Assembly (NCBI RefSeq): GCF_013284035.1
Contig: NZ_CP054141.1
Location: forward strand, 1,488,001-1,552,000
Source of the DNA: Flavobacterium sp. M31R6
GTDB taxonomy: Bacteria; Bacteroidota; Bacteroidia; Flavobacteriales; Flavobacteriaceae
Reading direction: 5' to 3'
Length of the DNA stretch: 64,000 nt
The notes beneath the pieces were generated by a model, which saw only the letters and a list, made by a program, of their open reading frames with translations, did not search any database and was not told where the DNA came from. Both the position numbers and the translations under genes were made by a program. Positions 1 through 64,000 of this stretch are shown one piece after another. The first letter of the stretch is position 1, and the number at the start of each line of letters is the position of its first letter.

Positions 1-4
1 TTGA

Positions 5-172
5 TAGGCGCGCGTCTAGATTGTTTAGGCGTGCTATAATTTTAAGTAGGCATGCCTATTGTTTAGGTAGGCATGCCTATGATTTTGGCAGGTACGCCTA
101 TAATTTAAGTAGGCTCTCCTATGATTTAGGTAGGCGTGTTTATAGTTTAAGTAAGCGTGCCTATGGTTTTGA
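5..172. repeat. 21-bp tandem repeat array (8 units)
   Basis: Eight consecutive units of exactly 21 bp run from 5 to 172 and the array may continue left of the window. Each unit starts with a TAGGC-N-GCCTA core; in the two best units the core is the perfect 12-bp palindrome TAGGCATGCCTA, followed by about 9 bp of A/T-rich linker. Divergence between units is mostly in the linker and at the centre of the core. The 21-bp period is two helical turns, so all palindromes lie on one face of the DNA. An open reading frame crosses the array and encodes degenerate heptads, but this follows from the period being a multiple of three. The function is unknown. Confidence 0.85.
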
Positions 173-320
173 CGAGCTAGGTGAAATTTTGTATAAACTG
201 CAAAAAGCTTTCTATTTAACTCTGGACTGGGGATTAACTCTTGAGTATTAAATTTTGATAATTTTTAATATTGCATATTTAAGTATTCCTTAAAAATAAT
301 TGTTTCAATTTATCAACATA

Positions 321-351
321 AAAAAACCGCATTATTTTTATTGCGGTTTTT
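321..351 (-). terminator. Rho-independent terminator after the truncated haemoglobin gene
   Basis: A hairpin with an AAACCGCA/TGCGGTTT stem and a 10-nt A/T loop is flanked by A and T runs. It lies just 3' of the minus-strand haemoglobin gene, and the A/T runs on both sides would let it work in both directions. Confidence 0.7.
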
Positions 352-359
352 GTTTTAGA

Positions 360-752
360 TTATAAAAGCGGATGCTTCGCTTCATGTCTGAAATACTCAA
401 TTTTGTGATGGAACATTTCTGCCATCATTTTGCCTCTGAGTTTGGCTTCATCAGCATTTTTACCTGTAAATAAACTATCCACAGTTTTAGTGAAAATTTC
501 CATCCAGCGGTTAAAATGCTCTTTCTCGACAGGAAGTTGTTTGTGTGGTGGAAAAGGACTTCCGGAATACGTGTGTTCTTCCAGTAGAATAGTTTGCCAA
601 AAGCGGTACATTTTCTCTAAATGTTCGGGCCAGCGGTCACCTATTTTTTCGTTGAAAATAGAGCCAATCAGTTCGTCTTTTCGCACATTAGAGTAGAATG
701 TATCTACCATTAATTGAATATCTTCTATGTTTGTTATGTCTTTGTTTGTCAT
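360..752 (-). CDS. Group 3 truncated haemoglobin
   Basis: A 130-residue cytoplasmic globin of the group 3 (trHbP, Ctb-like) family. The family hallmarks are visible: an N-terminal FYxxVRxDELIGxIF helix, a FW pair near residue 50, the HKQLPVEKEHFNRW stretch carrying the proximal-side helix near residue 90, and a C-terminal MFHHKIEYFRH helix. Members bind O2 or NO through a single haem b. A role in NO or peroxide handling is inferred from the family and from the denitrification genes elsewhere in the window. It is monocistronic with its own terminator. The length is normal for the family. Confidence 0.88.
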   Translation of the reverse strand: MTNKDITNIEDIQLMVDTFYSNVRKDELIGSIFNEKIGDRWPEHLEKMYRFWQTILLEEHTYSGSPFPPHKQLPVEKEHFNRWMEIFTKTVDSLFTGKNADEAKLRGKMMAEMFHHKIEYFRHEAKHPLL

Positions 753-765
753 GATTTCTGAGTAT

Positions 766-796
766 AAAAAAACCTACACAAAGGTAGGTTTTTTAA
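766..796 (-). terminator. Terminator of the DUF4136 lipoprotein gene
   Basis: An AAAAACCTAC/GTAGGTTTTT hairpin with a 6-nt loop lies directly 3' of the minus-strand lipoprotein gene and upstream of the haemoglobin gene. Confidence 0.65.
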
Positions 797-804
797 AAAC
801 TAAA

Positions 805-1368
805 TTATTTTTTCTTTTCTTTATTTTCCTTTGTTTCAGGTTTTGCAGGCGGATATTGTGCTAAAATTTGGGTGACAATATCATTGACAATTGCGTCTTT
901 TTCATTCATGTCTTTAGAAAGGGTTCCGGTTCCTTCACCTTGCCAGATCAGTTCTTTCTTTTTGGCGTCGATTAGGTCAATGTATAATGTTCCTTCAGTA
1001 GAGGAACTAACAGTAGTCTGTCCTCCATACATATAAGGATTCCATCCCCAACCCCAACCGTAGCCATAACCGGCATTGAATTGGTTTACGCTGATTTCTT
1101 CGCGGGATTTGGTGAAAATGTTAACCAATAAATCGGGAGTTTCACTTTTGGTAAATCCTTTGGATTGCATTTGTCGATCGATGGCGTTCAGAATTCTTTT
1201 TTTATCCAAATCAGAAATCTCTACTTTGTCAATTCCGGATTTCATAAAGGCAAAAGTTTTGTATTGGGTAAAATCAACCGATTTGTCATAATCAGAATAT
1301 ACTTTTACAGTGTCACACGAAGAAACTATAAAAAGTAATAATAAGGGTAGGAGCTTAAATGTTTTCAT
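805..1368 (-). CDS. DUF4136 domain lipoprotein
   Basis: A 187-residue protein with a lipoprotein signal peptide: a Lys start, a Leu-rich core and lipobox IVSSC at about residues 15-18. The DUF4136 pattern follows, with VKVYSDYDKSVDFTQYKTFAF at the start of the mature domain and a conserved ELIWQGEGTGT strand near residue 145. A Gly/Tyr/Trp-rich loop lies near residues 105-120 and the C-terminus is basic (KEKKK). The family has no known biochemical function; it is probably anchored to a periplasm-facing membrane leaflet. A TAAATTTG -7 box lies just upstream. It appears monocistronic. Confidence 0.8.
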   Translation of the reverse strand: MKTFKLLPLLLLFIVSSCDTVKVYSDYDKSVDFTQYKTFAFMKSGIDKVEISDLDKKRILNAIDRQMQSKGFTKSETPDLLVNIFTKSREEISVNQFNAGYGYGWGWGWNPYMYGGQTTVSSSTEGTLYIDLIDAKKKELIWQGEGTGTLSKDMNEKDAIVNDIVTQILAQYPPAKPETKENKEKKK

Positions 1369-1392
1369 ATTTTTATGTGATTAATGTTGAAT

Positions 1393-1418
1393 CAAATTTA
1401 GCACAAAAATCGTACCAA
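1393..1418 (-). promoter_or_regulatory. Flavobacterial-type promoter for the DUF4136 gene
   Basis: Read on the minus strand, a perfect TAnnTTTG -7 box (TAAATTTG, 1393-1400) is preceded by a TTG about 15 bp further upstream (1416-1418). The box lies 24 bp upstream of the start codon. The spacing is a little shorter than the usual 17-23 bp. Confidence 0.5.
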
Positions 1419-1760
1419 TTTGATTACTCTAAGGTAGTTAAAAAAAATGATTTTTCAAAGATCTCTACTAAATACATTTGTCTGCAGTCAGCTGTGTTAG
1501 CCCTGATAATAGTGAAAAGCATTTTTTGTTAAACGAGTATTTTTTTCTTGAACAAAAAAAGCGACCAAAGGAAGCTCTTTTTGTTCTTAGAAAAAAACGA
1601 GTTTATGAAAAATCTTGAAGCGAATAGCAGGATTAGCTCCTGAAAATTTCTTTAGATTTTATTTTTATCTACTGAATCTGCAAAAATCTGCGTGCCAATT
1701 TTTTTATGTCACGCAGATTCAGCAGATTTAAAATGATTTTATGTGTATTTTTTATGTGCT
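1419..1760. other. Intergenic region with two hairpins
   Basis: There is no credible gene in this stretch. It contains an AACAAAAA/TTTTTGTT hairpin at about 1551-1586. It also contains a second, stronger hairpin: AATCTGCGTG (1685-1694) pairs perfectly with CACGCAGATT (1710-1719), embedded in repeated AATCTGC/GCAGATT words. The second hairpin may terminate the minus-strand hutU gene. The same CTGCGTG/AATCTGC words recur near 26790 and inside the inserted element at 59640-59740, so they belong to a dispersed repeat. Confidence 0.55.
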
Positions 1761-3740
1761 TTATTCTAATAATTTATCATCCACCAAATTGGGTAGCGTC
1801 ACTTTCAACAATGGTTCGACTTCCATAGCACGTTTTATGGCAAAAACAGCTCCTTCGTTACGAGCCCAGCTGCGTCTTGAGATTCCGTTATTGACATCCC
1901 AAAAAAGCATCGAAGCCAAGCGTCTAGAAGCTTCTTTGGAACCATCCAGCACCATTCCGAAACCACCGTTGATGACTTCACCCCAGCCAACGCCACCACC
2001 ATTATGTATGGAAACCCAAGTAGCGCCTCGGAAACTGTCTCCAATCACGTTTTGAATCGCCATATCGGCCGTGAAACGGGATCCGTCATAAATATTGGAA
2101 GTTTCTCTGTAGGGAGAATCGGTTCCCGAAACGTCGTGATGATCACGGCCTAAAACAACCAATCCTATTTCGCCTTTGGCAATAGCCTGATTGAACGCTT
2201 CGGCAATTTTTACACGACCTTCGGCATCGGCATATAAGATTCTGGCTTGAGAACCCACAACCAATTTATTTTCTTGTGCGCCTTTTATCCACTGAATATT
2301 ATCCTGCATTTGTTGCTGAATTTCAATCGGAGCAGTTTTGGCCATTTCTTCCAAAACTTGACAGGCAATGGTATCAGTTTTGGCTAAATCTTCAGGCTTT
2401 CCAGAAGTACAAACCCAACGGAAAGGTCCAAAACCATAATCGAAACACATAGGTCCCATAATGTCCTGCACATAACTCGGGTATCTGAAATCAATATCAT
2501 TCTCGGCCATAATATCAGCACCAGCACGGGAAGCTTCCAGTAGAAAGGCATTTCCGTAATCAAAGAAATAAGTTCCTTTGGCCGTATGTTTATTAATAGC
2601 GGCTGTGTGACGGCGCAATGTTTCCTGTACTTTTTCCTTGAATAAATCAGGATTATTTGCCATCATATCATTGGCTTCTTCAAATGAAATTCCAACCGGA
2701 TAATACCCTCCTGCCCACGGATTGTGAAGCGAAGTTTGGTCGGAACCCAAATCAATATAAAGGTTTTCTTCGTCAAATCGTTCCCAAACATCTACAATGT
2801 TCCCAAGGTATGCGATAGAAACGGTTTCGTTATTGGCTTTCGCCAAAGCAACTCTTTTGACCAATTCGTCAATATTCTCAACCACTTCATTTATCCAGCC
2901 TTGACTGTGGCGAATGTGGGTAATTTTTGCATTTACCTCGGCACAAACTGTGATACAGCCTGCAATATTTCCCGCTTTGGGTTGCGCGCCACTCATTCCT
3001 CCCAATCCGGAAGTTACGAATAAGCCTCCTTTTGGGGAGCGTTTTATTTTTCTGAAACCATTCAAAACCGTGATTGTCGTTCCGTGCACAATTCCCTGCG
3101 GCCCTATGTACATATAACTTCCTGCGGTCATTTGTCCGTATTGGGAAACGCCTAAGGCATTCATTTTTTCCCAGTCATCAGGTTGAGAATAATTCGGGAT
3201 TACCATTCCGTTGGTAACCACAACTCTTGGTGCTTCCTTGTGAGAAGGAAATAATCCCATCGGATGCCCAGAATACATTGTCAACGTTTGCTCATCGGTC
3301 ATTTCCGATAAGTATTTCATCGTCAATAAATATTGTGCCCAGTTTGAGAAAACTGCACCGTTCCCTCCATAAGTAATCAATTCGTGCGGATGTTGCGCCA
3401 CCGCATAATCCAGATTGTTCTGAATCATAAGCATAATGGCTTTGGCTTGCTCGCTTTTTCCAGGATATTCCGAGATTGGTCGGGCATACATTCTATAATC
3501 GGGACGCAAACGGTACATATAAATACGTCCGTAAGTTTCTAGTTCGTTGCGAAATTCAGGGATTAATTCAGCGTGGTGTTTTGGCTCAAAATAGCGCAAA
3601 GCATTCCGAAGCGCCAGTTTTTTGTCGTCGTCCGACAAGATTTCTTTCCGTTTAGGCGCGTGATTAATGTTTGCCTCATACGGTTTTGGCTGTGGTAATA
3701 TAGAAGGGATTCCTTGTTGTATTTGTTCTTGAAAAGTCAT
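1761..3740 (-). CDS. hutU: Urocanate hydratase
   Basis: Urocanase (EC 4.2.1.49) converts urocanate to 4-imidazolone-5-propionate in histidine degradation, using tightly bound NAD+ as an electrophile. The 659-residue length fits the longer Bacteroidetes form; classical enzymes have about 555. Visible signatures are YGGNGAVFSNWAQY near residue 125, the Gly-rich SGLGGMSGAQPKA NAD-binding segment near 245, and GPMCFDYGFGPFRWVCTSG near 430, which carries the conserved Cys. No other hut gene is in the window, so the remaining pathway genes must lie elsewhere. The gene is followed by the 1685-1719 hairpin, and its upstream region holds a family A repeat. Confidence 0.95.
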   Translation of the reverse strand: MTFQEQIQQGIPSILPQPKPYEANINHAPKRKEILSDDDKKLALRNALRYFEPKHHAELIPEFRNELETYGRIYMYRLRPDYRMYARPISEYPGKSEQAKAIMLMIQNNLDYAVAQHPHELITYGGNGAVFSNWAQYLLTMKYLSEMTDEQTLTMYSGHPMGLFPSHKEAPRVVVTNGMVIPNYSQPDDWEKMNALGVSQYGQMTAGSYMYIGPQGIVHGTTITVLNGFRKIKRSPKGGLFVTSGLGGMSGAQPKAGNIAGCITVCAEVNAKITHIRHSQGWINEVVENIDELVKRVALAKANNETVSIAYLGNIVDVWERFDEENLYIDLGSDQTSLHNPWAGGYYPVGISFEEANDMMANNPDLFKEKVQETLRRHTAAINKHTAKGTYFFDYGNAFLLEASRAGADIMAENDIDFRYPSYVQDIMGPMCFDYGFGPFRWVCTSGKPEDLAKTDTIACQVLEEMAKTAPIEIQQQMQDNIQWIKGAQENKLVVGSQARILYADAEGRVKIAEAFNQAIAKGEIGLVVLGRDHHDVSGTDSPYRETSNIYDGSRFTADMAIQNVIGDSFRGATWVSIHNGGGVGWGEVINGGFGMVLDGSKEASRRLASMLFWDVNNGISRRSWARNEGAVFAIKRAMEVEPLLKVTLPNLVDDKLLE

Positions 3741-3791
3741 TTTTTTTGTTTTTAAAATCTAAAATTAAATTTGTTCTAATGAGCAACACTT

Positions 3792-3906
3792 TGGGCGTGA
3801 CCACAATAGAAAAAGGGGCTGATATAGGTGGGTCTTGAGTCGCCCCTTTCCCTATTGCGGTCGGGCTATCCACGCTACTTCGGTAGCTAGTTTCTATCCC
3901 TCACGC
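3792..3906 (+). repeat. Dispersed structured repeat, family A, copy 1
   Basis: The element begins GGGCGTGACC and ends CCCTCACGC, so GCGTGA/TCACGC closes it as an outer stem. Inside, CAATAG (3804-3809) pairs with CTATTG (3852-3857) and AAAGGGGC (3812-3819) with GCCCCTTT (3842-3849). Then come GGTCGGGCTATCC and a GCTAC-TTCG-GTAGC tetraloop hairpin. Five related copies occur in the window at 12831, 20331 (inverted), 30536, 37691 and 47309. Confidence 0.8.
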
Positions 3907-4162
3907 GCATCCGTAAATCAAGACCTTTTTTGGAAAATTAGAAATAACTTTTTCAAAAGATTTCTAAATATTCAATTGTCTTTGTTGCTTTTGTATGTAC
4001 TAAAAAACAACATCCACTAGGGATAACGTATATCCGACCTGTGGTAGGACTTGTGGATTTTAATTTTATATTTTAAAGAAAGGATGTCCATTTCTGTGTA
4101 TTTAATTTTAAAAAGAATTCTGTAACCTGAAATCTAAATTCTGCGTTCTGTTATCTGAAAAT

Positions 4163-4339
4163 CTACTTCTTAATTTGCCCCGTTTTTTTATCAAATCCAT
4201 AGGGACAATGGCGACAACCACTTTTGCAGCAATATCCTCTTTTCAAATGGTATTTTTCGGTAAAGCATTTGTATCCTTCGGGAGTGTAATAAAAATCTTC
4301 TCCCTCAGTTAATTTATTTTCATTACTTTGTTCTGCCAT
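4163..4339 (-). CDS. DUF5522-like small Cys-rich protein
   Basis: A 58-residue ORF on the minus strand starts at an ATG and ends TAG. It contains GEDFYYTPEGYKCFTEKYH followed by a Cys cluster, KRGYCCKSGCRHCPYGFD, at residues 33-50. The pattern matches the small DUF5522 family of Bacteroidetes, whose Cys residues look suited to metal binding. Its function is unknown. The start and stop are unambiguous, and the preserved Cys spacing argues that it is real despite its size. It is transcribed away from the ACC-deaminase gene pair. Confidence 0.8.
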   Translation of the reverse strand: MAEQSNENKLTEGEDFYYTPEGYKCFTEKYHLKRGYCCKSGCRHCPYGFDKKTGQIKK

Positions 4340-4432
4340 TCTTTATTTATGCTTGAAATTCTCAATTAGGCGATTGTGTTTTTCTTTAATTTGGACTAAA
4401 TTGCCTGTACAAATCTATAAATTTTATAACCA

Positions 4433-4774
4433 ATGTTTGTTATTGTTGTCAAATATTTAATTCCTAAAGGATATCGCGGGCTAACAGTCTTTCCTTTTGT
4501 GTTTATAAAATACGCATTTGATTCGGAAAATAAAGTACTTGTCAATCACGAAAAAATTCACCTCCGACAGCAATTGGAACTACTAATCTTGCCTTTTTTT
4601 GTTTGGTATTTTGTGGAATATGCGGTACGTTTGCTGCAGTATAAAAACGCCAATTTGGCCTATAGAAATATTAGTTTTGAAAGAGAAGCTTATGCCAATG
4701 AACAGCATTTGAATTACCTTGAAACGAGAACATATTTTAGTTTTTTAAACTATTTAAAAACTAATAAACCCTAA
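4433..4774 (+). CDS. Conserved hypothetical membrane-associated protein with HExxH
   Basis: A 113-residue protein with an HEKIH motif (HExxH) near residue 40, followed at once by a hydrophobic helix (LELLILPFFVWYFVEYAVRLL). A later FEREAYANE segment would provide an acidic third ligand in the manner of gluzincin or M56/BlaR1-like peptidases. The arrangement resembles a minimal membrane-bound zinc peptidase, but the protein is short and the activity is unproven. It sits 3 nt upstream of the ACC-deaminase-like gene, so the two are probably co-transcribed. Confidence 0.65.
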   Translation: MFVIVVKYLIPKGYRGLTVFPFVFIKYAFDSENKVLVNHEKIHLRQQLELLILPFFVWYFVEYAVRLLQYKNANLAYRNISFEREAYANEQHLNYLETRTYFSFLNYLKTNKP

Positions 4775-4777
4775 ATT

Positions 4778-5755
4778 TTGAATCAGAAAATAACATACGA
4801 ATTGCCTAATGGAATTTCACTTGAGATCAAGCGGGAAGATTTGCTTCATCCTTTTATATCGGGGAATAAATTTAGGAAGTTAAAGTACAACTTGCTTCAG
4901 GCAAAAGCCGAAAATCAGGAAACCGTTCTGACTTTTGGTGGTGCTTATTCCAATCATATTGCTGCGGTAGCGTATGCTGGAAAGGAACAGGGTTTTAAAA
5001 CTATCGGTGTGATTCGCGGAGATGAATTGGGCGATAAAATTGCCGAAAATCCAACTTTGCAGTTTGCTCAAGAATGTGGGATGCAATTCGAGTTTGTTAC
5101 CAGAGAAGCTTATCGATTCAAAACCGAACCTGATTTTATAGCCAACCTAAAAAGTAAATTCGGATCATTTTACCTTGTTCCAGAAGGCGGTACTAATGAG
5201 TATGCCATAAAAGGATGCGAAGAAATACTCATTGAAGAAGACGCTAAGTTTGATTACATATGTTGTGCGGTAGGAACGGGTGGTACCATTTCGGGGATTA
5301 TCAACAGTGCATTTCCACACCAAAAAGTTTTGGGATTTCCAGCATTAAAAGGAGACTTTTTAAAAGATGAAACGCCCATGAATAAATTTTCTTCCAATTT
5401 AAATGAAAAAGGCGTTCCTGACGACCTTAGGCAAATAACTACTTTTTCGGAAGAAATTCGTAAATTTGCCACCAACGAAAATTGGGAATTAATAACCGAT
5501 TATCATTTTGGGGGCTACGGAAAAGTAAATGAAGAATTGATTCAGTTTATAAATCAGTTTTATAAACAAACACAAGTTCCATTAGACCCCATTTATACTG
5601 GAAAGATGGTTTTTGGCGTTATAGATTTAATTCAGAAAGACTATTTCCCCCATAATTCCAAAATTCTATTGATTCATACAGGAGGATTGCAGGGAATCCA
5701 GGGAATGAATACGCTTTTGAAAAAGAAGAATAAAACAGTGATTCAATTTCAATAG
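4778..5755 (+). CDS. 1-aminocyclopropane-1-carboxylate deaminase / D-cysteine desulfhydrase family protein
   Basis: A 325-residue PLP-dependent enzyme of fold type II. The PLP-lysine segment FISGNKFRKLKYN lies near residues 27-39, TFGGAYSNHIAA forms the substrate loop near 50-62, and VGTGGTISGI near 165 is the phosphate-binding loop. Bacteroidetes members are usually annotated as ACC deaminase or D-cysteine desulfhydrase; the sequence alone does not decide the substrate. The start is TTG at 4778, three bases after the upstream stop, and no in-frame ATG precedes the conserved N-terminus. It is followed by the glucosaminidase gene. Confidence 0.85.
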   Translation: MNQKITYELPNGISLEIKREDLLHPFISGNKFRKLKYNLLQAKAENQETVLTFGGAYSNHIAAVAYAGKEQGFKTIGVIRGDELGDKIAENPTLQFAQECGMQFEFVTREAYRFKTEPDFIANLKSKFGSFYLVPEGGTNEYAIKGCEEILIEEDAKFDYICCAVGTGGTISGIINSAFPHQKVLGFPALKGDFLKDETPMNKFSSNLNEKGVPDDLRQITTFSEEIRKFATNENWELITDYHFGGYGKVNEELIQFINQFYKQTQVPLDPIYTGKMVFGVIDLIQKDYFPHNSKILLIHTGGLQGIQGMNTLLKKKNKTVIQFQ

Positions 5756-5801
5756 CAATGGCAAAAATCAATGCCAAATAATAATATTGTAAATCAAAAA
5801 C

Positions 5802-6626
5802 ATGGTCAAGAAAATATTTTTATTTCTCTTAATTGCAACCCTTATAAGTTGTGGTTCATCGAAACCAACAATCGTTACTACAAAAAAACCAGTGGGATGG
5901 AAATATTCCAAACCAATCCAAAACGGAAACAGTAGTAACACGGCAACTCAGTCCAGTTCAAAACCAATAAGTACAAATGAAATAACCAGAGCCTATATCG
6001 CACAATACAGTGGTGTTGCGATGAGTAATATGAAAACCTACGGAATTCCTGCCAGTATTATTTTGGCGCAGGGAATTTTGGAATCGGGAGCTGGAAAAGG
6101 GGATTTGGCTATGACAGCCAATAATCATTTCGGAATCAAGTGCCATAATGATTGGAGAGGTGATAAAGTCTATAAAGATGATGATTCTGCAAATGAATGT
6201 TTTAGGAAATACAATCAAGCCTCCGAGTCCTATCAAGATCATGCGATGGTATTGACGAGTAAAAAAAGATATGCCAATTTGTTTACATTGCCAAAAGGAG
6301 ATTACAAAGCATGGGCAAAAGGCTTGAGAGAAGCTGGTTACGCCACTGATCCTAGATATCCGGAAAAATTAATAAGCTATATTGAAACCTATAATTTGAG
6401 TCAGTACGACACCAAAGTTTTAGGAAAACAAATGGCAAAGGAAGAATCTAAAGTTTTGCTTCAGGACAATTTTGGCGCTGATGAAGCCAGTTTGTATGAA
6501 ATCCAAAAAGGAGATACTTTTTATTCGGTTTCCAAAAAATTCAATTTGACCGTGGAAGAATTAAAACAGAAAAATAATCTAACAGAAAATACACTTTCGA
6601 TAGGGCAGAAGTTGATAGTAAAATAA
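5802..6626 (+). CDS. Lipoprotein N-acetylglucosaminidase (GH73) with C-terminal LysM
   Basis: A 274-residue cell-wall hydrolase. A lipoprotein signal with lipobox TLISC ends near residue 17 and is followed by a Ser/Thr/Asn-rich linker. The glucosaminidase (GH73, FlgJ/AtlA-like) domain spans about residues 60-205, with the catalytic Glu in LAQGILESGAGKGDLA and the conserved NNHFGIKC stretch. A single LysM domain (YEIQKGDTFYSVSKKF...) occupies about 228-274. It should cleave the GlcNAc-MurNAc bond of peptidoglycan from the envelope. Length and domain order are typical for Bacteroidetes. Confidence 0.9.
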   Translation: MVKKIFLFLLIATLISCGSSKPTIVTTKKPVGWKYSKPIQNGNSSNTATQSSSKPISTNEITRAYIAQYSGVAMSNMKTYGIPASIILAQGILESGAGKGDLAMTANNHFGIKCHNDWRGDKVYKDDDSANECFRKYNQASESYQDHAMVLTSKKRYANLFTLPKGDYKAWAKGLREAGYATDPRYPEKLISYIETYNLSQYDTKVLGKQMAKEESKVLLQDNFGADEASLYEIQKGDTFYSVSKKFNLTVEELKQKNNLTENTLSIGQKLIVK

Positions 6627-6700
6627 GTTGACAGTATTCAGTTTTTAGTATTCAGTCAAATCTAAAATCTGAAGTCAAAAATCTAAAATTTAAAATCGTA

Positions 6701-7987
6701 ATGATATACCAAAGAAGTAGTCAGCTTTTTGCTGAAGCAGAAAAAGTAATCCCAGGGGGAGTAAATTCACCAGTAAGAGCTTTTAAAGCCGTCGGGGGAA
6801 CACCAATATTCGTAAAAAGTGCCAAAGGAGCTTATTTGTATGATGAAGATGGAAACCGATTGATCGATTATATCAATTCATGGGGGCCAATGATTTTGGG
6901 ACACGCCTACGAACCAGTGGTGGAAGCCGTAATCGAAAAAGCCAAACTAGGAACATCTTTCGGTATGCCAACCGAATTGGAAACTCAAATCGCAGCACTT
7001 GCAGTATCTATGGTTCCGAATATTGACAAAATCCGATTCGTGAATTCTGGGACAGAGGCTTGTATGAGCGCGGTGCGTTTGGCTCGTGGATTTACCAAGA
7101 GAGACAAAATCATCAAATTCGCTGGTTGCTATCACGGTCATTCTGATTCGTTTTTGATTCAGGCGGGGAGTGGGGCAGTTACTTTTGGAACACCAAACAG
7201 TCCGGGTGTAACAGCAGGAACAGCCAAAGATACTTTGCTTGCCAAATACAATGATTTGGAGAATGTGAAGACTTTAATAGAAGCTAATAAAAATGAAATT
7301 GCTGCCATAATTGTCGAGCCTGTTGCAGGAAATATGGGATGTATTCCACCTGTTAAAGGATTTTTGGAAGGATTACGTGAGTTGTGTACGGCAAATGGAA
7401 TTCTGCTGATTTTCGATGAGGTAATGACAGGCTTTAGATTGGCCAGAGGTGGTGTTCAGGAATTGTTCAACATCAATGCAGATATTGTTTGTTTCGGAAA
7501 AGTAATTGGGGGTGGATTGCCTGTTGGGGCTTTTGCGGCACGAGCCGAAATTATGAATTACCTGGCACCATTGGGACCTGTTTATCAAGCAGGAACTTTA
7601 TCAGGAAATCCATTGGCAATGGCAGCCGGATTGGCAATGTTACAAGCATTGGATAACGACAGAGAAATTTTCAAAAGACTGGAAGAAAAAACAGCTTATT
7701 TAGGCGCAGGAATCGAAAGAGTTTTGAAAGCCAATAATGTCGTTTTTACGATCAATCAAATAGGTTCAATGATTTCGGTTCATTTTGATGCAAATCCAGT
7801 AACCGATTTTCAATCGGCTGCAGCAGGAGATAATGAAACCTTCAAGAAATTCTTCCACGGATTGGTAGCCGAAGGAGTTTATATAGCGCCATCTGCTTAC
7901 GAAACTTGGTTCATCACCGATGCACTGACTTATGAAGATTTGGATTTTACCATTAATGCAATTGATAAAGTTTCTAAAACATTTTAA
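6701..7987 (+). CDS. hemL: Glutamate-1-semialdehyde 2,1-aminomutase
   Basis: HemL (EC 5.4.3.8) converts glutamate-1-semialdehyde to 5-aminolevulinate in the C5 haem pathway. The 428 residues match the family. Signatures are [16 protein letters not shown] near residue 20, [16 protein letters not shown] near 115, the YHGHSD motif near 145, and [15 protein letters not shown] near 267 containing the PLP lysine. Haem demand is high in this strain because of cytochromes, NorB and MbnH, but the gene is not linked to them in an operon. The 3' side carries a family C repeat. Confidence 0.97.
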
Positions 7988-8002
7988 TTCGATATTGAAT
8001 AT

Positions 8003-8093
8003 TCCTGCAAGGTTTTTTCAAACCTTGTAGGTATGTTTGAAAACGACTTCATAACAATTTACACCTACAAGGTTAGAAAAAAACCTTGCAGGA
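8003..8093. repeat. Dispersed nested inverted repeat, family C, copy 1
   Basis: CCTGCAAGGTTTTTTC at the left end is matched by its complement GAAAAAAACCTTGCAGG at the right end. Inside these, AACCTTGTAGGT faces ACCTACAAGGTT, giving stacked or alternative hairpins. A second copy lies at 50255-50336 between the two halves of nrdD. It resembles REP/BIME-type intergenic elements. Confidence 0.8.
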
Positions 8094-8198
8094 GTAAAAA
8101 ACGAATTCCACACCCGAGCGATAGCGAACGGACGAAGTAAATCAGCGCATTTCAATTTGTGCTAATTAGTGGAATTCGTGTTTAATTTTTATTGCTTT

Positions 8199-8627
8199 CT
8201 ACATTCCTCCACTTCTTCTTTCTTTCATTTTTGCTTTATTCTCTTCTCTCAAGTCAAGCCATTTTTGATATTGATCGGCAGATAAAACGGCTTTCATTTT
8301 AGCTTCAGTATCTGCTTTTTCGGCTTGCATTTGAGTTTTAAAAGCAGTTCTTTCTTCAGTTGTCATTTTTTCTCCAGTTGCTTTTCGGGTATTTTTTTGA
8401 GCTTTTAGATCTTGGGCTTTGGCGCTTTTCTCTGCTAAAATTTTACCTACGGCTTCTTGTTGTTTGGCATCCAAAGCCAATTCTTTGGTTAAATAAGCCA
8501 AATGTTTTTGCTGGCGTTGCTCTGGAGTCATTTTTTCCATATCGGCTCTGTTGGGTTTTGGAGTAGCTTCTTGGGCAAATCCTGTCAGTCCGATTCCAAA
8601 TGCTAAGGCAATAATCAAATTTTTCAT
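8199..8627 (-). CDS. Small periplasmic Spy/CpxP-like protein
   Basis: A 142-residue protein with a cleavable signal peptide (MKNLIIALAFGIGLTGFAQE). The mature part is almost entirely charged helix rich in Lys, Glu, Gln and Ala, with a MTPEQRQQKHLAYLTKELALDAKQ segment split across about residues 33-55. A second helix, ALSADQYQKWLDLREENKAKM-like, lies near the C-terminus. This pattern of LTxeQ repeats with helical hairpins is that of Spy/CpxP-type or LTXXQ proteins, which act as periplasmic chaperones or stress sensors, often for metal or envelope stress. The position next to a copper locus is suggestive only. Confidence 0.6.
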   Translation of the reverse strand: MKNLIIALAFGIGLTGFAQEATPKPNRADMEKMTPEQRQQKHLAYLTKELALDAKQQEAVGKILAEKSAKAQDLKAQKNTRKATGEKMTTEERTAFKTQMQAEKADTEAKMKAVLSADQYQKWLDLREENKAKMKERRSGGM

Positions 8628-8724
8628 GTTTATTAGTCTTTAAGTTATAGGTGTAAGATGATTGTAATGGTCAAAGGTTTAATGTTTTAACTATAATTTG
8701 TGAAAAACTGACATTAGTCATTTG

Positions 8725-8754
8725 AATTTAAAAAGTGTGTACTATCTTTGCGCC
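8725..8754 (+). promoter_or_regulatory. Promoter of the first copper-locus gene, probably leaderless
   Basis: A perfect TAnnTTTG box, TATCTTTG (8743-8750), is preceded by TTG at 8722-8724 with an 18-bp spacer. The box ends 4 nt before a GTG codon at 8755, so transcription should start at or within 1-2 nt of the start codon. The paralogous gene at 12316 has the same arrangement and the same 4-nt gap. Confidence 0.6.
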
Positions 8755-9129
8755 GTGAAAAACCTTGTATTCATACTCATCATCGCTATTTTTCTAAAAC
8801 CGATTTTTCCGGTTATAGAATACGTGGTTAATTATGAATACATCTCAAAGGTACTTTGCGAAAACAAGGCAAAGCCAATGATGCACTGTAACGGTAAATG
8901 TCATTTGATGAAGGAATTGGCCAAGGCTACCGAAAATGAAAAGCCTGCTTCTTCCGATAAAAAAGGATATACTCCTGTTGCTGAACTATTATTTTTTCAG
9001 GAAATTAAAGCTTTTTCTATTGCTTCTGCATCATTTTTAGAAAAAGAAAAAAACAGCAATACCTATTCCAATTTATATTCCAAATCCCATTTGGATTCCC
9101 TTTTTCGACCACCCATTTTTATTTCTTAG
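8755..9129 (+). CDS. Small Cys/Met/His-rich membrane protein, paralogue 1 (copper-locus protein)
   Basis: From the GTG at 8755 this is a 124-residue protein with an N-terminal hydrophobic segment (LVFILIIAIFLKPIFPVIEYVV), followed by a metal-ligand-rich loop with C35, M42, M43, H44, C45, C49, H50 and M52. It ends in RPPIFIS. A longer TTG start (8722) is less likely because it would place the start codon in the -33 element. The protein is about 85% identical by eye to the paralogue at 12316. I do not recognise a named family. The ligand set and its position directly upstream of mbnP/mbnH suggest a copper-binding or copper-handling role, which is an inference. Confidence 0.72.
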   Translation: MKNLVFILIIAIFLKPIFPVIEYVVNYEYISKVLCENKAKPMMHCNGKCHLMKELAKATENEKPASSDKKGYTPVAELLFFQEIKAFSIASASFLEKEKNSNTYSNLYSKSHLDSLFRPPIFIS

Positions 9130-9232
9130 ATTTTATTAAAACACTTTTGTGTCAATTGTTGCAAATGGTATCCATCATTTGTGCACGCTTTTGCGCACGA
9201 ATCAATCCTAAATAAATTAAGAAATAAATACA

Positions 9233-10033
9233 ATGAAAAACGCAATATATAAAGCAATTGCTGTAATGGCAATGGTTGCTGTAGTATCAGCATGTTCAAA
9301 CAATAATGACGAAGTTATCACCGGAACCGGTAAATTGGGCGTAGAATTTGACAATGCCTTCGGATCAAATGACTTGATTTTAACAAGCCAAGCCAACACC
9401 ACCTCACAAGGAGAAGTATTAAAAATCAGTAATGTAAAATACATCATTAGCAATATTGTTTTGACTAAAGATGATGGAACGACACTTACTTATCCAAAAA
9501 GTTCCAGCTATTTCATTGTCGATGAAGCTACAGTTGCAAGTCACGAGATTGAATTAGAAAACATCCCTGCAGGGAACTACACCAAAATAAAATTCGGAAT
9601 CGGAGTAGACAAAGCGCAATGGGAATTGGGAGCAACTGGTCAAGGTGATTTCTTGGCTGCTGCACAAGCTGCCGGAATGATGTGGAGTTGGTCTGCTGGG
9701 TATAAATTCGTGGCTTTCGAAGGAACTTTTACTTCTTCTACTGTAACTGCCGATACTTCATTTATGGTGCATACAGGTCAAACTGGAACCGATTACAATT
9801 ATACCGAAGTCACTTTGGATTTGCCTACAAATGCAATGGTAAGAACTACAATCACTCCAGATATTCACATCATTGCCAATGTGGCTAAAATCATTGACGG
9901 AACCAATAAAATCAAGCTTTCAGACAACAATATGGGTGGCATGGGCGCCATGATTATGGGAGGTTCTCAATTGCCTTTGATTACAGCCAATTTAAACGGA
10001 ATGTTCTCTGTAGCTCACGTACACAACGACTAA
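9233..10033 (+). CDS. mbnP: MbnP-family copper-binding lipoprotein
   Basis: A 266-residue lipoprotein (lipobox VVSAC, Cys21) of the MbnP family, the partner of the dihaem enzyme MbnH encoded next. The family pattern is clear: LGVEFDN near residue 35, ISNVKYIISNIVL near 65, and the conserved Trp-rich MMWSWSAGYKFVAFEG at about 149-164. MbnH is known in methanotrophs to convert a tryptophan of MbnP to kynurenine, creating a copper site; W151 or W153 are the likely equivalents here. A His near the C-terminus (AHVHND) may add ligands. A 150-bp spacer with a family B repeat separates it from mbnH. Confidence 0.85.
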   Translation: MKNAIYKAIAVMAMVAVVSACSNNNDEVITGTGKLGVEFDNAFGSNDLILTSQANTTSQGEVLKISNVKYIISNIVLTKDDGTTLTYPKSSSYFIVDEATVASHEIELENIPAGNYTKIKFGIGVDKAQWELGATGQGDFLAAAQAAGMMWSWSAGYKFVAFEGTFTSSTVTADTSFMVHTGQTGTDYNYTEVTLDLPTNAMVRTTITPDIHIIANVAKIIDGTNKIKLSDNNMGGMGAMIMGGSQLPLITANLNGMFSVAHVHND

Positions 10034-10050
10034 CAGGTTGCTGAAGTTTT

Positions 10051-10152
10051 AGGAGCAGACGATTTGTTTTCATAACAACTCTCCTCCCGCTATTGCCTTT
10101 ATTCCATCTCGTGAAAAACGAGCTGGGATATCGGCGCTATCGGGGCTAATCC
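10051..10152 (+). repeat. Dispersed repeat, family B, copy 1
   Basis: It contains CCCGC-TATTGCC, a CTCGT-GAAAA-ACGAG hairpin, and the family ending ATCGGGGCTAA. The hairpin sequence differs from the copies at 21866 and 59531 but stays complementary. It lies between mbnP and mbnH. Confidence 0.6.
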
Positions 10153-10186
10153 ACAACTTTAGTAATTCTTTCAACAGTATAAAAAC

Positions 10187-11227
10187 ATGAAGAAAAGACA
10201 TTTCCTGTGGTTCATTATTCCATTAATTTTAAGTTGTTCCAATGATAACGAAAGCAATTATGTCGATGTGCCATTAGCATTTACCGTTCCATCCAATTTT
10301 CCTCCTTTGGCTTACAATATTGCATTGAATCCGCCAACAGAGAAAGGATTTGAACTCGGTAAAAAATTGTTCTACGACGGAAGATTGTCTTCGGATGGAG
10401 TCGTTTCCTGTGGTTTTTGTCACATTCAGGAAAATGCATTCACCCATCACGGTCACGTCTTTAGTCACGGAGTTGGCGACAATATCGGAACCAGAAACAC
10501 ACCTTCGATTCAAAATTTGGGTTATCAAACAGCCTTTATGTACGATGGTGCCGCTTCTCATCTCGATTTGCAACCCATTATTCCGTTTACAAGTCCAATC
10601 GAAATGAACGGCAATTTCAATGATGCGATTGCCATGATGAAGTCGGATGAAACGTATCAAAAATTGTTTGGAGCTGCATTCAAAGATGGAAAAATCAATT
10701 CCGAAAACATGCTCAAAGCACTTTCGCAATTCATGCTGATGGTGACCTCCAGCAATTCTAGATTTGACAAATACCGTCGCAACGAAGTTGGTGGAACTCT
10801 AACAACAGACGAATTAGCCGGTTATGAAATTTTCAAAACCAAATGCAGTTCGTGTCACGCCACCGATTTGATGACCGACAATTCATTCAGAAACAACGGA
10901 TTGGCAGTCAATCGGCAAATTAAAGATGTAGGGCGTTATCGAGTAACCCAATTAGCAGTGGATTATTATAAATTTAAAGTGCCGAGTTTAAGAAATGTCG
11001 AAAAAACAGCGCCTTATATGCACGACGGACGATTCGGAACTTTAGAAGCGGTTTTGGATCATTATGCCTCGGGTGTCGTAAACTCGGAGACATTAGACCC
11101 AATTTTAAATCAAAACGGCAAACTCGGAATTGCTTTGACAACTCAGGAGAAAATGCAAGTAATTGCTTTTCTAAAAACACTAACCGATAATCAATATCTA
11201 ACGGATAAACGATTTTCAGAATTTTAA
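10187..11227 (+). CDS. mbnH: MbnH-like dihaem cytochrome c peroxidase family enzyme
   Basis: A 346-residue lipoprotein (lipobox LILSC) of the MauG/bacterial dihaem peroxidase superfamily. Two c-type haem sites are visible: CGFCH at C75-H79 and CSSCH at C220-H224. Further signatures are GRLSSDGVVSC, NTPSIQNLGYQTAFMYDG near 104 and KVPSLRNVEKTAPYMHDGRF near 270. Next to MbnP it should act as MbnH, oxidising an MbnP tryptophan through a high-valent haem pair. It overlaps no neighbour, and the outer-membrane protein gene starts 6 nt after its stop. A general H2O2-scavenging peroxidase is the alternative, but the mbnP linkage argues against it. Confidence 0.85.
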   Translation: MKKRHFLWFIIPLILSCSNDNESNYVDVPLAFTVPSNFPPLAYNIALNPPTEKGFELGKKLFYDGRLSSDGVVSCGFCHIQENAFTHHGHVFSHGVGDNIGTRNTPSIQNLGYQTAFMYDGAASHLDLQPIIPFTSPIEMNGNFNDAIAMMKSDETYQKLFGAAFKDGKINSENMLKALSQFMLMVTSSNSRFDKYRRNEVGGTLTTDELAGYEIFKTKCSSCHATDLMTDNSFRNNGLAVNRQIKDVGRYRVTQLAVDYYKFKVPSLRNVEKTAPYMHDGRFGTLEAVLDHYASGVVNSETLDPILNQNGKLGIALTTQEKMQVIAFLKTLTDNQYLTDKRFSEF

Positions 11228-11233
11228 AATACA

Positions 11234-12202
11234 ATGAAAAAATATTTTTTTATAATCCTAGCTTGTAGTTTTCAATTGGCTTTTTCAAATCCCATTAAGG
11301 ACAGTATTTATGCCAATAAATTTCATAATCTATTATTGCTGAGCGAATATGAGTATGAAGATTGTGATGCCTGCGGTTGTTCTGCCAGTAGTGGTGGATT
11401 GGGTTTTGGTTCCATGCTAAATTCAAACTTTGTGGGAGTACGATATTTGAATCAAAGCTACACCAGTAAAGACGGAATTTTTGACAATTCGCCTTGGGTG
11501 GACGAAAATTTCAATACAATCCAGATTTGGTCCAAAATACCAATTACCGAAAGAATTCAAATTTTCACTTTGATTCCCTTTCAGCATCACAGCCGTGAAC
11601 TGTCAACAGGAAAGGAAGAAATTCAAGGATTGGGTGACATAACTGTGATGGGAATGTACACTTTGTATCAAACACATAAAGATAGCATTACTTTGACCCA
11701 TAAACTGCAAATGGGAGGTGGTGTCAAAATGCCTACCGGAAAGTTCAATGAGGCCAATAATCTTGGGACGGTTAATCAAAGTTTTCAGGTGGGAACGGGC
11801 AGTTGGGATTACCTTTTGGTAGCAGATTACGTTATCCAAAAAAACAATTTGGGAATGAATCTGTTGATGGATTACACTATTAAAACCGAAAATAAAAGAA
11901 ACTATCAATATGGAAATCAATTCAATTACGGAGGATTATTCTTTTATTCATTGGAAGCCAATGCTGTAAAAATAATGCCTCATATCGGTTTTGTAGGCGA
12001 GGTTTACGAATCGAATAAACAACACGGACAAGTATTGCCTAATACAGCCGGTGATGTATTGTTCAGTAAATTTGGTATAGAAGTTGGGAAAGATAAGTTC
12101 TCTCTTGGTATGAGTGCGATGCTCCCAGTCAATCAGCATTTAGCAGGTTCCAATATTGAAGCTAATTATCGTCTAATGTTCAATTTGAATTATAGTTTGT
12201 AA
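11234..12202 (+). CDS. Outer-membrane beta-barrel protein of the copper locus
   Basis: A 322-residue protein with a signal peptide ending near AFSNP. The mature N-terminus carries a short Cys cluster (EDCDACGCSASSGG, about residues 42-55), followed by alternating hydrophobic/polar strands and a C-terminal aromatic strand (RLMFNLNYSL), as in porin-like barrels. Similar barrels accompany MbnP/MbnH pairs and are usually annotated as transporters. The CDACGC motif suggests a metal site facing the periplasm. It lies 6 nt after mbnH and is surely in the same transcript. Transport of copper or a copper ligand is inferred. Confidence 0.7.
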   Translation: MKKYFFIILACSFQLAFSNPIKDSIYANKFHNLLLLSEYEYEDCDACGCSASSGGLGFGSMLNSNFVGVRYLNQSYTSKDGIFDNSPWVDENFNTIQIWSKIPITERIQIFTLIPFQHHSRELSTGKEEIQGLGDITVMGMYTLYQTHKDSITLTHKLQMGGGVKMPTGKFNEANNLGTVNQSFQVGTGSWDYLLVADYVIQKNNLGMNLLMDYTIKTENKRNYQYGNQFNYGGLFFYSLEANAVKIMPHIGFVGEVYESNKQHGQVLPNTAGDVLFSKFGIEVGKDKFSLGMSAMLPVNQHLAGSNIEANYRLMFNLNYSL

Positions 12203-12238
12203 TTTAAAATCAGGGATATTACAGAGTAAATAAAAAAA

Positions 12239-12252
12239 AGACAAATTTGTCT
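12239..12252. promoter_or_regulatory. Palindromic operator (denitrification-type motif) in the copper locus
   Basis: AGACAAATTTGTCT is a perfect 14-bp palindrome with the same GAC/GTC halves seen upstream of narK, ric, norC and nirK. It lies 64 bp upstream of the GTG start of the second small Cys protein and about 50 bp upstream of its -7 box. That is further away than at narK or nirK, so it could act differently or serve another promoter. Confidence 0.55.
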
Positions 12253-12303
12253 CAAATAACAGGTTTCCTGATTTATATCATCTTTTTTTTTAAGAATGCA
12301 GTC

Positions 12304-12315
12304 TATTTTTACACC
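12304..12315 (+). promoter_or_regulatory. -7 box of the second copper-locus operon
   Basis: TATTTTTA (12304-12311) is one base off the TAnnTTTG consensus and ends 4 nt before the GTG at 12316, exactly as at the paralogous gene (8743-8755). Transcripts are probably leaderless. Confidence 0.5.
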
Positions 12316-12690
12316 GTGAAAAACTTCGTATTCATACTCATCATTGCTATTTTTCTAAAACCTATTTTCCCGGTTATAGAATATGTGGTCAATTATGAAT
12401 ACATTTCAAAGGTACTTTGTGAAAACAAGGCAAAGCCAATGATGCACTGTAACGGGAAATGTCATTTGATGAAAGAAATGGCTAAGGCTGCCGAAAATGA
12501 AAAGCCTGTATCTTCCAATAAAAAGGGATTTTCTCCTGTTGTTGAACTCTTGTTTTTTCAAGAAATCAAAACTTTTTCTATTGCTTCTGTATCATTTTTG
12601 GATAAAGAAAACAATAGTAATACCTATTCCAATTTATATTCCAATTCTCATTTGGAATCACCTTTAAGACCACCCATTTTTATTTCTTAG
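12316..12690 (+). CDS. Small Cys/Met/His-rich membrane protein, paralogue 2
   Basis: A near-duplicate of the protein encoded at 8755, also 124 residues from GTG. The hydrophobic N-terminus and the ligand loop (C35, M42, M43, H44, C45, C49, H50, M52) are identical in key residues and the C-terminus is again RPPIFIS. A TTG start at 12247 would lie inside the palindromic operator and is rejected. Duplication of the gene with its promoter, once before mbnP and once before the Met/His lipoprotein, suggests each copy heads one copper operon. The function is inferred. Confidence 0.7.
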   Translation: MKNFVFILIIAIFLKPIFPVIEYVVNYEYISKVLCENKAKPMMHCNGKCHLMKEMAKAAENEKPVSSNKKGFSPVVELLFFQEIKTFSIASVSFLDKENNSNTYSNLYSNSHLESPLRPPIFIS

Positions 12691-12830
12691 ATTTTTAAAT
12701 TACTATAATTTAGGCTGTTTGATTTTTCAAAGAGCATATCTTTTATGGAAACAATTGTTTCGTTTTTCGAGAAAATTAATTGCACAATGTAAGTGTTTTA
12801 ATTGGCTTCGTGAGTTCGCTAAATTTTATG

Positions 12831-12953
12831 CGGGCGTGACCCTTCGTAAAAACTACGGGTCGGGCTTTACGTTCCCGCTTTTTTTTTTTCAATTGCCACG
12901 GGTTTAAACCCGTGGCAATTGAAAAAAAAGAGCTCCACTGCAATCCCTCACGC
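12831..12953 (+). repeat. Dispersed structured repeat, family A, copy 2 (variant with long palindrome)
   Basis: It starts GGGCGTGACC and ends CCCTCACGC like copy 1, with a short CGTA-AAAAC-TACG stem followed by GGTCGGGC. The second hairpin is replaced by a perfect palindrome at about 12888-12929 (arms CAATTGCCACGGGTTT and AAACCCGTGGCAATTG, flanked by T and A runs). The palindrome is followed by AGAGCTCCACTGCAA, shared with copy 6 at 47309. It fills most of the 312-bp gap between two copper-locus genes. Confidence 0.8.
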
Positions 12954-13002
12954 AAAACAAACAAACACAATCAAGATTTAATTAAAAAAAAATACATTTC
13001 AA

Positions 13003-13851
13003 ATGAAAATTCAATTTAAAAAAAATATTATATTATTATTTGCTGCTCTTGCTTTTGCCTCTTGTTCTTCAGATTCTACTGAGCCTACTGTGGATGAACT
13101 GGACGGACTTACAAAATTTAAAGAAATAACCAACACAACTCATACCATAGAGCTGTACCGACATATGGGAGGATTAGTGCAAGGATATAATGAAGTGGGT
13201 TTAAGAATCAAAGATAATTCCACTGGGCAATACGTAAAAAATGCAACAGCAAGTTGGATGCCTTTGATGCATATGACTTCAATGACGCATTCTTGTCCAA
13301 AATCTAAAATTGAAAAAGCATCTGCCGAAGCGACATTATATGAAGGATATATTGTTTTTCAAATGGCACAAAACACTACCGAATATTGGGATCTAAAAAT
13401 AGATTATACTATCAATGGAACTACATACACTGCAACTTCAGTTATTGATGTACCCGCATCTACAAAACAAACGGTAACTACATTCAAAGGTACTGATGGA
13501 GTGCGATATGTTGTTGCCTATGCAGAACCGCATCACCCAAAAGTAGCAATCAATGATATCGAGGTGGCTATTTTTAAAATGCAAGACATGATGACTTTTT
13601 CTGTTGTGGATAATTATAAACTGAAAATTGATCCAAGAATGCCAAGTATGGGCAATCATAGTTCTCCTAATAATGTTGATTTGACTCAAACAGCAGTGGG
13701 TGGATTATACAAAGGGAAATTATCACTTACAATGACAGGTTATTGGAAAATAAACTTACAATTATTGAATGCCAATAATGAAGTTTTAAAAGGAGAAGCT
13801 ATTACAGATGCTGTTCCTGCAAGCAGTATTTACTTTGAAATAGAATTCTAG
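13003..13851 (+). CDS. Met/His-rich lipoprotein with two YtkA/FixH-like domains
   Basis: A 282-residue lipoprotein (lipobox FASC, Cys21). Two Ig-like beta domains can be seen. The first contains WMPLMHMTSMTHSC at about residues 85-98, and the second contains RMPSMGNHSSPNN near 213-225. Met/His pairs of this kind at the start of YtkA/FixH-like domains bind Cu(I) in related proteins. It lies between the duplicated small Cys protein and the TonB receptor and is followed by a terminator. A periplasmic or surface copper-binding role is inferred from sequence and neighbours. Confidence 0.68.
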   Translation: MKIQFKKNIILLFAALAFASCSSDSTEPTVDELDGLTKFKEITNTTHTIELYRHMGGLVQGYNEVGLRIKDNSTGQYVKNATASWMPLMHMTSMTHSCPKSKIEKASAEATLYEGYIVFQMAQNTTEYWDLKIDYTINGTTYTATSVIDVPASTKQTVTTFKGTDGVRYVVAYAEPHHPKVAINDIEVAIFKMQDMMTFSVVDNYKLKIDPRMPSMGNHSSPNNVDLTQTAVGGLYKGKLSLTMTGYWKINLQLLNANNEVLKGEAITDAVPASSIYFEIEF

Positions 13852-13857
13852 TTGAAT

Positions 13858-13900
13858 AAAAAAAGGTCAATTGTCGATTTTTGATTTTTGACCTTTTTTA
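13858..13900 (+). terminator. Terminator after the Met/His lipoprotein gene
   Basis: AAAAAGGTCAA (13860-13870) pairs with TTGACCTTTTT (13888-13898) across a 17-nt loop, immediately after the stop codon. Confidence 0.75.
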
Positions 13901-13991
13901 TATGGGTTTTAAATTATTTTAAACCCGATTAATTAACAGAGTAACGTCTGTGCGGATTTATTAATCTTGTGCATACAAAAAAAATATTTCG

Positions 13992-15989
13992 ATGAAGAAA
14001 CCATTATTTTTCCTTTTGGTGTATTTCTTAATTTCTGTAACCCTTTTTGCTCAACAAGAATTAAAGGATTCAATAGCTCCAAAACCATTGAATGAAGTTA
14101 TCGTTATTGGAAAGAAAGCCAAACTGTATCAAAAACAAAGCAAACCACTTGCCACGATTGATGAATACCTGCAACAATCCAGTAAAGTCGATATGATAAA
14201 AAGAGGGGGGTATGCATGGGAACCGATAATCAACAGTATGGCTACGGAGCGAACATTGATCACTATAGATGGTATGCGTATTTTTGGAGCCTGCACTGAT
14301 AAAATGGATCCCATTACTTCGTATGTGGAAGTTTCAAATTTGGCAGAAGCCACAATTGTTTCCGGACAGGAGGGAGGGTGCCACGGTGCGACAATTGGCG
14401 GTGCTATTGATTTGAAAAAAAATCAAAGCAGTTTCGCAAACGCTGGTTGGAACGCGGATTTAAATGCAGGTTATGAGTCGAACAGTAATCAGAAAATTAT
14501 AGGTTCGGCGGTCAGTTACGCAAAGGAATCATTTTATATCGATACCGATTTTATGCTTCGAAAAGCAGACAATTATTTTGCTGGGAATAACGAAGAAATA
14601 GATTTTTCCCAGTTCCAAAAAATTAATATTTCTGCTTCTTCCGGCTTGCGTTTGGATACCGATAAAATGATTAAAACAGCTGTAATCTACGACAAAGCAA
14701 CCAATGTGGGGTATCCTGCGTTGCCTATGGATGTTTCTTTGGCCGAAGCACTGATAACTTCGTTGAGTTATGAATATGTTCCCGCAGGGACAACGCTTCA
14801 ATCTTGGGAAACCAAGCTGTATTACAATACCATTACACATATTATGGATGATACCAAGCGTCCCAATGTTCCTGTACACATGGATATGCCGGGCTGGAGT
14901 GATACATACGGAATGTATTCAAAAGCAAAAGGTGTTTTTGGACAGCATCATTTCACTGCAGATTTTAGCTCGTTCTATAACCGTTCCATTGCTGAAATGA
15001 CGATGTATCCCAATGATCCAAACGAAAATTTAATGTTTATGTACACTTGGCCAGATGTCAGGACTTTGTATTATGGTTTGTTTTTGGAAGATCATTTGGC
15101 TCTTAATACCAATTCAAATTTACTGTTTACTGCAAGTATCGCCAGTCATAGTAATAAAGTGGCTAGTCAATTTGGGTTGCAAAGCCTGCAGATTTTTTAT
15201 CCCAATATGGATGCTGTCAATATTAGATTTCTTGGTGGTTTTTCGGCCAAGTACAGTTATACCAGAAATGGTTTTGAATACGGTTTGGGATTAGGGTATG
15301 GAGAACGCGCTCCTTCAGTTTCTGAAGGTTATGGGTTTTATTTGTTCAACAGTTTTGATGGATACGATTATATTGGAAATCCTGATTTGGACAACGAGCA
15401 ATCCTTTGAATCAAGTGTGTCTTTTGGTTACTCCAAAAGTAAATGGAGTTCTAAATTATCGGCAACTTTTTTTCATGTTTCAAATTATATAGTGGGAGCG
15501 CCAGATGTAAATTTAATTCCTATGACAATTGGTGCCAATGGGGTGAAAATATATGAAGCCCTTGATTATGCCACTATTTTTAATATGGATTTGAATTTAG
15601 AATATCAAATTTTGGAAAGCCTCAAATGGCAAGGACAGTTGGTTTATGCGTATGGGAAAGAAAGCAAGAACAGGAATTTACCCTTTATCAGCCCATTCAG
15701 TTATTCCAGTACATTTAATTATTTCAAAAAACAAATTTCAGCCTCGATTGCTATTGTTGGAAATGCAGCTCAATCACGGTTTAGTCCGTACTATGGTGAA
15801 AATAAAACGCCGGATTATGCTGTTTTAAATATTTCTGCGGGTTATTCTTTTTATGTTGAAAAAAGCAAATTGAATATTAAGACTGGAGTTGAAAATATTT
15901 TTGATACCTATTATTCTACTTTTTCTAGTTGGAATAATATTCCGAATAAAGGGAGAAATTTTGTTTTGAATCTGAATTTAGCATTATAA
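13992..15989 (+). CDS. TonB-dependent receptor, probable copper receptor (OprC/NosA-like)
   Basis: A 665-residue outer-membrane receptor with a signal peptide (cleavage near FAQQ), a plug domain at about residues 30-150 and a 22-strand barrel ending in an aromatic C-terminal strand (FVLNLNLAL). The plug has GMRIFGACTDKMDPITS (C101, M105) and GQEGGCHGATIGGAIDL (C130, H131). The C-x3-M motif followed by DPxTSY resembles the Cys/Met copper ligands of OprC/NosA receptors. The barrel is unusually Met/Trp-rich around residues 295-355 (HMDMPGW, MTMYP, MFMYTWPD). There is no carboxypeptidase-like N-terminal extension. It is the likely import gate of the copper locus. The terminator upstream implies its own promoter. 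Confidence 0.82.
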   Translation: MKKPLFFLLVYFLISVTLFAQQELKDSIAPKPLNEVIVIGKKAKLYQKQSKPLATIDEYLQQSSKVDMIKRGGYAWEPIINSMATERTLITIDGMRIFGACTDKMDPITSYVEVSNLAEATIVSGQEGGCHGATIGGAIDLKKNQSSFANAGWNADLNAGYESNSNQKIIGSAVSYAKESFYIDTDFMLRKADNYFAGNNEEIDFSQFQKINISASSGLRLDTDKMIKTAVIYDKATNVGYPALPMDVSLAEALITSLSYEYVPAGTTLQSWETKLYYNTITHIMDDTKRPNVPVHMDMPGWSDTYGMYSKAKGVFGQHHFTADFSSFYNRSIAEMTMYPNDPNENLMFMYTWPDVRTLYYGLFLEDHLALNTNSNLLFTASIASHSNKVASQFGLQSLQIFYPNMDAVNIRFLGGFSAKYSYTRNGFEYGLGLGYGERAPSVSEGYGFYLFNSFDGYDYIGNPDLDNEQSFESSVSFGYSKSKWSSKLSATFFHVSNYIVGAPDVNLIPMTIGANGVKIYEALDYATIFNMDLNLEYQILESLKWQGQLVYAYGKESKNRNLPFISPFSYSSTFNYFKKQISASIAIVGNAAQSRFSPYYGENKTPDYAVLNISAGYSFYVEKSKLNIKTGVENIFDTYYSTFSSWNNIPNKGRNFVLNLNLAL

Positions 15990-16079
15990 TTTCAACAAAA
16001 TAAAGAGATAATCTCTTTTTTAAAGGCAATATATGTCATTTTCAAATTGTATTTTTGAATACTATTAAAAAAATAACTC

Positions 16080-17249
16080 ATGATTTCCGTTCAAGAAGCT
16101 TTTTCGACATTAGAGCAAAATTTGCCTGCTTTGCACAAAGTGGAATATCCTCTTTTTAAAGCCAGAAAACATATTTTAGCAGAATCCATTTTGTCACCAA
16201 TCAATATGCCTCCTTTTCGTCAATCGGCGATGGATGGATTTGCTTTGTGTTTACATGATGCTTTGGTCTATGAAATTGTCGGCGAAATAAAAGCGGGAGA
16301 TTCTCACAAAGTAGAATTACTTCCGGGACAGGCTGTGAAGATTTTTACGGGAGCTGCAGTGCCAGATTCGGCTCAGGCTGTAATTCAAATTGAGAAGGTC
16401 TCTGCAAACGGAACGCAATTATTGTTGGACGAATTAGCGGAACCCGAAACAAATGTCAGACCCATTGGCGAACAAATTTCGGAAGGGGATTTGGCTCTCG
16501 AAAAAGGAACTTTGTTAAATGCCGCAGCGATTGGTTTCTTGGCAGGACTTGGTTTTACAAATGTAAAGGTTTTTCAAATGCCAAAAATAGGTATTGTAGT
16601 GACTGGAAATGAACTTACCAAACCAGGAACACCACTCGAACACGGAAAAGTGTATGAGAGCAACGGAATTATGTTGCAATCGGCTTTGCTGGATGCGTAT
16701 TATGATGCGGTGACTTTGTATGAAGTCAATGATGATTTTGAAAATACCAAAAGCAAACTGAATGACGCTTTAACAAACAACGAACTGGTTTTGGTTTCCG
16801 GCGGAATATCGGTCGGGGATTATGATTTTGTGGCAAGAGCTTTAAGAGAACTTCAGGTGCAAACATTATTTCATAAAGTCAATCAAAAACCGGGAAAACC
16901 TTTATTTGCAGGAAAGTTTCAAAATAAAATGATTTTCGCATTACCTGGAAATCCTGCGGCTTGCTTAACTTGTTTTTATGTGTATGTTTTGCCCACATTG
17001 GCAATTATGTCGGGTGCTGAGGCGAATTACAAACAAGCTATATTGTTTCCTTTATCCGATGATTTTGAAGTTAGAAACAGCCGCTCCCAGTTTTTGAAAG
17101 CAAATATCAGCAATGGAGAAGCACAAATCCTGTCACATCAAAATTCGTCCATGCTTAATTCTTTTTCAGTTTCAAACGGATTGATTTACGTTCCCCACGG
17201 ACATTATGAATTGAAAAAAGGGGATATGGTTGAGGTGTATTTGTTGTAG
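16080..17249 (+). CDS. moeA: Molybdopterin molybdotransferase MoeA
   Basis: MoeA (EC 2.10.1.1) inserts molybdate into adenylylated molybdopterin. The 389 residues carry the N-terminal FRQSAMDGFAL motif near residue 43, TGAAVPDSAQAVIQIE near 97, the MPT-binding domain with VSGGISVGDYDFV near 241, PGKPLFAG near 277 and ALPGNPAACLTCF near 292. The domain order is normal. It is separated from the main cofactor cluster (24.4-29.4 kb) and stands 90 bp after the TonB receptor gene. Its product serves the nitrate reductase at 33.9 kb. Confidence 0.95.
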   Translation: MISVQEAFSTLEQNLPALHKVEYPLFKARKHILAESILSPINMPPFRQSAMDGFALCLHDALVYEIVGEIKAGDSHKVELLPGQAVKIFTGAAVPDSAQAVIQIEKVSANGTQLLLDELAEPETNVRPIGEQISEGDLALEKGTLLNAAAIGFLAGLGFTNVKVFQMPKIGIVVTGNELTKPGTPLEHGKVYESNGIMLQSALLDAYYDAVTLYEVNDDFENTKSKLNDALTNNELVLVSGGISVGDYDFVARALRELQVQTLFHKVNQKPGKPLFAGKFQNKMIFALPGNPAACLTCFYVYVLPTLAIMSGAEANYKQAILFPLSDDFEVRNSRSQFLKANISNGEAQILSHQNSSMLNSFSVSNGLIYVPHGHYELKKGDMVEVYLL

Positions 17250-17281
17250 TTATTCATAAAAACCAAATTACCTATTTGAAA

Positions 17282-17713
17282 TTACATCCCGTCCTTCTTA
17301 GCCGAACCAATTAAATTAACGTCTGTAAGTTCCAATGCTTTAACCATATCCTTAACAGTCTCTTTGTATTTCTTAAAATGTATTGTTTCGATATGTGATT
17401 TGTATGCGTCAGTATCAGCATATATTTCAAGTATTGTAATTTGTGAAGGATCGTTTTTGTCGGCAACAGCGTAATAGGTTAATACACCTGGCTCAACACG
17501 AACAGCAGTTGTCATTTGTTCTTTTAATGCGTCGTTGTATTTGTCCAATTGCAATGGGTCAACTTTTATTTTTGCCAAGCGAACCATTTGAATTTTTTCT
17601 TGAGCCATAGTATTTGTACTAAAAAAAAGGGTTAGAATAAATAAGATAACTACTGTGCTGAGCAATTTAATTTGGCTAAACTGCATTTTGTTAGCTGGTT
17701 CAAGTGTTTTCAT
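17282..17713 (-). CDS. Exported antibiotic-biosynthesis-monooxygenase (ABM) domain protein
   Basis: A 143-residue protein with an N-terminal signal or anchor helix (LLSTVVILFILTLFFSTNTMAQE) and one ABM dimeric ferredoxin-fold domain (MVRLAKIKVDPLQLDKYN through FKKYKETVKDMVKALEL). Such small domains act as quinol monooxygenases or haem/aldehyde-handling enzymes; export is less common. An internal start near residue 10 (MQFSQ) is possible. It is convergent with moeA. Confidence 0.7.
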   Translation of the reverse strand: MKTLEPANKMQFSQIKLLSTVVILFILTLFFSTNTMAQEKIQMVRLAKIKVDPLQLDKYNDALKEQMTTAVRVEPGVLTYYAVADKNDPSQITILEIYADTDAYKSHIETIHFKKYKETVKDMVKALELTDVNLIGSAKKDGM

Positions 17714-17784
17714 ATTTTATTACTATTTAAGTTGAAAAATCATCGTCAGTAATTGATTGCTAGTTGAAAATTTCTGAGGCACTT

Positions 17785-18243
17785 TTATTTCTGTGCAACA
17801 CTGTTTACTTCTATCCAATAGCCGTTTGGGTCCTGAAGATATATTTGTTTGATCCCGTCTGCACGAATGGTTATTTTATTTAGGTTGCCTTCCCAGTCAT
17901 TATATTTTATTTTTAGTTTGTCTAATTTATTGACAAAGGAATCGAAGTTTGGCGTTGTCAGTCCAAGATGTATTGCTTTGTTAATTGTCACACTTTCTTT
18001 TACAGTTGAGATTAGATGCAATTCCTTTCCTTCTCCCAATGAAAACCAGCGGATGCCTTCCTTTTTTGTTCTATTGGTGATTTCTTGAAGACCAAGTGTG
18101 TTTTTGTAAAAATCACAGGTAGAGTCGAGATCTTTCACTGAAAGCGATACATGATTGAAAGAAAAATTGAACGAAGTATTATCCTGTGCCTGTAGGGAAA
18201 TGGTACAGAAAAGTACAATGATGAATAGAAATATTTTACGCAT
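17785..18243 (-). CDS. Exported VOC/glyoxalase-family protein
   Basis: A 152-residue protein with a signal peptide (MRKIFLFIIVLFCTISLQAQ) and one glyoxalase/bleomycin-resistance fold. FNHVSLSVKDLDSTCDFYKNT starts the first beta-alpha-beta-beta-beta module and IYLQDPNGYWIEVN ends the second. Typical metal ligands of the fold are visible as His in the first strand and Glu in IEVN. The substrate is unknown. It neighbours a second VOC protein of a different subtype. Confidence 0.75.
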   Translation of the reverse strand: MRKIFLFIIVLFCTISLQAQDNTSFNFSFNHVSLSVKDLDSTCDFYKNTLGLQEITNRTKKEGIRWFSLGEGKELHLISTVKESVTINKAIHLGLTTPNFDSFVNKLDKLKIKYNDWEGNLNKITIRADGIKQIYLQDPNGYWIEVNSVAQK

Positions 18244-18329
18244 GGTTATTTATTGTTTTGAGAATTATTTTATAGTTGTTGTCAAGTTTTAAGCTAGTTG
18301 TTTATGTGTTATTTTGCTCCCCAATTTCG

Positions 18330-18743
18330 TTAATTTTCGTTAGGTTCCCAAAGTTCTATCTTGTTTCCTTCAGGATCCATAATGTGTACAAATTTACCGT
18401 AATCGTATGACTCAATTTCATCAAGTATCGTAACACCGTTTTCTCTTAACTTTTTGACAAGTTCTTCAATATTCTGTACACGATAGTTAATCATAAACTC
18501 TTTTTTGGATGGAGAAAAATAGGCATCTCCTTTTTTGAAAGGACTCCATTGAAGAGCATTTATCTCGTCAGGTCTGTTAATATTTCTGGATTCAAAAGTT
18601 GAACCATAGTCATTAATCTCAAACCCTAAGTTTTGGCAGTACCATTCTCTTGTCTGTTCCGGATTGTCTGTAAAAAAGAAAATGCCACCAATTCCTGTCA
18701 CCTTTGGTGTTAAGTTTTCAGTTTTGTTATTAGGATCTTCCAT
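18330..18743 (-). CDS. Cytoplasmic VOC/glyoxalase-family protein
   Basis: A 137-residue VOC fold protein without a signal. It contains GIGGIFFFTDNPEQTREWYCQNLGF in the first module and FVHIMDPEGNKIELWEP in the second, where the Glu of IELWEP is the usual metal ligand. YRVQNIEELVKKLRENGV is the linking helix. The substrate cannot be assigned. A short gap to the preceding VOC gene suggests these minus-strand genes may be co-expressed. Confidence 0.78.
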   Translation of the reverse strand: MEDPNNKTENLTPKVTGIGGIFFFTDNPEQTREWYCQNLGFEINDYGSTFESRNINRPDEINALQWSPFKKGDAYFSPSKKEFMINYRVQNIEELVKKLRENGVTILDEIESYDYGKFVHIMDPEGNKIELWEPNEN

Positions 18744-18843
18744 GTCGTTTATCTTTTTAGTGAGTGAGTTATTGGTCTAATTACAATTTATTCATTTTGA
18801 TACGTTGTTGTCATCTTGTAAGTTGATGAATGATGTTTTGCTA

Positions 18844-18975
18844 CTACAACGGGTTTGGGATTAAATTAAGCCCTGTTTTCGGATTTGTCACCGGAGCGAT
18901 AGCGAACAGGCGAGGCAAATCCTCCCAAATGCACAACCAACTCTAAATTAAACCAATTTCCCAAATCCGTTGTAG
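18844..18975. repeat. Inverted-repeat element (nested), about 132 bp
   Basis: The outer arms CTACAACGGGTTTGGGA (18844-18860) and TCCCAAATCCGTTGTAG (18959-18975) match at 16 of 17 positions. Inside are GGATTTG/CAAATCC arms and the words GAGCGATAGCGAAC, which also occur at about 8113-8135. It behaves like a small intergenic foldback element. Confidence 0.65.
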
Positions 18976-18988
18976 TTGTTGGGCATAA

Positions 18989-20086
18989 TTATTTTATAGA
19001 CTCGTTTATTAGTTCAATTTTTTGGTCAATGTATTTCACAATTTCTGCTGGTTTCATTTCTGATTCTTTAAATCCAAAAATATCATTGTCACAACTTCCG
19101 CAATATTCCCCAATTTCAACTGATTTATTTCCGCATTCACAATTCCAAACATCTTTTTCTTTTGAAGACAAAAGTTGTTTTTTAGTTGTTATTTCTCCTC
19201 TTTCTTTAAAAGAAGAATGAATAAAATTTTTGGTTTGATTTAAGTTTTCAATATCATTTTTGTCATAAAATGATTTATCATAGGTTGCAATTCGTAAACC
19301 TATCTTTTGTTTTTTAAAATCTGAATTTTTAAGTAAAGCTATGTTTTTTTCATAATCAAATAAGTTTAATTCCTTGATTACTTTAGTTATATATAAAGCA
19401 ACTTGATGATTAGTTTCGCTTTCCATTATATCGTAAAGTAAACTTACTCTTTGGGTTTCTTCTAAAGCATCAATATAGCTTATGAAATTTTTATGGAACA
19501 CATTATAAGAATCAGGCATTGATTGAAAGTTTTCAATTATGTTTTTGTGTTTTTCTAATAAGAAAGGAAAAATTTCTTGAACTTGATTTGAAATTATAAA
19601 ACTCCAAGTTTCATCATCATAATAAAGTTCTCGTTTTTCAGCTTTTTCAATGATATTTTTTCTTTGTCTTAAATTGTTTATTCTTTCAACCCCAACATTT
19701 TCAAACTTTTCATTCGTATTTGATAATGAATTTAGTTTTTCGTCTTTTTCAATAATTACCGCTGTTCCTATAGCAGTTAACATAAACATTGATTTTCCTT
19801 TTCCTGAAATTTCGTCCATATCAATATTCAAACCAATTACGCAGTTTCCTCCAATTTCGTGTGTATTGTATTTTATTCTATCAATTGCTTCATTATAAAG
19901 GGATGACAACTGTTTTTGATATGAACTTGAACGACCTCCAAATACATCTGTTAATCCTCCAAAAAAGTCACTAAATAAATTGGTTCCTGCCACGATATGA
20001 GCTGAAACTGGTTTTAGATGTTTTTTGATTTTTAATCCATCTGCAGAAGAAGTTGTTATTACTAAAATGTCTTTAGGATTTGCCAT
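18989..20086 (-). CDS. YbjQ-like (DUF74/heavy-metal-binding) domain protein with C-terminal zinc ribbon
   Basis: A 365-residue cytoplasmic protein. The first about 115 residues resemble the YbjQ pentameric domain: ILVITTSSADGLKIKKHLKPVSAHIVAG, then the EAIDRIKYNTHEIGGNCVIGLNIDMDE stretch (positions about 68-95) and an AIGTAVIIE strand. A long helical middle of unknown type follows, and the C-terminus has a four-Cys ribbon (WNCECGNKSVEIGEYCGSCD). YbjQ-like domains are proposed to bind metals or lipids. The fusion to a helical region and ribbon is typical of bacterial proteins with no assigned role. Confidence 0.6.
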   Translation of the reverse strand: MANPKDILVITTSSADGLKIKKHLKPVSAHIVAGTNLFSDFFGGLTDVFGGRSSSYQKQLSSLYNEAIDRIKYNTHEIGGNCVIGLNIDMDEISGKGKSMFMLTAIGTAVIIEKDEKLNSLSNTNEKFENVGVERINNLRQRKNIIEKAEKRELYYDDETWSFIISNQVQEIFPFLLEKHKNIIENFQSMPDSYNVFHKNFISYIDALEETQRVSLLYDIMESETNHQVALYITKVIKELNLFDYEKNIALLKNSDFKKQKIGLRIATYDKSFYDKNDIENLNQTKNFIHSSFKERGEITTKKQLLSSKEKDVWNCECGNKSVEIGEYCGSCDNDIFGFKESEMKPAEIVKYIDQKIELINESIK

Positions 20087-20330
20087 AGTTTAATTTTTTG
20101 TTTCTTATTTAGCACGATTAGGTATAATGATGCCCAACTCATTTATATATGTGAATCTGTCACAAATTTCCATCCTAAATCAGGTGCATAAGTATGATAA
20201 AAATAACACAGTATTAAATCCAAATATACAGATTAATCGGTATAAAAGATCCAAAGTGTTTTTATTAATCGGTTTGTATTTCAGTTCTTTAAATAACTAT
20301 AACATCTCATTTTCCCTAAAGTTCTTGTGA

Positions 20331-20449
20331 GCTGCGTGAAGGATGGAAGCAAGTTACCGAAGTAACGCGTACAGCCTGACCGCGTTGAGGAAAGAGGCTG
20401 TATAATCGGTGTTATAAGTAAGCCTCTTTTCTCAACGGGGGCACGCCCA
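20331..20449 (-). repeat. Dispersed structured repeat, family A, copy 3 (inverted)
   Basis: Read on the minus strand it starts GGGCGTGCCCCC and ends TTCACGCAGC. The variable stem is GTTGAG/CTCAAC plus AAAGAGGC/GCCTCTTT. The tetraloop hairpin is GTTAC-TTCG-GTAAC rather than GCTAC-TTCG-GTAGC, a C-G to T-A compensatory change. It occupies much of the 408-bp gap between the YbjQ-like and AI-2E genes. Confidence 0.8.
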
Positions 20450-20494
20450 AATGGGCTTTTATGGACTGACGATGTAAATTGAAATGATAAAGCA

Positions 20495-21604
20495 CTATTC
20501 TTCGGCCTCTATTTGTGATTCTTCTATTTGAGGCTCTTCAGTGATATCGATCCAGGAAAGGAAAAATTTGTAGCCTAAGGTTAGAATTACAGCCCCAAGG
20601 AATAATCCAATGAATCCGTTGTAAATAAAACCGCCGATGGCTCCAAGGAATATTACGAGCATCGGTGCAGGCGGGTTGCCTCTTCCGAGGAATATTGGTT
20701 TCAGGATATTATCGGAAATCAGTGTGATTCCTACCCAAATCGCCAGTATGGTTGAGGTGGTAGCATCGGTTACGGAATACATATAAATCACAACAGGGAT
20801 GGCAATGGGGCCAATTCCTACTTGTATTATGGCTAGAAAAAGGCAAATAATCGTGAAAATTCCAGCAAAAGGAACTCCTGCCAAAAAGAATCCAATTCCT
20901 ATCATCAGTGCTTGGATTAGGGCTACGCCCAAGAATCCTTTTACGACATTGCGGATGGTAATTACGGTGACTTCGGCATAATGTTCGCCATTGGAACCTA
21001 TCAGTTTGATGAAAATGTTTTTGGAAACCTTGACTAATGATTCGGTATACAATAATAGTCCCATGGCGATGATGATCGAGATGATAAACTGTAGGATGCC
21101 TTTGCCAATTCCCGCCAAGGAAAGGAGTAGCCATGCACCGGCTATTTTTAATTGGTCCGAGTATTTAAGCGCCACTTTGGAAAGATCTTCGGAGGCCGAG
21201 GTCCATATTTCTACAATAGGTCTTGTTATGGTTGGCCAGCTTTTGGTGGTTTCTCCGGGAGGCGGAATCAAGTGCTCATTGGTTTGGTAATAATGGGCGA
21301 AATTATTGATTTCTTCGTATAAGGATTGGGTGATGAGTACGCTGGGAACGACAAAAAGAGTAAGTAATGTGAGTGCGACAAATATAGTGGCTAAAATTTT
21401 TCGGCCTTTGAATAATCTGACAACCCTTTCATAAACTGGACTGAAGGCTATGGAAATAACTATCGCCCAAACTATTATTAAGACGAAGGGTTTTAAAATA
21501 TCATAACACCATCCGATTAACAGGAAGAGGACGCCAAGACGAATAATGGTATCGGCAATTTTTTCAAAATTGAAACTGTTGAAGTTTAAGTTATTTTGAT
21601 TCAT
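20495..21604 (-). CDS. AI-2E family transporter (PF01594)
   Basis: A 369-residue inner-membrane protein with about eight transmembrane helices in the AI-2E pattern: two N-terminal helix pairs, a hydrophilic loop at about residues 90-150, then a C-terminal bundle. Conserved segments are FIKLIGSNGEHYAEVTVITIRNVVKGFLGVALIQA near 205-240 (split here by position), IAIPVVIYMY near 275, and ILKPIFLGRGNPPAPMLVIFLG near 310. Members export small molecules or exchange ions with protons; the substrate is unknown here. The C-terminus is acidic (Glu-rich). Confidence 0.85.
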   Translation of the reverse strand: MNQNNLNFNSFNFEKIADTIIRLGVLFLLIGWCYDILKPFVLIIVWAIVISIAFSPVYERVVRLFKGRKILATIFVALTLLTLFVVPSVLITQSLYEEINNFAHYYQTNEHLIPPPGETTKSWPTITRPIVEIWTSASEDLSKVALKYSDQLKIAGAWLLLSLAGIGKGILQFIISIIIAMGLLLYTESLVKVSKNIFIKLIGSNGEHYAEVTVITIRNVVKGFLGVALIQALMIGIGFFLAGVPFAGIFTIICLFLAIIQVGIGPIAIPVVIYMYSVTDATTSTILAIWVGITLISDNILKPIFLGRGNPPAPMLVIFLGAIGGFIYNGFIGLFLGAVILTLGYKFFLSWIDITEEPQIEESQIEAEE

Positions 21605-21865
21605 ATGTATGTTTTTTAGATGAATAAAATGACAATTGGATTATTATGCTAATCTAGGTAAAATGTGGTAATTATTAATATTAAATAATAATGACTTTTG
21701 TGGAAACTTTAAATAATTTAGAATTTAGGTGTAAAATGTTTTAAAATAATGGTGGGTTTCCGTACGAATTAAATTGGGGTTTTGTATTTTTACTAAATTG
21801 ATATTTTGATGCAGTTCAATGTTTTAAAGCCTGAGTTCGATTATTAAGTTTAGAGCAGAAAAATT
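21605..21865. other. AT-rich spacer without recognisable features
   Basis: Between the divergent AI-2E and glycosyltransferase genes, apart from the family B repeat that follows, no gene or clear promoter consensus was identified. The sequence is simply AT-rich. Confidence 0.4.
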
Positions 21866-21960
21866 GGGCATTTTTGTCAACATCGTCCCGTTTTCCGTTT
21901 CAATCTTTTGTGCCGAACACCGGCACAAAAGGATTTTCACTTCAACCGGGGCTAAGGGTT
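21866..21960 (+). repeat. Dispersed repeat, family B, copy 2 (uninterrupted)
   Basis: It contains TCCCGTTTTCCGTTTCAATC, a CTTTTGTGCCG/CGGCACAAAAG hairpin, then GATTTTCACTTCAACCGGGGCTAAGGG. It continues into TTTTTTGCCATCAT. It serves as the empty-site reference for copy 3 at 59531, which is interrupted after CTAAAGGG by another element. Confidence 0.75.
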
Positions 21961-22067
21961 GGTATTTTGCTTTTTTGCCATCATTCAAAAAAGAAAAAAT
22001 AGTTGTAAGAGTCAGTTTTAAAAGATTGCCCTTGTATCTAATATTGTAAACTATAAAAACACTGCTT

Positions 22068-23294
22068 ATGAAGATAGCGCTTTATACCAACGAATTTCCA
22101 CCAAACATTTATGGCGGAGCAGGAGTTCATATTGATTTTTTAAGTCATGAATTGGCCAAATTGGCACAAGTCGAAGTTCGATGTTTTGGTGACCAAAAAG
22201 AAAACAAGGACTCCATGCACGTGGAAGGAATAAATTCCTGTTTGACCAAAATGGTTGATCCAGAAAATGAACATATCAAGATGTTTCATAATTTAAGCCG
22301 AAATGTCGAAATGGCTCAGGCTACTCCAAAAGCCGATATTGTTCATTGCCATACTTGGTACACACATTTGGCTGGTGTTTTCACGAGGGAATTGTTGCAG
22401 GTGCCTTTGATATTGACCACACATAGTTTGGAAACCCACCGTCCTTGGAAAGTGGAGCAACTCGGGAATGGTTATTTTATGTCACGATGGATAGAAACCA
22501 ATGCCTATAAGACTGCAGATGGAGTAATAGCGGTGAGCGAGCAAATGAAAACCGATGTGGTAGAAGCTTATGGTGTAGATCCCAAAAAAGTGACCGTAAT
22601 CCATAACGGAATTGATCCTGAATTTTACAAACCTACTTTTGATGATAATTTATTGAGAGAATATGGAATTGATCCAAATATTCCGTTTGTGCTTTTTGTG
22701 GGGCGAATTACCCGCCAGAAAGGGATTTCGCAATTGATAGAAGCGGCCCAATATTTTAATGAAGATTGCCAAATTGTGCTTTGCGCCGGAGCTCCAGATA
22801 CCGAAGAAATTGCGCTTGAAACGTCAACACTAATCGATCAGTTGAAAACCAAAAGAAAAGGAGTAATCCTTATTTCGGAAATGTTGCCACGAGAAAAAGT
22901 CAAAGTGCTGTACAGTCATGCGAGAGTTTTTGCCTGTCCTTCCTTGTACGAACCTTTTGGAATCATCAATCTCGAAGCCATGTCTTGTGAAACGCCGGTT
23001 GTGGGAAGTCACGTGGGTGGAATCCCAGAGATTATTGTAGAAGGAGAGACTGGATATTTGATTCCGCTGGAAAGTGTTTCTAGAACGAACTTTAATCCGC
23101 TGAATCCAACTGCTTTTCAGAAAGCCTTCGCGGCCAAAGTAAATGCATTGTTAGATAATGAAGAATTAGCAACCGCTATGGGTAAGGCAGGTCGAGTGCG
23201 AGTGCTGAAACAATTTAGTTGGGAGTCTATCGCCAAAACCACGTTTAATTATTATCAAGAAGTAATTGCTAGGTTTGAGAAAGAGCAGGCTTAG
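22068..23294 (+). CDS. Glycogen-synthase-like glycosyltransferase (GT4)
   Basis: A 408-residue GT-B enzyme. The N-terminal MKIALYTNEFPPNIYGGAGVH loop is typical of the actinobacterial-type glycogen synthase group (TIGR02149, GlgA/GlgM). HCHTWYTHLAG near residue 95, the FVGRITRQKG hinge near 205 and the EPFGIINLEAMSC E-x7-E donor motif near 295 are present. It would transfer glucose from ADP- or UDP-glucose to a growing alpha-glucan, in the cytoplasm. No branching enzyme or other glycogen gene is in the window. A general GT4 role cannot be excluded. Confidence 0.82.
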   Translation: MKIALYTNEFPPNIYGGAGVHIDFLSHELAKLAQVEVRCFGDQKENKDSMHVEGINSCLTKMVDPENEHIKMFHNLSRNVEMAQATPKADIVHCHTWYTHLAGVFTRELLQVPLILTTHSLETHRPWKVEQLGNGYFMSRWIETNAYKTADGVIAVSEQMKTDVVEAYGVDPKKVTVIHNGIDPEFYKPTFDDNLLREYGIDPNIPFVLFVGRITRQKGISQLIEAAQYFNEDCQIVLCAGAPDTEEIALETSTLIDQLKTKRKGVILISEMLPREKVKVLYSHARVFACPSLYEPFGIINLEAMSCETPVVGSHVGGIPEIIVEGETGYLIPLESVSRTNFNPLNPTAFQKAFAAKVNALLDNEELATAMGKAGRVRVLKQFSWESIAKTTFNYYQEVIARFEKEQA

Positions 23295-23310
23295 ATAAAA
23301 GAAAATTTTA

Positions 23311-23391
23311 ACCGCAAGGTTCGCAAAGCAGGCGCTATGGCCGCAAAGCTTTGCGAACTTTGCGGTTTTTCTTTGCGAACTTTGCGGTTAA
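23311..23391. repeat. Inverted repeat with tandem arm (CTTTGCGAACTTTGCGGTT family)
   Basis: AACCGCAAGGTTCGCAAAGC (23311-23330) is complementary, with one mismatch, to GCTTTGCGAACTTTGCGGTT (23349-23368). A direct copy of the second arm follows at 23371-23391. It sits between convergent genes and may terminate both. Confidence 0.75.
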
Positions 23392-23398
23392 TGTGCAA

Positions 23399-24190
23399 TT
23401 ATGCAACAGCGCATATGACTTTTTTTTCTTCAATCATCTGTAAGTCAATTATTTTTTGGTAAACTGTTCCTCTTTCAAATAATCGAATAAGCTTGAAAAT
23501 GCTACTTACAAAATAACCCGGATTCGAAACTAATCGAGCTATTTTGGTAATCTTGATGTCCCTTTCTTGTATGGAGGCTTCTCTTTGATTTTCTGGAAGA
23601 AGAACAAATTCAGTAGCGTATTTCCATGCACCATCTCTAGCGGTTTTCATACTAAAATCAATAAAGAAATTGTCTATTTTGCCAGATATTTTCAATATAA
23701 AGGTGAGCGTTGGCCAGATTTCAACTAAGCATTTTTCAACTCCTTCGACTAGATTGCTTAAAATTTCATTGATTTTATTATAGTCAGAATGTAAGTCAAA
23801 AATGCTTTCAGGAGTACTGACTTGTGCGCAGGCGATTCCTAAATCTAGATTGACATGTGCGTTGATTCCCAGTAGCAAATGTTGTACGACAATTGGCCAA
23901 TATTCTTCTCCTTTCGTAAACGAAAATTCCCAGCATTCTGAGCATTTTTCTTTCGCTTTAAACTGATAATAAGCTTTTAAATACCTATTGGCAAAAATAA
24001 CATCGAGTTTTCCCATTCGTTCTGGATTTTGAAATAAACCCGTTTCGATACCATGTTTTATTTGCAATGTCACTTCTCTATATAAAGTGGTAAACAAACC
24101 TATAGCACATTGTTCCAGTTTTGACGTTTCAATTATTTCATCCAAAAACAGAATGACTTCATCTATAGTTGTGGCTTGTTTCATATTCAT
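23399..24190 (-). CDS. DUF5995-family protein
   Basis: A 263-residue protein without signal or membrane segments. The recognisable stretch is WPIVVQHLLLGINAHVNLDLGIA near residues 108-130, which matches the DUF5995 hallmark (LLGxNAHINxDL). The rest is mixed helix, with a YREVTLQIKHGIETGLFQ segment early and a basic C-terminal third. The His/Asn/Asp set of the motif suggests a metal or substrate pocket, but no function is known. Confidence 0.65.
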   Translation of the reverse strand: MNMKQATTIDEVILFLDEIIETSKLEQCAIGLFTTLYREVTLQIKHGIETGLFQNPERMGKLDVIFANRYLKAYYQFKAKEKCSECWEFSFTKGEEYWPIVVQHLLLGINAHVNLDLGIACAQVSTPESIFDLHSDYNKINEILSNLVEGVEKCLVEIWPTLTFILKISGKIDNFFIDFSMKTARDGAWKYATEFVLLPENQREASIQERDIKITKIARLVSNPGYFVSSIFKLIRLFERGTVYQKIIDLQMIEEKKVICAVA

Positions 24191-24331
24191 TTATAGTTAG
24201 TTGTGGTTAAAAAGGTAAGCGAATATAATTATTTTTTGTTTTCAAATGAGTTTTTTTGATGTAATTGTCTTGCTTTTTTTTATAACAAAAAACACAGAGT
24301 AAAACTATTTTTTTTATTTTTTTGGAATATT

Positions 24332-24365
24332 CATTTCGTTATATTTGTAAAAGTATAACGAAATG
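24332..24365. promoter_or_regulatory. Perfect inverted-repeat operator over the promoter of the molybdenum-cofactor operon
   Basis: CATTTCGTTATA (24332-24343) and TATAACGAAATG (24354-24365) are perfect 12-bp inverted arms with a 10-bp spacer. The left arm overlaps a perfect TAnnTTTG -7 box (TATATTTG, 24340-24347). CGTTATA half-sites resemble those bound by ModE in Proteobacteria as I recall them, and the first gene downstream encodes a ModE-like winged-helix protein. Autoregulation by occlusion of RNA polymerase is therefore likely. Confidence 0.75.
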
Positions 24366-24465
24366 TATTGACTTTGAAATCAGCATGACCGTAAATGGGT
24401 AGTCACTAGCAAAAGCTGTTATGCAAATTATATATGACCAATATAAATTCAATAGGGGTTTACAT

Positions 24466-24795
24466 ATGAAAATCAAGAGTAAAATTTGGATTGAAACCGA
24501 CAAGGGAATTCTCATTAGCGAAGGGCGTATTCAATTGCTAAAGCTGATAGAGTCCACAGGTTCGCTCAATAAAGCAGCCAAGGAAATGAATATTTCGTAT
24601 CAAAAAGCATGGAAACTGATTGACGCTTCGAACAAAGCTTCCAAAGATCCATTAATAGCTACTCAAGTAGGAGGGAATAAGGGAGGTGGGACTGTAGTGA
24701 CCCCGTATGGAAAATCACTTATTGAGTCTTTTGAAAAAATTAATGTCGCCTGTTGGGAATTTTTGGATTTGCAACTTAAAAAGCATTCTTTATAA
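24466..24795 (+). CDS. ModE-like molybdate-responsive transcription regulator (DNA-binding domain only)
   Basis: From the ATG at 24466 this is a 109-residue protein with one winged helix-turn-helix of the LysR/ModE type. IKSKIWIETDKGILISEGRIQLL leads into the recognition unit TGSLNKAAKEMNISYQKAWK, and GGNKGGGTVVTPYGKSLI forms the wing. These are hallmark ModE N-domain sequences. The TOBE/Mop molybdate-binding domains of E. coli ModE are absent, so the effector is not evident. An upstream ATG at 24421 would add 15 unconserved residues. It is separated by only 3 nt from mobA and heads the cofactor operon. Confidence 0.87.
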   Translation: MKIKSKIWIETDKGILISEGRIQLLKLIESTGSLNKAAKEMNISYQKAWKLIDASNKASKDPLIATQVGGNKGGGTVVTPYGKSLIESFEKINVACWEFLDLQLKKHSL

Positions 24796-24798
24796 AAT

Positions 24799-25368
24799 AT
24801 GGAAAATAAAATCACAGCAATAATATTGGCCGGCGGAAAAAGCCAACGCATGGGGACCGATAAGGGTTTATTGGATTTGAACGGAAAAACATTTATCAAA
24901 CACATTTGCGATGCTTTGCAGCCGATTGTAGGTTCCAATATTTTGATTGTCTCTCCCAATAAAGAATTTGATGCTTTGGGTTTTTCCAGAGTGGAAGATA
25001 TAATCGAAAATAAAGGTCCTGTGGGAGGACTTTACACAGCACTGAAAGAGTCTAAAACCAAAGTAAATCTGGTTTTGAGTGTCGATGTGCCGATGGTGTC
25101 GACTGAATTATTGCAATGGTTAATAGAAAGTCACAACGAAACCGATATGGTTACACAAACAAAAAGCGGTGATAAAACGTGCCCATTGATTGGGGTTTAC
25201 GACCGCTCGATGCGAATTGTTTTTGGGGAACATATAGCTGGAAACCAATTGAAATTGCGACAAGTAATTGAGGATGTAAAACATCAAACTATTGAGGTTC
25301 CTGAAAAATGGAGCAATCAGGTGCAAAATATAAATACACTAGAAGAATATCAAAATTTAATCAAATGA
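24799..25368 (+). CDS. mobA: Molybdenum cofactor guanylyltransferase MobA
   Basis: MobA (EC 2.7.7.77) adds GMP to Mo-molybdopterin to form MGD/bis-MGD, the cofactor form needed by the NarB-type nitrate reductase in this window. The 189-residue protein starts with the nucleotidyltransferase signature IILAGGKSQRMGTDKGLL near residue 8. GPVGGLYTAL near 73 and LSVDVPMVSTELL near 95 are also present. It overlaps moaD by 4 nt (ATGA), indicating translational coupling. Confidence 0.93.
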   Translation: MENKITAIILAGGKSQRMGTDKGLLDLNGKTFIKHICDALQPIVGSNILIVSPNKEFDALGFSRVEDIIENKGPVGGLYTALKESKTKVNLVLSVDVPMVSTELLQWLIESHNETDMVTQTKSGDKTCPLIGVYDRSMRIVFGEHIAGNQLKLRQVIEDVKHQTIEVPEKWSNQVQNINTLEEYQNLIK

Positions 25369-25607
25369 CCATAACGCTAAAATATTTTGGTTTACTCGCT
25401 GATATCACGCAATTGAAAGAGGAGCAATTTTCTTTTGATCAAGAGACTATCTCGGTTTCTGCATTAAAATCAAAAATTGAAAACAGTTACCAAAACATGC
25501 AAAATACAACTTATAATATTGCGGTTAATCAAACGATGAGCGATTTGAAAACCGTGATAAAAGATAATGATGTAATTGCTTTTTTGCCACCGTTTGCAGG
25601 AGGATAA
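25365..25607 (+). CDS. moaD: Molybdopterin synthase sulfur-carrier subunit MoaD
   Basis: An 80-residue ubiquitin-fold protein starting at the ATG that overlaps the mobA stop. It begins MTITLKYFGLLADI and ends VIAFLPPFAGG, the C-terminal Gly-Gly that is adenylylated by MoeB and then thiocarboxylated. It is the small subunit of molybdopterin synthase with MoaE. A longer in-frame ORF from 25308 lies inside mobA and is not needed. Confidence 0.93.
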   Translation: MTITLKYFGLLADITQLKEEQFSFDQETISVSALKSKIENSYQNMQNTTYNIAVNQTMSDLKTVIKDNDVIAFLPPFAGG

Positions 25608-25693
25608 AATTTGTTTAAAGTTTAGAGTTTAATGGTTTAAACCCGTTTAACTTTAAATTTTTAAACGATTAAACTTTTAAACGATTAAACCAT

Positions 25694-26749
25694 ATGAGAT
25701 ATTCCAGACAAATAATTCTCCCGGAAATTGGAGAAATAGGCCAGCAAAAATTGCAGGACGCCCGTGTCTTGGTGATTGGTGCTGGAGGTTTGGGCTGTCC
25801 GGTTCTTCAAAATTTGGCTGCGGCTGGAGTAGGCAACATCGGAATTGTGGATGGGGATGTGGTGGACGAAACCAATTTGCACAGACAATTATTATACACC
25901 TTAAAAGATTGCGGAAACAGCAAAGCCGAAATAGCCAAGAAAGCCATTTTGGAACTCAATCCCGAAATCAGCGTAACCGCTTTTTCAGAGTTTTTTACTG
26001 TCCAAAAAGCAGCACAAATAGTGGGAGAATACCAAATCATTGTCGATTGCACCGATGCGATTGCCGTTCGCTATTTGATTAATGATGTGTCAGTCGCCAA
26101 AAGAATTCCAATGGTGTATGCCTCAATCCATAAGTTTGAAGGTCAGGTTTCGGTATTCAATTATAAAAATGGACCGAGTTACCGCTGTTTGTTTCCGGAA
26201 CAGGAAGGATTAAATGCGGTTCCTAATTGCGCTGACTCAGGAGTTTTGGGGATTTTACCGAACACCATTGGGACATTGCAGGCTACGGAAGTGCTCAAAA
26301 TAATACTGGGAATAGGCGAAATATTGTCGGGAAAATTGTTGATTTACGATGCTTTGCATTTTCAAACGCAAATCATCAATTTCTCTAAAAATCCAAAAGC
26401 AATCGAAAAAGGAATCATAAAAGGAATAAAGCTTTTAAACAGTAAAAAAGCAGAAACAGATTTAAGCCCGGAATCTTTTTTTGAAAAATGCAATCAGTCG
26501 GGAATTATTGTTATTGACGTTCGGGAATTGGAAGAAATTCCAGAGTTTAACGGGAAGAATATTGTTCGGATTCCTTTGGGCGCATTAGAAGAATACAGTA
26601 AGAAATTGGATAAAAATCAGGAAATTGTTTTGTTTTGTCAAACGGGACAACGCAGTTTAGCCGCGATGAATTATCTCCAAAAATCAGGATTTGTTGGAGT
26701 TTTTCATTTAGGAAAAGGCATTGAATCTTTGAAAAATCAATTTCAATAG
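25694..26749 (+). CDS. moeB: MoaD-adenylating enzyme MoeB with C-terminal rhodanese domain
   Basis: A 351-residue ThiF/MoeB-family E1-like enzyme. Residues 1-235 hold the ATP-binding GAGGLGCPVLQNLAAAGVG, the DVVDETNLHRQLLY arginine-finger region and DCTDAIAVRYLIND. Residues about 250-351 form a rhodanese domain with VLFCQTGQRSLAAMNYL, whose Cys is the persulfide carrier. Thus adenylation and sulfur transfer to MoaD are fused, as in MOCS3. The usual MoeB zinc CxxC pairs are incomplete: GPSYRCLF has Ser in place of the first Cys, and no second CxxC is seen before the rhodanese domain. Confidence 0.92.
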   Translation: MRYSRQIILPEIGEIGQQKLQDARVLVIGAGGLGCPVLQNLAAAGVGNIGIVDGDVVDETNLHRQLLYTLKDCGNSKAEIAKKAILELNPEISVTAFSEFFTVQKAAQIVGEYQIIVDCTDAIAVRYLINDVSVAKRIPMVYASIHKFEGQVSVFNYKNGPSYRCLFPEQEGLNAVPNCADSGVLGILPNTIGTLQATEVLKIILGIGEILSGKLLIYDALHFQTQIINFSKNPKAIEKGIIKGIKLLNSKKAETDLSPESFFEKCNQSGIIVIDVRELEEIPEFNGKNIVRIPLGALEEYSKKLDKNQEIVLFCQTGQRSLAAMNYLQKSGFVGVFHLGKGIESLKNQFQ

Positions 26750-26915
26750 CAATGACAATTTCAATATCAATAGGAAATTATAAATGACAATAAATCTGCG
26801 TAAATCTGTCAAATCTGCGTGAAAATATAACCACAGTGATTTAGCAAATTATATAAAATCTATTTAATAACAGAAGTAAATATTTCAACTGAATTTTTAT
26901 TCAAATAAAAAAATA

Positions 26916-27389
26916 ATGTCAACAGATAAACCAAAAAAAAGTTCTTTTATTCAAGGACAGATAACATCCGAATTCATCGGGAATTCGATTGCCAAACACC
27001 AAAGCAAAACCACAATTGGCGCCCACAATATTTTTCTGGGCCAAGTTCGCGCCGATGTGATTGAAGGAAAAACAGTCGCCGCTATTGAATACACCGCCTA
27101 CGAAGAAATGGCTGAACAAACGTTCTACGAAATTCGGGAAGCGGCTTTCGCCAAATATGAGCTTTCTTGTTTGCATATTTATCACAGTTTGGGAACGGTA
27201 AAAACAGGCGAAATATGTTTATTTGTCTTTGTTTCCGCACCAAGACGAAAAGTGGTGTATGAAGCTTTGGAGTTTTTGGTGGAAGAAATAAAAGAAAAGA
27301 CAGCCATTTTCGGAAAAGAAATTTTTGAAGATGAAAGCTACACTTGGAAAGTAAATGCCCCCCAGCCCCGAAAAGGGGGAGTTATGTAG
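26916..27389 (+). CDS. moaE: Molybdopterin synthase catalytic subunit MoaE
   Basis: MoaE (EC 2.8.1.12) transfers sulfur from MoaD thiocarboxylate to cPMP. The 157-residue protein has GAHNIFLGQVRAD near residue 36, AIEYTAYEEMAEQ near 61, HSLGTVKTGEICLFVFVSAPRR near 90-112 and the catalytic Lys pair in EIKEKTAIFGKEIF near 124-137. A short Pro/Arg/Gly-rich tail after TWKVNAPQ looks like read-through into noncoding sequence. A 166-bp spacer separates it from moeB. Confidence 0.93.
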   Translation: MSTDKPKKSSFIQGQITSEFIGNSIAKHQSKTTIGAHNIFLGQVRADVIEGKTVAAIEYTAYEEMAEQTFYEIREAAFAKYELSCLHIYHSLGTVKTGEICLFVFVSAPRRKVVYEALEFLVEEIKEKTAIFGKEIFEDESYTWKVNAPQPRKGGVM

Positions 27390-27450
27390 ATTGTCTTAAT
27401 AGGAGCAAATCTAAAATCTAAAATCAGTTAATCTGAAATCTAAAATCCCT

Positions 27451-28365
27451 ATGGTAGATATCACCCACAAAATAATAACACAACGCACAGCGACAGCACA
27501 AGCAATCGTAAAAGTAGGTTCGCCGGCGACAATACAAGCTGTTTTGAATAAAACCGTGCCGAAAGGCGATGTGTTGGAAGTCGCACGAACGGCAGGTTTG
27601 TTTGCCGTAAAAAACACATCGAACTCCATTCCGGATTGTCACCCCATGCCGATAGAATTCACCGGAATTGAATATGAACTGCTCGAAGATTCGGTATTGA
27701 TAAAAGTAACCGTCAAAGCGATTTATAGAACAGGAGTGGAAGTCGAAGCCATGCACGGTGCATCAATAGTAGCCTTGACGATATACGATATGCTAAAACC
27801 TATCGATAAACAAGTCGAAATTTTGGCCATAAAGCTATTAAACAAAAAAGGTGGAAAATCCGATTATGGGGTCAAAGACGACCTTGATTTATCGGTAGCG
27901 GTAATCGTTTGTTCGGATAGTGTTTCCAGCGGAGAAAAAGAGGACCGAGCCGGAAAAGCAATCTCGGATAAAATTAAAAAATTGGGGCTAAGTGTTTCGA
28001 ATTATACCATAATCCCTGATGAGGTGGCCTATATTCAGGAAACAATAAACAAGTTGTGTTCCTCAAACAAAGACTTAATTATCCTTGCGGGTGGAACTGG
28101 TTTGTCCAATCGAGACGTTACTCCCGAAGCTATACTCCCGATGCTCGACCGACGCATTCCGGGAATTGAGGAAGCCATTCGCTCTTACGGACAGGAAAGA
28201 ACGCCTTATGCAATGTTGTCCCGAAGCGTGGTCGGCTTCAAAGGCGATACGTTGATTATGGCTTTGCCAGGTTCCACAGCGGGAGCCAGCGAATCTATGG
28301 ATGCTGTGTTTCCGTCCGTATTGCATTTATTTAAAATATTAAATGGTTTCAACCATGGAAAATAA
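27451..28365 (+). CDS. moaCB: Bifunctional MoaC-MoaB/Mog fusion protein (MoaCB)
   Basis: A 304-residue fusion. Residues 1-145 are MoaC (cyclic pyranopterin monophosphate synthase), with catalytic Lys in TAGLFAVKNTS near 49-59, IPDCHPMPIEF, the AMHGASIVALTIYDMLKPIDK segment near 93-113, and KGGKSD. Residues about 150-304 are MoaB/Mog-type adenylyltransferase, with VIVCSDSVSSGEKEDRAG near 152 and ILAGGTGLSNRDVTPEA near 210. The fusion links an early and a late step of cofactor synthesis and is known in Bacteroidetes. It overlaps the start of moaA. Confidence 0.93.
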   Translation: MVDITHKIITQRTATAQAIVKVGSPATIQAVLNKTVPKGDVLEVARTAGLFAVKNTSNSIPDCHPMPIEFTGIEYELLEDSVLIKVTVKAIYRTGVEVEAMHGASIVALTIYDMLKPIDKQVEILAIKLLNKKGGKSDYGVKDDLDLSVAVIVCSDSVSSGEKEDRAGKAISDKIKKLGLSVSNYTIIPDEVAYIQETINKLCSSNKDLIILAGGTGLSNRDVTPEAILPMLDRRIPGIEEAIRSYGQERTPYAMLSRSVVGFKGDTLIMALPGSTAGASESMDAVFPSVLHLFKILNGFNHGK

Positions 28366-29362
28366 CAAAAATCCAATGCAGGACAACCACGGCAGAACGC
28401 ACAATTACCTCCGCATTTCGATTACGGAACATTGTAATTTGAGATGCACTTATTGTATGCCGGCTGAGGGGATTGCACTTACACCAAGAGCGCATCTGAT
28501 GACTGCAGACGAGATTGTTACTATCGCTCAAGCTTTCGTAAAACTCGGTGTGACCAAAATCCGATTGACCGGTGGCGAGCCTTTGGTCCGAAAAGATGCC
28601 AAAACCATTATCGAACAATTAGGGAAACTAGGTGTTGAACTAACGTTGACAACCAACGGAATTTTGGTTCACGAATTCATAGATACGTTCAAAGAAGCAG
28701 GAGTTACCACTTTGAACGTGAGCATCGACAGTTTAAAAAAAGATAAATTCAACCTAATCACCCGCCGTAATTATTTTGAAAAAGTAATCGAAAATCTCAA
28801 TCTACTTGAAGTAAATAATTTCAAGGTAAAACTGAATGTAGTCGTTATCAAAGGGTTTAATGATAACGAAATTATCGACTTTATCGAAATGACTAAAGAC
28901 CGAAACATTCAAATCAGGTTTATAGAATTTATGCCTTTTGATGGCAACCAATGGAATAAAGAAAAACTGGTGAGTTATGCCGAAATCCTAACGCAAGTCA
29001 AAGCTTTTTATTCGGATGAAAAGGTTAACCGTTTACAGGACAGACCTAACGACACTTCCAAAAATCATAAAATTGAATCCTATAGAGGCAGTTTTTCGGT
29101 AATCAGTTCCGTAACCAATCCGTTTTGCAGTACATGCAACCGCATCCGCCTAACCGCAGACGGAAAACTAAAGAATTGTTTGTTTTCGAATTCTGAAACC
29201 TCTTTGCTCGACACATTACGTGCGGGAGATTCAATAGAACCACTTATCTTTCAAAATATAAAATCAAAATTCGCCATGCGTGGCGGAATGGATGATGATG
29301 CTAAATTCCAGAATCCTTTTCTTTTTTCTCAAAATCGTAGTATGATTAAGATTGGGGGCTAA
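28355..29362 (+). CDS. moaA: GTP 3',8-cyclase MoaA
   Basis: MoaA (EC 4.1.99.22) is a radical SAM enzyme that rearranges GTP in the first step of molybdopterin synthesis. The N-terminal SAM cluster is CNLRCTYC preceded by ITEH. LTGGEPLVRKD near residue 70 and the C-terminal second [4Fe-4S] cluster CSTCNRIRLTADGKLKNC near 255-273 follow. The protein ends in Gly-Gly (KIGG), which is essential in characterised MoaA. The start at 28355 (MENNK) overlaps moaCB; an ATG at 28343 is also in frame. It is the last gene of the cofactor operon. Confidence 0.95.
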   Translation: MENNKNPMQDNHGRTHNYLRISITEHCNLRCTYCMPAEGIALTPRAHLMTADEIVTIAQAFVKLGVTKIRLTGGEPLVRKDAKTIIEQLGKLGVELTLTTNGILVHEFIDTFKEAGVTTLNVSIDSLKKDKFNLITRRNYFEKVIENLNLLEVNNFKVKLNVVVIKGFNDNEIIDFIEMTKDRNIQIRFIEFMPFDGNQWNKEKLVSYAEILTQVKAFYSDEKVNRLQDRPNDTSKNHKIESYRGSFSVISSVTNPFCSTCNRIRLTADGKLKNCLFSNSETSLLDTLRAGDSIEPLIFQNIKSKFAMRGGMDDDAKFQNPFLFSQNRSMIKIGG

Positions 29363-29387
29363 GTGAAGTAGTAGGAATTATTTCACG

Positions 29388-29488
29388 AAGACTCGCGAGA
29401 GAAAACAAAGATTCACGAAGAGAAGTACTTTTTTTACTAATTCCTTTGCGATTCTTTGCGTGTACTTTGTGAATCTTTGCGAAATAAC
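29388..29488. repeat. Inverted repeat between moaA and the radical SAM gene
   Basis: AAAGATTCACGAAG (29407-29420) and CTTTGTGAATCTTT (29465-29478) are complementary with one mismatch. Related TTTCACGAAG/CTTTGCGAAATAA words lie at the outside. It probably acts as a terminator-like foldback after moaA. Confidence 0.6.
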
Positions 29489-29570
29489 TTTTTCATGCAA
29501 CAAGAGTTTATTATAAAATCCCTGATAAAAGTCATTGTTGGCATTATACAATAGTGAATAACTTTGTAAA

Positions 29571-30521
29571 ATGAAGGCAGAAGCAGAATCCAATAAAAAA
29601 GGGTACAATAACTATGGCACCCATCTCCGCGAAAAATACAACGGCAAAAAAGTTTTCAAAGTAATAGTCGATGGCAATTTTAGCTGTCCCAACCGCGATG
29701 GGCTAAAAGGCTACGGAGGTTGCACCTATTGCAATGTCGATTCCTTCACCCCAGATTTTTCCAGAAAAGCGCCCACGATAGAAGATCAATTGCTTCAAGG
29801 AATGGAGCGTGCCAAAAAATCATACAAAGCCGATCATTTTATTGTCTACTTCCAACCAAATACCAATACTTATGCTCATGTAGATTATCTAAAAACGATT
29901 TACGACCGGGCTTTGGCTTTCAATCCCGATGAGGTGGTTGGGTTTTCGGTGGGGACGCGTCCCGATTGCATTGATGCCGAAAAAGTGGCTTTGCTCGAAA
30001 GCTATTGCGACCGATTCGAAGTCGATCTCGAAATGGGAATGGAGTCCATGTATGACGAAACTTTAGAAAAAATAAACCGTGGCTGCACCCATGCCGAGTT
30101 CATCACCGCAGTGGAATTGTTAAAAGACAGTCCAATCGATTTGTGTGTGCATACCGTTTTCGGATTCCCTTGGGAAACCCGAGAAATGATGCTTAATTAC
30201 ATCAATGAAATAAACCGTTTTCTGCAAATAAAATTCGTAAAATTCCATCATCTGCACATCGTCGAAGGTTCTATTATGGGCGTACATTACAAACGAAATC
30301 CGTTTCCGCTCTTCACATTGGAACAATACACCGACTTGCTTTGCGACTTAATCCCACTCCTGCGACCAGACATAATCATTCAGCGCCTTTTCGGAATCTC
30401 CGATTGGGATTTGCTCATCGCCCCAAATTGGGGACTCAAAAAAACCGAAATCCAGCATTATATCGATTCCACAATCGAAAAAAGAGGAATTATTCAAGGT
30501 TCAAAATACACCACCATATAG
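29571..30521 (+). CDS. Radical SAM protein, TIGR01212 (YhcC-like) family
   Basis: A 316-residue radical SAM protein. The cluster motif is the extended FSCPNRDGLKGYGGCTYCNVDSF near residues 36-58 (C-x12-C-x2-C type typical of TIGR01212), followed by YFQPNTNTYA near 97. FSVGTRPDCI and EVDLEMGMES lie near 135-160, and HTVFGFPWETREMM near 205. The family has no established substrate. It is not part of the moa operon, since a foldback repeat and about 200 bp separate them. Confidence 0.85.
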   Translation: MKAEAESNKKGYNNYGTHLREKYNGKKVFKVIVDGNFSCPNRDGLKGYGGCTYCNVDSFTPDFSRKAPTIEDQLLQGMERAKKSYKADHFIVYFQPNTNTYAHVDYLKTIYDRALAFNPDEVVGFSVGTRPDCIDAEKVALLESYCDRFEVDLEMGMESMYDETLEKINRGCTHAEFITAVELLKDSPIDLCVHTVFGFPWETREMMLNYINEINRFLQIKFVKFHHLHIVEGSIMGVHYKRNPFPLFTLEQYTDLLCDLIPLLRPDIIIQRLFGISDWDLLIAPNWGLKKTEIQHYIDSTIEKRGIIQGSKYTTI

Positions 30522-30535
30522 ACAAATAGAAAGTT

Positions 30536-30650
30536 TTGGGCGTGACCACCGCTAGAAAAAAGGGCTATTTTCGTTGTGGTCATTGCCCTTTTTCCTATCG
30601 GCGGTCGGGCTATCCATGCTACTTCGGTAGCTTATTTCTATCCCTCACGC
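30536..30650 (+). repeat. Dispersed structured repeat, family A, copy 4
   Basis: It starts GGGCGTGACC and ends CCCTCACGC. AAAAAGGGC (30557-30565) pairs with GCCCTTTTT (30585-30593), with GCTAG/CTATCGGC outside it. GGTCGGGCTATCC and the GCTAC-TTCG-GTAGC tetraloop hairpin follow. Its right end abuts a family D insertion. Confidence 0.8.
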
Positions 30651-30651
30651 G

Positions 30652-30783
30652 AATGTCATTAAGTTAAGGATATAAAGTTATCGTTTTGTCATTCCGAAGA
30701 ATGAGGAATCTCACTAGTGACTTCCGTTATATGATTTTTCCTTCGTCGAAATGACATGAAAAAACGCTTAACTTAATGATATT
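30652..30783. mobile_element. Small non-autonomous inverted-repeat element, family D, copy 1
   Basis: The terminal repeats AATGTCATTAAGTTAAG (30652-30668) and CTTAACTTAATGATATT (30767-30783) differ at one position. The flanks CCCTCACGC (left, the end of family A copy 4) and CCTTCACGC (right) look like a degenerate target duplication. The interior carries a GTCATTCCGAAGAA...TTCGTCGAAATGAC foldback, a different dispersed repeat. There is no coding capacity. The second copy at 59621 has a perfect duplication. Confidence 0.7.
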
Positions 30784-30907
30784 ACCTTCACGCTATCTCA
30801 ACAAATTCAATGAAGATGAAGCTTTTGCATTCATAATGGAATTTTATCCTTAGCTGATAAAAGTCATATTTTATATTCTTTTTGCCCCTTAATTTTACAT
30901 CATAAAT

Positions 30908-30927
30908 AAAAGACTCTTTTGTCTTTT
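30908..30927. promoter_or_regulatory. Operator in front of narK (AAAAGAC-N6-GTCTTTT)
   Basis: A perfect 7-bp inverted repeat with a 6-bp spacer, 14 bp upstream of the narK ATG. It lies directly downstream of a TTAATTTTAC box (about 30890-30899) that is almost identical in sequence and spacing to the one at nirK. This position overlaps the expected transcription start, as for a repressor site. Confidence 0.7.
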
Positions 30928-30941
30928 TAAATTTTGTACAT

Positions 30942-32534
30942 ATGAAAACTTGGCTAGACAAATGGGAACCGGAAAACGAAGAATTCTGGGAAAATACAGG
31001 CAGTAAAATTGCTTGGAAAACTTTGATAATTACAACATTGTCATTGATAATGTCTTTTGGATCGTGGTTTATGATGAGTGTAATAGCAGTGAAATTGCCA
31101 GGTCTTGGTTTTCCATTTTCTAAGGATCAGCTTTTTTGGCTGGTTGCCATTCCTGGATTAGCAGCAGGATTTTTAAGAATTATACACACTTTTATTCTGC
31201 CCATTTTTGGTACAAGACATGTAGTAACCGTGGCAACTTTACTTAAATTAATTCCGGCAATTGGAGTTGGATTTGCGGTGATGGACACCAATACTCCTTA
31301 TTGGGTATTTGTTCTTTTGGCTATTACTACTGGTTTTGGAGGTGGAGATTTTTCCTCCTTTATGCCTAGCACAAGTTTGTTTTTTCCAAAAAGGCTGAAA
31401 GGAACAGCATTGGGAATCCAAGCAGGAATTGGGAATTTTGGTGTTAGTTTAGCCCAATTTGTTACGCCGCTTATTTTGAGTGTTAGTATCTACGGTGCTT
31501 CATCGGTATTTACAAGTATTGATCCCAAAGAAACGCAGAAAGTTTTTATAGACTCAACAATTGGAAAACAAAGAGAAGTTTTTGCAGCTTTGGATACTAA
31601 AGCACAAAATCATATTTTGGCCAATGTTAAGAAACCGGTATTGGATTCGGTTATTGCGGCATCAGGCTCTAATGAAAATGTCGAAATTTTTGCAGCATTG
31701 CCACAGAAAGTGAAATCGAAAGCGATTGCTAACGCCAATCCTAAATTGGCCGAACGAATAATAAACAATATTAGTCCCGGCAATGAGGCGGTTAAAAATA
31801 TAAACATCTACATCCAATCGGCAGCATTTTGGTATTCTGGATTTCTTTTGGGTCTGGCACTTGTCAGTTGGTTGTTTTTAAAAAGTATTCCAATGCAGGC
31901 TTCAATAAAAGAGCAAATGGATATTTTTAAAAATAAGCATACTTGGTATTGTACGATTACTTATTTAATGACATTTGGGACGTTTGCAGGACTATCGGCA
32001 GCATTTCCTTTGATGATTAAATATTTGTATGGCGATTTTCCAAATGCTCCAGATCCGTTGGCGTATGCTTTCTACGGCCCGCTTATTGGTTCTGCCAGCA
32101 GAGTCGCTTTTGGTTTTGTAGCCGATAAAATTGGGGGAGCCATATTGACTACCATCACCGGAATCGGGATTTTAACAGGTGCCATTATTTTGGTAACCCA
32201 AGGATTGGTTTCGCCAACGAGCATGGATCAGTTTCCGATGTTTGTAGGAGTAATTTTGGCAATGTTCTTTTTTACCGGAATTGGTAATGCGGGTACATTT
32301 AGACAATTTCCAATCATCTTTTCTGAGAATCAGCGTCAAGCGGCTGGTGTAATTGGATGGACTGCTGCAATCGCTGCTTTTGGACCTTTTATCTTTTCTA
32401 AATTAATTGGAAATAACATCACAGCAAATGGTTCTGTAAATCAGTTCTTTATTGGTTTGATTGTTTTCACTATATTAGCAACAAGTATTAATTGGTGGTT
32501 TTACAACCGTAAAGGATGTGAGAAACCGAGTTAG
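30942..32534 (+). CDS. narK: Nitrate/nitrite transporter NarK (MFS) with long central loop
   Basis: A 530-residue major facilitator with about 12 transmembrane helices. Nitrate-porter signatures are visible, for example AIPGLAAGFLRI near residue 69, GFGGGDFSSFMPSTSLFFPKRLKGTALGIQAG spanning about 131-163, and GSASRVAFGFVADKIGGA near 384. NarK imports nitrate and/or exchanges it for nitrite. Between the two six-helix halves, residues about 187-287 form an extra hydrophilic, Lys/Asn/Ala-rich segment that most NarK proteins lack. It is followed after 227 bp by the nitrate-reductase membrane subunit and has its own operator. Confidence 0.92.
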   Translation: MKTWLDKWEPENEEFWENTGSKIAWKTLIITTLSLIMSFGSWFMMSVIAVKLPGLGFPFSKDQLFWLVAIPGLAAGFLRIIHTFILPIFGTRHVVTVATLLKLIPAIGVGFAVMDTNTPYWVFVLLAITTGFGGGDFSSFMPSTSLFFPKRLKGTALGIQAGIGNFGVSLAQFVTPLILSVSIYGASSVFTSIDPKETQKVFIDSTIGKQREVFAALDTKAQNHILANVKKPVLDSVIAASGSNENVEIFAALPQKVKSKAIANANPKLAERIINNISPGNEAVKNINIYIQSAAFWYSGFLLGLALVSWLFLKSIPMQASIKEQMDIFKNKHTWYCTITYLMTFGTFAGLSAAFPLMIKYLYGDFPNAPDPLAYAFYGPLIGSASRVAFGFVADKIGGAILTTITGIGILTGAIILVTQGLVSPTSMDQFPMFVGVILAMFFFTGIGNAGTFRQFPIIFSENQRQAAGVIGWTAAIAAFGPFIFSKLIGNNITANGSVNQFFIGLIVFTILATSINWWFYNRKGCEKPS

Positions 32535-32747
32535 ATGTTTTTTGTGTGATTGAAATTCACTCAATACAACAAACAAATAAGTAAATCAAATAACCTAAAT
32601 GCTGAGGATGTCACTTGATGGAAGTTTTTAACATATTTATGTCCATTTGTGTTTTTTAAAAGTACTTAGGTATTTTAACTTACTTTTTTGTTTGATAACT
32701 TTATAAAAAAACAAAACAGGTTTTAATGTTTAGTTTTTAAACGGTGC

Positions 32748-32760
32748 TAAATTTGAATTT
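32748..32760 (+). promoter_or_regulatory. -7 box of the nitrate reductase operon
   Basis: A perfect TAnnTTTG box (TAAATTTG, 32748-32755) ends 5 nt before the ATG at 32761, implying a leaderless or almost leaderless transcript. No denitrification-type palindrome was found here, unlike at narK. Confidence 0.5.
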
Positions 32761-33810
32761 ATGAAAAACAAAACTTATAATACTAAGGCGTTATTGATTG
32801 CAACAGGACTTTCTGTTTTTATGATTGCCCTTGTTTTTTTTGGTTCCAGAAAACTGCAGAATTTTGATGCTGCACTTGTGACCTATTTATTTGGGACTGT
32901 GTTTGCTTTCTTTGGGATTGTGTACCGCTATACGGTTTGGTTGCAAAGACCGCCGACTTGGATTTATTTCAAACGAGGAATTACGTATTTGATAACGGGA
33001 AAAGTGTTTTCGCATTTTTGGTTTGCAACTAAGGAATCGGTGGAAAATATTGCTTTTCAAAAGTTTATTTATCCAAGAGGAAAATACCGATGGATCGCGC
33101 ATTTTATGATTGCTGTGGGATGCACTTCTGCATTTTTGATAACTATACCACTCACTTTTGGCTGGATAAATTTTGCAATGGCACCTAATACGATTTCAGT
33201 ATATGAAGCCTATTTTTTCGGGTTTAAAGTGATGGATTTCAATTTGGATTCCATTACCGCTTTTTTGACTTTCCATGCTTTGAACTGGTCATCTTACTTG
33301 GTCATTTTTGGGTCGCTGTATTATTTAAGAAGACGTTTGACGAATCCGGGTTTGATTGCCACCCAGTCATTTGAAGGGGATTTATTGCCACTTATTTTAC
33401 TAATTGCCATTTCGGTTACTGGATTGGGATTGACATATTCATACCAATTTATGAAAGGATTTGCGTTTGATTTCTTGGCCGTTTTGCACGCTGTTACAGT
33501 AATCATGTTTTTGATTTGGATTCCCTTCGGAAAATTTTTTCATATCATTCAGCGTCCGGCTCAAATTGGAGCACATATTTATAAGAAGCAAGGAATGAAA
33601 ATGGGAATGGCGGTTTGCCCTCATACAGGAGAGGAGTTTGCCACTAAATTGCATATTCAGGATTTGAAGACCGTTACCGAACAATTAGGTTTTGATTTCT
33701 CTCACGAAGATGGAACATCACATTTGGATTTGAGCCCGGAAGGTAAAAGGTCTAGATTGGCACAAGCGCATTTGAAAGCGAGATTGGAAGGGGGAAATTT
33801 GTTTGGATAA
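32761..33810 (+). CDS. Membrane subunit of the nitrate reductase module (cytochrome b/NarI-like)
   Basis: A 349-residue membrane protein with about six transmembrane helices and a 100-residue cytoplasmic C-terminal tail. His residues sit at helix ends or inside helices in the spacing expected of haem b ligands: VFSHFWF, RWIAHFMIAVG, LTFHALNWSS, AVLHAVTV and GKFFHIIQRPAQ. The last resembles the NarI/HdrE-like pattern. It precedes the catalytic, FeS and Rieske genes with short gaps, so it is probably the quinol-oxidising or electron-conducting anchor. A named family was not recognised. Some databases may label it as a transporter, which I consider less likely. Confidence 0.62.
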   Translation: MKNKTYNTKALLIATGLSVFMIALVFFGSRKLQNFDAALVTYLFGTVFAFFGIVYRYTVWLQRPPTWIYFKRGITYLITGKVFSHFWFATKESVENIAFQKFIYPRGKYRWIAHFMIAVGCTSAFLITIPLTFGWINFAMAPNTISVYEAYFFGFKVMDFNLDSITAFLTFHALNWSSYLVIFGSLYYLRRRLTNPGLIATQSFEGDLLPLILLIAISVTGLGLTYSYQFMKGFAFDFLAVLHAVTVIMFLIWIPFGKFFHIIQRPAQIGAHIYKKQGMKMGMAVCPHTGEEFATKLHIQDLKTVTEQLGFDFSHEDGTSHLDLSPEGKRSRLAQAHLKARLEGGNLFG

Positions 33811-33884
33811 TTTGGGAAGTAAGAAATTAGAGGTTAGATTTTAGAAGTGAAAAATACAAGACAGACAATTGTAAAAAATATAAA

Positions 33885-36101
33885 ATGGCAAAATTACCTG
33901 TAGCAGAGGAGAATATAGTAAAGCATTTTGGTCCCACACTAAATTATGCGCCCAAGGACGGATATGTGGGCAGGGACGAGCCGGATGAGGCTGTGAAGAC
34001 ACATTGTTGTTTTTGTGGGATGCAGTGTGGAATCCAATTGTTGGTGAAAGAAAATAAAGTGGTGGGTTTCGAACCGTGGATGGAATTTCCTTTTAACGAA
34101 GGAAGACTGTGTCCAAAAGGGGTTCAGCGTTATTTACAGAATAACCACCCAGACCGTTTATTAAGTCCTTTGAAAAGCGTTCCTGGACAAGGATTTGTAC
34201 CTACTTCTTGGGATGATGCGATGGACAAAACGGTTTCTGAAATTAAACGCATTCAGGAAAAATACGGGAATGATGCGTTCTCAATGCTATCGGGAGTTTC
34301 ATTGACGAATGAGAAAAGTTATTTGGTTGGAAAATTTGCCCGTGTGGCTCTTAAAACCAAGAACCTGGATTACAACGGTCGTTTGTGCATGGTGAGTGCC
34401 GGTGCGGGGAACAAAAAGGCTTTTGGACTGGACAGAGCTTCCAATAATTATTCTGATTTGGAGTATGCCGAAGTGATTATTGTGGCTGGTGCCAATATCA
34501 GTGAGACTTTTCCAACACTGACACACTGGATTTGGAAAGCACGTGATCGCGGTGCCAAAATTATTGTAATTGACCCAAGGATGATTCCGCTGGCGCGAAC
34601 TGCCGATATTCATTTGGATGTTCGCCCGGGAACCGATTCAGCTTTGTATGGCGCAATGCTAAAATATTTGGTGGATCACGATATGCTGGACCACGATTTT
34701 ATAGATAATTATACTTCGGGTTTTCAGGAAACGATAGATGCCGTAAAAGATTACACCCTGGAATGGGCGGAGGAAGTTACTGGAATTGACAAAAATAAAA
34801 TACGCGAAGCGGCCGAATTATGGGGCAAAGCCAAGACGAGTTTCTTGCTTCACGCTCGTGGAATAGAACATCATTCCAAAGGGGTAGATAATGTTGTGGG
34901 TTGCATCAATTTGGTACTGGCAACAGGAAGAATTGGAAAGCCATATTGTGGTTACGGAACCATTACGGGTCAAGGTAACGGACAAGGCGGTAGAGAACAC
35001 GGTCATAAATGTGATCAATTGCCGGGAAACAGGGATATCGAAAATCCGGAACACCGCAAGTATATTTCGGATGTTTGGGGAATCAACGAGAAAGATTTAC
35101 CCGGAAAAGGGCTTTCGGCCTATGAAATCATCGAAGCCATTCACCGTGGAGAAATTAAGGGATTGATATCGATTTGTTTCAATCCATTGGTGTCTTTGCC
35201 AAACAGCAATTATGTTCGTGAGGCTTTAGAAAAATTGGAATATTACGTTTGTATTGACTTTTTCTTGAATGAAACTGCACGCCACGCCGATATTGTGTTG
35301 GCTGGTTCGTTGCAGGAAGAGGAGGAAGGAACTACAACATCTGCAGAAGGAAGAGTGATACGCATCCGTCAAGCGGTAACGCCTCCGGGAATGGCTAGAA
35401 CTGATACTTCAATTATTTTGGAATTGGCCAAACGTTTGGGCGTGAAAGATAAATTTACGTATGAGAATAGTGAAGCTATTTTCAACGAATTACGTGTGGC
35501 TTCTAAAGGTGGAACTGCCGATTATTACGGAATTACATATAAAAGAATTGAAGACGAAATGGGTGTTTTTTGGCCATGTCCAGAAATCGGTCATCCCGGA
35601 ACACCTCGTTTATGGGAAGACAGAAAATTCAAAACACCTGATGGGAAAGCACATTTTAACGCCGCTCCGTACAAGCTTCCGGGCGAAGTGACCGATGCGG
35701 ATTATCCTGTGATTTTGACAACAGGCCGTGTAGTGTCACAATATTTGAGCGGTACCCAAACCCGTAGAATAGGTAAATTGGTCGATCAATATCCAGAGCC
35801 ATTATTGGAGATTCATCCTAAATTAGCTCAACAATATGGAATCAAACAAAGAGAATTAATAAAAGTTTCCACCCGACGCGGAGAAGGAATTTTTCCTGCG
35901 AATATTGTGGAAACCATTAGAGAGGATACTGTTTTTATACCATACCACTGGTCGGGTAAAAAATCGGCCAACCAGTTAACACCGGGAACATTAGACCCGA
36001 TTTCCAAAATTCCAGAGTTCAAGGTATGTGCCTGCCATTTGGAACCACTCAAGGAAATAGCGGCTCCCTCCAAAGAATCAACAGCGTATGCAAGTGTTTA
36101 A
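33885..36101 (+). CDS. Molybdopterin nitrate reductase catalytic subunit (NarB/NasA type)
   Basis: A 738-residue bis-MGD enzyme. CCFCGMQCG (C41-C48) and LCPKG (C76) bind one [4Fe-4S] cluster. [12 protein letters not shown] places C168 as the Mo ligand, as in assimilatory NarB/NasA and Nap[21 protein letters not shown] near 365 and the C-terminal [18 protein letters not shown] near 692-709 match the Nas group. There is no Tat signal, so it acts in the cytoplasm, and no NasC/NasB-type diaphorase domain is present. The genes around it encode membrane, ferredoxin and Rieske partners, implying quinol-linked or ferredoxin-linked electron supply. Nitrate specificity is inferred from narK, cofactor genes and motif. 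Confidence 0.85.
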
Positions 36102-36117
36102 TCTATAAAAAAGAAGT

Positions 36118-36687
36118 ATGAATTACACCAGTTTCAATAAAAACGAGGAATTTTTTGTAGATATGCAACGTTGCATTGGCTGTAAAGCCTGTGAAATGGC
36201 TTGCGCCGAATGTGAAACCAATGGTCAAGAATCCTTGATTCACGTGAATTATGTAGATCGGGCTTCGACTGTGCAAACCACCGTACAAGTGTGTATGCAT
36301 TGTGATGATCCGGTATGTGCGAATGTGTGTCCTGCGGATGCGATTTCGAAAGACGAAAACGGAATCGTGCATACCGCCAATACCGAAAGATGTATTGGGT
36401 GTTCGAATTGTGTATTGGCCTGTCCGTTTGGCGTGCCGAAAAAAGAAGAGTCCTATGACTTGATGATGAAATGCACGATGTGTTACGACAGAACCAGCAT
36501 TGGCAAAAAACCAATGTGTGCAACAGTTTGTCCAAGCGGTGCTTTGTTTTTCGGTACAAGAACCGAAATAGAGGAAATGCGTCCGAACAGCACGCCTATC
36601 AATACTTTCATTTTTGGTAAAGAAATTGTCAACACCAAGGTGAATATCATGATGCCGAAAGGAAGCACGGAGTTGATTATATACTAG
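36118..36687 (+). CDS. Four-cluster [4Fe-4S] ferredoxin subunit
   Basis: A 189-residue protein with four Cys groups for [4Fe-4S] clusters, in the order [11 protein letters not shown] (about residues 18-28), [14 protein letters not shown] (about 60-73), [12 protein letters not shown] (about 91-102) and [21 protein letters not shown] (about 118-138). This is the DmsB/NarH/NrfC-type electron-transfer subunit. It has no signal peptide and lies 16 nt after the catalytic gene, so it should wire the cytoplasmic Mo subunit to the membrane anchor. Confidence 0.9.
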
Positions 36688-36770
36688 TGGCCCCTTAACA
36701 ACGCCCGAAGGGGGAACTTCGCAGTACGCTAAAAACTAAAAACAGATAACCGATAACAGATAAGTGTCTT

Positions 36771-37286
36771 ATGTCAAAAGAAGATAATTTAAATAAAAAC
36801 TGGAAGAAAGACTTTCCAATCCTGAAACAACAGGCGACCAATGTAAGCCGTCGTGATTTTGCCAAATTCCTAACCCTGGTTTCGGGTGGACTGATGGTTG
36901 GCAGCGGACTCGTAGCCGCCAAAGCCTATTTGCTTCCCAAAGAAGAAGTCGAGGGAGAGCATTTTGTATGCAAGAAAGATGAGGTTCCTGTTGGTGGCAC
37001 CCGTGCTTTTGTAATTGAAGGAAGCACCATACCGTATATATTGATTCATCTCGAAAGTGGTGATTTCAAAGCGTATGAGCAAAAATGTACACACTTATCA
37101 TGTTCCGTATTTTACAAACCCGGCACCGGAATTATTCATTGTCCATGTCACGAAGGCTCATTTGATGCCAAGACTGGAGATGTTTTGGGAGGTCCTCCGC
37201 CAAGAGCATTGCCGAGTTTGGAAGTTTTTTTTAAGGAAAATGATATTTATGTCAAAGCATCCCATCACGAAGAACATGCAGTTTAA
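36771..37286 (+). CDS. Tat-targeted Rieske [2Fe-2S] protein
   Basis: A 171-residue Rieske protein. A twin-arginine motif (SRRDFAKFL, residues 26-34) leads into a transmembrane helix (about 35-52), so the domain is placed outside the cytoplasm while anchored. The cluster ligands are C106, H108, C124 and H127, with the disulfide partners C111 and C126. The C-terminus is His-rich (ASHHEEHA). In bc1/b6f complexes and haloarchaeal nitrate reductases a Rieske partner works with a cytochrome b. The gene belongs to the nitrate reductase operon by spacing. Confidence 0.9.
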   Translation: MSKEDNLNKNWKKDFPILKQQATNVSRRDFAKFLTLVSGGLMVGSGLVAAKAYLLPKEEVEGEHFVCKKDEVPVGGTRAFVIEGSTIPYILIHLESGDFKAYEQKCTHLSCSVFYKPGTGIIHCPCHEGSFDAKTGDVLGGPPPRALPSLEVFFKENDIYVKASHHEEHAV

Positions 37287-37371
37287 AAAGTTATCAGTTG
37301 TCTGTTTTTAGTTATCCGTTTATACTAAAAACTAAAAACTGAAAACCAATAATCGTTAACAAAAGAAAACT

Positions 37372-37623
37372 ATGAGTACCTTTAGAACCAGTCAAAATCA
37401 AGCGAATCCCAACAAGCTGAACAACATCCTTTCGACCTTGATATTCATATTGATTTTGAATGTCACCATTCAGATTTGGTTGTTGTATGCCTCGTTGAAC
37501 AACGCTTTAGAAAATAATAAAGAAATTTTAATACCAGCATTTATTGCCTCGTTAATCTTGTTTTTAATAGGCTTTAGCTGGTTGTATTACCTTCCTTCAG
37601 GAAATAAGCCGCAACAAAAATAA
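37372..37623 (+). CDS. Small two-helix membrane protein of the nitrate reductase operon
   Basis: An 83-residue protein with two transmembrane helices, LSTLIFILILNVTIQIWLLY (about residues 21-40) and ILIPAFIASLILFLIGFSWLYYL (about 52-74), and a polar N-terminus. It resembles a small Bacteroidetes DUF6755-like family, but I am not certain of that. It is the last gene of the operon after the Rieske gene, so a role as accessory subunit or assembly factor is inferred. Confidence 0.7.
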   Translation: MSTFRTSQNQANPNKLNNILSTLIFILILNVTIQIWLLYASLNNALENNKEILIPAFIASLILFLIGFSWLYYLPSGNKPQQK

Positions 37624-37690
37624 TGCTATAAAATCTCTTATTCATTACAATCCCTGTTTAACGACTGGGATTTTTTATTAGAGATAATTT

Positions 37691-37853
37691 GGGCGTGACC
37701 CCGCAGAACAAAGGGGCTTATTTATAGTGCCGCTTACTCAGCCCCTTTTTTCCGAGGGGTCGGGCTATCCATGCTACTTCGGTAGCTTATTTCAAATGAA
37801 ATTCACTGAACACAAATGAGAATAAATATATAGTGAAGTAATCCCTCACGCAG
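37691..37853 (+). repeat. Dispersed structured repeat, family A, copy 5
   Basis: It starts GGGCGTGACCCC. AAAGGGGC (37711-37718) pairs with GCCCCTTT (37742-37749) and GACCCC with GGGGTC. The GCTAC-TTCG-GTAGC hairpin follows. About 45 bp of extra sequence interrupts the element before its CCCTCACGC end. The rest of the 389-bp gap to the glycosyltransferase shows no gene. Confidence 0.78.
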
Positions 37854-38012
37854 CTTACAAGATATTTTGGAAAAACGAGAGATAAATCCTTTTCATAACA
37901 AGTTCTTTTATTGTAGTTGAAATCCGTTATATTTATGTCATAATTTATAACAAGTTTGATTACATATTTTTAATCAAATTGATAGTACGACTAGCATAAT
38001 AAATGAACCTCA

Positions 38013-39542
38013 ATGAACAAAAAAACTTTACTATTATTCGGTTTTATCATACTGAAATTTATTTTGCAATATTCATTAATAAGCTCTGACTACGATTTGC
38101 AGCGGGATGAATATTTGCACCTTGACCAAGCCCATCATTTGGCTTGGGGATATCTATCGGTACCACCTTTTACATCTTGGATTTCTTATATAATTTATCT
38201 TCTTGGAAATTCAGTCTTTTGGATCAAGTTTTTCCCTTCCTTATTTGGTGCCTTGACGATTGTTGTAGTATGGAAAGCAATCGAAGAATTAAAAGGTAGT
38301 TTGTTTGCCTTAATTTTGGGTGCAACCTGCGTATTTTTCTCAGCACTTTTAAGACTGAACACTTTATATCAGCCCAATTCTTTTGATGTGTTATGTTGGA
38401 CCACTTTTTATTTTATTTTAATCAAATACATCAATTCCAAAAATTCCAAATGGTTTTTCATCGGGGCAATTGTATTTGCTTTTGGTTTTCTGAATAAATA
38501 CAACATTGGATTTTTGATTATTGGATTGATTCCTGCCATTTTATTGACAGAAGAACGCAAAATCTTTGTCCAGTCCAAATTGTATATTGCATTTGTTTTG
38601 GGCTTGCTCTTAATTATGCCAAATCTTTTATGGCAATACACAAACGGTTTTCCGGTAATTCATCATTTAAAAGAATTAGCGGAAACGCAGTTAGTAAATG
38701 TTGACCGATTGGAATTTTTAAAATCACAAGTGCTCTTTTTTATTGGTTCTTTTTTTGTTATTGTATTTGGCTTATTAGCTTTGTTATTGTACAAACCGTT
38801 TCAAAAATACAAACTGTTCTTTTGGAGTCTCGTTTTTACATTGGCTGTTTTTATGTATTTCAAAGCCAAAGATTATTATGCCATTGGGCTTTATCCAATT
38901 TATATTTCTTTCGGTTCCGTTTATTTGGCTAGCCAATTAAAAGAGGGGTGGAAAAGATATTTGCAACCTGTTTTAATTCTATTGCCAATACTACTTTTTA
39001 TTCCGATGTACAAAGCCTTTTTTCCAAACAAAAGCCCCGAATACGTAGTGGAACATGCCAAAACGTACCAGAAGTATGGTTTGCTTCGATGGGAAGATGG
39101 GAAGGACCATTTGTTGCCACAAGATTTTGCTGATATGCTAGGCTGGAAAGAATTGGCAGTGAAAGTGGATTCGGTTTCGGCAACACTGCCTGATTTGGAG
39201 CACACCTTAATTCTTTGCGATAATTACGGACAGGCTGGAGCAATCAATTATTATTCTAAAAATAAAAAAGTAATCGCACATTCCTTCAATGCTGATTATG
39301 TTAATTGGATTCGCGTAGATAAAAAAATCAAAGATGTTATTTTGGTAAAAGAGGATGATGACGATGACAAAGAAAGAAAAAGAGAAATTCTATTATTTGA
39401 CACGGTTTATTTGGCAGGAAAAAGAATCAACAAGTTTGCCAGAGAGCCCGAAATCTCTATTTATGTTTTGAGGGGTGCAAAAGTAGATGTCAACAAAAGA
39501 ATAAAGGACGAGATGGAACGGAAGAAAAATTATGATGATTAG
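38013..39542 (+). CDS. ArnT-like glycosyltransferase family 39 membrane protein
   Basis: A 509-residue protein with about ten to eleven transmembrane helices and a C-terminal soluble domain. The first periplasmic loop carries the GT39 acidic motif (YDLQRDEYLHLDQAHHLAWGY near residues 27-47, with adjacent Asp-Glu). Such enzymes transfer sugars from polyprenyl-phosphate donors to lipid or protein acceptors on the outer face of the inner membrane. The C-terminal tail is charged (DDDDDKERKRE). The acceptor is unknown, and it is not linked to the nitrate genes functionally. Confidence 0.8.
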   Translation: MNKKTLLLFGFIILKFILQYSLISSDYDLQRDEYLHLDQAHHLAWGYLSVPPFTSWISYIIYLLGNSVFWIKFFPSLFGALTIVVVWKAIEELKGSLFALILGATCVFFSALLRLNTLYQPNSFDVLCWTTFYFILIKYINSKNSKWFFIGAIVFAFGFLNKYNIGFLIIGLIPAILLTEERKIFVQSKLYIAFVLGLLLIMPNLLWQYTNGFPVIHHLKELAETQLVNVDRLEFLKSQVLFFIGSFFVIVFGLLALLLYKPFQKYKLFFWSLVFTLAVFMYFKAKDYYAIGLYPIYISFGSVYLASQLKEGWKRYLQPVLILLPILLFIPMYKAFFPNKSPEYVVEHAKTYQKYGLLRWEDGKDHLLPQDFADMLGWKELAVKVDSVSATLPDLEHTLILCDNYGQAGAINYYSKNKKVIAHSFNADYVNWIRVDKKIKDVILVKEDDDDDKERKREILLFDTVYLAGKRINKFAREPEISIYVLRGAKVDVNKRIKDEMERKKNYDD

Positions 39543-39653
39543 TATGGTAAGATGTGCTGATAGTCTTTTTTGATAAAAAACAAAAAGCAAGATTGTCCAA
39601 ACCAATTGTCTGAAAATGGTTGTATTTATTTGTAACTGATTGATATTTAGGAT

Positions 39654-39689
39654 TAAATTTGACATAATTAACTTTTAAATCATATAGCA
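39654..39689 (+). promoter_or_regulatory. Promoter of the SRPBCC gene
   Basis: A TAnnTTTG box (TAAATTTG, 39654-39661) is preceded by TTG with a 21-bp spacer and lies 28 bp upstream of the ATG at 39690. Confidence 0.5.
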
Positions 39690-40178
39690 ATGGAGACGTC
39701 AGATTTTACAACTGTGCTATTAGTTGATCAAACTCCCGAAGTAGTATTCAAAGCCATCACTAATGTGCGTGGTTGGTGGTCCGAAGAAATTGAAGGTGAT
39801 ACCGAGAAACTTAATGATGAATTTACATACCATTATGAAGATGTTCATTATTGCCAAATCAAATTGATTGAAGTGATTCCAAACAAAAAAGTGGTTTGGT
39901 TCGTGAAGTACAACTATTTTAAGTTTACCAAAGACAGAAGCGAATGGACTGGAACCAAAATGAGTTTTGAAATTTCTGAGAAAGACAACAAAACAGAAAT
40001 ACGTGTTACACATCATGGATTGGTGCCAGAATTTGAATGTTATGAGATTTGCAGTAATGCCTGGACACAATACATTCAGCAAAGTTTAAAGAACCTAATC
40101 ACGACTGGAAAAGGTCAGCCGAATGCTACCGGTAAGCCAACAACGGAAGATGAAAAAAGACTTAGTGAGGCAAAGTAG
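39690..40178 (+). CDS. SRPBCC (START/AHSA1-like) domain protein
   Basis: A 162-residue cytoplasmic protein of the AHSA1-like SRPBCC fold. FTTVLLVDQTPEVVFKAITN starts the first strand and helix, VRGWWSEEIEGDT follows, and TEIRVTHHGLVPEFECYEICSNAWTQYI forms the terminal helix region in the second half. The fold has a hydrophobic ligand pocket; the ligand is unknown. It is a single gene ending before a strong bidirectional terminator. Confidence 0.8.
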   Translation: METSDFTTVLLVDQTPEVVFKAITNVRGWWSEEIEGDTEKLNDEFTYHYEDVHYCQIKLIEVIPNKKVVWFVKYNYFKFTKDRSEWTGTKMSFEISEKDNKTEIRVTHHGLVPEFECYEICSNAWTQYIQQSLKNLITTGKGQPNATGKPTTEDEKRLSEAK

Positions 40179-40269
40179 TTTTCTTTGATCTTTTTTAAAT
40201 TTTGTATCGTCCCAATATTTTGGTATTGGATTATGGAGAAAAAATTCTATTTCATTTTCAAAACAAACC

Positions 40270-40307
40270 AAAAAAGTCTCTCAACTATATTGCTAAGAGA
40301 CTTTTTT
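40270..40307. terminator. Bidirectional terminator between SRPBCC gene and nadB
   Basis: AAAAAAGTCTCT (40270-40281) pairs perfectly with AGAGACTTTTTT (40296-40307) over a 14-nt loop, and is flanked by A and T runs on both sides of the convergent genes. Confidence 0.8.
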
Positions 40308-40326
40308 AAATTTATTTTTAAACGTT

Positions 40327-41868
40327 TTATTGTTTAATATCCTTTGTTTCATACTTTACAAATCCACCACAATTGCCATGACGGTCAATCGATTGCTGAA
40401 CGATAAGGTTTCCAATGTCAATCATATTATTCAGTTCGTATAAATCAGTACAAACAAGATGATTTTGAATTTTTTCATCGATTTCGTTTTGTAAGCTTTT
40501 AAGTGCTTCTTTGGCTTTCAATAAATCAGAGTCAAATCGAACGATTCCCGCATTTTGTCTCATTAAGAGTTGCAATTTTGCTTTGGTTTGGGCGATGTAT
40601 TCGGGAGCGATTTTTATTTTCGATTGAATGGGCCATCTTGGAATGATGCTGGCTGTTTTTGGTTCGATAAAAGGATTTTCGGCTAAGTAATGGTATATTT
40701 TATCCGAATACACCAAAGCTTCTAGCAAGGAGTTTGAAGCCAGTCTATTGGCACCATGTAAACCTGTTCTGGAACATTCGCCGCAAGCGTATAAATTTTC
40801 GATTGATGTTTTTCCATTGATGTCAACCACTATTCCGCCACACAGATAATGCTGTGCTGGAACCACTGGAATCCATTCGGTTTCAAGATCGATACCTACT
40901 TTTTTACAATGTTTGTAAATCATTGGAAAATGGTTTTTGAACCCTTCCATGTCCAAGTGCGTACAATCTAAATAAACGCATTCATCACCCGATTTTTTGA
41001 GTTCCAAATCGATGCTTTGAGAAACAATATCCCTCGAAGCCAAATCACCTCTTGCATCGTAATTGAGCATGAATAATTCCCCTTTCTTGGTTCTCAAACG
41101 AGCACCAAAACCACGAACAGCCTCGGATATCAAAAATTTGGAACCCCCTGTATTGTCAAATAAAGCAGTTGGGTGAAATTGTATAAATTCCATATCCTGG
41201 ATTAGAGCATTGGCACGATACGCCATCGCAATTCCGTCTCCAGTAGCAATAATAGGGTTGGTGGTATGTCCGTATAGATGTCCAATTCCGCCGGTGGCAA
41301 GTAAAGTAAAATCAGATTGATAAGTGATTACCTCGTTTGTCTTTTCGTCAAGGGCATAAGCACCTATGCATCGATTGTTTTGTGTAATTAATTCCAACGC
41401 AAAGTGATGGTCCAGAACGGTAATGTTTTCTTTTTGCATTACTTGTTCCAAAATGGCACGTTGAATTTCATGACCTGTTTGGTCTTTATGGTGCACCACT
41501 CTGTTTTCAGAATGGCCTCCTTCTTTGCCTAAATCAAAAGTACCTTTGGAATTTTTGTCAAATTGAGCACCCCATTCAATAAGTTCTTTTAATCGTTTGG
41601 GGCCTTCAGTAACAACCATTTTAACTACAGTTTCGTCACACAATCCGTCCCCACAAATCAGAGTGTCCTCAATGTGTTTTTGATACGAATCTTCCGTTTT
41701 ATCGGTAACAATTGCGATACCGCCTTGTGCGTATTTGGTGTTAGACTCGTCTGCGTTTGCTTTGGTGATAATGGTGATGGTTCTCTCAGGAAAACGATTG
41801 GCCATTTTTAGGGCAAATGTCAGACCTGCAACACCAGAACCTATAATTAAATAATTGGTTGTAATCAT
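40327..41868 (-). CDS. nadB: L-aspartate oxidase
   Basis: NadB (EC 1.4.3.16) oxidises aspartate to iminoaspartate for NAD synthesis. The 513-residue flavoprotein has the FAD fold IGSGVAGLTFALKMA at residues 7-21, KYAQGGIAIV near 47, the GGIGHLYGHTTNP segment near 190, and HFHPTAL-like MEFIQFHPTALF near 220. GLHGANRLASNSLLEALV lies near 362. It follows nadA with 2 nt between, so the two form one operon. In anaerobic denitrifying conditions fumarate can serve as acceptor, as known for the family. Confidence 0.95.
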   Translation of the reverse strand: MITTNYLIIGSGVAGLTFALKMANRFPERTITIITKANADESNTKYAQGGIAIVTDKTEDSYQKHIEDTLICGDGLCDETVVKMVVTEGPKRLKELIEWGAQFDKNSKGTFDLGKEGGHSENRVVHHKDQTGHEIQRAILEQVMQKENITVLDHHFALELITQNNRCIGAYALDEKTNEVITYQSDFTLLATGGIGHLYGHTTNPIIATGDGIAMAYRANALIQDMEFIQFHPTALFDNTGGSKFLISEAVRGFGARLRTKKGELFMLNYDARGDLASRDIVSQSIDLELKKSGDECVYLDCTHLDMEGFKNHFPMIYKHCKKVGIDLETEWIPVVPAQHYLCGGIVVDINGKTSIENLYACGECSRTGLHGANRLASNSLLEALVYSDKIYHYLAENPFIEPKTASIIPRWPIQSKIKIAPEYIAQTKAKLQLLMRQNAGIVRFDSDLLKAKEALKSLQNEIDEKIQNHLVCTDLYELNNMIDIGNLIVQQSIDRHGNCGGFVKYETKDIKQ

Positions 41869-41870
41869 TA

Positions 41871-42797
41871 TTAAGATAATTCGAGCATGCGTTCGATAGG
41901 GATTAATGCTTTTTCTCTAATGTCATCCGGAACATTAATTTCTGGAGTTTCATTTAGTAAGCAATCGTATACTTTTTGAAGGGTGTTCATTTTCATGTAT
42001 CCACATTCGCTGCAAGCACAGGTATTATCCTCGTTTGAAGGTGCTGGAATCAGTATTTTATTAGGAACCTCCTGTTTCATTTTATGCAAAATACCAGCTT
42101 CAGTTGCTACGATAAATTTGTTGCTTGGATTGGTTTTTACATAATTGATCATCCCTGCGGTAGAACCAATATAGTTGGCTGTTTTTAGGATATGCGTTTC
42201 GGATTCTGGGTGCGCAATGATTTGAGCATCTGGATTTTGTTTGTACAAAGCGATTAATTTATCTAAAGAAAAAGCTTCGTGAACCACGCAAGAACCGTCC
42301 CAAAGTAGCATTTCTCTACCCGTTTGTTCCATTACATATTTTCCTAAATTTTTATCTGGAGCAAAAATAATGGGTTTGTCTTTTGGTATAGATTCTACAA
42401 TTTTTACCGCATTAGAGGAAGTAACCACAATGTCTGTCAATGCTTTTACTTCGGCTGAACAGTTTACATAAGTTATAACTATATGGTCAGGGTGTGCTTC
42501 TGTAAACTCTTTGAATAAAGGGGCAGGGCATGATTCGGCTAGGGAACAACCTGCTTTCAAATCAGGTAAAATTACTTTTTTGCTAGGGTTTAATATTTTG
42601 GCGGTTTCGGCCATAAAGTGAACTCCTGCGAAAAGGATTATATCGGCATCTACTTTCATTGCTTCTTGGGAAAGTCCCAAACTGTCTCCTACATAATCTG
42701 CCACATCTTGAATATCGGATTCTTGATAATAATGCGCTAAGATTACCGCATTTTTTTCTTTTTTCAATGCCAATATACGTTCTTTAAGACTTTTCAT
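41871..42797 (-). CDS. nadA: Quinolinate synthase
   Basis: NadA (EC 2.5.1.72) condenses iminoaspartate with dihydroxyacetone phosphate using a [4Fe-4S] cluster. The 308-residue protein has [21 protein letters not shown] near residue 19, [15 protein letters not shown] near 81-95, and [14 protein letters not shown] near 253-266, which together supply the cluster Cys residues. A TATATTTG -7 box (minus strand, 42846-42853) lies about 50 bp upstream. Confidence 0.95.
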
Positions 42798-42845
42798 TTT
42801 TTAAAAACTTTAATGGTGTTTTTTAATTGAAGATTAATTTCTATG

Positions 42846-42853
42846 CAAATATA
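42846..42853 (-). promoter_or_regulatory. -7 box of nadAB
   Basis: TATATTTG on the minus strand matches TAnnTTTG exactly and lies 48 bp upstream of the nadA start codon. No convincing -33 TTG was found. Confidence 0.45.
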
Positions 42854-43055
42854 AGGTAAAACTTTGAAGCTACACGTTTCTATAGGCTTTCTAAAAGATT
42901 CAAAAAAAATGTTTTTGTTAAAAAAATTGCCTTTGTGGTTTTCGCAACCCGCAAATCTATTGCAATATGTTTCATGTGACTATGACATTTATCAGCTTTT
43001 AAGCAAATTTGTATGGTGATATTTGCATAAAGTTTAATAAACCAATTTTATACCT

Positions 43056-44876
43056 ATGATGACCAAAAAACAACTACATACTTTCCATATTCCGGTGATG
43101 GGATTGGCCTATACTATTGATAGTCCGATACGTGTGGCACAATATGGAATTTCATCTGTTGTCTCTATTATAGATGACGATTTGATTGAAAGAATGAATG
43201 CTTTTTATAGCGAAAAATTCAAAATACCTTATCAGGAAATCACAGAAAAGATTCATGATTATCGTGCTGAACGTGTTACTTCTTATTTGAATTTGATGGA
43301 CACTATTGTAAAAGATAAATTTGAAAAATTCAAAATAGAATTAGCTGAAAGTAAACAGGCTTTGGAGAATTATATAGCAATGTTGCCTAATAAATCGGAA
43401 ATTAAAAAAGGACTGCAAGATTTAGTCGACAACGGAATTGCTTTTAAAGATACGATCAAGAATTACCTTGAAGAAAACTTATCTCCTGGAGAAATTGATG
43501 TCAATATTATGACCAAAGTCGATAAAGACAATTTTATTAAAAATGAACAATTGCCGGTAGAATTTAATGATGCGCATGCTTCTCTTCGTGGTTTTGCCAA
43601 TAGTAATTTATCATCTTCAGTAGTGCTTTCGGCAGGAATGAATCCTAGATTATATGCTTATTTTGAAAACTTTCCTGTTTTTTATCCAGATGCCAATAAT
43701 AAATTACAAAAGAAAATTATCCTGAAAGTAAGCGATTTTCGTTCAGCGATGATACAAGGAAATTTCTTGGCCAAAAAAGGGCTTTGGGTTTCAGAATACC
43801 GAATAGAATCAGGACTAAATTGTGGAGGTCACGCCTTTGCAACTGATGGATATTTGCTGGGACCTATTCTTGAAGAATTCAAACAAAAGAAAGAGCAATT
43901 AATACAATCGGCTCACGAGTTGATGGTTAAAGCATTAGAAATAAAAGGATTGCATATTCCTGAAACACCATTAGAATTAAAAATTACTGTACAAGGTGGT
44001 GTAGGAACGGCCGAAGAACATGATTTTTTATTGGAACATTACCAAGTAGATTCTGTTGGCTGGGGCTCCCCATTTTTATTAGTTCCCGAAGCTACTTCTG
44101 TGGACTCTGCAACTAGAAAATTATTAGAAAAAGCCAAAGAAGACGATTTTTATTTGAGTCATATTTCGCCATTGGGAATTCCATTTAATGCAGTGAAAGG
44201 AACAACAAACGAGTTTTTTAAGCAAAAACGTATTGAGGAAGAAAAAGCAGGAAGTTCTTGCCCGAAAAAATTCTTGGCTTTGAGCAAAGAATATGGTCCA
44301 AAAGGGATGTGTCCCGCATCTAAAAAATACCAAGATTTAAAATTAGACGAATTGGATGCTGTAAAAGATTCATTGTCTAAAGAAGCTTTTGATAAAAAGA
44401 AAAACAGTATTACCGAGAAATCGTGTCTTTGTGTAGGTTTGGCCAATGCCTCTTATCTTGAAAACAACATTAAAATAAAAGGGCAGTCCCAAGGAGTTGT
44501 TATTTGTCCAGGTCCCAATTTAGCCTATTTTGAAAAAGAAGTTTCGCTTTTGGATATGGTAAAACACATTTATGGAAATGCTTCCGTACTTGGAAACAAA
44601 GAGCGTCCGAATGTAATTATCAATGAATTGAAAATGTACATGGATTATCTAAAAAATGAAATCAATGAGTTTTCGGAGCAAATCACGGCACCTCAAGCAA
44701 AGAAACTGAAAGCTTTCAAGAGCAATTTGAACGAAGGGATTGAATATTACCAATCATTAATTGCATCCAATAATTGGTTTGAGAAAAGTAAAGAAAAAAT
44801 TGAAAATCAATTGAAACAATATAAAGAGGAACTGATTGATCTTTGTATTCCGGAACAAGTGGCAATAGCAGTTTAA
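43056..44876 (+). CDS. Uncharacterised 606-residue Cys-containing protein
   Basis: I do not recognise this family. It is a soluble protein without signal peptide. Residues about 1-170 are helical, Lys/Glu-rich. The middle contains SGLNCGGHAFATDGYLLGP (C256), TVQGGVGTAEEHDFLLEHY near 315 and VGWGSPFLLVPEATSVD near 338, with the look of a TIM-barrel-like catalytic or cofactor-binding core. Cys residues follow at 402, 419, 457, 459 and 484 (SSCPKK, GMCPAS, KSCLCVG, VICPGP), a set that could hold an Fe-S cluster. The last 80 residues are again helical. It starts MMTKKQ; either Met is possible. It has its own terminator and stands alone between nadAB and a DUF3667 gene. Confidence 0.75.
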   Translation: MMTKKQLHTFHIPVMGLAYTIDSPIRVAQYGISSVVSIIDDDLIERMNAFYSEKFKIPYQEITEKIHDYRAERVTSYLNLMDTIVKDKFEKFKIELAESKQALENYIAMLPNKSEIKKGLQDLVDNGIAFKDTIKNYLEENLSPGEIDVNIMTKVDKDNFIKNEQLPVEFNDAHASLRGFANSNLSSSVVLSAGMNPRLYAYFENFPVFYPDANNKLQKKIILKVSDFRSAMIQGNFLAKKGLWVSEYRIESGLNCGGHAFATDGYLLGPILEEFKQKKEQLIQSAHELMVKALEIKGLHIPETPLELKITVQGGVGTAEEHDFLLEHYQVDSVGWGSPFLLVPEATSVDSATRKLLEKAKEDDFYLSHISPLGIPFNAVKGTTNEFFKQKRIEEEKAGSSCPKKFLALSKEYGPKGMCPASKKYQDLKLDELDAVKDSLSKEAFDKKKNSITEKSCLCVGLANASYLENNIKIKGQSQGVVICPGPNLAYFEKEVSLLDMVKHIYGNASVLGNKERPNVIINELKMYMDYLKNEINEFSEQITAPQAKKLKAFKSNLNEGIEYYQSLIASNNWFEKSKEKIENQLKQYKEELIDLCIPEQVAIAV

Positions 44877-44896
44877 ATAATAATAGTTTCATAATG

Positions 44897-44930
44897 AAAA
44901 AGACTTGATGTAACTCAAGTCTTTTTTTTT
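44897..44930 (+). terminator. Terminator of the 606-residue protein gene
   Basis: AAAAAGACTTGA (44897-44908) pairs with TCAAGTCTTTTT (44915-44926) and is followed by a T run. Confidence 0.8.
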
Positions 44931-44940
44931 GGATTTTAGT

Positions 44941-45684
44941 TTATCCTTTGTTCACAATAAGCAACACAATGACAGCAATCAAAATCACTATAAACCAGAA
45001 GATCAAGTGGGTTAATAGTGTTAAAAAGAATGTTTTTGTTTTTGACAAATGATTAAAAAATTGTTCATTGGTCCAAAAATACAAGACAAAATCAATGAGA
45101 AGAAGTATTCTGGTTACTGTATTGATTGCAGGAGCCCCGCTGTAATAATAAAGTACCGGGATGAATAGTATAGTGACATATAACTTTTGTGCCGCCTTGT
45201 ATGTATTGAGGACAAAATACTCAAAAAAATTATAGCCTTGTTTTCTAAAAGCAATAACAGTGCCGATTGTATGTATGGGTATAAAGGCTAGCGTAATCCA
45301 GGCAAAATGAGCTTGTAGCCATTCTCCAATTTTTACAGCATCAATATGGGAGTCGGGGTCGACAGGGCTACTTGTATTTACGATTAAATCAATGTGAAGC
45401 AAATGAATTAAAGCTAAATAGGCTGTTGCCAATACCATCACTAGAGAAATGGGTTTGAAATGTTTCACCCTTTTTCCCTCTATAAATTCTCGAATCGAGT
45501 GACCTGGCCTAGTGAACAGTTGCTTGGCTGTATAGGCTATTCCATTGTCAAAATGAAGAAGACCTTTTTGAATATCATGCCATAAAAAGTGCAGGTTTAT
45601 AGGATGAGTCTCTGCAGTTTGCCCACAATTGCTGCAATAATGTCCTTTGAAAGTTTGATGGCAGTTTTTACAAGTGATATTCAT
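44941..45684 (-). CDS. DUF3667 domain membrane protein
   Basis: A 247-residue protein. The N-terminus is a four-Cys zinc ribbon (CKNCHQTFKGHYCSNCGQ, residues 5-22). The DUF3667 segment follows (LHFDNGIAYTAKQLFTRPGHSIREFIEGKR, spanning about 38-68) and then about four to five transmembrane helices. The family is common in Bacteroidetes and has no known function. Length is normal. Confidence 0.85.
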   Translation of the reverse strand: MNITCKNCHQTFKGHYCSNCGQTAETHPINLHFLWHDIQKGLLHFDNGIAYTAKQLFTRPGHSIREFIEGKRVKHFKPISLVMVLATAYLALIHLLHIDLIVNTSSPVDPDSHIDAVKIGEWLQAHFAWITLAFIPIHTIGTVIAFRKQGYNFFEYFVLNTYKAAQKLYVTILFIPVLYYYSGAPAINTVTRILLLIDFVLYFWTNEQFFNHLSKTKTFFLTLLTHLIFWFIVILIAVIVLLIVNKG

Positions 45685-45824
45685 TTTCCCTGTTGATTTT
45701 TAGTCTGTATAAAAAAAGCAGAACAGAAATATTTTTAAGTAAATATAGCAGATTAATTAAAAAGGTTAAAATAAAATTAAGGTAAACGATTGTTAATTAA
45801 TATCGCTTAATTCAAAAATAAACA

Positions 45825-45960
45825 GCTAATTAACTTTTGCACCCTATAAATACATAACAAATAAAACACTGTCGTGAAAGGGTTTGCGATATAAGAAATA
45901 TAAGTTGTTGCTGTTTTACATTCTAACTTAAATGAACTTATATTTCTTATATGGTTAAAA
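45825..45960 (+). other. Orphan promoter-like sequence and foldback in a 306-bp gap
   Basis: TTAACTTTTGCACCC near 45830-45843 resembles flavobacterial promoters, but no plus-strand ORF follows. About 45 bp downstream is an inverted repeat with ATATAAGAAATATAAGTT (45889-45906) and AACTTATATTTCTTATAT (45936-45953). The stretch could encode a short RNA or be a remnant. No gene was found in the rest of the gap. Confidence 0.35.
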
Positions 45961-45990
45961 TTAGGTGCTATTTATTTTAGAATATAGCCA

Positions 45991-46719
45991 TTAATCTTTA
46001 AACAACGTTTCGCCTTTGACTAACCAAGCAAAACCAAAACTTTCAATGGCCAAGGTTTCCATCCAGAAGGTCAATGAAAATGTTTTAAAATAGCTTGGAT
46101 GAATTATTTTAAGGGAACCTGCAAATAATGTAAGTAAAGCCAAAAGCATCAAAACACCACAAGTTCTGTAAATGCGATTTCGAATGATTTTATTTGTTCC
46201 TCTTTCGCTTGGTGATTGGTCTGATTTAGTGAACAAAAAGAAAGACATATAGGATAGGCATAAAAAAAATAATGCCGCAGATGTGTAATGAAAATAAACT
46301 CTGAAATCACTGTTTGGTAGAATCGTAACAGCATATTTTTTGGTAGTATCACCACATATTTCCGTGATATTATTTGTTGGAAATAAAACTACCAAAAGCG
46401 CAAAAATTCCAGCGAATAGGGAAATATAGAAATCAATCGGTTCTTTGCCTTTGTAAACAATCAGAAAAAAGGCCAATAGGCTTAAGATAATAACAAAAAT
46501 GCCACTCACTCGTGTATAATAATAATGGCTAACGGATTCTAGAGGATGCTGCAGCCCATTGTCAAGGTATAGGAATATAAATAAAAGTAAGGGCATCGCC
46601 ATTCCCAAAACACCAATAATTTTTCGAAGTGTCAAACTATTGGTTAGCCAAATGCTATTGTCTTCTTTGTAATCTACTTTTAAAAAAGTGTTTAAATTGG
46701 ATTGCTTAGATTTATTCAT
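45991..46719 (-). CDS. Hypothetical six-helix membrane protein
   Basis: A 242-residue protein with about six transmembrane helices (starting near residues 32, 70, 95, 142, 187 and 218) and a cytoplasmic N-terminus. Recognisable features are HPLESVSHYYYTRVSG in the first loop and a FHYTSAALFFLCL helix with a His. It resembles DUF998/Frag1-like membrane proteins only in layout. Function is unknown. It lies 61 bp downstream of the Rrf2 regulator gene on the same strand. Confidence 0.6.
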   Translation of the reverse strand: MNKSKQSNLNTFLKVDYKEDNSIWLTNSLTLRKIIGVLGMAMPLLLFIFLYLDNGLQHPLESVSHYYYTRVSGIFVIILSLLAFFLIVYKGKEPIDFYISLFAGIFALLVVLFPTNNITEICGDTTKKYAVTILPNSDFRVYFHYTSAALFFLCLSYMSFFLFTKSDQSPSERGTNKIIRNRIYRTCGVLMLLALLTLFAGSLKIIHPSYFKTFSLTFWMETLAIESFGFAWLVKGETLFKD

Positions 46720-46780
46720 GATAAATTGGTTTAAGTTCAGTTACTTAAAAAATATCATGTAAATATAAGATTACTTTTTA

Positions 46781-47215
46781 TTAGTATCGCAAAAAAGTAT
46801 CTCCGGTCTTAATTCCTAAAGCTAATTCCTCCAGATTCGTATTTTCGAGCATAAAAGCTAATTCGTTTCGAATAGATTTGAATTTCTCATGCATCGGGCA
46901 CGGATGGTCTTCGGAGCAATGTGTCAGACCTAGACCACAACCCGTAAAAACGCGGTCGCCTTCCAGGGCATTTACTATTTGAGCCAGTTTGATCTCTTTC
47001 ATCGTCTCTCGAGGAATTTCGAAACCGCCTCCAACTCCCTTTATGGAATTGATAATGTTGTCTTTTGATAAAATTTGAAGAATTTTGGCCGTAAAAGCTT
47101 CAGGTGAATCTATTTTTTTGGCAATGTCTTTGAGTCCAACTCTTTTGTTCTGATAAGATTCTGAAGCTATGAAAATCGTGGCTCGAATGCCGTATTCGCA
47201 GGTTTTGGAAAACAT
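46781..47215 (-). CDS. Rrf2-family transcription regulator (NsrR/IscR-like, Fe-S sensing)
   Basis: A 144-residue winged-helix protein. FSKTCEYGIRATIFIA starts the domain, DIAKKIDSPEAFTAKILQIL is the helix-turn-helix, and SIKGVGGGFEIPR is the wing. Three Cys (C93, C100, C106) in TGCGLGLTHCSEDHPCPMHEK match the cluster-binding loop of NsrR/IscR proteins. NsrR senses NO through this cluster and represses NO-detoxification and denitrification genes. Here the regulator lies beside ric and the nor/nir genes, and a shared palindrome precedes those operons, so it is the best candidate regulator. IscR-type control is the alternative, but no isc/suf genes are in the window. Confidence 0.85.
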   Translation of the reverse strand: MFSKTCEYGIRATIFIASESYQNKRVGLKDIAKKIDSPEAFTAKILQILSKDNIINSIKGVGGGFEIPRETMKEIKLAQIVNALEGDRVFTGCGLGLTHCSEDHPCPMHEKFKSIRNELAFMLENTNLEELALGIKTGDTFLRY

Positions 47216-47228
47216 AATCGGTTTTTTA

Positions 47229-47236
47229 CAAATTTA
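47229..47236 (-). promoter_or_regulatory. -7 box of the Rrf2 gene
   Basis: TAAATTTG on the minus strand matches TAnnTTTG and lies 13 bp upstream of the start codon. No copy of the denitrification palindrome was seen here, so autoregulation is not evident. Confidence 0.45.
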
Positions 47237-47308
47237 AGAAATAAGTTTTATTCCCCATAGTAATAAGGGGAAAGGTTTAGGTGTTTTTTAATCAAAATTT
47301 TCATTTTT

Positions 47309-47415
47309 TGGGCGTGCCCCTCCGTAAAAACTACGGGTCGGGTTTTACGTTCACGCTTTTTTTTATCCCGCAAAAAAGCGTGATAAAAAAAGAGCTCCAC
47401 TGCAACCCCTCACGC
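47309..47415 (+). repeat. Dispersed structured repeat, family A, copy 6 (variant)
   Basis: It starts GGGCGTGCCCC and ends CCCTCACGC, with a CCGTA-AAAAC-TACGG stem and GGTCGGG. A T-rich hairpin (TTTTTTTATC...GATAAAAAAA) and AGAGCTCCACTGCAA follow, shared with copy 2 at 12831. Confidence 0.78.
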
Positions 47416-47463
47416 AAGCAACTGCTGAAAACGAATTGCCGTTAACTTATGAACTTTAGGATA

Positions 47464-47913
47464 TTAAAATCCACCAAAACGCACAAAAGACCCAACAATA
47501 AGCATCAAAACACCAATAAAGGTGACAGATATAATATGAAAAGTCATTTCGGGCAATTTATCGGGATTGTTTTTTAGTTTTGGTAATACTCGAAATTGTG
47601 CGCTCAATGCAAAAAGCACGGTCAGCAAAAGCAAAAGCAATTTTGTGGAAACCACTTTTTCGATTGGTGCAGCAAAATGAAACCAATATTCAATGCTTAC
47701 GCCATATTTATAAGCCATCATAATTCCGGTGACCACCAACAAAATCAAAGCTGTCATTCCCACCGGTTCGTATTTTCGTTCATAGTCGAGGATTATATTT
47801 TGATTTTTGTCCTTCAGGGCTTGAGGCAAATGACTAAATACGAGTAATAAATGACCGCCTACCCAAATACTCGCGCACAAAAGATGAATAATTAACAATA
47901 AATGATGGCTCAT
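47464..47913 (-). CDS. CopD-like copper-resistance family membrane protein
   Basis: A 149-residue protein with four transmembrane helices. LIIHLLCASIWVGGHLLLVFSH at about residues 7-28 has the His and Trp-Val-Gly-Gly-His pattern of the CopD/YcnJ membrane domain, and FRVLPKLKNNPDKLP is the polar linker. CopD-like proteins move copper across the inner membrane or carry haem. It lies on the same strand as the anaerobic operon but about 200 bp downstream of its last gene, across a foldback repeat. Confidence 0.75.
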   Translation of the reverse strand: MSHHLLLIIHLLCASIWVGGHLLLVFSHLPQALKDKNQNIILDYERKYEPVGMTALILLVVTGIMMAYKYGVSIEYWFHFAAPIEKVVSTKLLLLLLTVLFALSAQFRVLPKLKNNPDKLPEMTFHIISVTFIGVLMLIVGSFVRFGGF

Positions 47914-47940
47914 ATAATTTTTGATTTAAGTTTAGGGGTT

Positions 47941-48118
47941 AATTTTTAAACATATAAGTCATATAAGTTTTTTTAGTTGAATGAAATAAGTTAAATCAAA
48001 GTTCATTTAAGTATGCTCAAAATAGGCTTTTATGGACTGTTTTTAGCTTATTTTTTACTTTTCAGGTTCTAATTTAAATGCTTTTTTAAAACTTATATGA
48101 CTTATATGTTTGAAAATT
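47941..48118. repeat. Foldback element with CATATAAGTCATATAAGTTT arms
   Basis: CATATAAGTCATATAAGTTT (47951-47970) and its exact complement AAACTTATATGACTTATATG (48089-48108) form a 20-bp perfect inverted repeat that extends to about 28 bp with one mismatch. The right arm overlaps the stop codon of the upstream minus-strand gene. Related arms occur at 45889-45953 and 58421-58483. Confidence 0.8.
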
Positions 48119-49325
48119 AAGGTTGTTTATTTTTAAATGAAATTCCGATTGTCAGCATCAAAAGGCCTGCGGGTAAAAAGATACTTGACAAAAACAAATT
48201 TTGATAATAATTGGGGAATGCTCCACTTTGCAGAAATAACCAAGTGCCTTGTAGAAATAAAAGAATTTCGGTTGCTACAAAACCCAATAGGAAAATCTTG
48301 ATACCCCATTTTTGAAGGGTATTTTCCGAGTTCAAAAAGCCATTTTGAAACGCAAATCCAAACAGAAAACCAGTTATAATTCCTAGCATCGTCAAGTGGA
48401 TGTATCCAATTACAAAATTCCGAATTTCATGGGATACCTGTGCCAACTCAGGAACCAAAACAACCAATTGAATGATAATTTTTAAGGCTAATGAACATAA
48501 AGCAAATCGGTATACCGTTTTTTCTAAAGGGGAGAGTGGAGCAAAGAAATCTTGGAAATGAGGTTGGATGAGTAGGACAAAAAGAATAAATGAAATTAAT
48601 TGTATTGTGACTCCTATGGCATTTATCCAATAAAAAATAGGATTAGAAAGAGACCAACTCACAGGCAAAGCCAACGTTAACACCGTTGCTGTAACAAATA
48701 AATTATAGAACTCGCGGAATTTTTTCTCTTCAATATTTATTTTTGATTGTTTGAAAAACAAAGCCAAAACCGCAAACATGAACCATCCATTAAATTGAAA
48801 ATGAAGGAAAAACTGAATAGCAATTTGATAAAAGGCACTTGCTTTTCCCATAATCCCAACAGCAGGACCTAAACACCAAACTCCCAATGTGGAGAAAATC
48901 ATAAAAAACAAAGCGGTTCGCAACATTCTTTTTTCTGGAAAAGTGGCAGGTTTAGCATCTTTCCAAATCAAATAACAGAAATAATAACTGCAAAAAATAT
49001 GCAATGTAGAAAAGAGGATGGATGCAAAAGCGTATCCCTGTGCCGGGAAATCAATCATCATTCCCACGACGGCGAGTTCCGTTACCCAAAATAATCGGTT
49101 GTAAATGGGTTTTTGTTGCGCTTCTTTTGGAACAAAAAAATGAAATATCAAACAGTACAGCATCAAATACACCCAGCCTAACATCGCAACATGCGAATGT
49201 CCATGCATCAAAAACTGAAAATTAACGCCTTCGATAGGTGCAACATACATCCATCGAAGCAATAATCCCATTAGCGAAGCAATAAAAAAATTAATAAAAC
49301 ATACTAAAATCCAACTCTTTCTCAT
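48117..49325 (-). CDS. Polytopic membrane protein, distantly haem-copper oxidase subunit I/NnrS-like
   Basis: A 402-residue protein with about 12 transmembrane helices. Several conserved-looking His sit inside helices, as in FLMHGHSHVAMLGWVYLMLY near residues 38-57, FLHFQFNGWFMFAVLALF near 175-192 and VIGYIHLTMLGIITGFLFG near 300-318. This resembles the His pattern of the haem-copper oxidase/NnrS-like superfamily. NnrS proteins protect against NO stress in denitrifiers. Identity is uncertain. The gene starts 2 nt after nrdG ends, so it belongs to the ric-nrdD-nrdG transcript. Confidence 0.6.
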   Translation of the reverse strand: MRKSWILVCFINFFIASLMGLLLRWMYVAPIEGVNFQFLMHGHSHVAMLGWVYLMLYCLIFHFFVPKEAQQKPIYNRLFWVTELAVVGMMIDFPAQGYAFASILFSTLHIFCSYYFCYLIWKDAKPATFPEKRMLRTALFFMIFSTLGVWCLGPAVGIMGKASAFYQIAIQFFLHFQFNGWFMFAVLALFFKQSKINIEEKKFREFYNLFVTATVLTLALPVSWSLSNPIFYWINAIGVTIQLISFILFVLLIQPHFQDFFAPLSPLEKTVYRFALCSLALKIIIQLVVLVPELAQVSHEIRNFVIGYIHLTMLGIITGFLFGFAFQNGFLNSENTLQKWGIKIFLLGFVATEILLFLQGTWLFLQSGAFPNYYQNLFLSSIFLPAGLLMLTIGISFKNKQP

Positions 49326-49327
49326 AA

Positions 49328-50044
49328 TTATCCTCTAAAATGCACTTTAATTTTTTCTGTTGAAAGCTTTTCTTTTTCTAAGTCCTTGAACGAATGTCCG
49401 AGTTTCTCAATGGTCGGCGCTCCATTCACAAAATGTTGGATATAATAATTTCCGATATATCCTGTTTTTTCCAAATAGGAAATCATCTCTTGAATGTCAT
49501 TTTTGACTAACAATTCGGAATGCACGGTTGTTCGTACTTCAAATGGAATTCCGCTTTGAAGTAATAAAAGTAATGACTTTTCGAAGGGAATAAAAAGTTT
49601 GGATTGTGTTATCTTTTCGAAATTTACAGGCATTGCCTTAAAATCAAGCGCCACATAGTCGATAAGTTCTTTTATGATAAGCTCTTTTAGGACTTTGGGT
49701 TGTGAACCATTGGTGTCAATTTTGACCAAAAAGTCCATTTTTTTGACTTCGTTGATAAATGAAATACTCTTTTTATGCAACAAACATTCACCTCCGCTAA
49801 AAACGACAGCATCTAGCAACTTTTTTCTGCTTTTCAGGAAATCTAGCGCTTTTTCAAACGAGATGGTTCCTTTCCCAAAAACAATTTCGGGATTGTAGCA
49901 ATAAAGACACCGCATATTACAGCCTGCAAACCAAAGTATACAAGCTGATTTATGTGGGTAATCCAATAATGTAAAAGGGGTTAAGCTATAAATAGGCTTA
50001 GCAACACTTTCCTTCTGTAAAATGAGTTCGTTGTCTGTGTTCAC
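49328..50044 (-). CDS. nrdG: Anaerobic ribonucleotide reductase activating enzyme
   Basis: A 238-residue radical SAM protein. The cluster motif CNMRCLYC lies in WFAGCNMRCLYCYNPEIVFG near residues 39-58, preceded by the TPFTLLDYPHKSACILW segment. VFSGGECLLHKKS near 99 contacts SAM. It generates the glycyl radical of class III ribonucleotide reductase. Here the target Gly is on the separate 55-residue polypeptide whose gene overlaps the nrdG start by 47 bp, favouring coupled translation. Confidence 0.92.
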   Translation of the reverse strand: MNTDNELILQKESVAKPIYSLTPFTLLDYPHKSACILWFAGCNMRCLYCYNPEIVFGKGTISFEKALDFLKSRKKLLDAVVFSGGECLLHKKSISFINEVKKMDFLVKIDTNGSQPKVLKELIIKELIDYVALDFKAMPVNFEKITQSKLFIPFEKSLLLLLQSGIPFEVRTTVHSELLVKNDIQEMISYLEKTGYIGNYYIQHFVNGAPTIEKLGHSFKDLEKEKLSTEKIKVHFRG

Positions 50045-50165
50045 CTTTTTTTCCTATGTTAAAACTTTCTACGGGTCTGTGGTAGCCCATTACTCGTGTG
50101 TACACCAAACACTTGGTGCGTAATTCTTGATTTTGTTCTAGAATCTGGTTTGTTGTTAGTTTCAT
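49998..50165 (-). CDS. Separate glycyl-radical C-terminal piece of NrdD
   Basis: A 55-residue ORF starting at ATG 50165. After MKLTTNQILEQNQELR it contains KCLVYTRVMGYHRPVESF, then NIGKKGEHRQRTHF. In single-chain NrdD proteins the same pattern, RVxGYxRPVxxxNxGKxxE near the end, holds the radical Gly; here it would be Gly27. The large subunit encoded upstream (50408-52513) ends after its zinc-type Cys motif and lacks this part. The two pieces are 242 bp apart with stop and start codons of their own. The small ORF is intact and well conserved at the key positions, so it looks functional rather than decayed. Confidence 0.82.
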   Translation of the reverse strand: MKLTTNQILEQNQELRTKCLVYTRVMGYHRPVESFNIGKKGEHRQRTHFTEGKCC

Positions 50166-50202
50166 TTTTTTATGGTTGTTTAAGGGATTAAAATGTTTAT
50201 AA

Positions 50203-50405
50203 GTTTAAATGTTTAAGATGGTTTAGAAGTATAAAATTGAATTTGTTTGATGTTCCTGCAAGGTCTTTTACTTGACCTTGTAGGTGTCTTTTTATTGGCA
50301 TTTATACCTACAAGGTTTCGGAAAAAACCTTGCAGGATATCCAATCAATAACGAATTGTTGAACTCTTGGTTTAAACAACTTTAAACCATATTAAACATT
50401 TAAAC
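50203..50405. repeat. Nested inverted repeats between the two nrdD pieces (includes family C, copy 2)
   Basis: The outer arms GTTTAAATGTTTAAGATGGT (from 50203) and its partner ending at 50405 match over 22 bp with one mismatch. Inside, 50255-50336 is a second copy of the CCTGCAAGG family C element found at 8003. The structure fills the gap between the large NrdD gene and its C-terminal piece. Confidence 0.75.
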
Positions 50406-50407
50406 TT

Positions 50408-52513
50408 TTAAACCTTTTGGAATTTCGCTTTTTCCTCAATTATAATTTCATCACATTTTGGGCAATACTCGTGTTCTCCGTTTAAATAGCCGTGTACTGG
50501 ACACACGCTAAACACTGGCGTTACTGTAATATAAGGCAATCTGAAATTCGTAATCACTTTTTTGACAAACTGTTTGCAGGCTTCCGGTGAGCTTATTTTT
50601 TCGCTCATGTACAGGTGGAGAACCGTTCCGCCAGTGTATTTGCATTGCAATTGATCTTGTAGCATCAAAGCTTCGAATGGATCTTGTGTAAAATCTACTG
50701 GAATTTGAGAACTGTTTGTGTAATAAATATTTTCTTGCTGTCCCGCCTGAATAATGTCGGCATACCGTTTTTTGTCTTCTTTAGCAAAACGATAAGTAGT
50801 TCCTTCGGCAGGAGTGGCTTCGAGATTGTATAGATTTCCGGTTTCTTCTTGGAATTCTTTCATTCGATTACGGATATGGTCCAGAATTCCAGAGGCAAAT
50901 TCAATACCGGTTTCGGAGGTTACAGTATCTTCACTATTGGTAAAATTCTCAATCATTTCATTCATTCCGTTCACTCCAATAGTCGAAAAGTGGTTTCTGA
51001 AATGTTGCAAATAACGTTTGGTGTACGGATACAATCCTCGGTCATACATCTCCTGAATAAACACCCTTTTTTTCTCCAAAGTTGATTTGGCGATATATAA
51101 AAGTGAATCCAATTGGGTATACAACTTTTCTTTATTTCCTTTGTTCAAATAACCCAAACGCGCCATGTTGATGGTCACCACGCCAATGCTTCCTGTCATC
51201 TCGGCACTTCCAAAAAGACCATTTCCACGTTTCAGCAATTCACGTAAATCAAGTTGTAGACGACAGCACATAGAGCGAACTGCATTTGGTTTGTATGCAT
51301 TCTCATTTTCAATCTGATTACCATTTTCATCCAAAATATATTGGCTTCCTATGAAATTTTGAAAATAGGAAGAACCGATTTTGGCTGTATTTTCAAAAAG
51401 TAAATCGGTGTTTTCTCCATCCCAATCAAATGCTTCGGTGATATTCACCGTTGGAATTGGAAAGGTAAACGGTTGTCCATTGGCATCGCCTTCGGTCATA
51501 ACCGTATAATAGGCTTTGTTAATGAGGTTCATTTCTTTTTGGAAATGTTCGTAACGTAAATCCGTTACTTTGGATACTCCTCTTCTTTTGGCTCTCACCA
51601 ATAAATCTGAAGTAATGTTATTTTCAAAAATATGATGATCATTTTTTGTCGGAATCTGTGTTTTTAAATCATCTGGAACAATCCAATCCAAAGTGATGTT
51701 GGTAAAAGGAGATTGTCCCCAGCGTGCAGGAACATTGAGGTTGTAAACAAAACCTCTAACGGCTTTTAAAACGTCATCAAAACCTAAATTATCTTTGAAA
51801 ACATATGGAGCAAGATAAGTGTCAAAAGAACTGAAGGCTTGAGCTCCTGCCCATTCGCTTTGCAAAATTCCAAGGAAATTAGCCATTTGCCCCAAAGCTT
51901 CTCTAAAATGGGATGGGGGTCTGCTTTCTACACGACCTCTCACACCATTGAAACCTTCATTAAGCAACACACGTAAACTCCAACCCGCACAATAACCGGT
52001 AAGGCAATCCAAATCATGAATGTGGAGGTCACCATTGCGGTGTGCATAACCTTCTTCTTTGGTATAGACTTTATCCAACCAGTAATTGGCTATAATTTTT
52101 CCCGCCACATTGTTAACCAATCCTGCATTAGAATAAGAGGTATTAGCATTGGCATTTATGCGCCAATCGGTTTGTTCAACATATTCCTGAATGGTTTGCG
52201 TACTATCTACATAAGTGGTGTCATCATTCAATCCTTGCACATGTTCGCGCTGTAATTTTCGGGTGTGTCGAAACAACATGAAAGAACGCATTACATCGAA
52301 GTAATTTTTCTCGTATAATTTCTTTTCAATTAAGTCCTGAATTTCTTCGACAGCCCATACTTCCTCATTTTCGAGCTGGATGATGATGCTTTCAAAAACA
52401 CTTTCATCAACAACTATAGAGACACTCTTGAAGCTTTTTTCAATCGCATCTTTGATTTTATAACTTTCAAATGGTTTGTATTTTCCATTTCTTTTGATGA
52501 CATAATTTCCCAT
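50408..52513 (-). CDS. nrdD: Class III anaerobic ribonucleoside-triphosphate reductase, large piece
   Basis: A 701-residue NrdD (EC 1.1.98.6) that reduces NTPs to dNTPs without oxygen. The N-terminal ATP-cone regulatory domain (YVIKRNGKYKPFESYKI) covers about residues 1-95. The barrel has GDLHIHDLDCLTGYCAGW near 160-178, GIGG-like and RSMCCRLQLDLREL near 415, and ends ITVTPVFSVCPVHGYLNGEHEYCPKCDE with zinc-ligand Cys near 670-690. It stops a few residues later, without the glycyl-radical segment expected at the C-terminus. That segment is in the 55-residue ORF at 49998-50165. It follows ric with 31 nt between. Confidence 0.93.
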   Translation of the reverse strand: MGNYVIKRNGKYKPFESYKIKDAIEKSFKSVSIVVDESVFESIIIQLENEEVWAVEEIQDLIEKKLYEKNYFDVMRSFMLFRHTRKLQREHVQGLNDDTTYVDSTQTIQEYVEQTDWRINANANTSYSNAGLVNNVAGKIIANYWLDKVYTKEEGYAHRNGDLHIHDLDCLTGYCAGWSLRVLLNEGFNGVRGRVESRPPSHFREALGQMANFLGILQSEWAGAQAFSSFDTYLAPYVFKDNLGFDDVLKAVRGFVYNLNVPARWGQSPFTNITLDWIVPDDLKTQIPTKNDHHIFENNITSDLLVRAKRRGVSKVTDLRYEHFQKEMNLINKAYYTVMTEGDANGQPFTFPIPTVNITEAFDWDGENTDLLFENTAKIGSSYFQNFIGSQYILDENGNQIENENAYKPNAVRSMCCRLQLDLRELLKRGNGLFGSAEMTGSIGVVTINMARLGYLNKGNKEKLYTQLDSLLYIAKSTLEKKRVFIQEMYDRGLYPYTKRYLQHFRNHFSTIGVNGMNEMIENFTNSEDTVTSETGIEFASGILDHIRNRMKEFQEETGNLYNLEATPAEGTTYRFAKEDKKRYADIIQAGQQENIYYTNSSQIPVDFTQDPFEALMLQDQLQCKYTGGTVLHLYMSEKISSPEACKQFVKKVITNFRLPYITVTPVFSVCPVHGYLNGEHEYCPKCDEIIIEEKAKFQKV

Positions 52514-52544
52514 AGTTGTTGGTTTTTAGTGTTTGACATTGGTT

Positions 52545-53276
52545 TTATGATTGTGCCGAAAAATCTTTTTCGAGCTTGGTTGCTTTTGGGAATAAAATAT
52601 TATTTTCCAAATGGATGTGTTTGTGTAAATCGGCCTCAAATTCCTGTAGCATGGCAAACGTTACTTTATAAGTGTTGCATCCATCTGCAGGCGGTGTGTA
52701 ATTATTGCTTAATGCTGCTATTCTTCTAAAACGTTCCCCTTCGGCATCGTGTTCGTGCATCATCATGGAGATTGGGTTTTCAACTGTTCCAAAATGAGGC
52801 TGCTCAATCAATTGATCCGAAATAGTAGCATGAACCATTTTTTTGATAAAAGGGAACAAAATCAGCTCTTCTTTTTTCATGTGCTGTGCCAATTCTCCAG
52901 CACATCCTTTAAATAGTTCATTTATTTCAAGTAACTCCGGATGATTGGCTCCATGCACTCTGCTTAATTTGTCCAAAAATTGAAGCAGTGTTGGTGTTTT
53001 TTCTGAAACATAACGGTGATGCGTTTTTTCTATATAATCGGCTAATAAATCAATCGGCCATGAATTGAAATCGATTCCAGAATCACTTTTTGACGATAAA
53101 ACGGTTTCAATTTCCTGTAATAAATCTTCAGGATTAACTGATTTTTTCTCACATGCTTCTTCAATGCTTCTGTTACCATTGCAACAAAAATCGATGCCAT
53201 ATTTTGAAAATAAAGCTGCTGTTCTAAAGTCTTTTGCTACATATTCACCTATTGTAATTTTTTCTAAAGTTTCCAT
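52545..53276 (-). CDS. ric: Iron-sulfur cluster repair di-iron protein Ric (YtfE/ScdA)
   Basis: A 243-residue protein. The N-terminal ScdA_N domain covers about residues 1-65 (TIGEYVAKDFRTAALFSKYGIDFCCNGNRSI in pieces), and the hemerythrin-like domain has the His/Glu di-iron ligands in KTHHRYVSEK near 89, HGANHPEL near 112, HMKKEELILFPF near 135, MHEHDAEGE near 175 and LHKHIHLENNILFPKA near 216. It repairs clusters damaged by NO or peroxide. It heads the anaerobic operon ric-nrdD-nrdG and has an operator in its promoter. Confidence 0.93.
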   Translation of the reverse strand: METLEKITIGEYVAKDFRTAALFSKYGIDFCCNGNRSIEEACEKKSVNPEDLLQEIETVLSSKSDSGIDFNSWPIDLLADYIEKTHHRYVSEKTPTLLQFLDKLSRVHGANHPELLEINELFKGCAGELAQHMKKEELILFPFIKKMVHATISDQLIEQPHFGTVENPISMMMHEHDAEGERFRRIAALSNNYTPPADGCNTYKVTFAMLQEFEADLHKHIHLENNILFPKATKLEKDFSAQS

Positions 53277-53308
53277 AGTCTTTGTTTTTATAATTAAAAT
53301 TTAGAATA

Positions 53309-53316
53309 CAAAAATA
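53309..53316 (-). promoter_or_regulatory. -7 box of the ric operon
   Basis: TATTTTTG on the minus strand matches TAnnTTTG, 33 bp upstream of the ric start codon. The palindrome at 53331-53350 is centred about 25 bp further upstream, over the expected -33 region. Confidence 0.55.
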
Positions 53317-53330
53317 GGTAGTATTTTAAT

Positions 53331-53350
53331 AAAAGACAAATTTATCTTTA
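53331..53350. promoter_or_regulatory. Operator upstream of ric (AAAGACAAATTTATCTTT)
   Basis: An 18-bp palindrome with one mismatched pair (AAAGAC versus AAAGAT half-sites) around a central AAATTT, flanked by A/T. It shares its core with the sites at 12239, 30908, 53610, 53646 and 60995 and overlaps the -33 region of the ric promoter. Confidence 0.65.
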
Positions 53351-53609
53351 ATTAAATATATTATTTTTTATTTCGTTTAAATAATTGAAAAAGAAATGAA
53401 TGAGATTTAGGTATCTTCTTTTTTTGACTTTATAATTTTACGACTAATTGAAAAATTGGAACATGATTTTTATCATATTTTGATAAGGACTTAAGAACAT
53501 TTTGCTGTTGAAAACTTATCTAATTGAAAATTTTGTTCGCCATTATATATATTATGGTGTAAAATAAATATGTAGAAAAAAAATAAAAATAAATGAGAAT
53601 TATTATAAT

Positions 53610-53666
53610 AAAAGACAAAAATATCCTTTATATTTGCATTTAAATAAAAGACAAATTTATCCTTTA
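53610..53666 (+). promoter_or_regulatory. norC promoter with two flanking operator copies
   Basis: A perfect -7 box TATATTTG (53629-53636) is bracketed by two copies of the same 21-bp sequence type. Site 1 (53610-53630) starts AAAAGACAAAAATATCC just upstream, and site 2 (53646-53666) starts AAAAGACAAATTTATCC just downstream, over the start of transcription. The leader to the ATG at 53709 is about 65 nt. Such a pair would allow tight repression of the nor operon. The remaining part of the 432-bp ric-norC gap is AT-rich without a gene. Confidence 0.7.
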
Positions 53667-53708
53667 TTAAAAAATCAAATTTTTACTAACTAAAAAAAAC
53701 AGATTATT

Positions 53709-54143
53709 ATGCTTTCAAAATCACAAGCACGGGCATTTTTTCTGGGAGGAACATTAGTCACCTTTTTAATCTTTATAGGATTGACTGTTTATTCGTTTAT
53801 GCCCAGAAATGATCAGACCAATTACAAGGCCATTGACAAACAAGTCGTGAGAGGAAAAGAAATTTGGGAACACAACAATTGTATGGGTTGTCACACCATT
53901 ATGGGAGAAGGAGGCTACTATGCACCCGAACTGACCAAAGTTATCGACCGCAGGGGAGAAGGTTATGTTAAGGCAGTACTGATGTCACCCGTGCCTTGGG
54001 CACCAAACGGAAGAAAAATGGTTGTTTACAACATGAATGAGCAAGATGCGGATGCCGTTGTGGCGTATTTAAAATGGATCGGGAAAATCGATTTGAATGG
54101 GTTTGACCGTATCGTTTCGCCATTAGCTAAAGAAAATAATTAA
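53709..54143 (+). CDS. norC: Nitric oxide reductase cytochrome c subunit
   Basis: A 144-residue membrane-anchored cytochrome c. One N-terminal helix (FFLGGTLVTFLIFIGLTVY, about residues 10-28) is followed by the haem c site CMGCH (C58-H62) in NNCMGCHTIMGEGGYYAPEL. The axial Met is probably in GRKMVVYNM near residue 99. It passes electrons to NorB in the cNOR complex, facing the periplasm. It is separated by 11 nt from norB. Confidence 0.95.
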   Translation: MLSKSQARAFFLGGTLVTFLIFIGLTVYSFMPRNDQTNYKAIDKQVVRGKEIWEHNNCMGCHTIMGEGGYYAPELTKVIDRRGEGYVKAVLMSPVPWAPNGRKMVVYNMNEQDADAVVAYLKWIGKIDLNGFDRIVSPLAKENN

Positions 54144-54154
54144 AATATAAGAAG

Positions 54155-55489
54155 ATGAAATATAAATCACAAAAAGTAGCCTACTGGTTTTTTGCACTGT
54201 GTATGCTGCTGTTTTCACTGCAGATTGTCTATGGTTTTATCATGGGCTTTGACCGAATAGGTATTCAAGCATTGCACGATGTTATTCCTTTTAATGTTGC
54301 CCGAGCGGTACATACTAATTTATTGGTTGTTTGGCTGTTGACCGGTTTTATGGGAGCGGCCTATTACATTATCCCCGAAGAAGCACAACGCGAATTGATT
54401 AGCGTAAAATGGGCGTATGTACAATTGATTTCCCTTGCCGTTGTTGGAGTTGTGGCCATTGTTGGTTTCCACTTCAACCACTGGGAAGGAAGAAAGTTTC
54501 TTGAGATTCCGAGAGAGCTGGATTTTCTGGTAGTTATCAATGTATTGTTGTTCTTAGGATTGATTTTAGGAACGCTTTTCAAAGGAAAACGCCAAACAAC
54601 AACTGCTTTGGTATTGTCCATGGGATTGTTGTTTGCTGCCTTATTGTATCTGCCTGGAATGATTTGGTTTGACAGTCAGGTGATGGATTCATTCTTCCGT
54701 TGGTGGGTAGTTCACTTGTGGGTTGAAGGTGTTTGGGAATTGATTATGGGAGGTATTCTTTCGTATTTATTAATCAAATTGACGGGTGTTGACAGAGAGG
54801 TAATCGAGAAATGGTTGTACGTAATCGTTGGATTGACTTTCCTTTCGGGAGTTTTAGGAACAGGGCACCACTATTACTATATTGGAGTAAATAAAATTTG
54901 GTTAATCGTTGGTGGTATTTTCTCTGCATTGGAGCCTTTGGCTTTCTTGGCAATGGCTTTGTTTGCAGTGAATATGTACCGCAAAGGAGAAAAAAGTCAT
55001 CCCAATAAAATCGCTTTATTCTGGACAATTGGTTCTTCTATCGTTTCGTTTATTGGAGCAGGATTACTAGGTTTTGCGCACACCTTGCCACAAACTAACC
55101 TTTATACACACGGAACTTTGGTAACTGCGATGCACGGACATTATGCCTTTTGGGGCGCGTATGCGATGATTGTTTTAGCGATAATCAGTTATGCACTTCC
55201 GAATTTAACTGGACGAAAAAGATATCAAAGCGCAACAGGAATGGCTGCTTTCTGGCTATCAAATATTGGAATGTTGGGAATGACAGTTGCTTTTGGAGTA
55301 GCTGGAGTGGTGCAAGTTTATTTGGAACGAAAAATGAAAATGGAATTTATGGTAGTGCAAAACGAAATCAGTATCCACTTTGTTGTATTATTGATTTGCG
55401 CCACGATGTTCGCCACAGGAATTGGTCTGTTTATATTCGATTTCTTTAAATATGGACGACCGACCGATGAAGCTTTAGAAATAAAATAA
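54155..55489 (+). CDS. norB: Nitric oxide reductase catalytic subunit NorB (cNOR type)
   Basis: NorB (EC 1.7.2.5) reduces two NO to N2O. The 444-residue protein has 12 transmembrane helices. HTNLLVVWLLTGFMGAAYY near residue 53 holds a haem ligand His. WWVVHLWVEGVWELIMGG near 186-204 has the FeB His and conserved Glu. GTGHHYYYIG near 237 carries the two adjacent His, and MHGHYAFWGAYAM near 326 holds the haem His pair. There is no N-terminal cytochrome c/quinol-oxidase fusion, so it is cNOR, not qNOR. Confidence 0.95.
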   Translation: MKYKSQKVAYWFFALCMLLFSLQIVYGFIMGFDRIGIQALHDVIPFNVARAVHTNLLVVWLLTGFMGAAYYIIPEEAQRELISVKWAYVQLISLAVVGVVAIVGFHFNHWEGRKFLEIPRELDFLVVINVLLFLGLILGTLFKGKRQTTTALVLSMGLLFAALLYLPGMIWFDSQVMDSFFRWWVVHLWVEGVWELIMGGILSYLLIKLTGVDREVIEKWLYVIVGLTFLSGVLGTGHHYYYIGVNKIWLIVGGIFSALEPLAFLAMALFAVNMYRKGEKSHPNKIALFWTIGSSIVSFIGAGLLGFAHTLPQTNLYTHGTLVTAMHGHYAFWGAYAMIVLAIISYALPNLTGRKRYQSATGMAAFWLSNIGMLGMTVAFGVAGVVQVYLERKMKMEFMVVQNEISIHFVVLLICATMFATGIGLFIFDFFKYGRPTDEALEIK

Positions 55490-55615
55490 AATACTAATTC
55501 AGCTTACTAATTCAGCCCTTTTTTTAACCGGAGCGTTTAGACAAAAGTTTTCGAATTTCCATTTCCATAAAACAAATGTTTTGCGTTTCGGTTTTTCTAA
55601 AAAAAAACAAAAAAT

Positions 55616-56407
55616 ATGTTAGTAGATACTTTATTACCCGCACCTTATTACCACACAGTTGGCAAAGAAGTGGAAGTCTTTGAACATTCATATAAAAATA
55701 AAATTCCTTTTTTGTTGAAAGGCCCTACTGGAACCGGTAAATCCCGTTTTGTGGAGTATATGGCGCATCGATTGGAAAGAAATCTGATTACAATCAGTTG
55801 TCACGAGGAAACTTCTTCTACCGATTTGATTGGCCGATTTATTATCAAAGGTGCTGAAACTGTTTGGCTAGACGGTCCTTTGACCACTGCCGTAAAAGAA
55901 GGAGCTATGATTTATCTGGATGAAGTGGCCGAAGCCCGTCCCGATGTGATTGTGGCTATCCACTCCTTGACTGACCACCGACGCATCCTGTATATTGACA
56001 AACTGGGAGAAACCATCAAAGCGCATGATAATTTTATGCTGGTTGCTTCTTTTAATCCTGGCTATCAAAGAGGTTTTAAGGAATTGAAACCTTCCACGCG
56101 CCAACGATTTGTAGCTGTCTCATTTGATTATCCAGAAGCGAAAATTGAAACTGAGATTTTGGTTAATGAGGCCAATATTGATAATGACACAGCCAAGAAA
56201 CTAGTAGCCATTGGCAACAAAATTAGAAATCTTACCGAATTGGGATTGACCGAAACGGTTTCGACACGACTTCTTGTAGATGCTGCGAAAATCATCCACA
56301 GCGGATTACCAAAACGATTGGCTGTTCATGTAGCCGTTGTTGAGCCTTTGACAGATGATTTGCAAACAGTCGAAGCACTGAAAGATTTGTGCAATTTGAT
56401 GATTTAA
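55616..56407 (+). CDS. norQ: NorQ-type MoxR AAA+ ATPase
   Basis: A 263-residue CbbQ/NirQ/NorQ ATPase. Walker A GPTGTGKS near residue 38, Walker B MIYLDEVAEARPD near 100, a sensor-1 Asn in ASFNPGYQ near 145 and an arginine-finger region STRQRFVAV follow in order. With NorD it inserts the non-haem iron FeB into NorB. It lies about 130 bp after norB and upstream of norD, across a 200-bp foldback repeat. Confidence 0.93.
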   Translation: MLVDTLLPAPYYHTVGKEVEVFEHSYKNKIPFLLKGPTGTGKSRFVEYMAHRLERNLITISCHEETSSTDLIGRFIIKGAETVWLDGPLTTAVKEGAMIYLDEVAEARPDVIVAIHSLTDHRRILYIDKLGETIKAHDNFMLVASFNPGYQRGFKELKPSTRQRFVAVSFDYPEAKIETEILVNEANIDNDTAKKLVAIGNKIRNLTELGLTETVSTRLLVDAAKIIHSGLPKRLAVHVAVVEPLTDDLQTVEALKDLCNLMI

Positions 56408-56611
56408 GTCATTGCGAGGAACGAAGCAATCTCACGATCAGAAGTTAGTGGCTTCAATATCATTTGGAATTGAAAGAAACAAAAAATTATATAAATAAGG
56501 GCATTGTAGAACAAAAAACTCACATCATTACTCGCATGGATTTACGAAGTGTGATTGCTTCGTTCCTCGCAAGGATATGCTAAATGTGATTGCTTCGTGC
56601 CTCGCAATGAC
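56408..56611. repeat. Foldback repeat between norQ and norD (GTCATTGCGAGG family)
   Basis: GTCATTGCGAGGAACGAAGC (from 56408) is complementary to the right arm at 56586-56611, which ends CCTCGCAATGAC. A second right-hand arm, GTGATTGCTTCGTTCCTCGC, lies at 56551-56570. The same family word GTCATTCCGA occurs inside family D copy 1 at 30690. It adds a spurious upstream ATG to norD. Confidence 0.8.
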
Positions 56612-56618
56612 AAAAATT

Positions 56619-58394
56619 ATGGGTTTCGAGATAGATGAATACTTGGTTGGGAAGTTTTTCAAGCACTTAAAAAGCAGAAAAAAAATAAGTCCCGAAATAG
56701 AAGCCAGAACGGTTACTCTTGCCGAGATTAAACCGCGCTTGACTATTATGGCGCGTGCCTTGACAGGAAATCCGATCGAAATATTTTCTGCCGAAAGGGA
56801 AGGTGGATACAAAAACAATAATTTTTTTCTTCCGATTTCGTTTGCCGAATTTCCAACTCTGGAAGAGAACCTTACTTTCTATCATTTTAGAATGTTGTAT
56901 CTCAGTGTACAACAGCGCCTTAATTACAATTGGGCAGCGGAAGAAATCGAGCCGGAATTATTCCTTTCCCAACAAAAAGCATTAGAAACATCAGATGACG
57001 TTCTAGCCATTTTGTTTCAGGAGTTTTCTATTGACGAACAGTTTTTGGCGTATGCCAAAAATCATTTTATCCAAAAATCAGATGCTAAAAAAAGCCCTGA
57101 TTTCTCTTGGCTCTTTGGCAAATGGATGAAAAATGAAATGGTAATCGATAGTGAGAATGTGTTGCAGAACTTCTCGGATAAGACCAAAAAACCAAATGAG
57201 ATTCAGCCTTTAACTACACTAAAAGCAAAAGCCGTTGAGGAAGTCATCACAGTGGAACTTGATAAAAAACAGCAGGAGGATTATGTGATGCTGCATAATT
57301 TTGAAAAAGTGGAAACCGCCGAAGAATTTAACGGAAACTGGCGTGATTTTGACGGATCGGATGAGTTGGAAGATCATCAGGATGCATTGGAAGAACTGAA
57401 TATGAAATACACCGTTCGCGTTGACGATACGGCACATTCTGTTTACCAATCCGATTTTATGGAAAACACAACCATCTCCGAAAGTGCGTCTGTCGATGAC
57501 AAAGGATTTCACCATTCCTACGACGAATGGGATTTTAGCAAAAACAGCTACAAAGAAAATTTTTGCAAAGTATATCCAAAATCACAACTAAAAGCGGATG
57601 CCGATTATTACAAAAAAACAATAACTAAGAATGCTTCCATCTTGATGGGCTTGCGCAAAATGTTGACGAATGTCAACAATAAAATGCAACAACAAAAAAG
57701 GCAAACCCAAGGCGACGAATTTGATATCGATGCCATCACCGATTTATATGTCGATGTGCATTCCAGAAGAACGCCATCGGATAAAATTTATGTTTCGAAC
57801 CGAAAAAAAGAAAAGGATTTGTCGATTCTGATTCTGCTAGACATCAGTCTTTCAAGCGACGGTTACGCTGCCGGAAACAGAGTGATTGATGTGGAGAAAG
57901 AAGTTTCTATTTTGTTTGGGGAAATCCTCAATGAGTTCAATATCGATTTTTCGATAGACAGTTTTTATTCCAAAACAAGAAATTATTCGACTTATCTGAC
58001 CATCAAAGATTTTGATGAAAATTGGAATGTCGCCAAACATAAAGTAGGAGCAGTAGAACCCAGTGGTTATACCAGAATTGGTGCCGCACTGAGGCATGCA
58101 GGAGTTCGCCTCGACAAACGAAGCACCAAAAACAAATGGGTGATTTTAATCTCTGACGGAAAACCCAACGATTACGATAAATACGAAGGAAAATATGGAG
58201 TCAATGACGTAAAACAAGCCCTTCGCGAACTCAATTCGAAAAACATTAATTCCTACGCATTGGCCATTGAGGCCGAAGCCAAATATTATTTGCCTCAAAT
58301 GTTTGGGCAAAACCACTATCAAATTTTGACAACTCCCGTTGAGTTGCTGCAATCGTTAGTGAAACTATACGAAAAGATAAAACACCAAAAATAA
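56619..58394 (+). CDS. norD: NorD-type von Willebrand factor A protein
   Basis: A 591-residue protein starting at MGFEIDEYL (56619). ATGs at 56577 and 56607 are inside the foldback repeat and are not credible. The N-terminal about 350 residues are helical and acidic. The C-terminal VWA domain has the MIDAS motif LDISLSSDGY near 420, TRIGAALRHAG near 496 and VILISDGKPNDYDKY near 516. It partners NorQ in cNOR activation. Length is close to NorD of Proteobacteria. Confidence 0.9.
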   Translation: MGFEIDEYLVGKFFKHLKSRKKISPEIEARTVTLAEIKPRLTIMARALTGNPIEIFSAEREGGYKNNNFFLPISFAEFPTLEENLTFYHFRMLYLSVQQRLNYNWAAEEIEPELFLSQQKALETSDDVLAILFQEFSIDEQFLAYAKNHFIQKSDAKKSPDFSWLFGKWMKNEMVIDSENVLQNFSDKTKKPNEIQPLTTLKAKAVEEVITVELDKKQQEDYVMLHNFEKVETAEEFNGNWRDFDGSDELEDHQDALEELNMKYTVRVDDTAHSVYQSDFMENTTISESASVDDKGFHHSYDEWDFSKNSYKENFCKVYPKSQLKADADYYKKTITKNASILMGLRKMLTNVNNKMQQQKRQTQGDEFDIDAITDLYVDVHSRRTPSDKIYVSNRKKEKDLSILILLDISLSSDGYAAGNRVIDVEKEVSILFGEILNEFNIDFSIDSFYSKTRNYSTYLTIKDFDENWNVAKHKVGAVEPSGYTRIGAALRHAGVRLDKRSTKNKWVILISDGKPNDYDKYEGKYGVNDVKQALRELNSKNINSYALAIEAEAKYYLPQMFGQNHYQILTTPVELLQSLVKLYEKIKHQK

Positions 58395-58420
58395 GAACAA
58401 ACATTGAGGATACTTTTTAA

Positions 58421-58483
58421 ACCATATAAGTCATATAAGTCCATATAAGTAAAGCTTAAATGCTCTTACATGACTTATATGGT
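58421..58483. repeat. Foldback with CATATAAGTCAT arms
   Basis: ACCATATAAGTCAT (58421-58434) faces ATGACTTATATGGT (58470-58483), with further CATATAAGT copies between. It is the third member of the family at 45889 and 47951 and lies just after norD. Confidence 0.75.
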
Positions 58484-58532
58484 AAAAAATCGGCTCTTAA
58501 ATAATCCTTTAATGGTTTAAAATTTAATTAAA

Positions 58533-59486
58533 ATGATAGAAACAGAATTACAAGAAGGTCATCCAGTTTGGAATTACTTTCAGGAAAAGGAATTAATAGT
58601 GTCTCTTTTGCAAGAGATTACAAACGTTAACCCATTGATTGATTTACCAAAATACACCAACATATTCAATCAGTTGCTTACGATAGAGAAACGATTTGCC
58701 CGCAAAGAAAATCAGCTTTTTCCTTTTTTAGAGAAAAAAGGTTGGGTTGGTCCATCGCAGGGAATGTGGTCGTTTCATGATAATTTAAGAGAGCAATTCC
58801 GTTTGATTCAGTATTATCTCAAAATGATTAATTTAGAAAAAGTTTCAACTAATACTCCTTTTTTGATAGACGGAATTTACAGATTGATGGGAGTTGAAGA
58901 AAACGTCCTGTTCCCAAATGCATTGGACATCCTTACCGAAAATGATTGGATCGAAATGCGCAAAGGTGAAGAAGAAATAGGTTGGATGTTATCTCAAACA
59001 CCACCGCCTTTCCCAAAAGTGGAATACATCCACCCGAGCGAAGATTTTACCATCAGGGAAATGCCTTTTTCGTTGGAAAACACTTCGCATTATGACGAAG
59101 GATACATGACAGTGGAACAGGTGAATTTGCTTTTCAAAACCATGCCATTGGATTTGACTTATGTGGACGAAAATGATAAAGTGATTTTTTATAACAGAGG
59201 AGAAGAACGCGTGTTTCCAAGAAGTGCTGGAATCATTGGCCGTGAAGTGAAGTTTTGCCATCCACCAAAAAGCGTAGGAACGGTTCTCAGAATCTTGGAC
59301 GAATTCAGGAAAGGAACTCAAAACGAATCTTCTTTTTGGATTAACTACAAAGATCGCTTGATTTACATCCGCTATTTTGCCGTAAGGGATGCCAATAAAA
59401 ACTATAAAGGCGTGATCGAAATGTCACAGGATATTACCGACATCAAGAAAATTGAAGGTGAAAAAAGATTATTGGATTGGGAGTAA
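58533..59486 (+). CDS. DUF438/PAS sensor-like protein with hemerythrin-type N-terminus
   Basis: A 317-residue soluble protein. Residues about 1-145 are helical with HHE-type ligands (GHPVWNYFQEKE at 9, ENQLFPFLEKKG near 60, WSFHDNLREQF near 83, MGVEENVLFPNA near 118). Residues about 205-310 form a PAS domain of the DUF438-linked type: LPLDLTYVDENDKVIFYNRG-like segment near 208, GREVKFCHPPKSV near 235 and GVIEMSQDITDI near 297. It has no output domain. Within the nor cluster it could sense NO or redox state, or bind haem/iron, and act with another protein. The role is inferred. Confidence 0.8.
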   Translation: MIETELQEGHPVWNYFQEKELIVSLLQEITNVNPLIDLPKYTNIFNQLLTIEKRFARKENQLFPFLEKKGWVGPSQGMWSFHDNLREQFRLIQYYLKMINLEKVSTNTPFLIDGIYRLMGVEENVLFPNALDILTENDWIEMRKGEEEIGWMLSQTPPPFPKVEYIHPSEDFTIREMPFSLENTSHYDEGYMTVEQVNLLFKTMPLDLTYVDENDKVIFYNRGEERVFPRSAGIIGREVKFCHPPKSVGTVLRILDEFRKGTQNESSFWINYKDRLIYIRYFAVRDANKNYKGVIEMSQDITDIKKIEGEKRLLDWE

Positions 59487-59530
59487 AAAAGAATTAAGAT
59501 TGCAGATTTCAGAATTTGGAGCGGAAGGAT

Positions 59531-59771
59531 TAGGCGTTTTTTGGAAATATTGTCCCGCTTTCCGTTACAATCTCCCGATGAAAAATCGGGAGGATTTCCA
59601 CTGCAATCGGGGCTAAAGGGCAATGTCATTAAGTTAAGGGAGAAATTAAAAAAACAGCACGCAGATTCAGCAGATTCGGCAGATTTTTTACTTTTTTTCT
59701 GCGTAAATCTGCGAAATCTGCGTGAAAATAAAAATAGTAATTCCTTAACTTAATGACATTGGGCTAAAGGG
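59531..59771 (+). repeat. Family B repeat, copy 3, interrupted by the family D element
   Basis: It contains TGTCCCGCTTTCCGTTACAA, a CTCCCGAT/ATCGGGAG hairpin and GATTTCCACTGCAATCGGGGCTAAAGGG, and then is interrupted at 59621-59761. It resumes after a second GGCTAAAGGG with TTTTTTGCCATCAT, as in the uninterrupted copy at 21866. No gene is in the 426-bp gap 59487-59912. Confidence 0.8.
59621..59761. mobile_element. Small non-autonomous inverted-repeat element, family D, copy 2
   Basis: Perfect 19-bp terminal inverted repeats (CAATGTCATTAAGTTAAGG, 59621-59639, and its complement 59743-59761) bound a 141-bp element with no coding capacity. A perfect 10-bp duplication, GGCTAAAGGG, flanks it (59611-59620 and 59762-59771). 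The interior carries GCAGATT/AATCTGC repeat words. This is the signature of transposition of a MITE-like element into a family B repeat. Confidence 0.85.
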
Positions 59772-59912
59772 ATAAATTTTGATTTTTTGCCATCATGTAA
59801 GAAAGAAAACTGTAATAATGAGTTCCAATTTTCAAAATCAAAAATCTACAATTCAAAAGTCTTCAATTTAAAATCGGAATTCAAAAATCGTTAATCCTCA
59901 ATCTAAAATCAA

Positions 59913-60494
59913 ATGGAAACTCTAAAAATAAATTACAAAAACATCTATTATCCGCCAGGAGGAATCTTGATGTGGATTATCATTTTTCTAGAACTCATTA
60001 CTTTCGGAATGGCATTGATTGCATTCGTGTATTATGGAAGTGAAAACACAGCCGTATTTCATCAGTCAAGAATGCAATTGAACACTACTTTTGGAGCCGT
60101 TAATACCGTTTTCTTATTGACAAGCGGTTTTTTTATGGCCAATGCAGTATATCTGTTTAAAGAAAATGAAGTCAAGAAATCATCGGTATTCTTTAAGTTG
60201 GCTATGCTTGGAGGATTTTTCTTCTTGGCACTCAAAAGCGTAGAATATTATCATAAAATAGAAAGCGGAATTTCATTGGATACCAATATGTTCTACACTT
60301 TTTATTGGTTGTTGACTGGTTTCCATGTAATCCATGTCATTATGGGATTGGTTATCTTGGGATGGACAAACTACGGAATGACCAAAAAAGATTCCGATAC
60401 AGCTGTTGAAGACGTTGAAGCCTGTGCCGCTTTTTGGCACATGTGCGATTTGATTTGGTTGCTTTTATTTCCTACACTTTATTTATTTTTTTAG
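59913..60494 (+). CDS. norE: Cytochrome c oxidase subunit III-like protein NorE
   Basis: A 193-residue membrane protein with five transmembrane helices, the form of subunit III seen in nor clusters. Signatures are YPPGGILMWIIIFLELITFG near the N-terminus, FLALKSVEYYHKIESG near 110, FYWLLTGFHVIHVIMG near 130 and AAFWHMCDLIWLLLFPTLYLFF at the end. NorE is an accessory protein of nitric oxide reduction. The gene starts after the family B/D repeat region and is followed 2 nt later by norF. Confidence 0.9.
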   Translation: METLKINYKNIYYPPGGILMWIIIFLELITFGMALIAFVYYGSENTAVFHQSRMQLNTTFGAVNTVFLLTSGFFMANAVYLFKENEVKKSSVFFKLAMLGGFFFLALKSVEYYHKIESGISLDTNMFYTFYWLLTGFHVIHVIMGLVILGWTNYGMTKKDSDTAVEDVEACAAFWHMCDLIWLLLFPTLYLFF

Positions 60495-60496
60495 TA

Positions 60497-60739
60497 ATGA
60501 AAAATTCACTAATTTTAATCTATATATTTCTGTTAATTATCACTATTACAACAGCTTGCCTGTCAAGTTTGTTTGGTGTGTCAGCTTTTATTACCTCTTT
60601 GATAATGGGTTTGGCTGTTTTTAAATTTCTGTTGGTTGCTTTTCAATTTATGGAATTAAAAAAGGCGCATTCGTTTTGGAAAATCAGTTTAATAATAACT
60701 TTAGGATTGATTATAGTTTTGATTATTGGGATTAAATAG
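60497..60739 (+). CDS. norF: Subunit IV-like protein NorF
   Basis: An 80-residue protein with three transmembrane helices. The pattern GLAVFKFLLVAFQFMELKKAHSFWK near residues 39-63 matches the subunit IV/NorF family. It starts 2 nt after the norE stop. The longer ORF from 60434 reads through norE in another frame and is rejected. It forms the NorE-NorF pair of denitrifiers. Confidence 0.82.
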   Translation: MKNSLILIYIFLLIITITTACLSSLFGVSAFITSLIMGLAVFKFLLVAFQFMELKKAHSFWKISLIITLGLIIVLIIGIK

Positions 60740-60994
60740 TTACTAAGTACCTAAGATTCTAGGTCGCTAAGATTAAGAAGATAATCTAAAAAAATCATGC
60801 TCAGTTAATCTATGGAATTGATAAAATGTGAAAGTGGTTAGAAAAGGTTTGTGAACTTTTTTCAACTTAGAATCTCAGTTGCTTGGAATCTTAGCAACTT
60901 AATTAATGGATAAAATAGGGTCTTAAAAAAAAGTTAAAAACATGATATTTATCATTAATTTTTTGAATCTCAAATTTTAATTTTACAACATAAT
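60740..60994. other. AT-rich spacer upstream of nirK
   Basis: The stretch between norF and the nirK operator has no gene. It contains CTAAGATTCTAGG/CTTAGAATC-type inverted words near 60755-60900, similar to other low-complexity spacers in the window. It leads into the nirK promoter box TTAATTTTAC (60977-60986). Confidence 0.4.
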
Positions 60995-61015
60995 AAAAGA
61001 CAAAACTATCCTTAA
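60995..61015. promoter_or_regulatory. Operator upstream of nirK
   Basis: AAAAGACAAAACTATCCTT matches the norC sites at most positions. It follows a TTAATTTTAC box with almost the same sequence and spacing as at narK, and lies about 30 bp upstream of the ATG. Confidence 0.65.
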
Positions 61016-61045
61016 TATAAAGCCACTTTTTAAAACGAAACAATT

Positions 61046-62506
61046 ATGAAACAATTATTCCATTTTAGCAAACCCTATAAAATTATTGCTTTTGCATTAT
61101 TTGCAGCTGTTAGTATTTTTTCTTGCGGTAAAAAAGAAGAAAAGCACGACGTTGATTATTACGAAAAAATAAAAGTAGAAGGTCAAAAAGAAGCAGAACT
61201 AACAGCGCCACCATTTGTCCCAAAACCAGTTGGCGACAGACCTGCTATGCATTTGGTAGTCAATATGGAAATCAAAGAACAAGAAGGAGAAATGGTCGAT
61301 GGGACAAAATACATTTATTGGACATTTGGAGGTTCAGTTCCAGGAAGTTTCATTAGAACAAGAGTAGGTGACGAAATTGAGTTTCACTTAAAAAACCATC
61401 CTGATAATAAATTACCACACAATATTGATTTACATGCCGTAACAGGGCAAGGTGGAGGAGCAGCTTCTTCAATTGTAGCACCTGGGCATGAAAAAGTATT
61501 TAATTTTAAAGTGCTAAATCCAGGATTATACGTGTACCATTGCGCTACCGCACCTGTTGGGATGCACATTGCAAACGGAATGTATGGGTTAATTTTGGTA
61601 GAACCAGAAGGAGGTTTGCCTCCAGTTGACAAAGAATTCTATGTGATGCAAGGTGATTTTTACACCAAAGGAAGTTATGGAGAGCAAGGTGTGCAGCCTT
61701 TTGACATGAACAAAGCATTGAAAGAAGAACCGGATTATGTGGTTTTCAATGGTAAAGTAGGATCAATTGCAGGAGATAATGCACTTACTGCCAAAGTGGG
61801 CGAAACGGTTCGTATCTATATGGGTAATGGTGGACCAAACTTACTTTCTTCATTCCACGTTATTGGTGAAATTTTTGACAAAGTTCATATTGAAGGAGGT
61901 GATGCTATAAATACTAACGTTCAAACGACATTAATACCAGCAGGAGGTGCTACAATTGTAGAATTTAAAGTTGATGTGCCTGGAACATTTATTTTGGTGG
62001 ATCACTCAATTTTTAGAGCATTCAATAAAGGAGCTTTAGGAATGCTGAAAGTAACTGGTGAAGAAAATAAAAAAATCTATTCTGGTACAACGCAAGAAGG
62101 AATATATTTACCTGAAGGTGGAAATATTCAAAATATGCCAGAAGGAAAAAAAGAAGCCAAATCTACTGTAGCCAAAACGCTTCCTGAACAAATTAAATCG
62201 GGAAAAGCTATCTTCGGTACAACTTGTTTTGCTTGTCACCAATCTGAAGGTCAAGGGGTACCGAACGCATTTCCTCCGCTTGCAAAATCAGATTTCTTGA
62301 ATGCTGATCCTAAAAGAGCAATTCAAGTTGTCATAAGAGGATTGAGTGGTGAGATTACTGTAAATGGCAAAAAAATAAACAGTGTGATGCCAAGTCAAAA
62401 TCTATCTGATGATGAAATCGCTGATGTTCTAACTTATGTTTACAGCAGTTGGGGTAATAATAAAACAGTAGTAACACCAGCAATGGTAAAAGCTCAAAGA
62501 AAATAA
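61046..62506 (+). CDS. nirK: Copper nitrite reductase NirK: lipoprotein with C-terminal cytochrome c domain
   Basis: NirK (EC 1.7.2.1) reduces nitrite to NO. The 486-residue protein has a lipobox (IFSC, Cys27), so it is probably anchored. Two cupredoxin domains span about residues 60-350. The type 1 copper ligands are H125, C166, H174 and M179. The type 2 copper ligands are H130, H165 and H320. The catalytic Asp is D128 and the catalytic His is H271. Residues about 385-486 are a fused cytochrome c with CFACH (C394-H398) and axial M448. The domain should deliver electrons directly to the type 1 copper. The next gene encodes a near-copy of this cytochrome domain. Confidence 0.95.
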
Positions 62507-62534
62507 TAAACACAATTTTAAATATTTATAAGTC

Positions 62535-62912
62535 ATGAAAAAATACATTTTAGGAATAGCATTAATTGGATTAAGTTTAAAAGGTTTTAGCCAAGATGCA
62601 AACAAAGGAAAAGGGGTTTATACCAAAACCTGCATCGCTTGTCATCAAGCTACTGGGGCAGGAATACCTGGCGCTTTTCCTCCATTGGCCAAATCAGATT
62701 ATTTGAATGCCGATGTTAACCGAGCTATTAAACAAGTAATCAAAGGATCTAATGGTACAATCACCGTAAATGGAAAGAAATTCACTGGAGCTATGCCTCC
62801 TCAAGCTTTGAGTGACCAACAAATTGCGGATGTACTTACTTATGTATACGCAAGCTGGGGAAATAGTAAAAAATCAGTGACTGTAGCAATGGTGAAAGCC
62901 CAAAGAAAATAA
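62535..62912 (+). CDS. Periplasmic monohaem cytochrome c, paralogue of the NirK C-terminal domain
   Basis: A 125-residue exported protein with signal peptide (ending near FSQDA) and one CIACH haem site at about residues 35-39. [13 protein letters not shown], the axial Met in GAMPPQALSD and the C-terminus MVKAQRK are shared almost word for word with the fused domain of NirK. It could be an electron donor to NirK or cNOR. It lies 28 nt after nirK and is surely co-transcribed. Confidence 0.9.
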   Translation: MKKYILGIALIGLSLKGFSQDANKGKGVYTKTCIACHQATGAGIPGAFPPLAKSDYLNADVNRAIKQVIKGSNGTITVNGKKFTGAMPPQALSDQQIADVLTYVYASWGNSKKSVTVAMVKAQRK

Positions 62913-62939
62913 TAAATACCAAAAGTAAAAAGAGCCTCA

Positions 62940-63707
62940 ATGTTCCCACTAAAAAAAATACTAACCTTCTTTTTATTGTTGATTTGCGTTACTCTTTTTG
63001 CTCAAGACGTTAAAATGGTACCTATAAATGGGGGAACTTTTGTTCCCCTTTATGGAGCCACTACAAAAAAGCCAGTCAAAGTGGAACCATTTAGCATAGA
63101 TGTGTATCCTGTTACGAATGCGCAATACCTTGCTTTTGTTAAAAAATATCCAGATTACAGTCGCTCGAAAATGAAAGGATTATACGCAGACAAAAGTTAT
63201 CTAACCCAATGGGAAAGTGATTTTAGTTTCGGAAAAAATAATCTGAGTAATGCTCCTATAACTAATGTTTCCTGGTTTGCTGCCAAGAAATATTGTGAGT
63301 GTCAAGGAAAGCGATTGCCTTCCATGGACGAGTGGGAATATGTGGCTATGGCGGATGAAAAACGATCTGATGCCCGTACCAAAGAAGAATTTAACAGATA
63401 CATTTTATCTTGGTACGAAAAACCAAAAACCTATTCGAATCCTGTTGGGCAAACTTTCAAAAACTATTGGGGTGTCTATGATATGCATGGTTTGGTCTGG
63501 GAATGGACATCGGACTTCAATAGCATTTTTCTTTCGGGAGAATCCAGAAAAGATAAAGACACCGATAAGAATCTCTTTTGCGGAAGCGGGTCAGTAAATG
63601 CAACCGATTTGATGAATTATGCCGCTTTTATGCGCTACGCTTTTAGAGGAAGTCTAAAGGCCAATTACACTACAAAAAATTTAGGTTTTCGATGTGCTAA
63701 AGATTAA
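62940..63707 (+). CDS. nirV: NirV-like formylglycine-generating-enzyme (SUMF1) domain protein
   Basis: A 255-residue exported protein of the FGE-sulfatase family. A signal peptide ends near residue 21 (TLFAQ). VPINGGTFVPLYG starts the domain, FSIDVYPVTNAQYLAF near 50 and ITNVSWFAAKKYCECQGKRLPSMDEWEYVAM near 103-134 are typical, and GVYDMHGLVWEWTSDF near 177 and AFRGSLKANYTTKNLGFRCA at the end complete it. NirV is found next to nirK in many denitrifiers, with unknown role. It overlaps the SCO1-like gene by 1 nt. Confidence 0.88.
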   Translation: MFPLKKILTFFLLLICVTLFAQDVKMVPINGGTFVPLYGATTKKPVKVEPFSIDVYPVTNAQYLAFVKKYPDYSRSKMKGLYADKSYLTQWESDFSFGKNNLSNAPITNVSWFAAKKYCECQGKRLPSMDEWEYVAMADEKRSDARTKEEFNRYILSWYEKPKTYSNPVGQTFKNYWGVYDMHGLVWEWTSDFNSIFLSGESRKDKDTDKNLFCGSGSVNATDLMNYAAFMRYAFRGSLKANYTTKNLGFRCAKD

Positions 63708-64000
63708 TGGCAGCTTTCGAGACTCAACCAAAACCAAACAAAATGAAATCAATGTTAACCCAAAACCAAAAAGGAATTCTAAAAAAAGGATGGTCTTATT
63801 TACTTGTTTTGCCCATCTTAATATTTATTTTTGCGTTCCAGAGCTGTAATAAAAAAGAGACTGTAGATAAAAACAAGCCTATATCGGATTTGTCCATATA
63901 CAATTTACCTTCCAAATGGACGAATCAAAATGGACAGAATATCGAAATGAAAGATTTGAGAGGAAAAGTACTGGTCATGGTTATGATTTATACTTCCTGC
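63707..64000 (+). CDS. SCO1/SenC-like copper chaperone (truncated by the window edge)
   Basis: Only the first 98 codons are in the window. A membrane helix (SYLLVLPILIFIFAFQSC, about residues 30-47, also readable as a lipobox) is followed by ISDLSIYNLPSKWTNQNGQ and MKDLRGKVLVMVMIYTSC, where the Cys begins a probable CxxxC copper site. SCO proteins deliver copper to oxidases and to NirK/NosZ. The start overlaps the nirV stop by 1 nt (TAATG). The full length cannot be judged. Confidence 0.8.
   Translation, partial: MAAFETQPKPNKMKSMLTQNQKGILKKGWSYLLVLPILIFIFAFQSCNKKETVDKNKPISDLSIYNLPSKWTNQNGQNIEMKDLRGKVLVMVMIYTSC

Follow-up and report, generated by a model that had tools for sequence, protein, structure and literature searches.

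An Rrf2-type palindrome and an Fnr-type box at denitrification and copper-uptake promoters in Flavobacterium and its relatives

The window, the whole 64-kb stretch of Flavobacterium DNA analyzed here, carries denitrification genes together with a copper operon. The operon opens on the plus strand with a small protein gene that has a GTG start (12316-12690) and is a paralogue, at 86% identity, of the gene at 8755-9129. A YtkA-like protein gene (13003-13851, plus strand; PF13115) and a TonB-dependent receptor gene (13992-15989, plus strand) follow; the best model for the receptor is TonB-copper, at 131.6 bits, under the cut-off of 472.45. Further along lie narK, for a nitrate/nitrite transporter (30942-32534, plus strand; TIGR00886, 266.5 bits, below the cut-off of 311.7), a gene for an Rrf2-family regulator (46781-47215, minus strand) and ric, for an iron-sulphur cluster repair di-iron protein (52545-53276, minus strand; TIGR03652, 248.2 bits, above the cut-off of 204.7). 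On the plus strand, norC (53709-54143; PF00034) and norB (54155-55489; PF00115) together span 53709-55489, with norQ/norD-like genes next, and nirK (61046-62506; TIGR02376, 346.5 bits, above the cut-off of 296.3) encodes a copper nitrite reductase that also has a cytochrome c domain.

The initial annotation had proposed that six palindromes with AAAGAC...GTCTTT halves link these genes. All six sites are present at the positions it gave. The literal form does not hold at ric, norC and nirK, however, because the left half there has GAC but the right half ATC. The exact core, RGAYANNNNTRTCY, or RGAYA-N4-TRTCY, has five matches in the window (12239, 53334, 53613, 53649 and 60998) against 0.51 expected, and none of 100 dinucleotide shuffles reached five. 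These matches lie in the promoters of the copper operon (AGACAAATTTGTCT, 12239-12252), ric (within the palindrome AAAAGACAAATTTATCTTTA, 53331-53350), norC (two palindromes, 53610-53629 and 53646-53665) and nirK (60995-61014). The narK palindrome, AAAAGACTCTTTTGTCTTTT (30908-30927), is one base off the exact core and fits the relaxed core RGAY-N6-RTCY. narK and nirK also have in common TTAATTTTAC, which includes the -7 box TAATTTTA (30890-30897 and 60978-60985); from the start of this box to the palindrome is 18 bp at narK and 17 bp at nirK. At norC, the palindromes flank the -7 box TATATTTG (53629-53636), one just before it and one after. The sites at narK, norC and nirK thus follow or surround the -7 box, an arrangement expected of a repressor site, as had been noted.

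The motif signal resides in these best sites and their promoter positions, not in loose genome-wide counts. With two mismatches allowed, the motif was not enriched across the organism's genome as a whole (75 matches, the reversed control giving 81; 120 against 114 in another count), so such counts were not used to size the regulon. Six more one-mismatch places in the same genome had no recognisable denitrification gene; four fell inside mechanical open reading frames and two were intergenic. Across 149 genomes the exact 20-mer gave 32 sites against 23 for its reversed control, and 12 of the 28 loci listed were at rrf2, ric, norC or the copper small gene.

A second element, absent from the initial annotation, accompanies the palindrome. 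This is an Fnr-type box, TGAYNNNNRTCA. In 45 of 56 pairs the -7 box follows its centre at a distance of 29 bp, and the distance is the same at seven narK Fnr-type boxes picked in relatives. In the window the same offset of 29 is seen at the copper operon (CTGATTTATATCAT, 12268-12281; -7 box TATTTTTA, 12304-12311), narK (CTGATAAAAGTCAT, 30854-30867) and nirK (ATGATATTTATCAT, 60942-60955), and by coordinates at norC, where the box is degenerate (ATGAGAATTATTAT, 53593-53606) and intact in some relatives. Measured from the centre of the Fnr-type box, the copper operon core is centred 29 bp upstream, the first norC palindrome at +20, between the Fnr-type and -7 boxes, and the second norC palindrome and the nirK palindrome at +56, both after the -7 box. 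In many promoters the Rrf2-type and Fnr-type centres are 19-20 bp apart. The composite pattern RGAYN6RTCY-N6-TGAYN4RTCA occurred 116 times, in 103 of 299 genomes, whereas its reversed form occurred 21 times, and among the 30 loci listed, 21 lay within 350 bp of the start of a nos-cytochrome gene, nirK or the copper small gene. The genome encodes an Fnr-type protein of its own (G000:C1:3647045) with a Crp-type HTH (PF13545, 62.5 bits; cut-off 27) and cysteines at positions 4, 7, 29, 53, 59, 106, 132 and 193; it scores 89.4 bits, under the cut-off of 228, with the Fnr model NF008365 (PRK11161). An Fnr-type box starts 53 bp before its gene. We think it likely that the second box is bound by an oxygen-sensing Fnr-type activator. 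Conservation of this box beside the palindrome makes the regulon likely dual-input, with an Fnr-type activator and an Rrf2 repressor, rather than one that answers to NO alone.

Do the palindromes recur at the same genes in relatives? In the 170 bp upstream of norC, the relaxed core was present at 69 of 79 loci (44 exact); the corresponding figures were 37 of 56 (16 exact) for nirK and 39 of 41 (38 exact) for ric. The nor and ric counts are not independent, because many nor loci are close relatives and because ric and norC share an intergenic region. Control genes examined in the same way rarely had a relaxed core (norQ 0/76, norD 1/75, coxIII 1/69, fge 1/57, a cytochrome gene 3/55 and nrdD 1/28). 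For narK, seven of eight stretches, themselves chosen by their Fnr-type box, had a relaxed core near that box; in two of them (L369 and L372) the core is upstream of the box, and that of L371, some 1.5 kb ahead of a narK-like gene, may serve another gene. A relaxed core was missing upstream of 10 of 79 norC and 19 of 56 nirK genes. Overall, most of the relatives examined have a relaxed core ahead of ric, norC, nirK and narK.

The rrf2 genes themselves point to the reader of the palindrome. Relatives of the window Rrf2 protein were divided at 43.5% identity to it, class 1 being at least 43.5%. Among class-1 genes of Flavobacteriaceae, 46 of 58 have the exact core within 100 bp upstream, against a Markov expectation of 0.02, and 25 of 58 have a core within 60 bp downstream. 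For class 2 the upstream figures are 17 of 51 for the exact core and 35 of 51 for the relaxed core. None of 16 IscR-like paralogue controls had the core upstream; 4 of the original 20 loci (L302, L311, L312 and L313) had been dropped for want of an Rrf2 tblastn match. At L049 and L055-L060, rrf2 and norC are transcribed divergently and operator-like sites lie in the gap between them. Autoregulation is not seen in the window, because the 170 bp upstream of its rrf2 gene lack even the relaxed core, as do those of 25 of 33 rrf2 genes of nor loci. Presence or absence of an Rrf2 protein was also set against the norC site in 50 of 80 nor genomes. This test was non-discriminating, because nearly all of them encode an Rrf2 relative, even where norC has no site: the genomes of L072, L073, L077, L079, L081, L087 and L093, which lack the site, have one at 50-55% identity. 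In one metagenome-assembled genome (L085/G181), norC has a site with a single mismatch, and the only Rrf2 match is weak (41.9 bits).

Perhaps a Crp/Fnr protein reads the palindrome instead? Fnr-type boxes are present in these promoters, and Proteobacterial denitrification genes are often under Crp/Fnr regulators (PMC1274295). Yet the Fnr-type box stands apart from the palindrome, at a fixed spacing, the core is found at rrf2 genes themselves, and the five Crp-type loci checked in the organism's own genome (one of them below the Pfam cut-off) have no exact core, two having one relaxed core each. We therefore regard a Crp/Fnr reader as very improbable. The Rrf2 protein, which the initial annotation had named as the likely reader, is by far the best candidate, and RGAYA-N4-TRTCY is very likely the operator of the protein encoded at 46781-47215. 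That an Rrf2 repressor acts at the palindrome and an Fnr-type activator at the second box is, as an explanation of the whole, one we hold with good confidence.

What the Rrf2 protein senses is a separate question. It belongs to the Rrf2 superfamily (PF02082, 86.5 bits, cut-off 30; TIGR00738, 85.1 bits, cut-off 73.3). With NCBIfam, the SUF-regulator model (58 bits) and the IscR equivalog TIGR02010 (53.1 bits, cut-off 207.55) outscore the NsrR equivalog NF008240 (29.2 bits, cut-off 182), each of the three scores being far below its cut-off. A PDB sequence search with it returned weak Rrf2-family matches only, and Streptomyces coelicolor NsrR was unmatched at E 0.001. In the tree, the protein clusters with nor-adjacent Rrf2 proteins (97/95) within class 1; one supported group contains every class-1 row together with two rows of class 2, which does not form a single clade. 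The cysteines C93, C100 and C106 are present, as had been reported, and are found in all 109 class 1 and class 2 proteins. The triad is no proof of NO sensing, because it is also found in 16 of 16 IscR-like paralogue controls.

This last observation suits a reading in which the Rrf2 protein reads the palindrome but responds to iron-sulphur status, oxygen or redox, like IscR or RsrR, with the denitrification genes following along. The order of the model scores, sub-cut-off as they are, leans the same way, and ric is itself an iron-sulphur repair gene. Against such a signal stand the operator at norC, nirK and ric, its presence beside nosZ operons in class 2, and E7, which occurs in 53 of 58 class-1 and none of 51 class-2 proteins (most of the latter have K7) and in a by-eye alignment falls near the place of the cluster ligand Asp8 of S. 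coelicolor NsrR. We consider a signal other than NO unlikely, and the preferred reading is still of an NO-responsive Rrf2 repressor.

The copper operon is the least secure member. Its exact core at 12239 was missing before the copper small gene in all 12 genus loci whose upstream sequence was available (a relaxed core is present in one; L358, at 860 bases, was too short and was left out), whereas the Fnr-type box was kept in 11 of the 12. A single exact core per 64 kb is, moreover, about the chance rate of 0.51. The absence in the genus initially led us to read the site as a chance match, with copper uptake in the Fnr-type regulon only. That reading became less likely on wider sampling: in a motif-blind sample, 4 of 30 loci (the window included) had the exact core upstream of the copper small gene against about 0.04 expected (3 cores in 392 kb), composite elements occur at two further copper genes (L468 and L469), and 4 of 28 genus loci have rrf2 no more than 1.5 kb from the gene for the copper receptor. 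Six loci were added for motif or rrf2 hits; three were without a match, and L156, which has the core, stands outside the 4 of 30. A few genus loci carry a core before ytkA instead (exact in L351; relaxed in L332, L336, L339 and L350), a post hoc observation that also sits poorly with chance. A chance match at 12239 now seems to us a possibility to be taken seriously, though not the favored one. The main connection of copper uptake to the regulon is the Fnr-type box; some lineages, that of the window among them, likely have an Rrf2 site as well. Of the single NO-responsive regulon first proposed, the palindrome shared by ric, nor, nirK and, in variant form, narK holds up; the single-input view is the less likely one, given the Fnr-type box, and the copper link is weaker, its exact core recurring at this gene in other genera but not in the genus.

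Class-2 loci extend the pattern to nitrous oxide reduction. NosZ was found in 32 of 51 class-2 rrf2 loci, and this second Rrf2 group, from other genera, by its sites uses the same operator beside nosZ operons. A NosZ search of the organism's own genome, run without a positive control, gave no match.

These observations suggest how the promoters may work. The Rrf2 protein is predicted to bind the palindromes and keep the promoters repressed until NO damages its putative iron-sulphur cluster. An AND gate is likely: under low oxygen the Fnr-type protein would be recruited to a position near -41.5, and the Rrf2 block at the polymerase site would be relieved by NO. Expression of nirK, which makes NO, and of nor and ric, which remove it, would then increase in parallel, and copper co-control would keep the supply of copper in line with the copper enzymes NirK and NosZ.

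Similar logic is known elsewhere. In Neisseria, FNR activates aniA (nirK), and NsrR, an Rrf2-family protein that responds to NO, represses it (PMC10187123 and PMC1274295); the likeness, which takes in norB, is of a copper nitrite reductase and an NO reductase under FNR and Rrf2-family control. The window protein, however, is not NsrR by NCBIfam, and the NsrR operator given there (gATGyAT-N5-ATrCATc; PMC1274295) differs from the putative RGAYA-N4-TRTCY. The set of genes here also takes in ric and narK, with copper uptake in some cases, and the Fnr-Rrf2 spacing is fixed in many promoters. C. violaceum norB, nirK and others have a DNR site upstream and an NsrR site downstream in the same source; such Proteobacterial promoters share the order of a Crp/Fnr-type site upstream and an Rrf2-type site downstream, but the Rrf2 subfamily and operator here are different and the -7 element is of the Bacteroidota type. 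S. coelicolor NsrR, a 4Fe-4S protein with Cys93, Cys99, Cys105 and Asp8 (PMC9338935), resembles the window protein in sequence, in its three similarly spaced cysteines and an acidic residue near position 8. Finally, rrf2 has been noted beside clade II nos clusters, with nosZ and a c-type cytochrome, and nos control suggested (PMC6264515; Melioribacter roseus, PMC3534657); the portions available of these accounts give no operator and no link to nor, nirK, ric, narK or copper uptake. The literature searched described no Rrf2 operator of this kind for flavobacteria.

Flavobacteria include denitrifiers and N2O reducers. It seems rather probable that Flavobacteriaceae, and perhaps Bacteroidota at large, control denitrification by a composite code of their own, in which an Rrf2 operator and an Fnr-type box at set spacings would join copper supply to NO and oxygen. 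One Rrf2 class would serve the making and removal of NO (nirK, nor, ric and narK) and a sister class N2O reduction (nosZ) and copper uptake. Now that an operator is defined, together with its candidate reader and a partner box, genes that follow NO may be told by sequence-based prediction from those that follow oxygen. Such prediction would extend to whether nirK is matched in its induction by nosZ and copper uptake, which bears on N2O release.

The window comes from a 4.46 Mb genome in one contig. It holds an Rrf2 regulator gene (46781-47215, minus strand), ric, norC-norB-norQ-norD (nor names from context), nirK and narK, and its NorB and the one of Flavobacterium taihuense share 99% identity, which makes a Flavobacterium the likely source. 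Its copper genes encode MbnP- and CCP_MauG-family proteins, a YtkA-like protein and a TonB receptor. The six palindrome sites named in the initial annotation are all present. The exact core, RGAYANNNNTRTCY, has five matches in the 64 kb, each at one of these six places (chance expectation 0.51; five matches reached in 0 of 100 shuffles); the sixth site, at narK, fits the relaxed core RGAY-N6-RTCY. Over the full genome sequence, a longer form of the pattern, AAAGAYAAANNTRTCYTTNA, has four distinct zero-mismatch sites, at ric (one), norC (two) and nirK (one), all inside the window. With two mismatches allowed, palindrome matches were no commoner genome-wide than those of a reversed control.

Is the palindrome conserved upstream of orthologous denitrification genes? 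We sought the relaxed core in the 170 bp upstream of each gene in 80 nor loci. It is indeed conserved: it occurs at 69/79 norC, 37/56 nirK and 39/41 ric genes (Markov expectation 1.3, 0.7 and 0.3), and the exact core at 44/79, 16/56 and 38/41, counts that are not independent because many of the species are related and the ric/norC intergenic region is often common to both genes. Other genes of the nor loci gave relaxed cores at 0/76 (norQ), 1/75 (norD), 1/69 (coxIII), 1/57 (fge), 3/55 (a cytochrome gene), 1/28 (nrdD), 0/18 (p48117) and 0/15 (copD). At narK, 7 of 8 stretches from the window and seven genus genomes, chosen by an Fnr-type box near narK, carry the relaxed core around that box. An exact search with AAARGAYANNNNTRTCYTTT across 149 family genomes found 32 sites, spread over 28 of them, versus 23 for the reversed control, a total raised only mildly; rrf2, ric, norC or the copper small gene lay at 12 of the 28 loci supplied. 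Four genomes (L157, L159, L161 and L164) share an identical palindrome, AAAGGATATAATTATCCTTT, at a distance of about 107 bp from a gene resembling metal-efflux RND genes (named by eye), perhaps on one mobile island.

The Rrf2 protein had been named as the likely reader. We drew Rrf2 genes from the 149 family genomes and read 109 loci of class 1 or class 2 (relatives split at 43.5% identity to the window protein), with an IscR-like paralogue as control (16 usable loci). The 100 bp upstream of rrf2 contain the exact core in 46/58 class-1 loci (Markov expectation 0.02) and 17/51 class-2 loci, versus 0/16 controls; the relaxed core occurs in 51/58 and 35/51. A core also lies within 60 bp downstream of rrf2 in 25/58 class-1 loci. 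In 32/58, ric lies at most 3 kb away in the same orientation, and in many it stands directly behind the downstream core. In seven nor loci, norC and rrf2 are divergent with palindromes, some degenerate, between them. The window Rrf2 protein clustered with nor-adjacent proteins (97/95); the supported group around them (100/99) holds all class-1 rows. No core was found upstream of the window rrf2 itself, and 25 of 33 rrf2 genes of nor loci lack even the relaxed core upstream. The exact core was found in none of the five Crp-type loci checked in the strain's own genome, one of which falls under the Pfam cut-off. We conclude that the window Rrf2 protein is the likely reader, a prediction made from sequence that agrees with the initial annotation.

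The residues C93, C100 and C106 are present in 109/109 class-1 and class-2 proteins and also in 16/16 controls. Residue 7 is E in 53/58 class-1 proteins and K in 44/51 class-2 proteins. Streptomyces coelicolor NsrR uses Cys93, Cys99, Cys105 and Asp8 (PMC9338935). The window protein scored 29.2 bits with the NCBIfam NsrR model, below its cut-off of 182, and was not assigned to NCBIfam IscR. Since the targets are nor, nirK, ric and nos, we infer NO as the putative, still uncertain, signal.

The palindrome-bearing promoters also contain an Fnr-type element, TGAYNNNNRTCA. The 80 bp upstream of norC, nirK and ric yielded 56 box pairs, and in 45 of them the -7 box TANNTTTG starts 29 bp past the Fnr-type centre. 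In the window, nirK, narK, the second copper gene and nadA (minus strand) share this offset of 29; it is 28 at the first copper gene, 29 (from coordinates) for a degenerate box at norC, and 30 at a radical SAM gene at 29571 (box 29523-29534). Such an offset to the Bacteroidota -7 box would place the element around -41.5, where Crp/Fnr activators usually bind. The same genome encodes a Crp-type regulator (HTH at 3647045 of contig C1) with an Fnr-type box that begins 53 bp upstream of the regulator gene, and its locus holds further such boxes with cbb3-oxidase-like and hemN-like genes (named by eye); this protein is likely the box's reader. The core of the regulon first proposed stands, but its likely Fnr-type partner had been missed. 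The nadA-nadB genes have an Fnr-type box at 42983-42994 (minus strand). The gene nadA was noted in the window, L274, L288, L293 and L342, adjoining a copper receptor in the last; it was found in 9/51 class-2 rrf2 loci.

In promoters with an Fnr-type box and a well-placed -7 box, the Rrf2-core centre was placed relative to the Fnr-type centre. It lies at +20 in 26 nirK promoters, at +50 to +59 in other nirK and norC promoters, and at -19 or -20 in 25 promoters next to class-2 rrf2 genes, on their nos side. Window coordinates give +20 and +56 (norC), +56 (nirK), +57 (narK) and -29 (copper gene). The -19 form, RGAYN6RTCY-N6-TGAYN4RTCA, has 116 sites in 103/299 genomes (reversed control, 21) and none in the strain's own genome. 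Among the 30 loci supplied from these 116 sites, the site is no more than 350 bp from a nos-operon cytochrome in 17, from nirK in 2 and from a copper small gene in 2. Each of these 21 has a -7 box at 29, versus 1 of the remaining 9. NosZ is encoded in 32/51 class-2, 3/58 class-1 and 0/16 control loci, and TIGR04246 confirmed two NosZ proteins. A search of the strain's own genome, run without a positive control, gave no NosZ match, so its denitrification may end at N2O.

Neisseria aniA is induced by FNR and repressed by NsrR (PMC10187123), the same logic as the proposed Fnr-type and Rrf2 control; proteobacterial promoters with a DNR site upstream and an NsrR site downstream (PMC1274295) are similar in logic. 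Earlier work noted Rrf2 genes adjoining clade II nos clusters (PMC6264515, PMC3534657), and a CRP/FNR survey predicts carbon sensing for Flavobacteriales homologues (PMC8510549). Our literature search, with most subscription papers and databases like RegPrecise outside its scope, returned no report of this operator.

Copper acquisition had also been proposed to belong to the regulon. Upstream of the copper small gene of the window, which starts at 12316, an Fnr-type box stands at standard spacing, and the Rrf2 core lies 10 bp, about one helical turn, farther upstream than the -19 form would put it. In the wider family, the exact core occurs in 4 of 30 copper small gene upstream regions, window included, chosen regardless of motif (expectation about 0.04, given 3 cores in 392 kb); L156, a locus added owing to its motif match, is a fifth. 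However, none of 12 genus loci with upstream sequence has the exact core there (L356 has a relaxed one), leaving this part of the assignment uncertain in this species; 11 of the 12 retain the Fnr-type box. In genome G104, a small gene-TonB-YtkA operon adjoins class-2 rrf2 and nosZ, with core and Fnr-type box in both promoters. An rrf2 gene lies within 1.5 kb of a TonB gene in 4/28 genus loci, and in L364 (same genome as L339) no more than 3 kb separates the copper genes from rrf2-norC.

Inside the copper operon of several genus relatives, a core-like palindrome precedes ytkA by about 57-73 bp. It was seen post hoc, as an exact core in L351 and a relaxed one in L332, L336, L339 and L350, and may be an internal Rrf2 site. 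Two paralogous small genes (8755-9129 and 12316-12690, 86% identical) head two copper gene groups; both have the Fnr-type box and only the second the Rrf2 core. At the copper small gene, the start codon stands about 4 bases past the -7 box in the window (12304-12318) and in L354, L355, L356, L359, L360, L361, L362, L364 and L365, so the transcript is predicted to be leaderless.

Given the absence in the genus, the cores in the wider family and the rrf2 neighbourhood, we conclude that the copper link is likely real yet lineage-dependent, with the Fnr-type box its more constant part.
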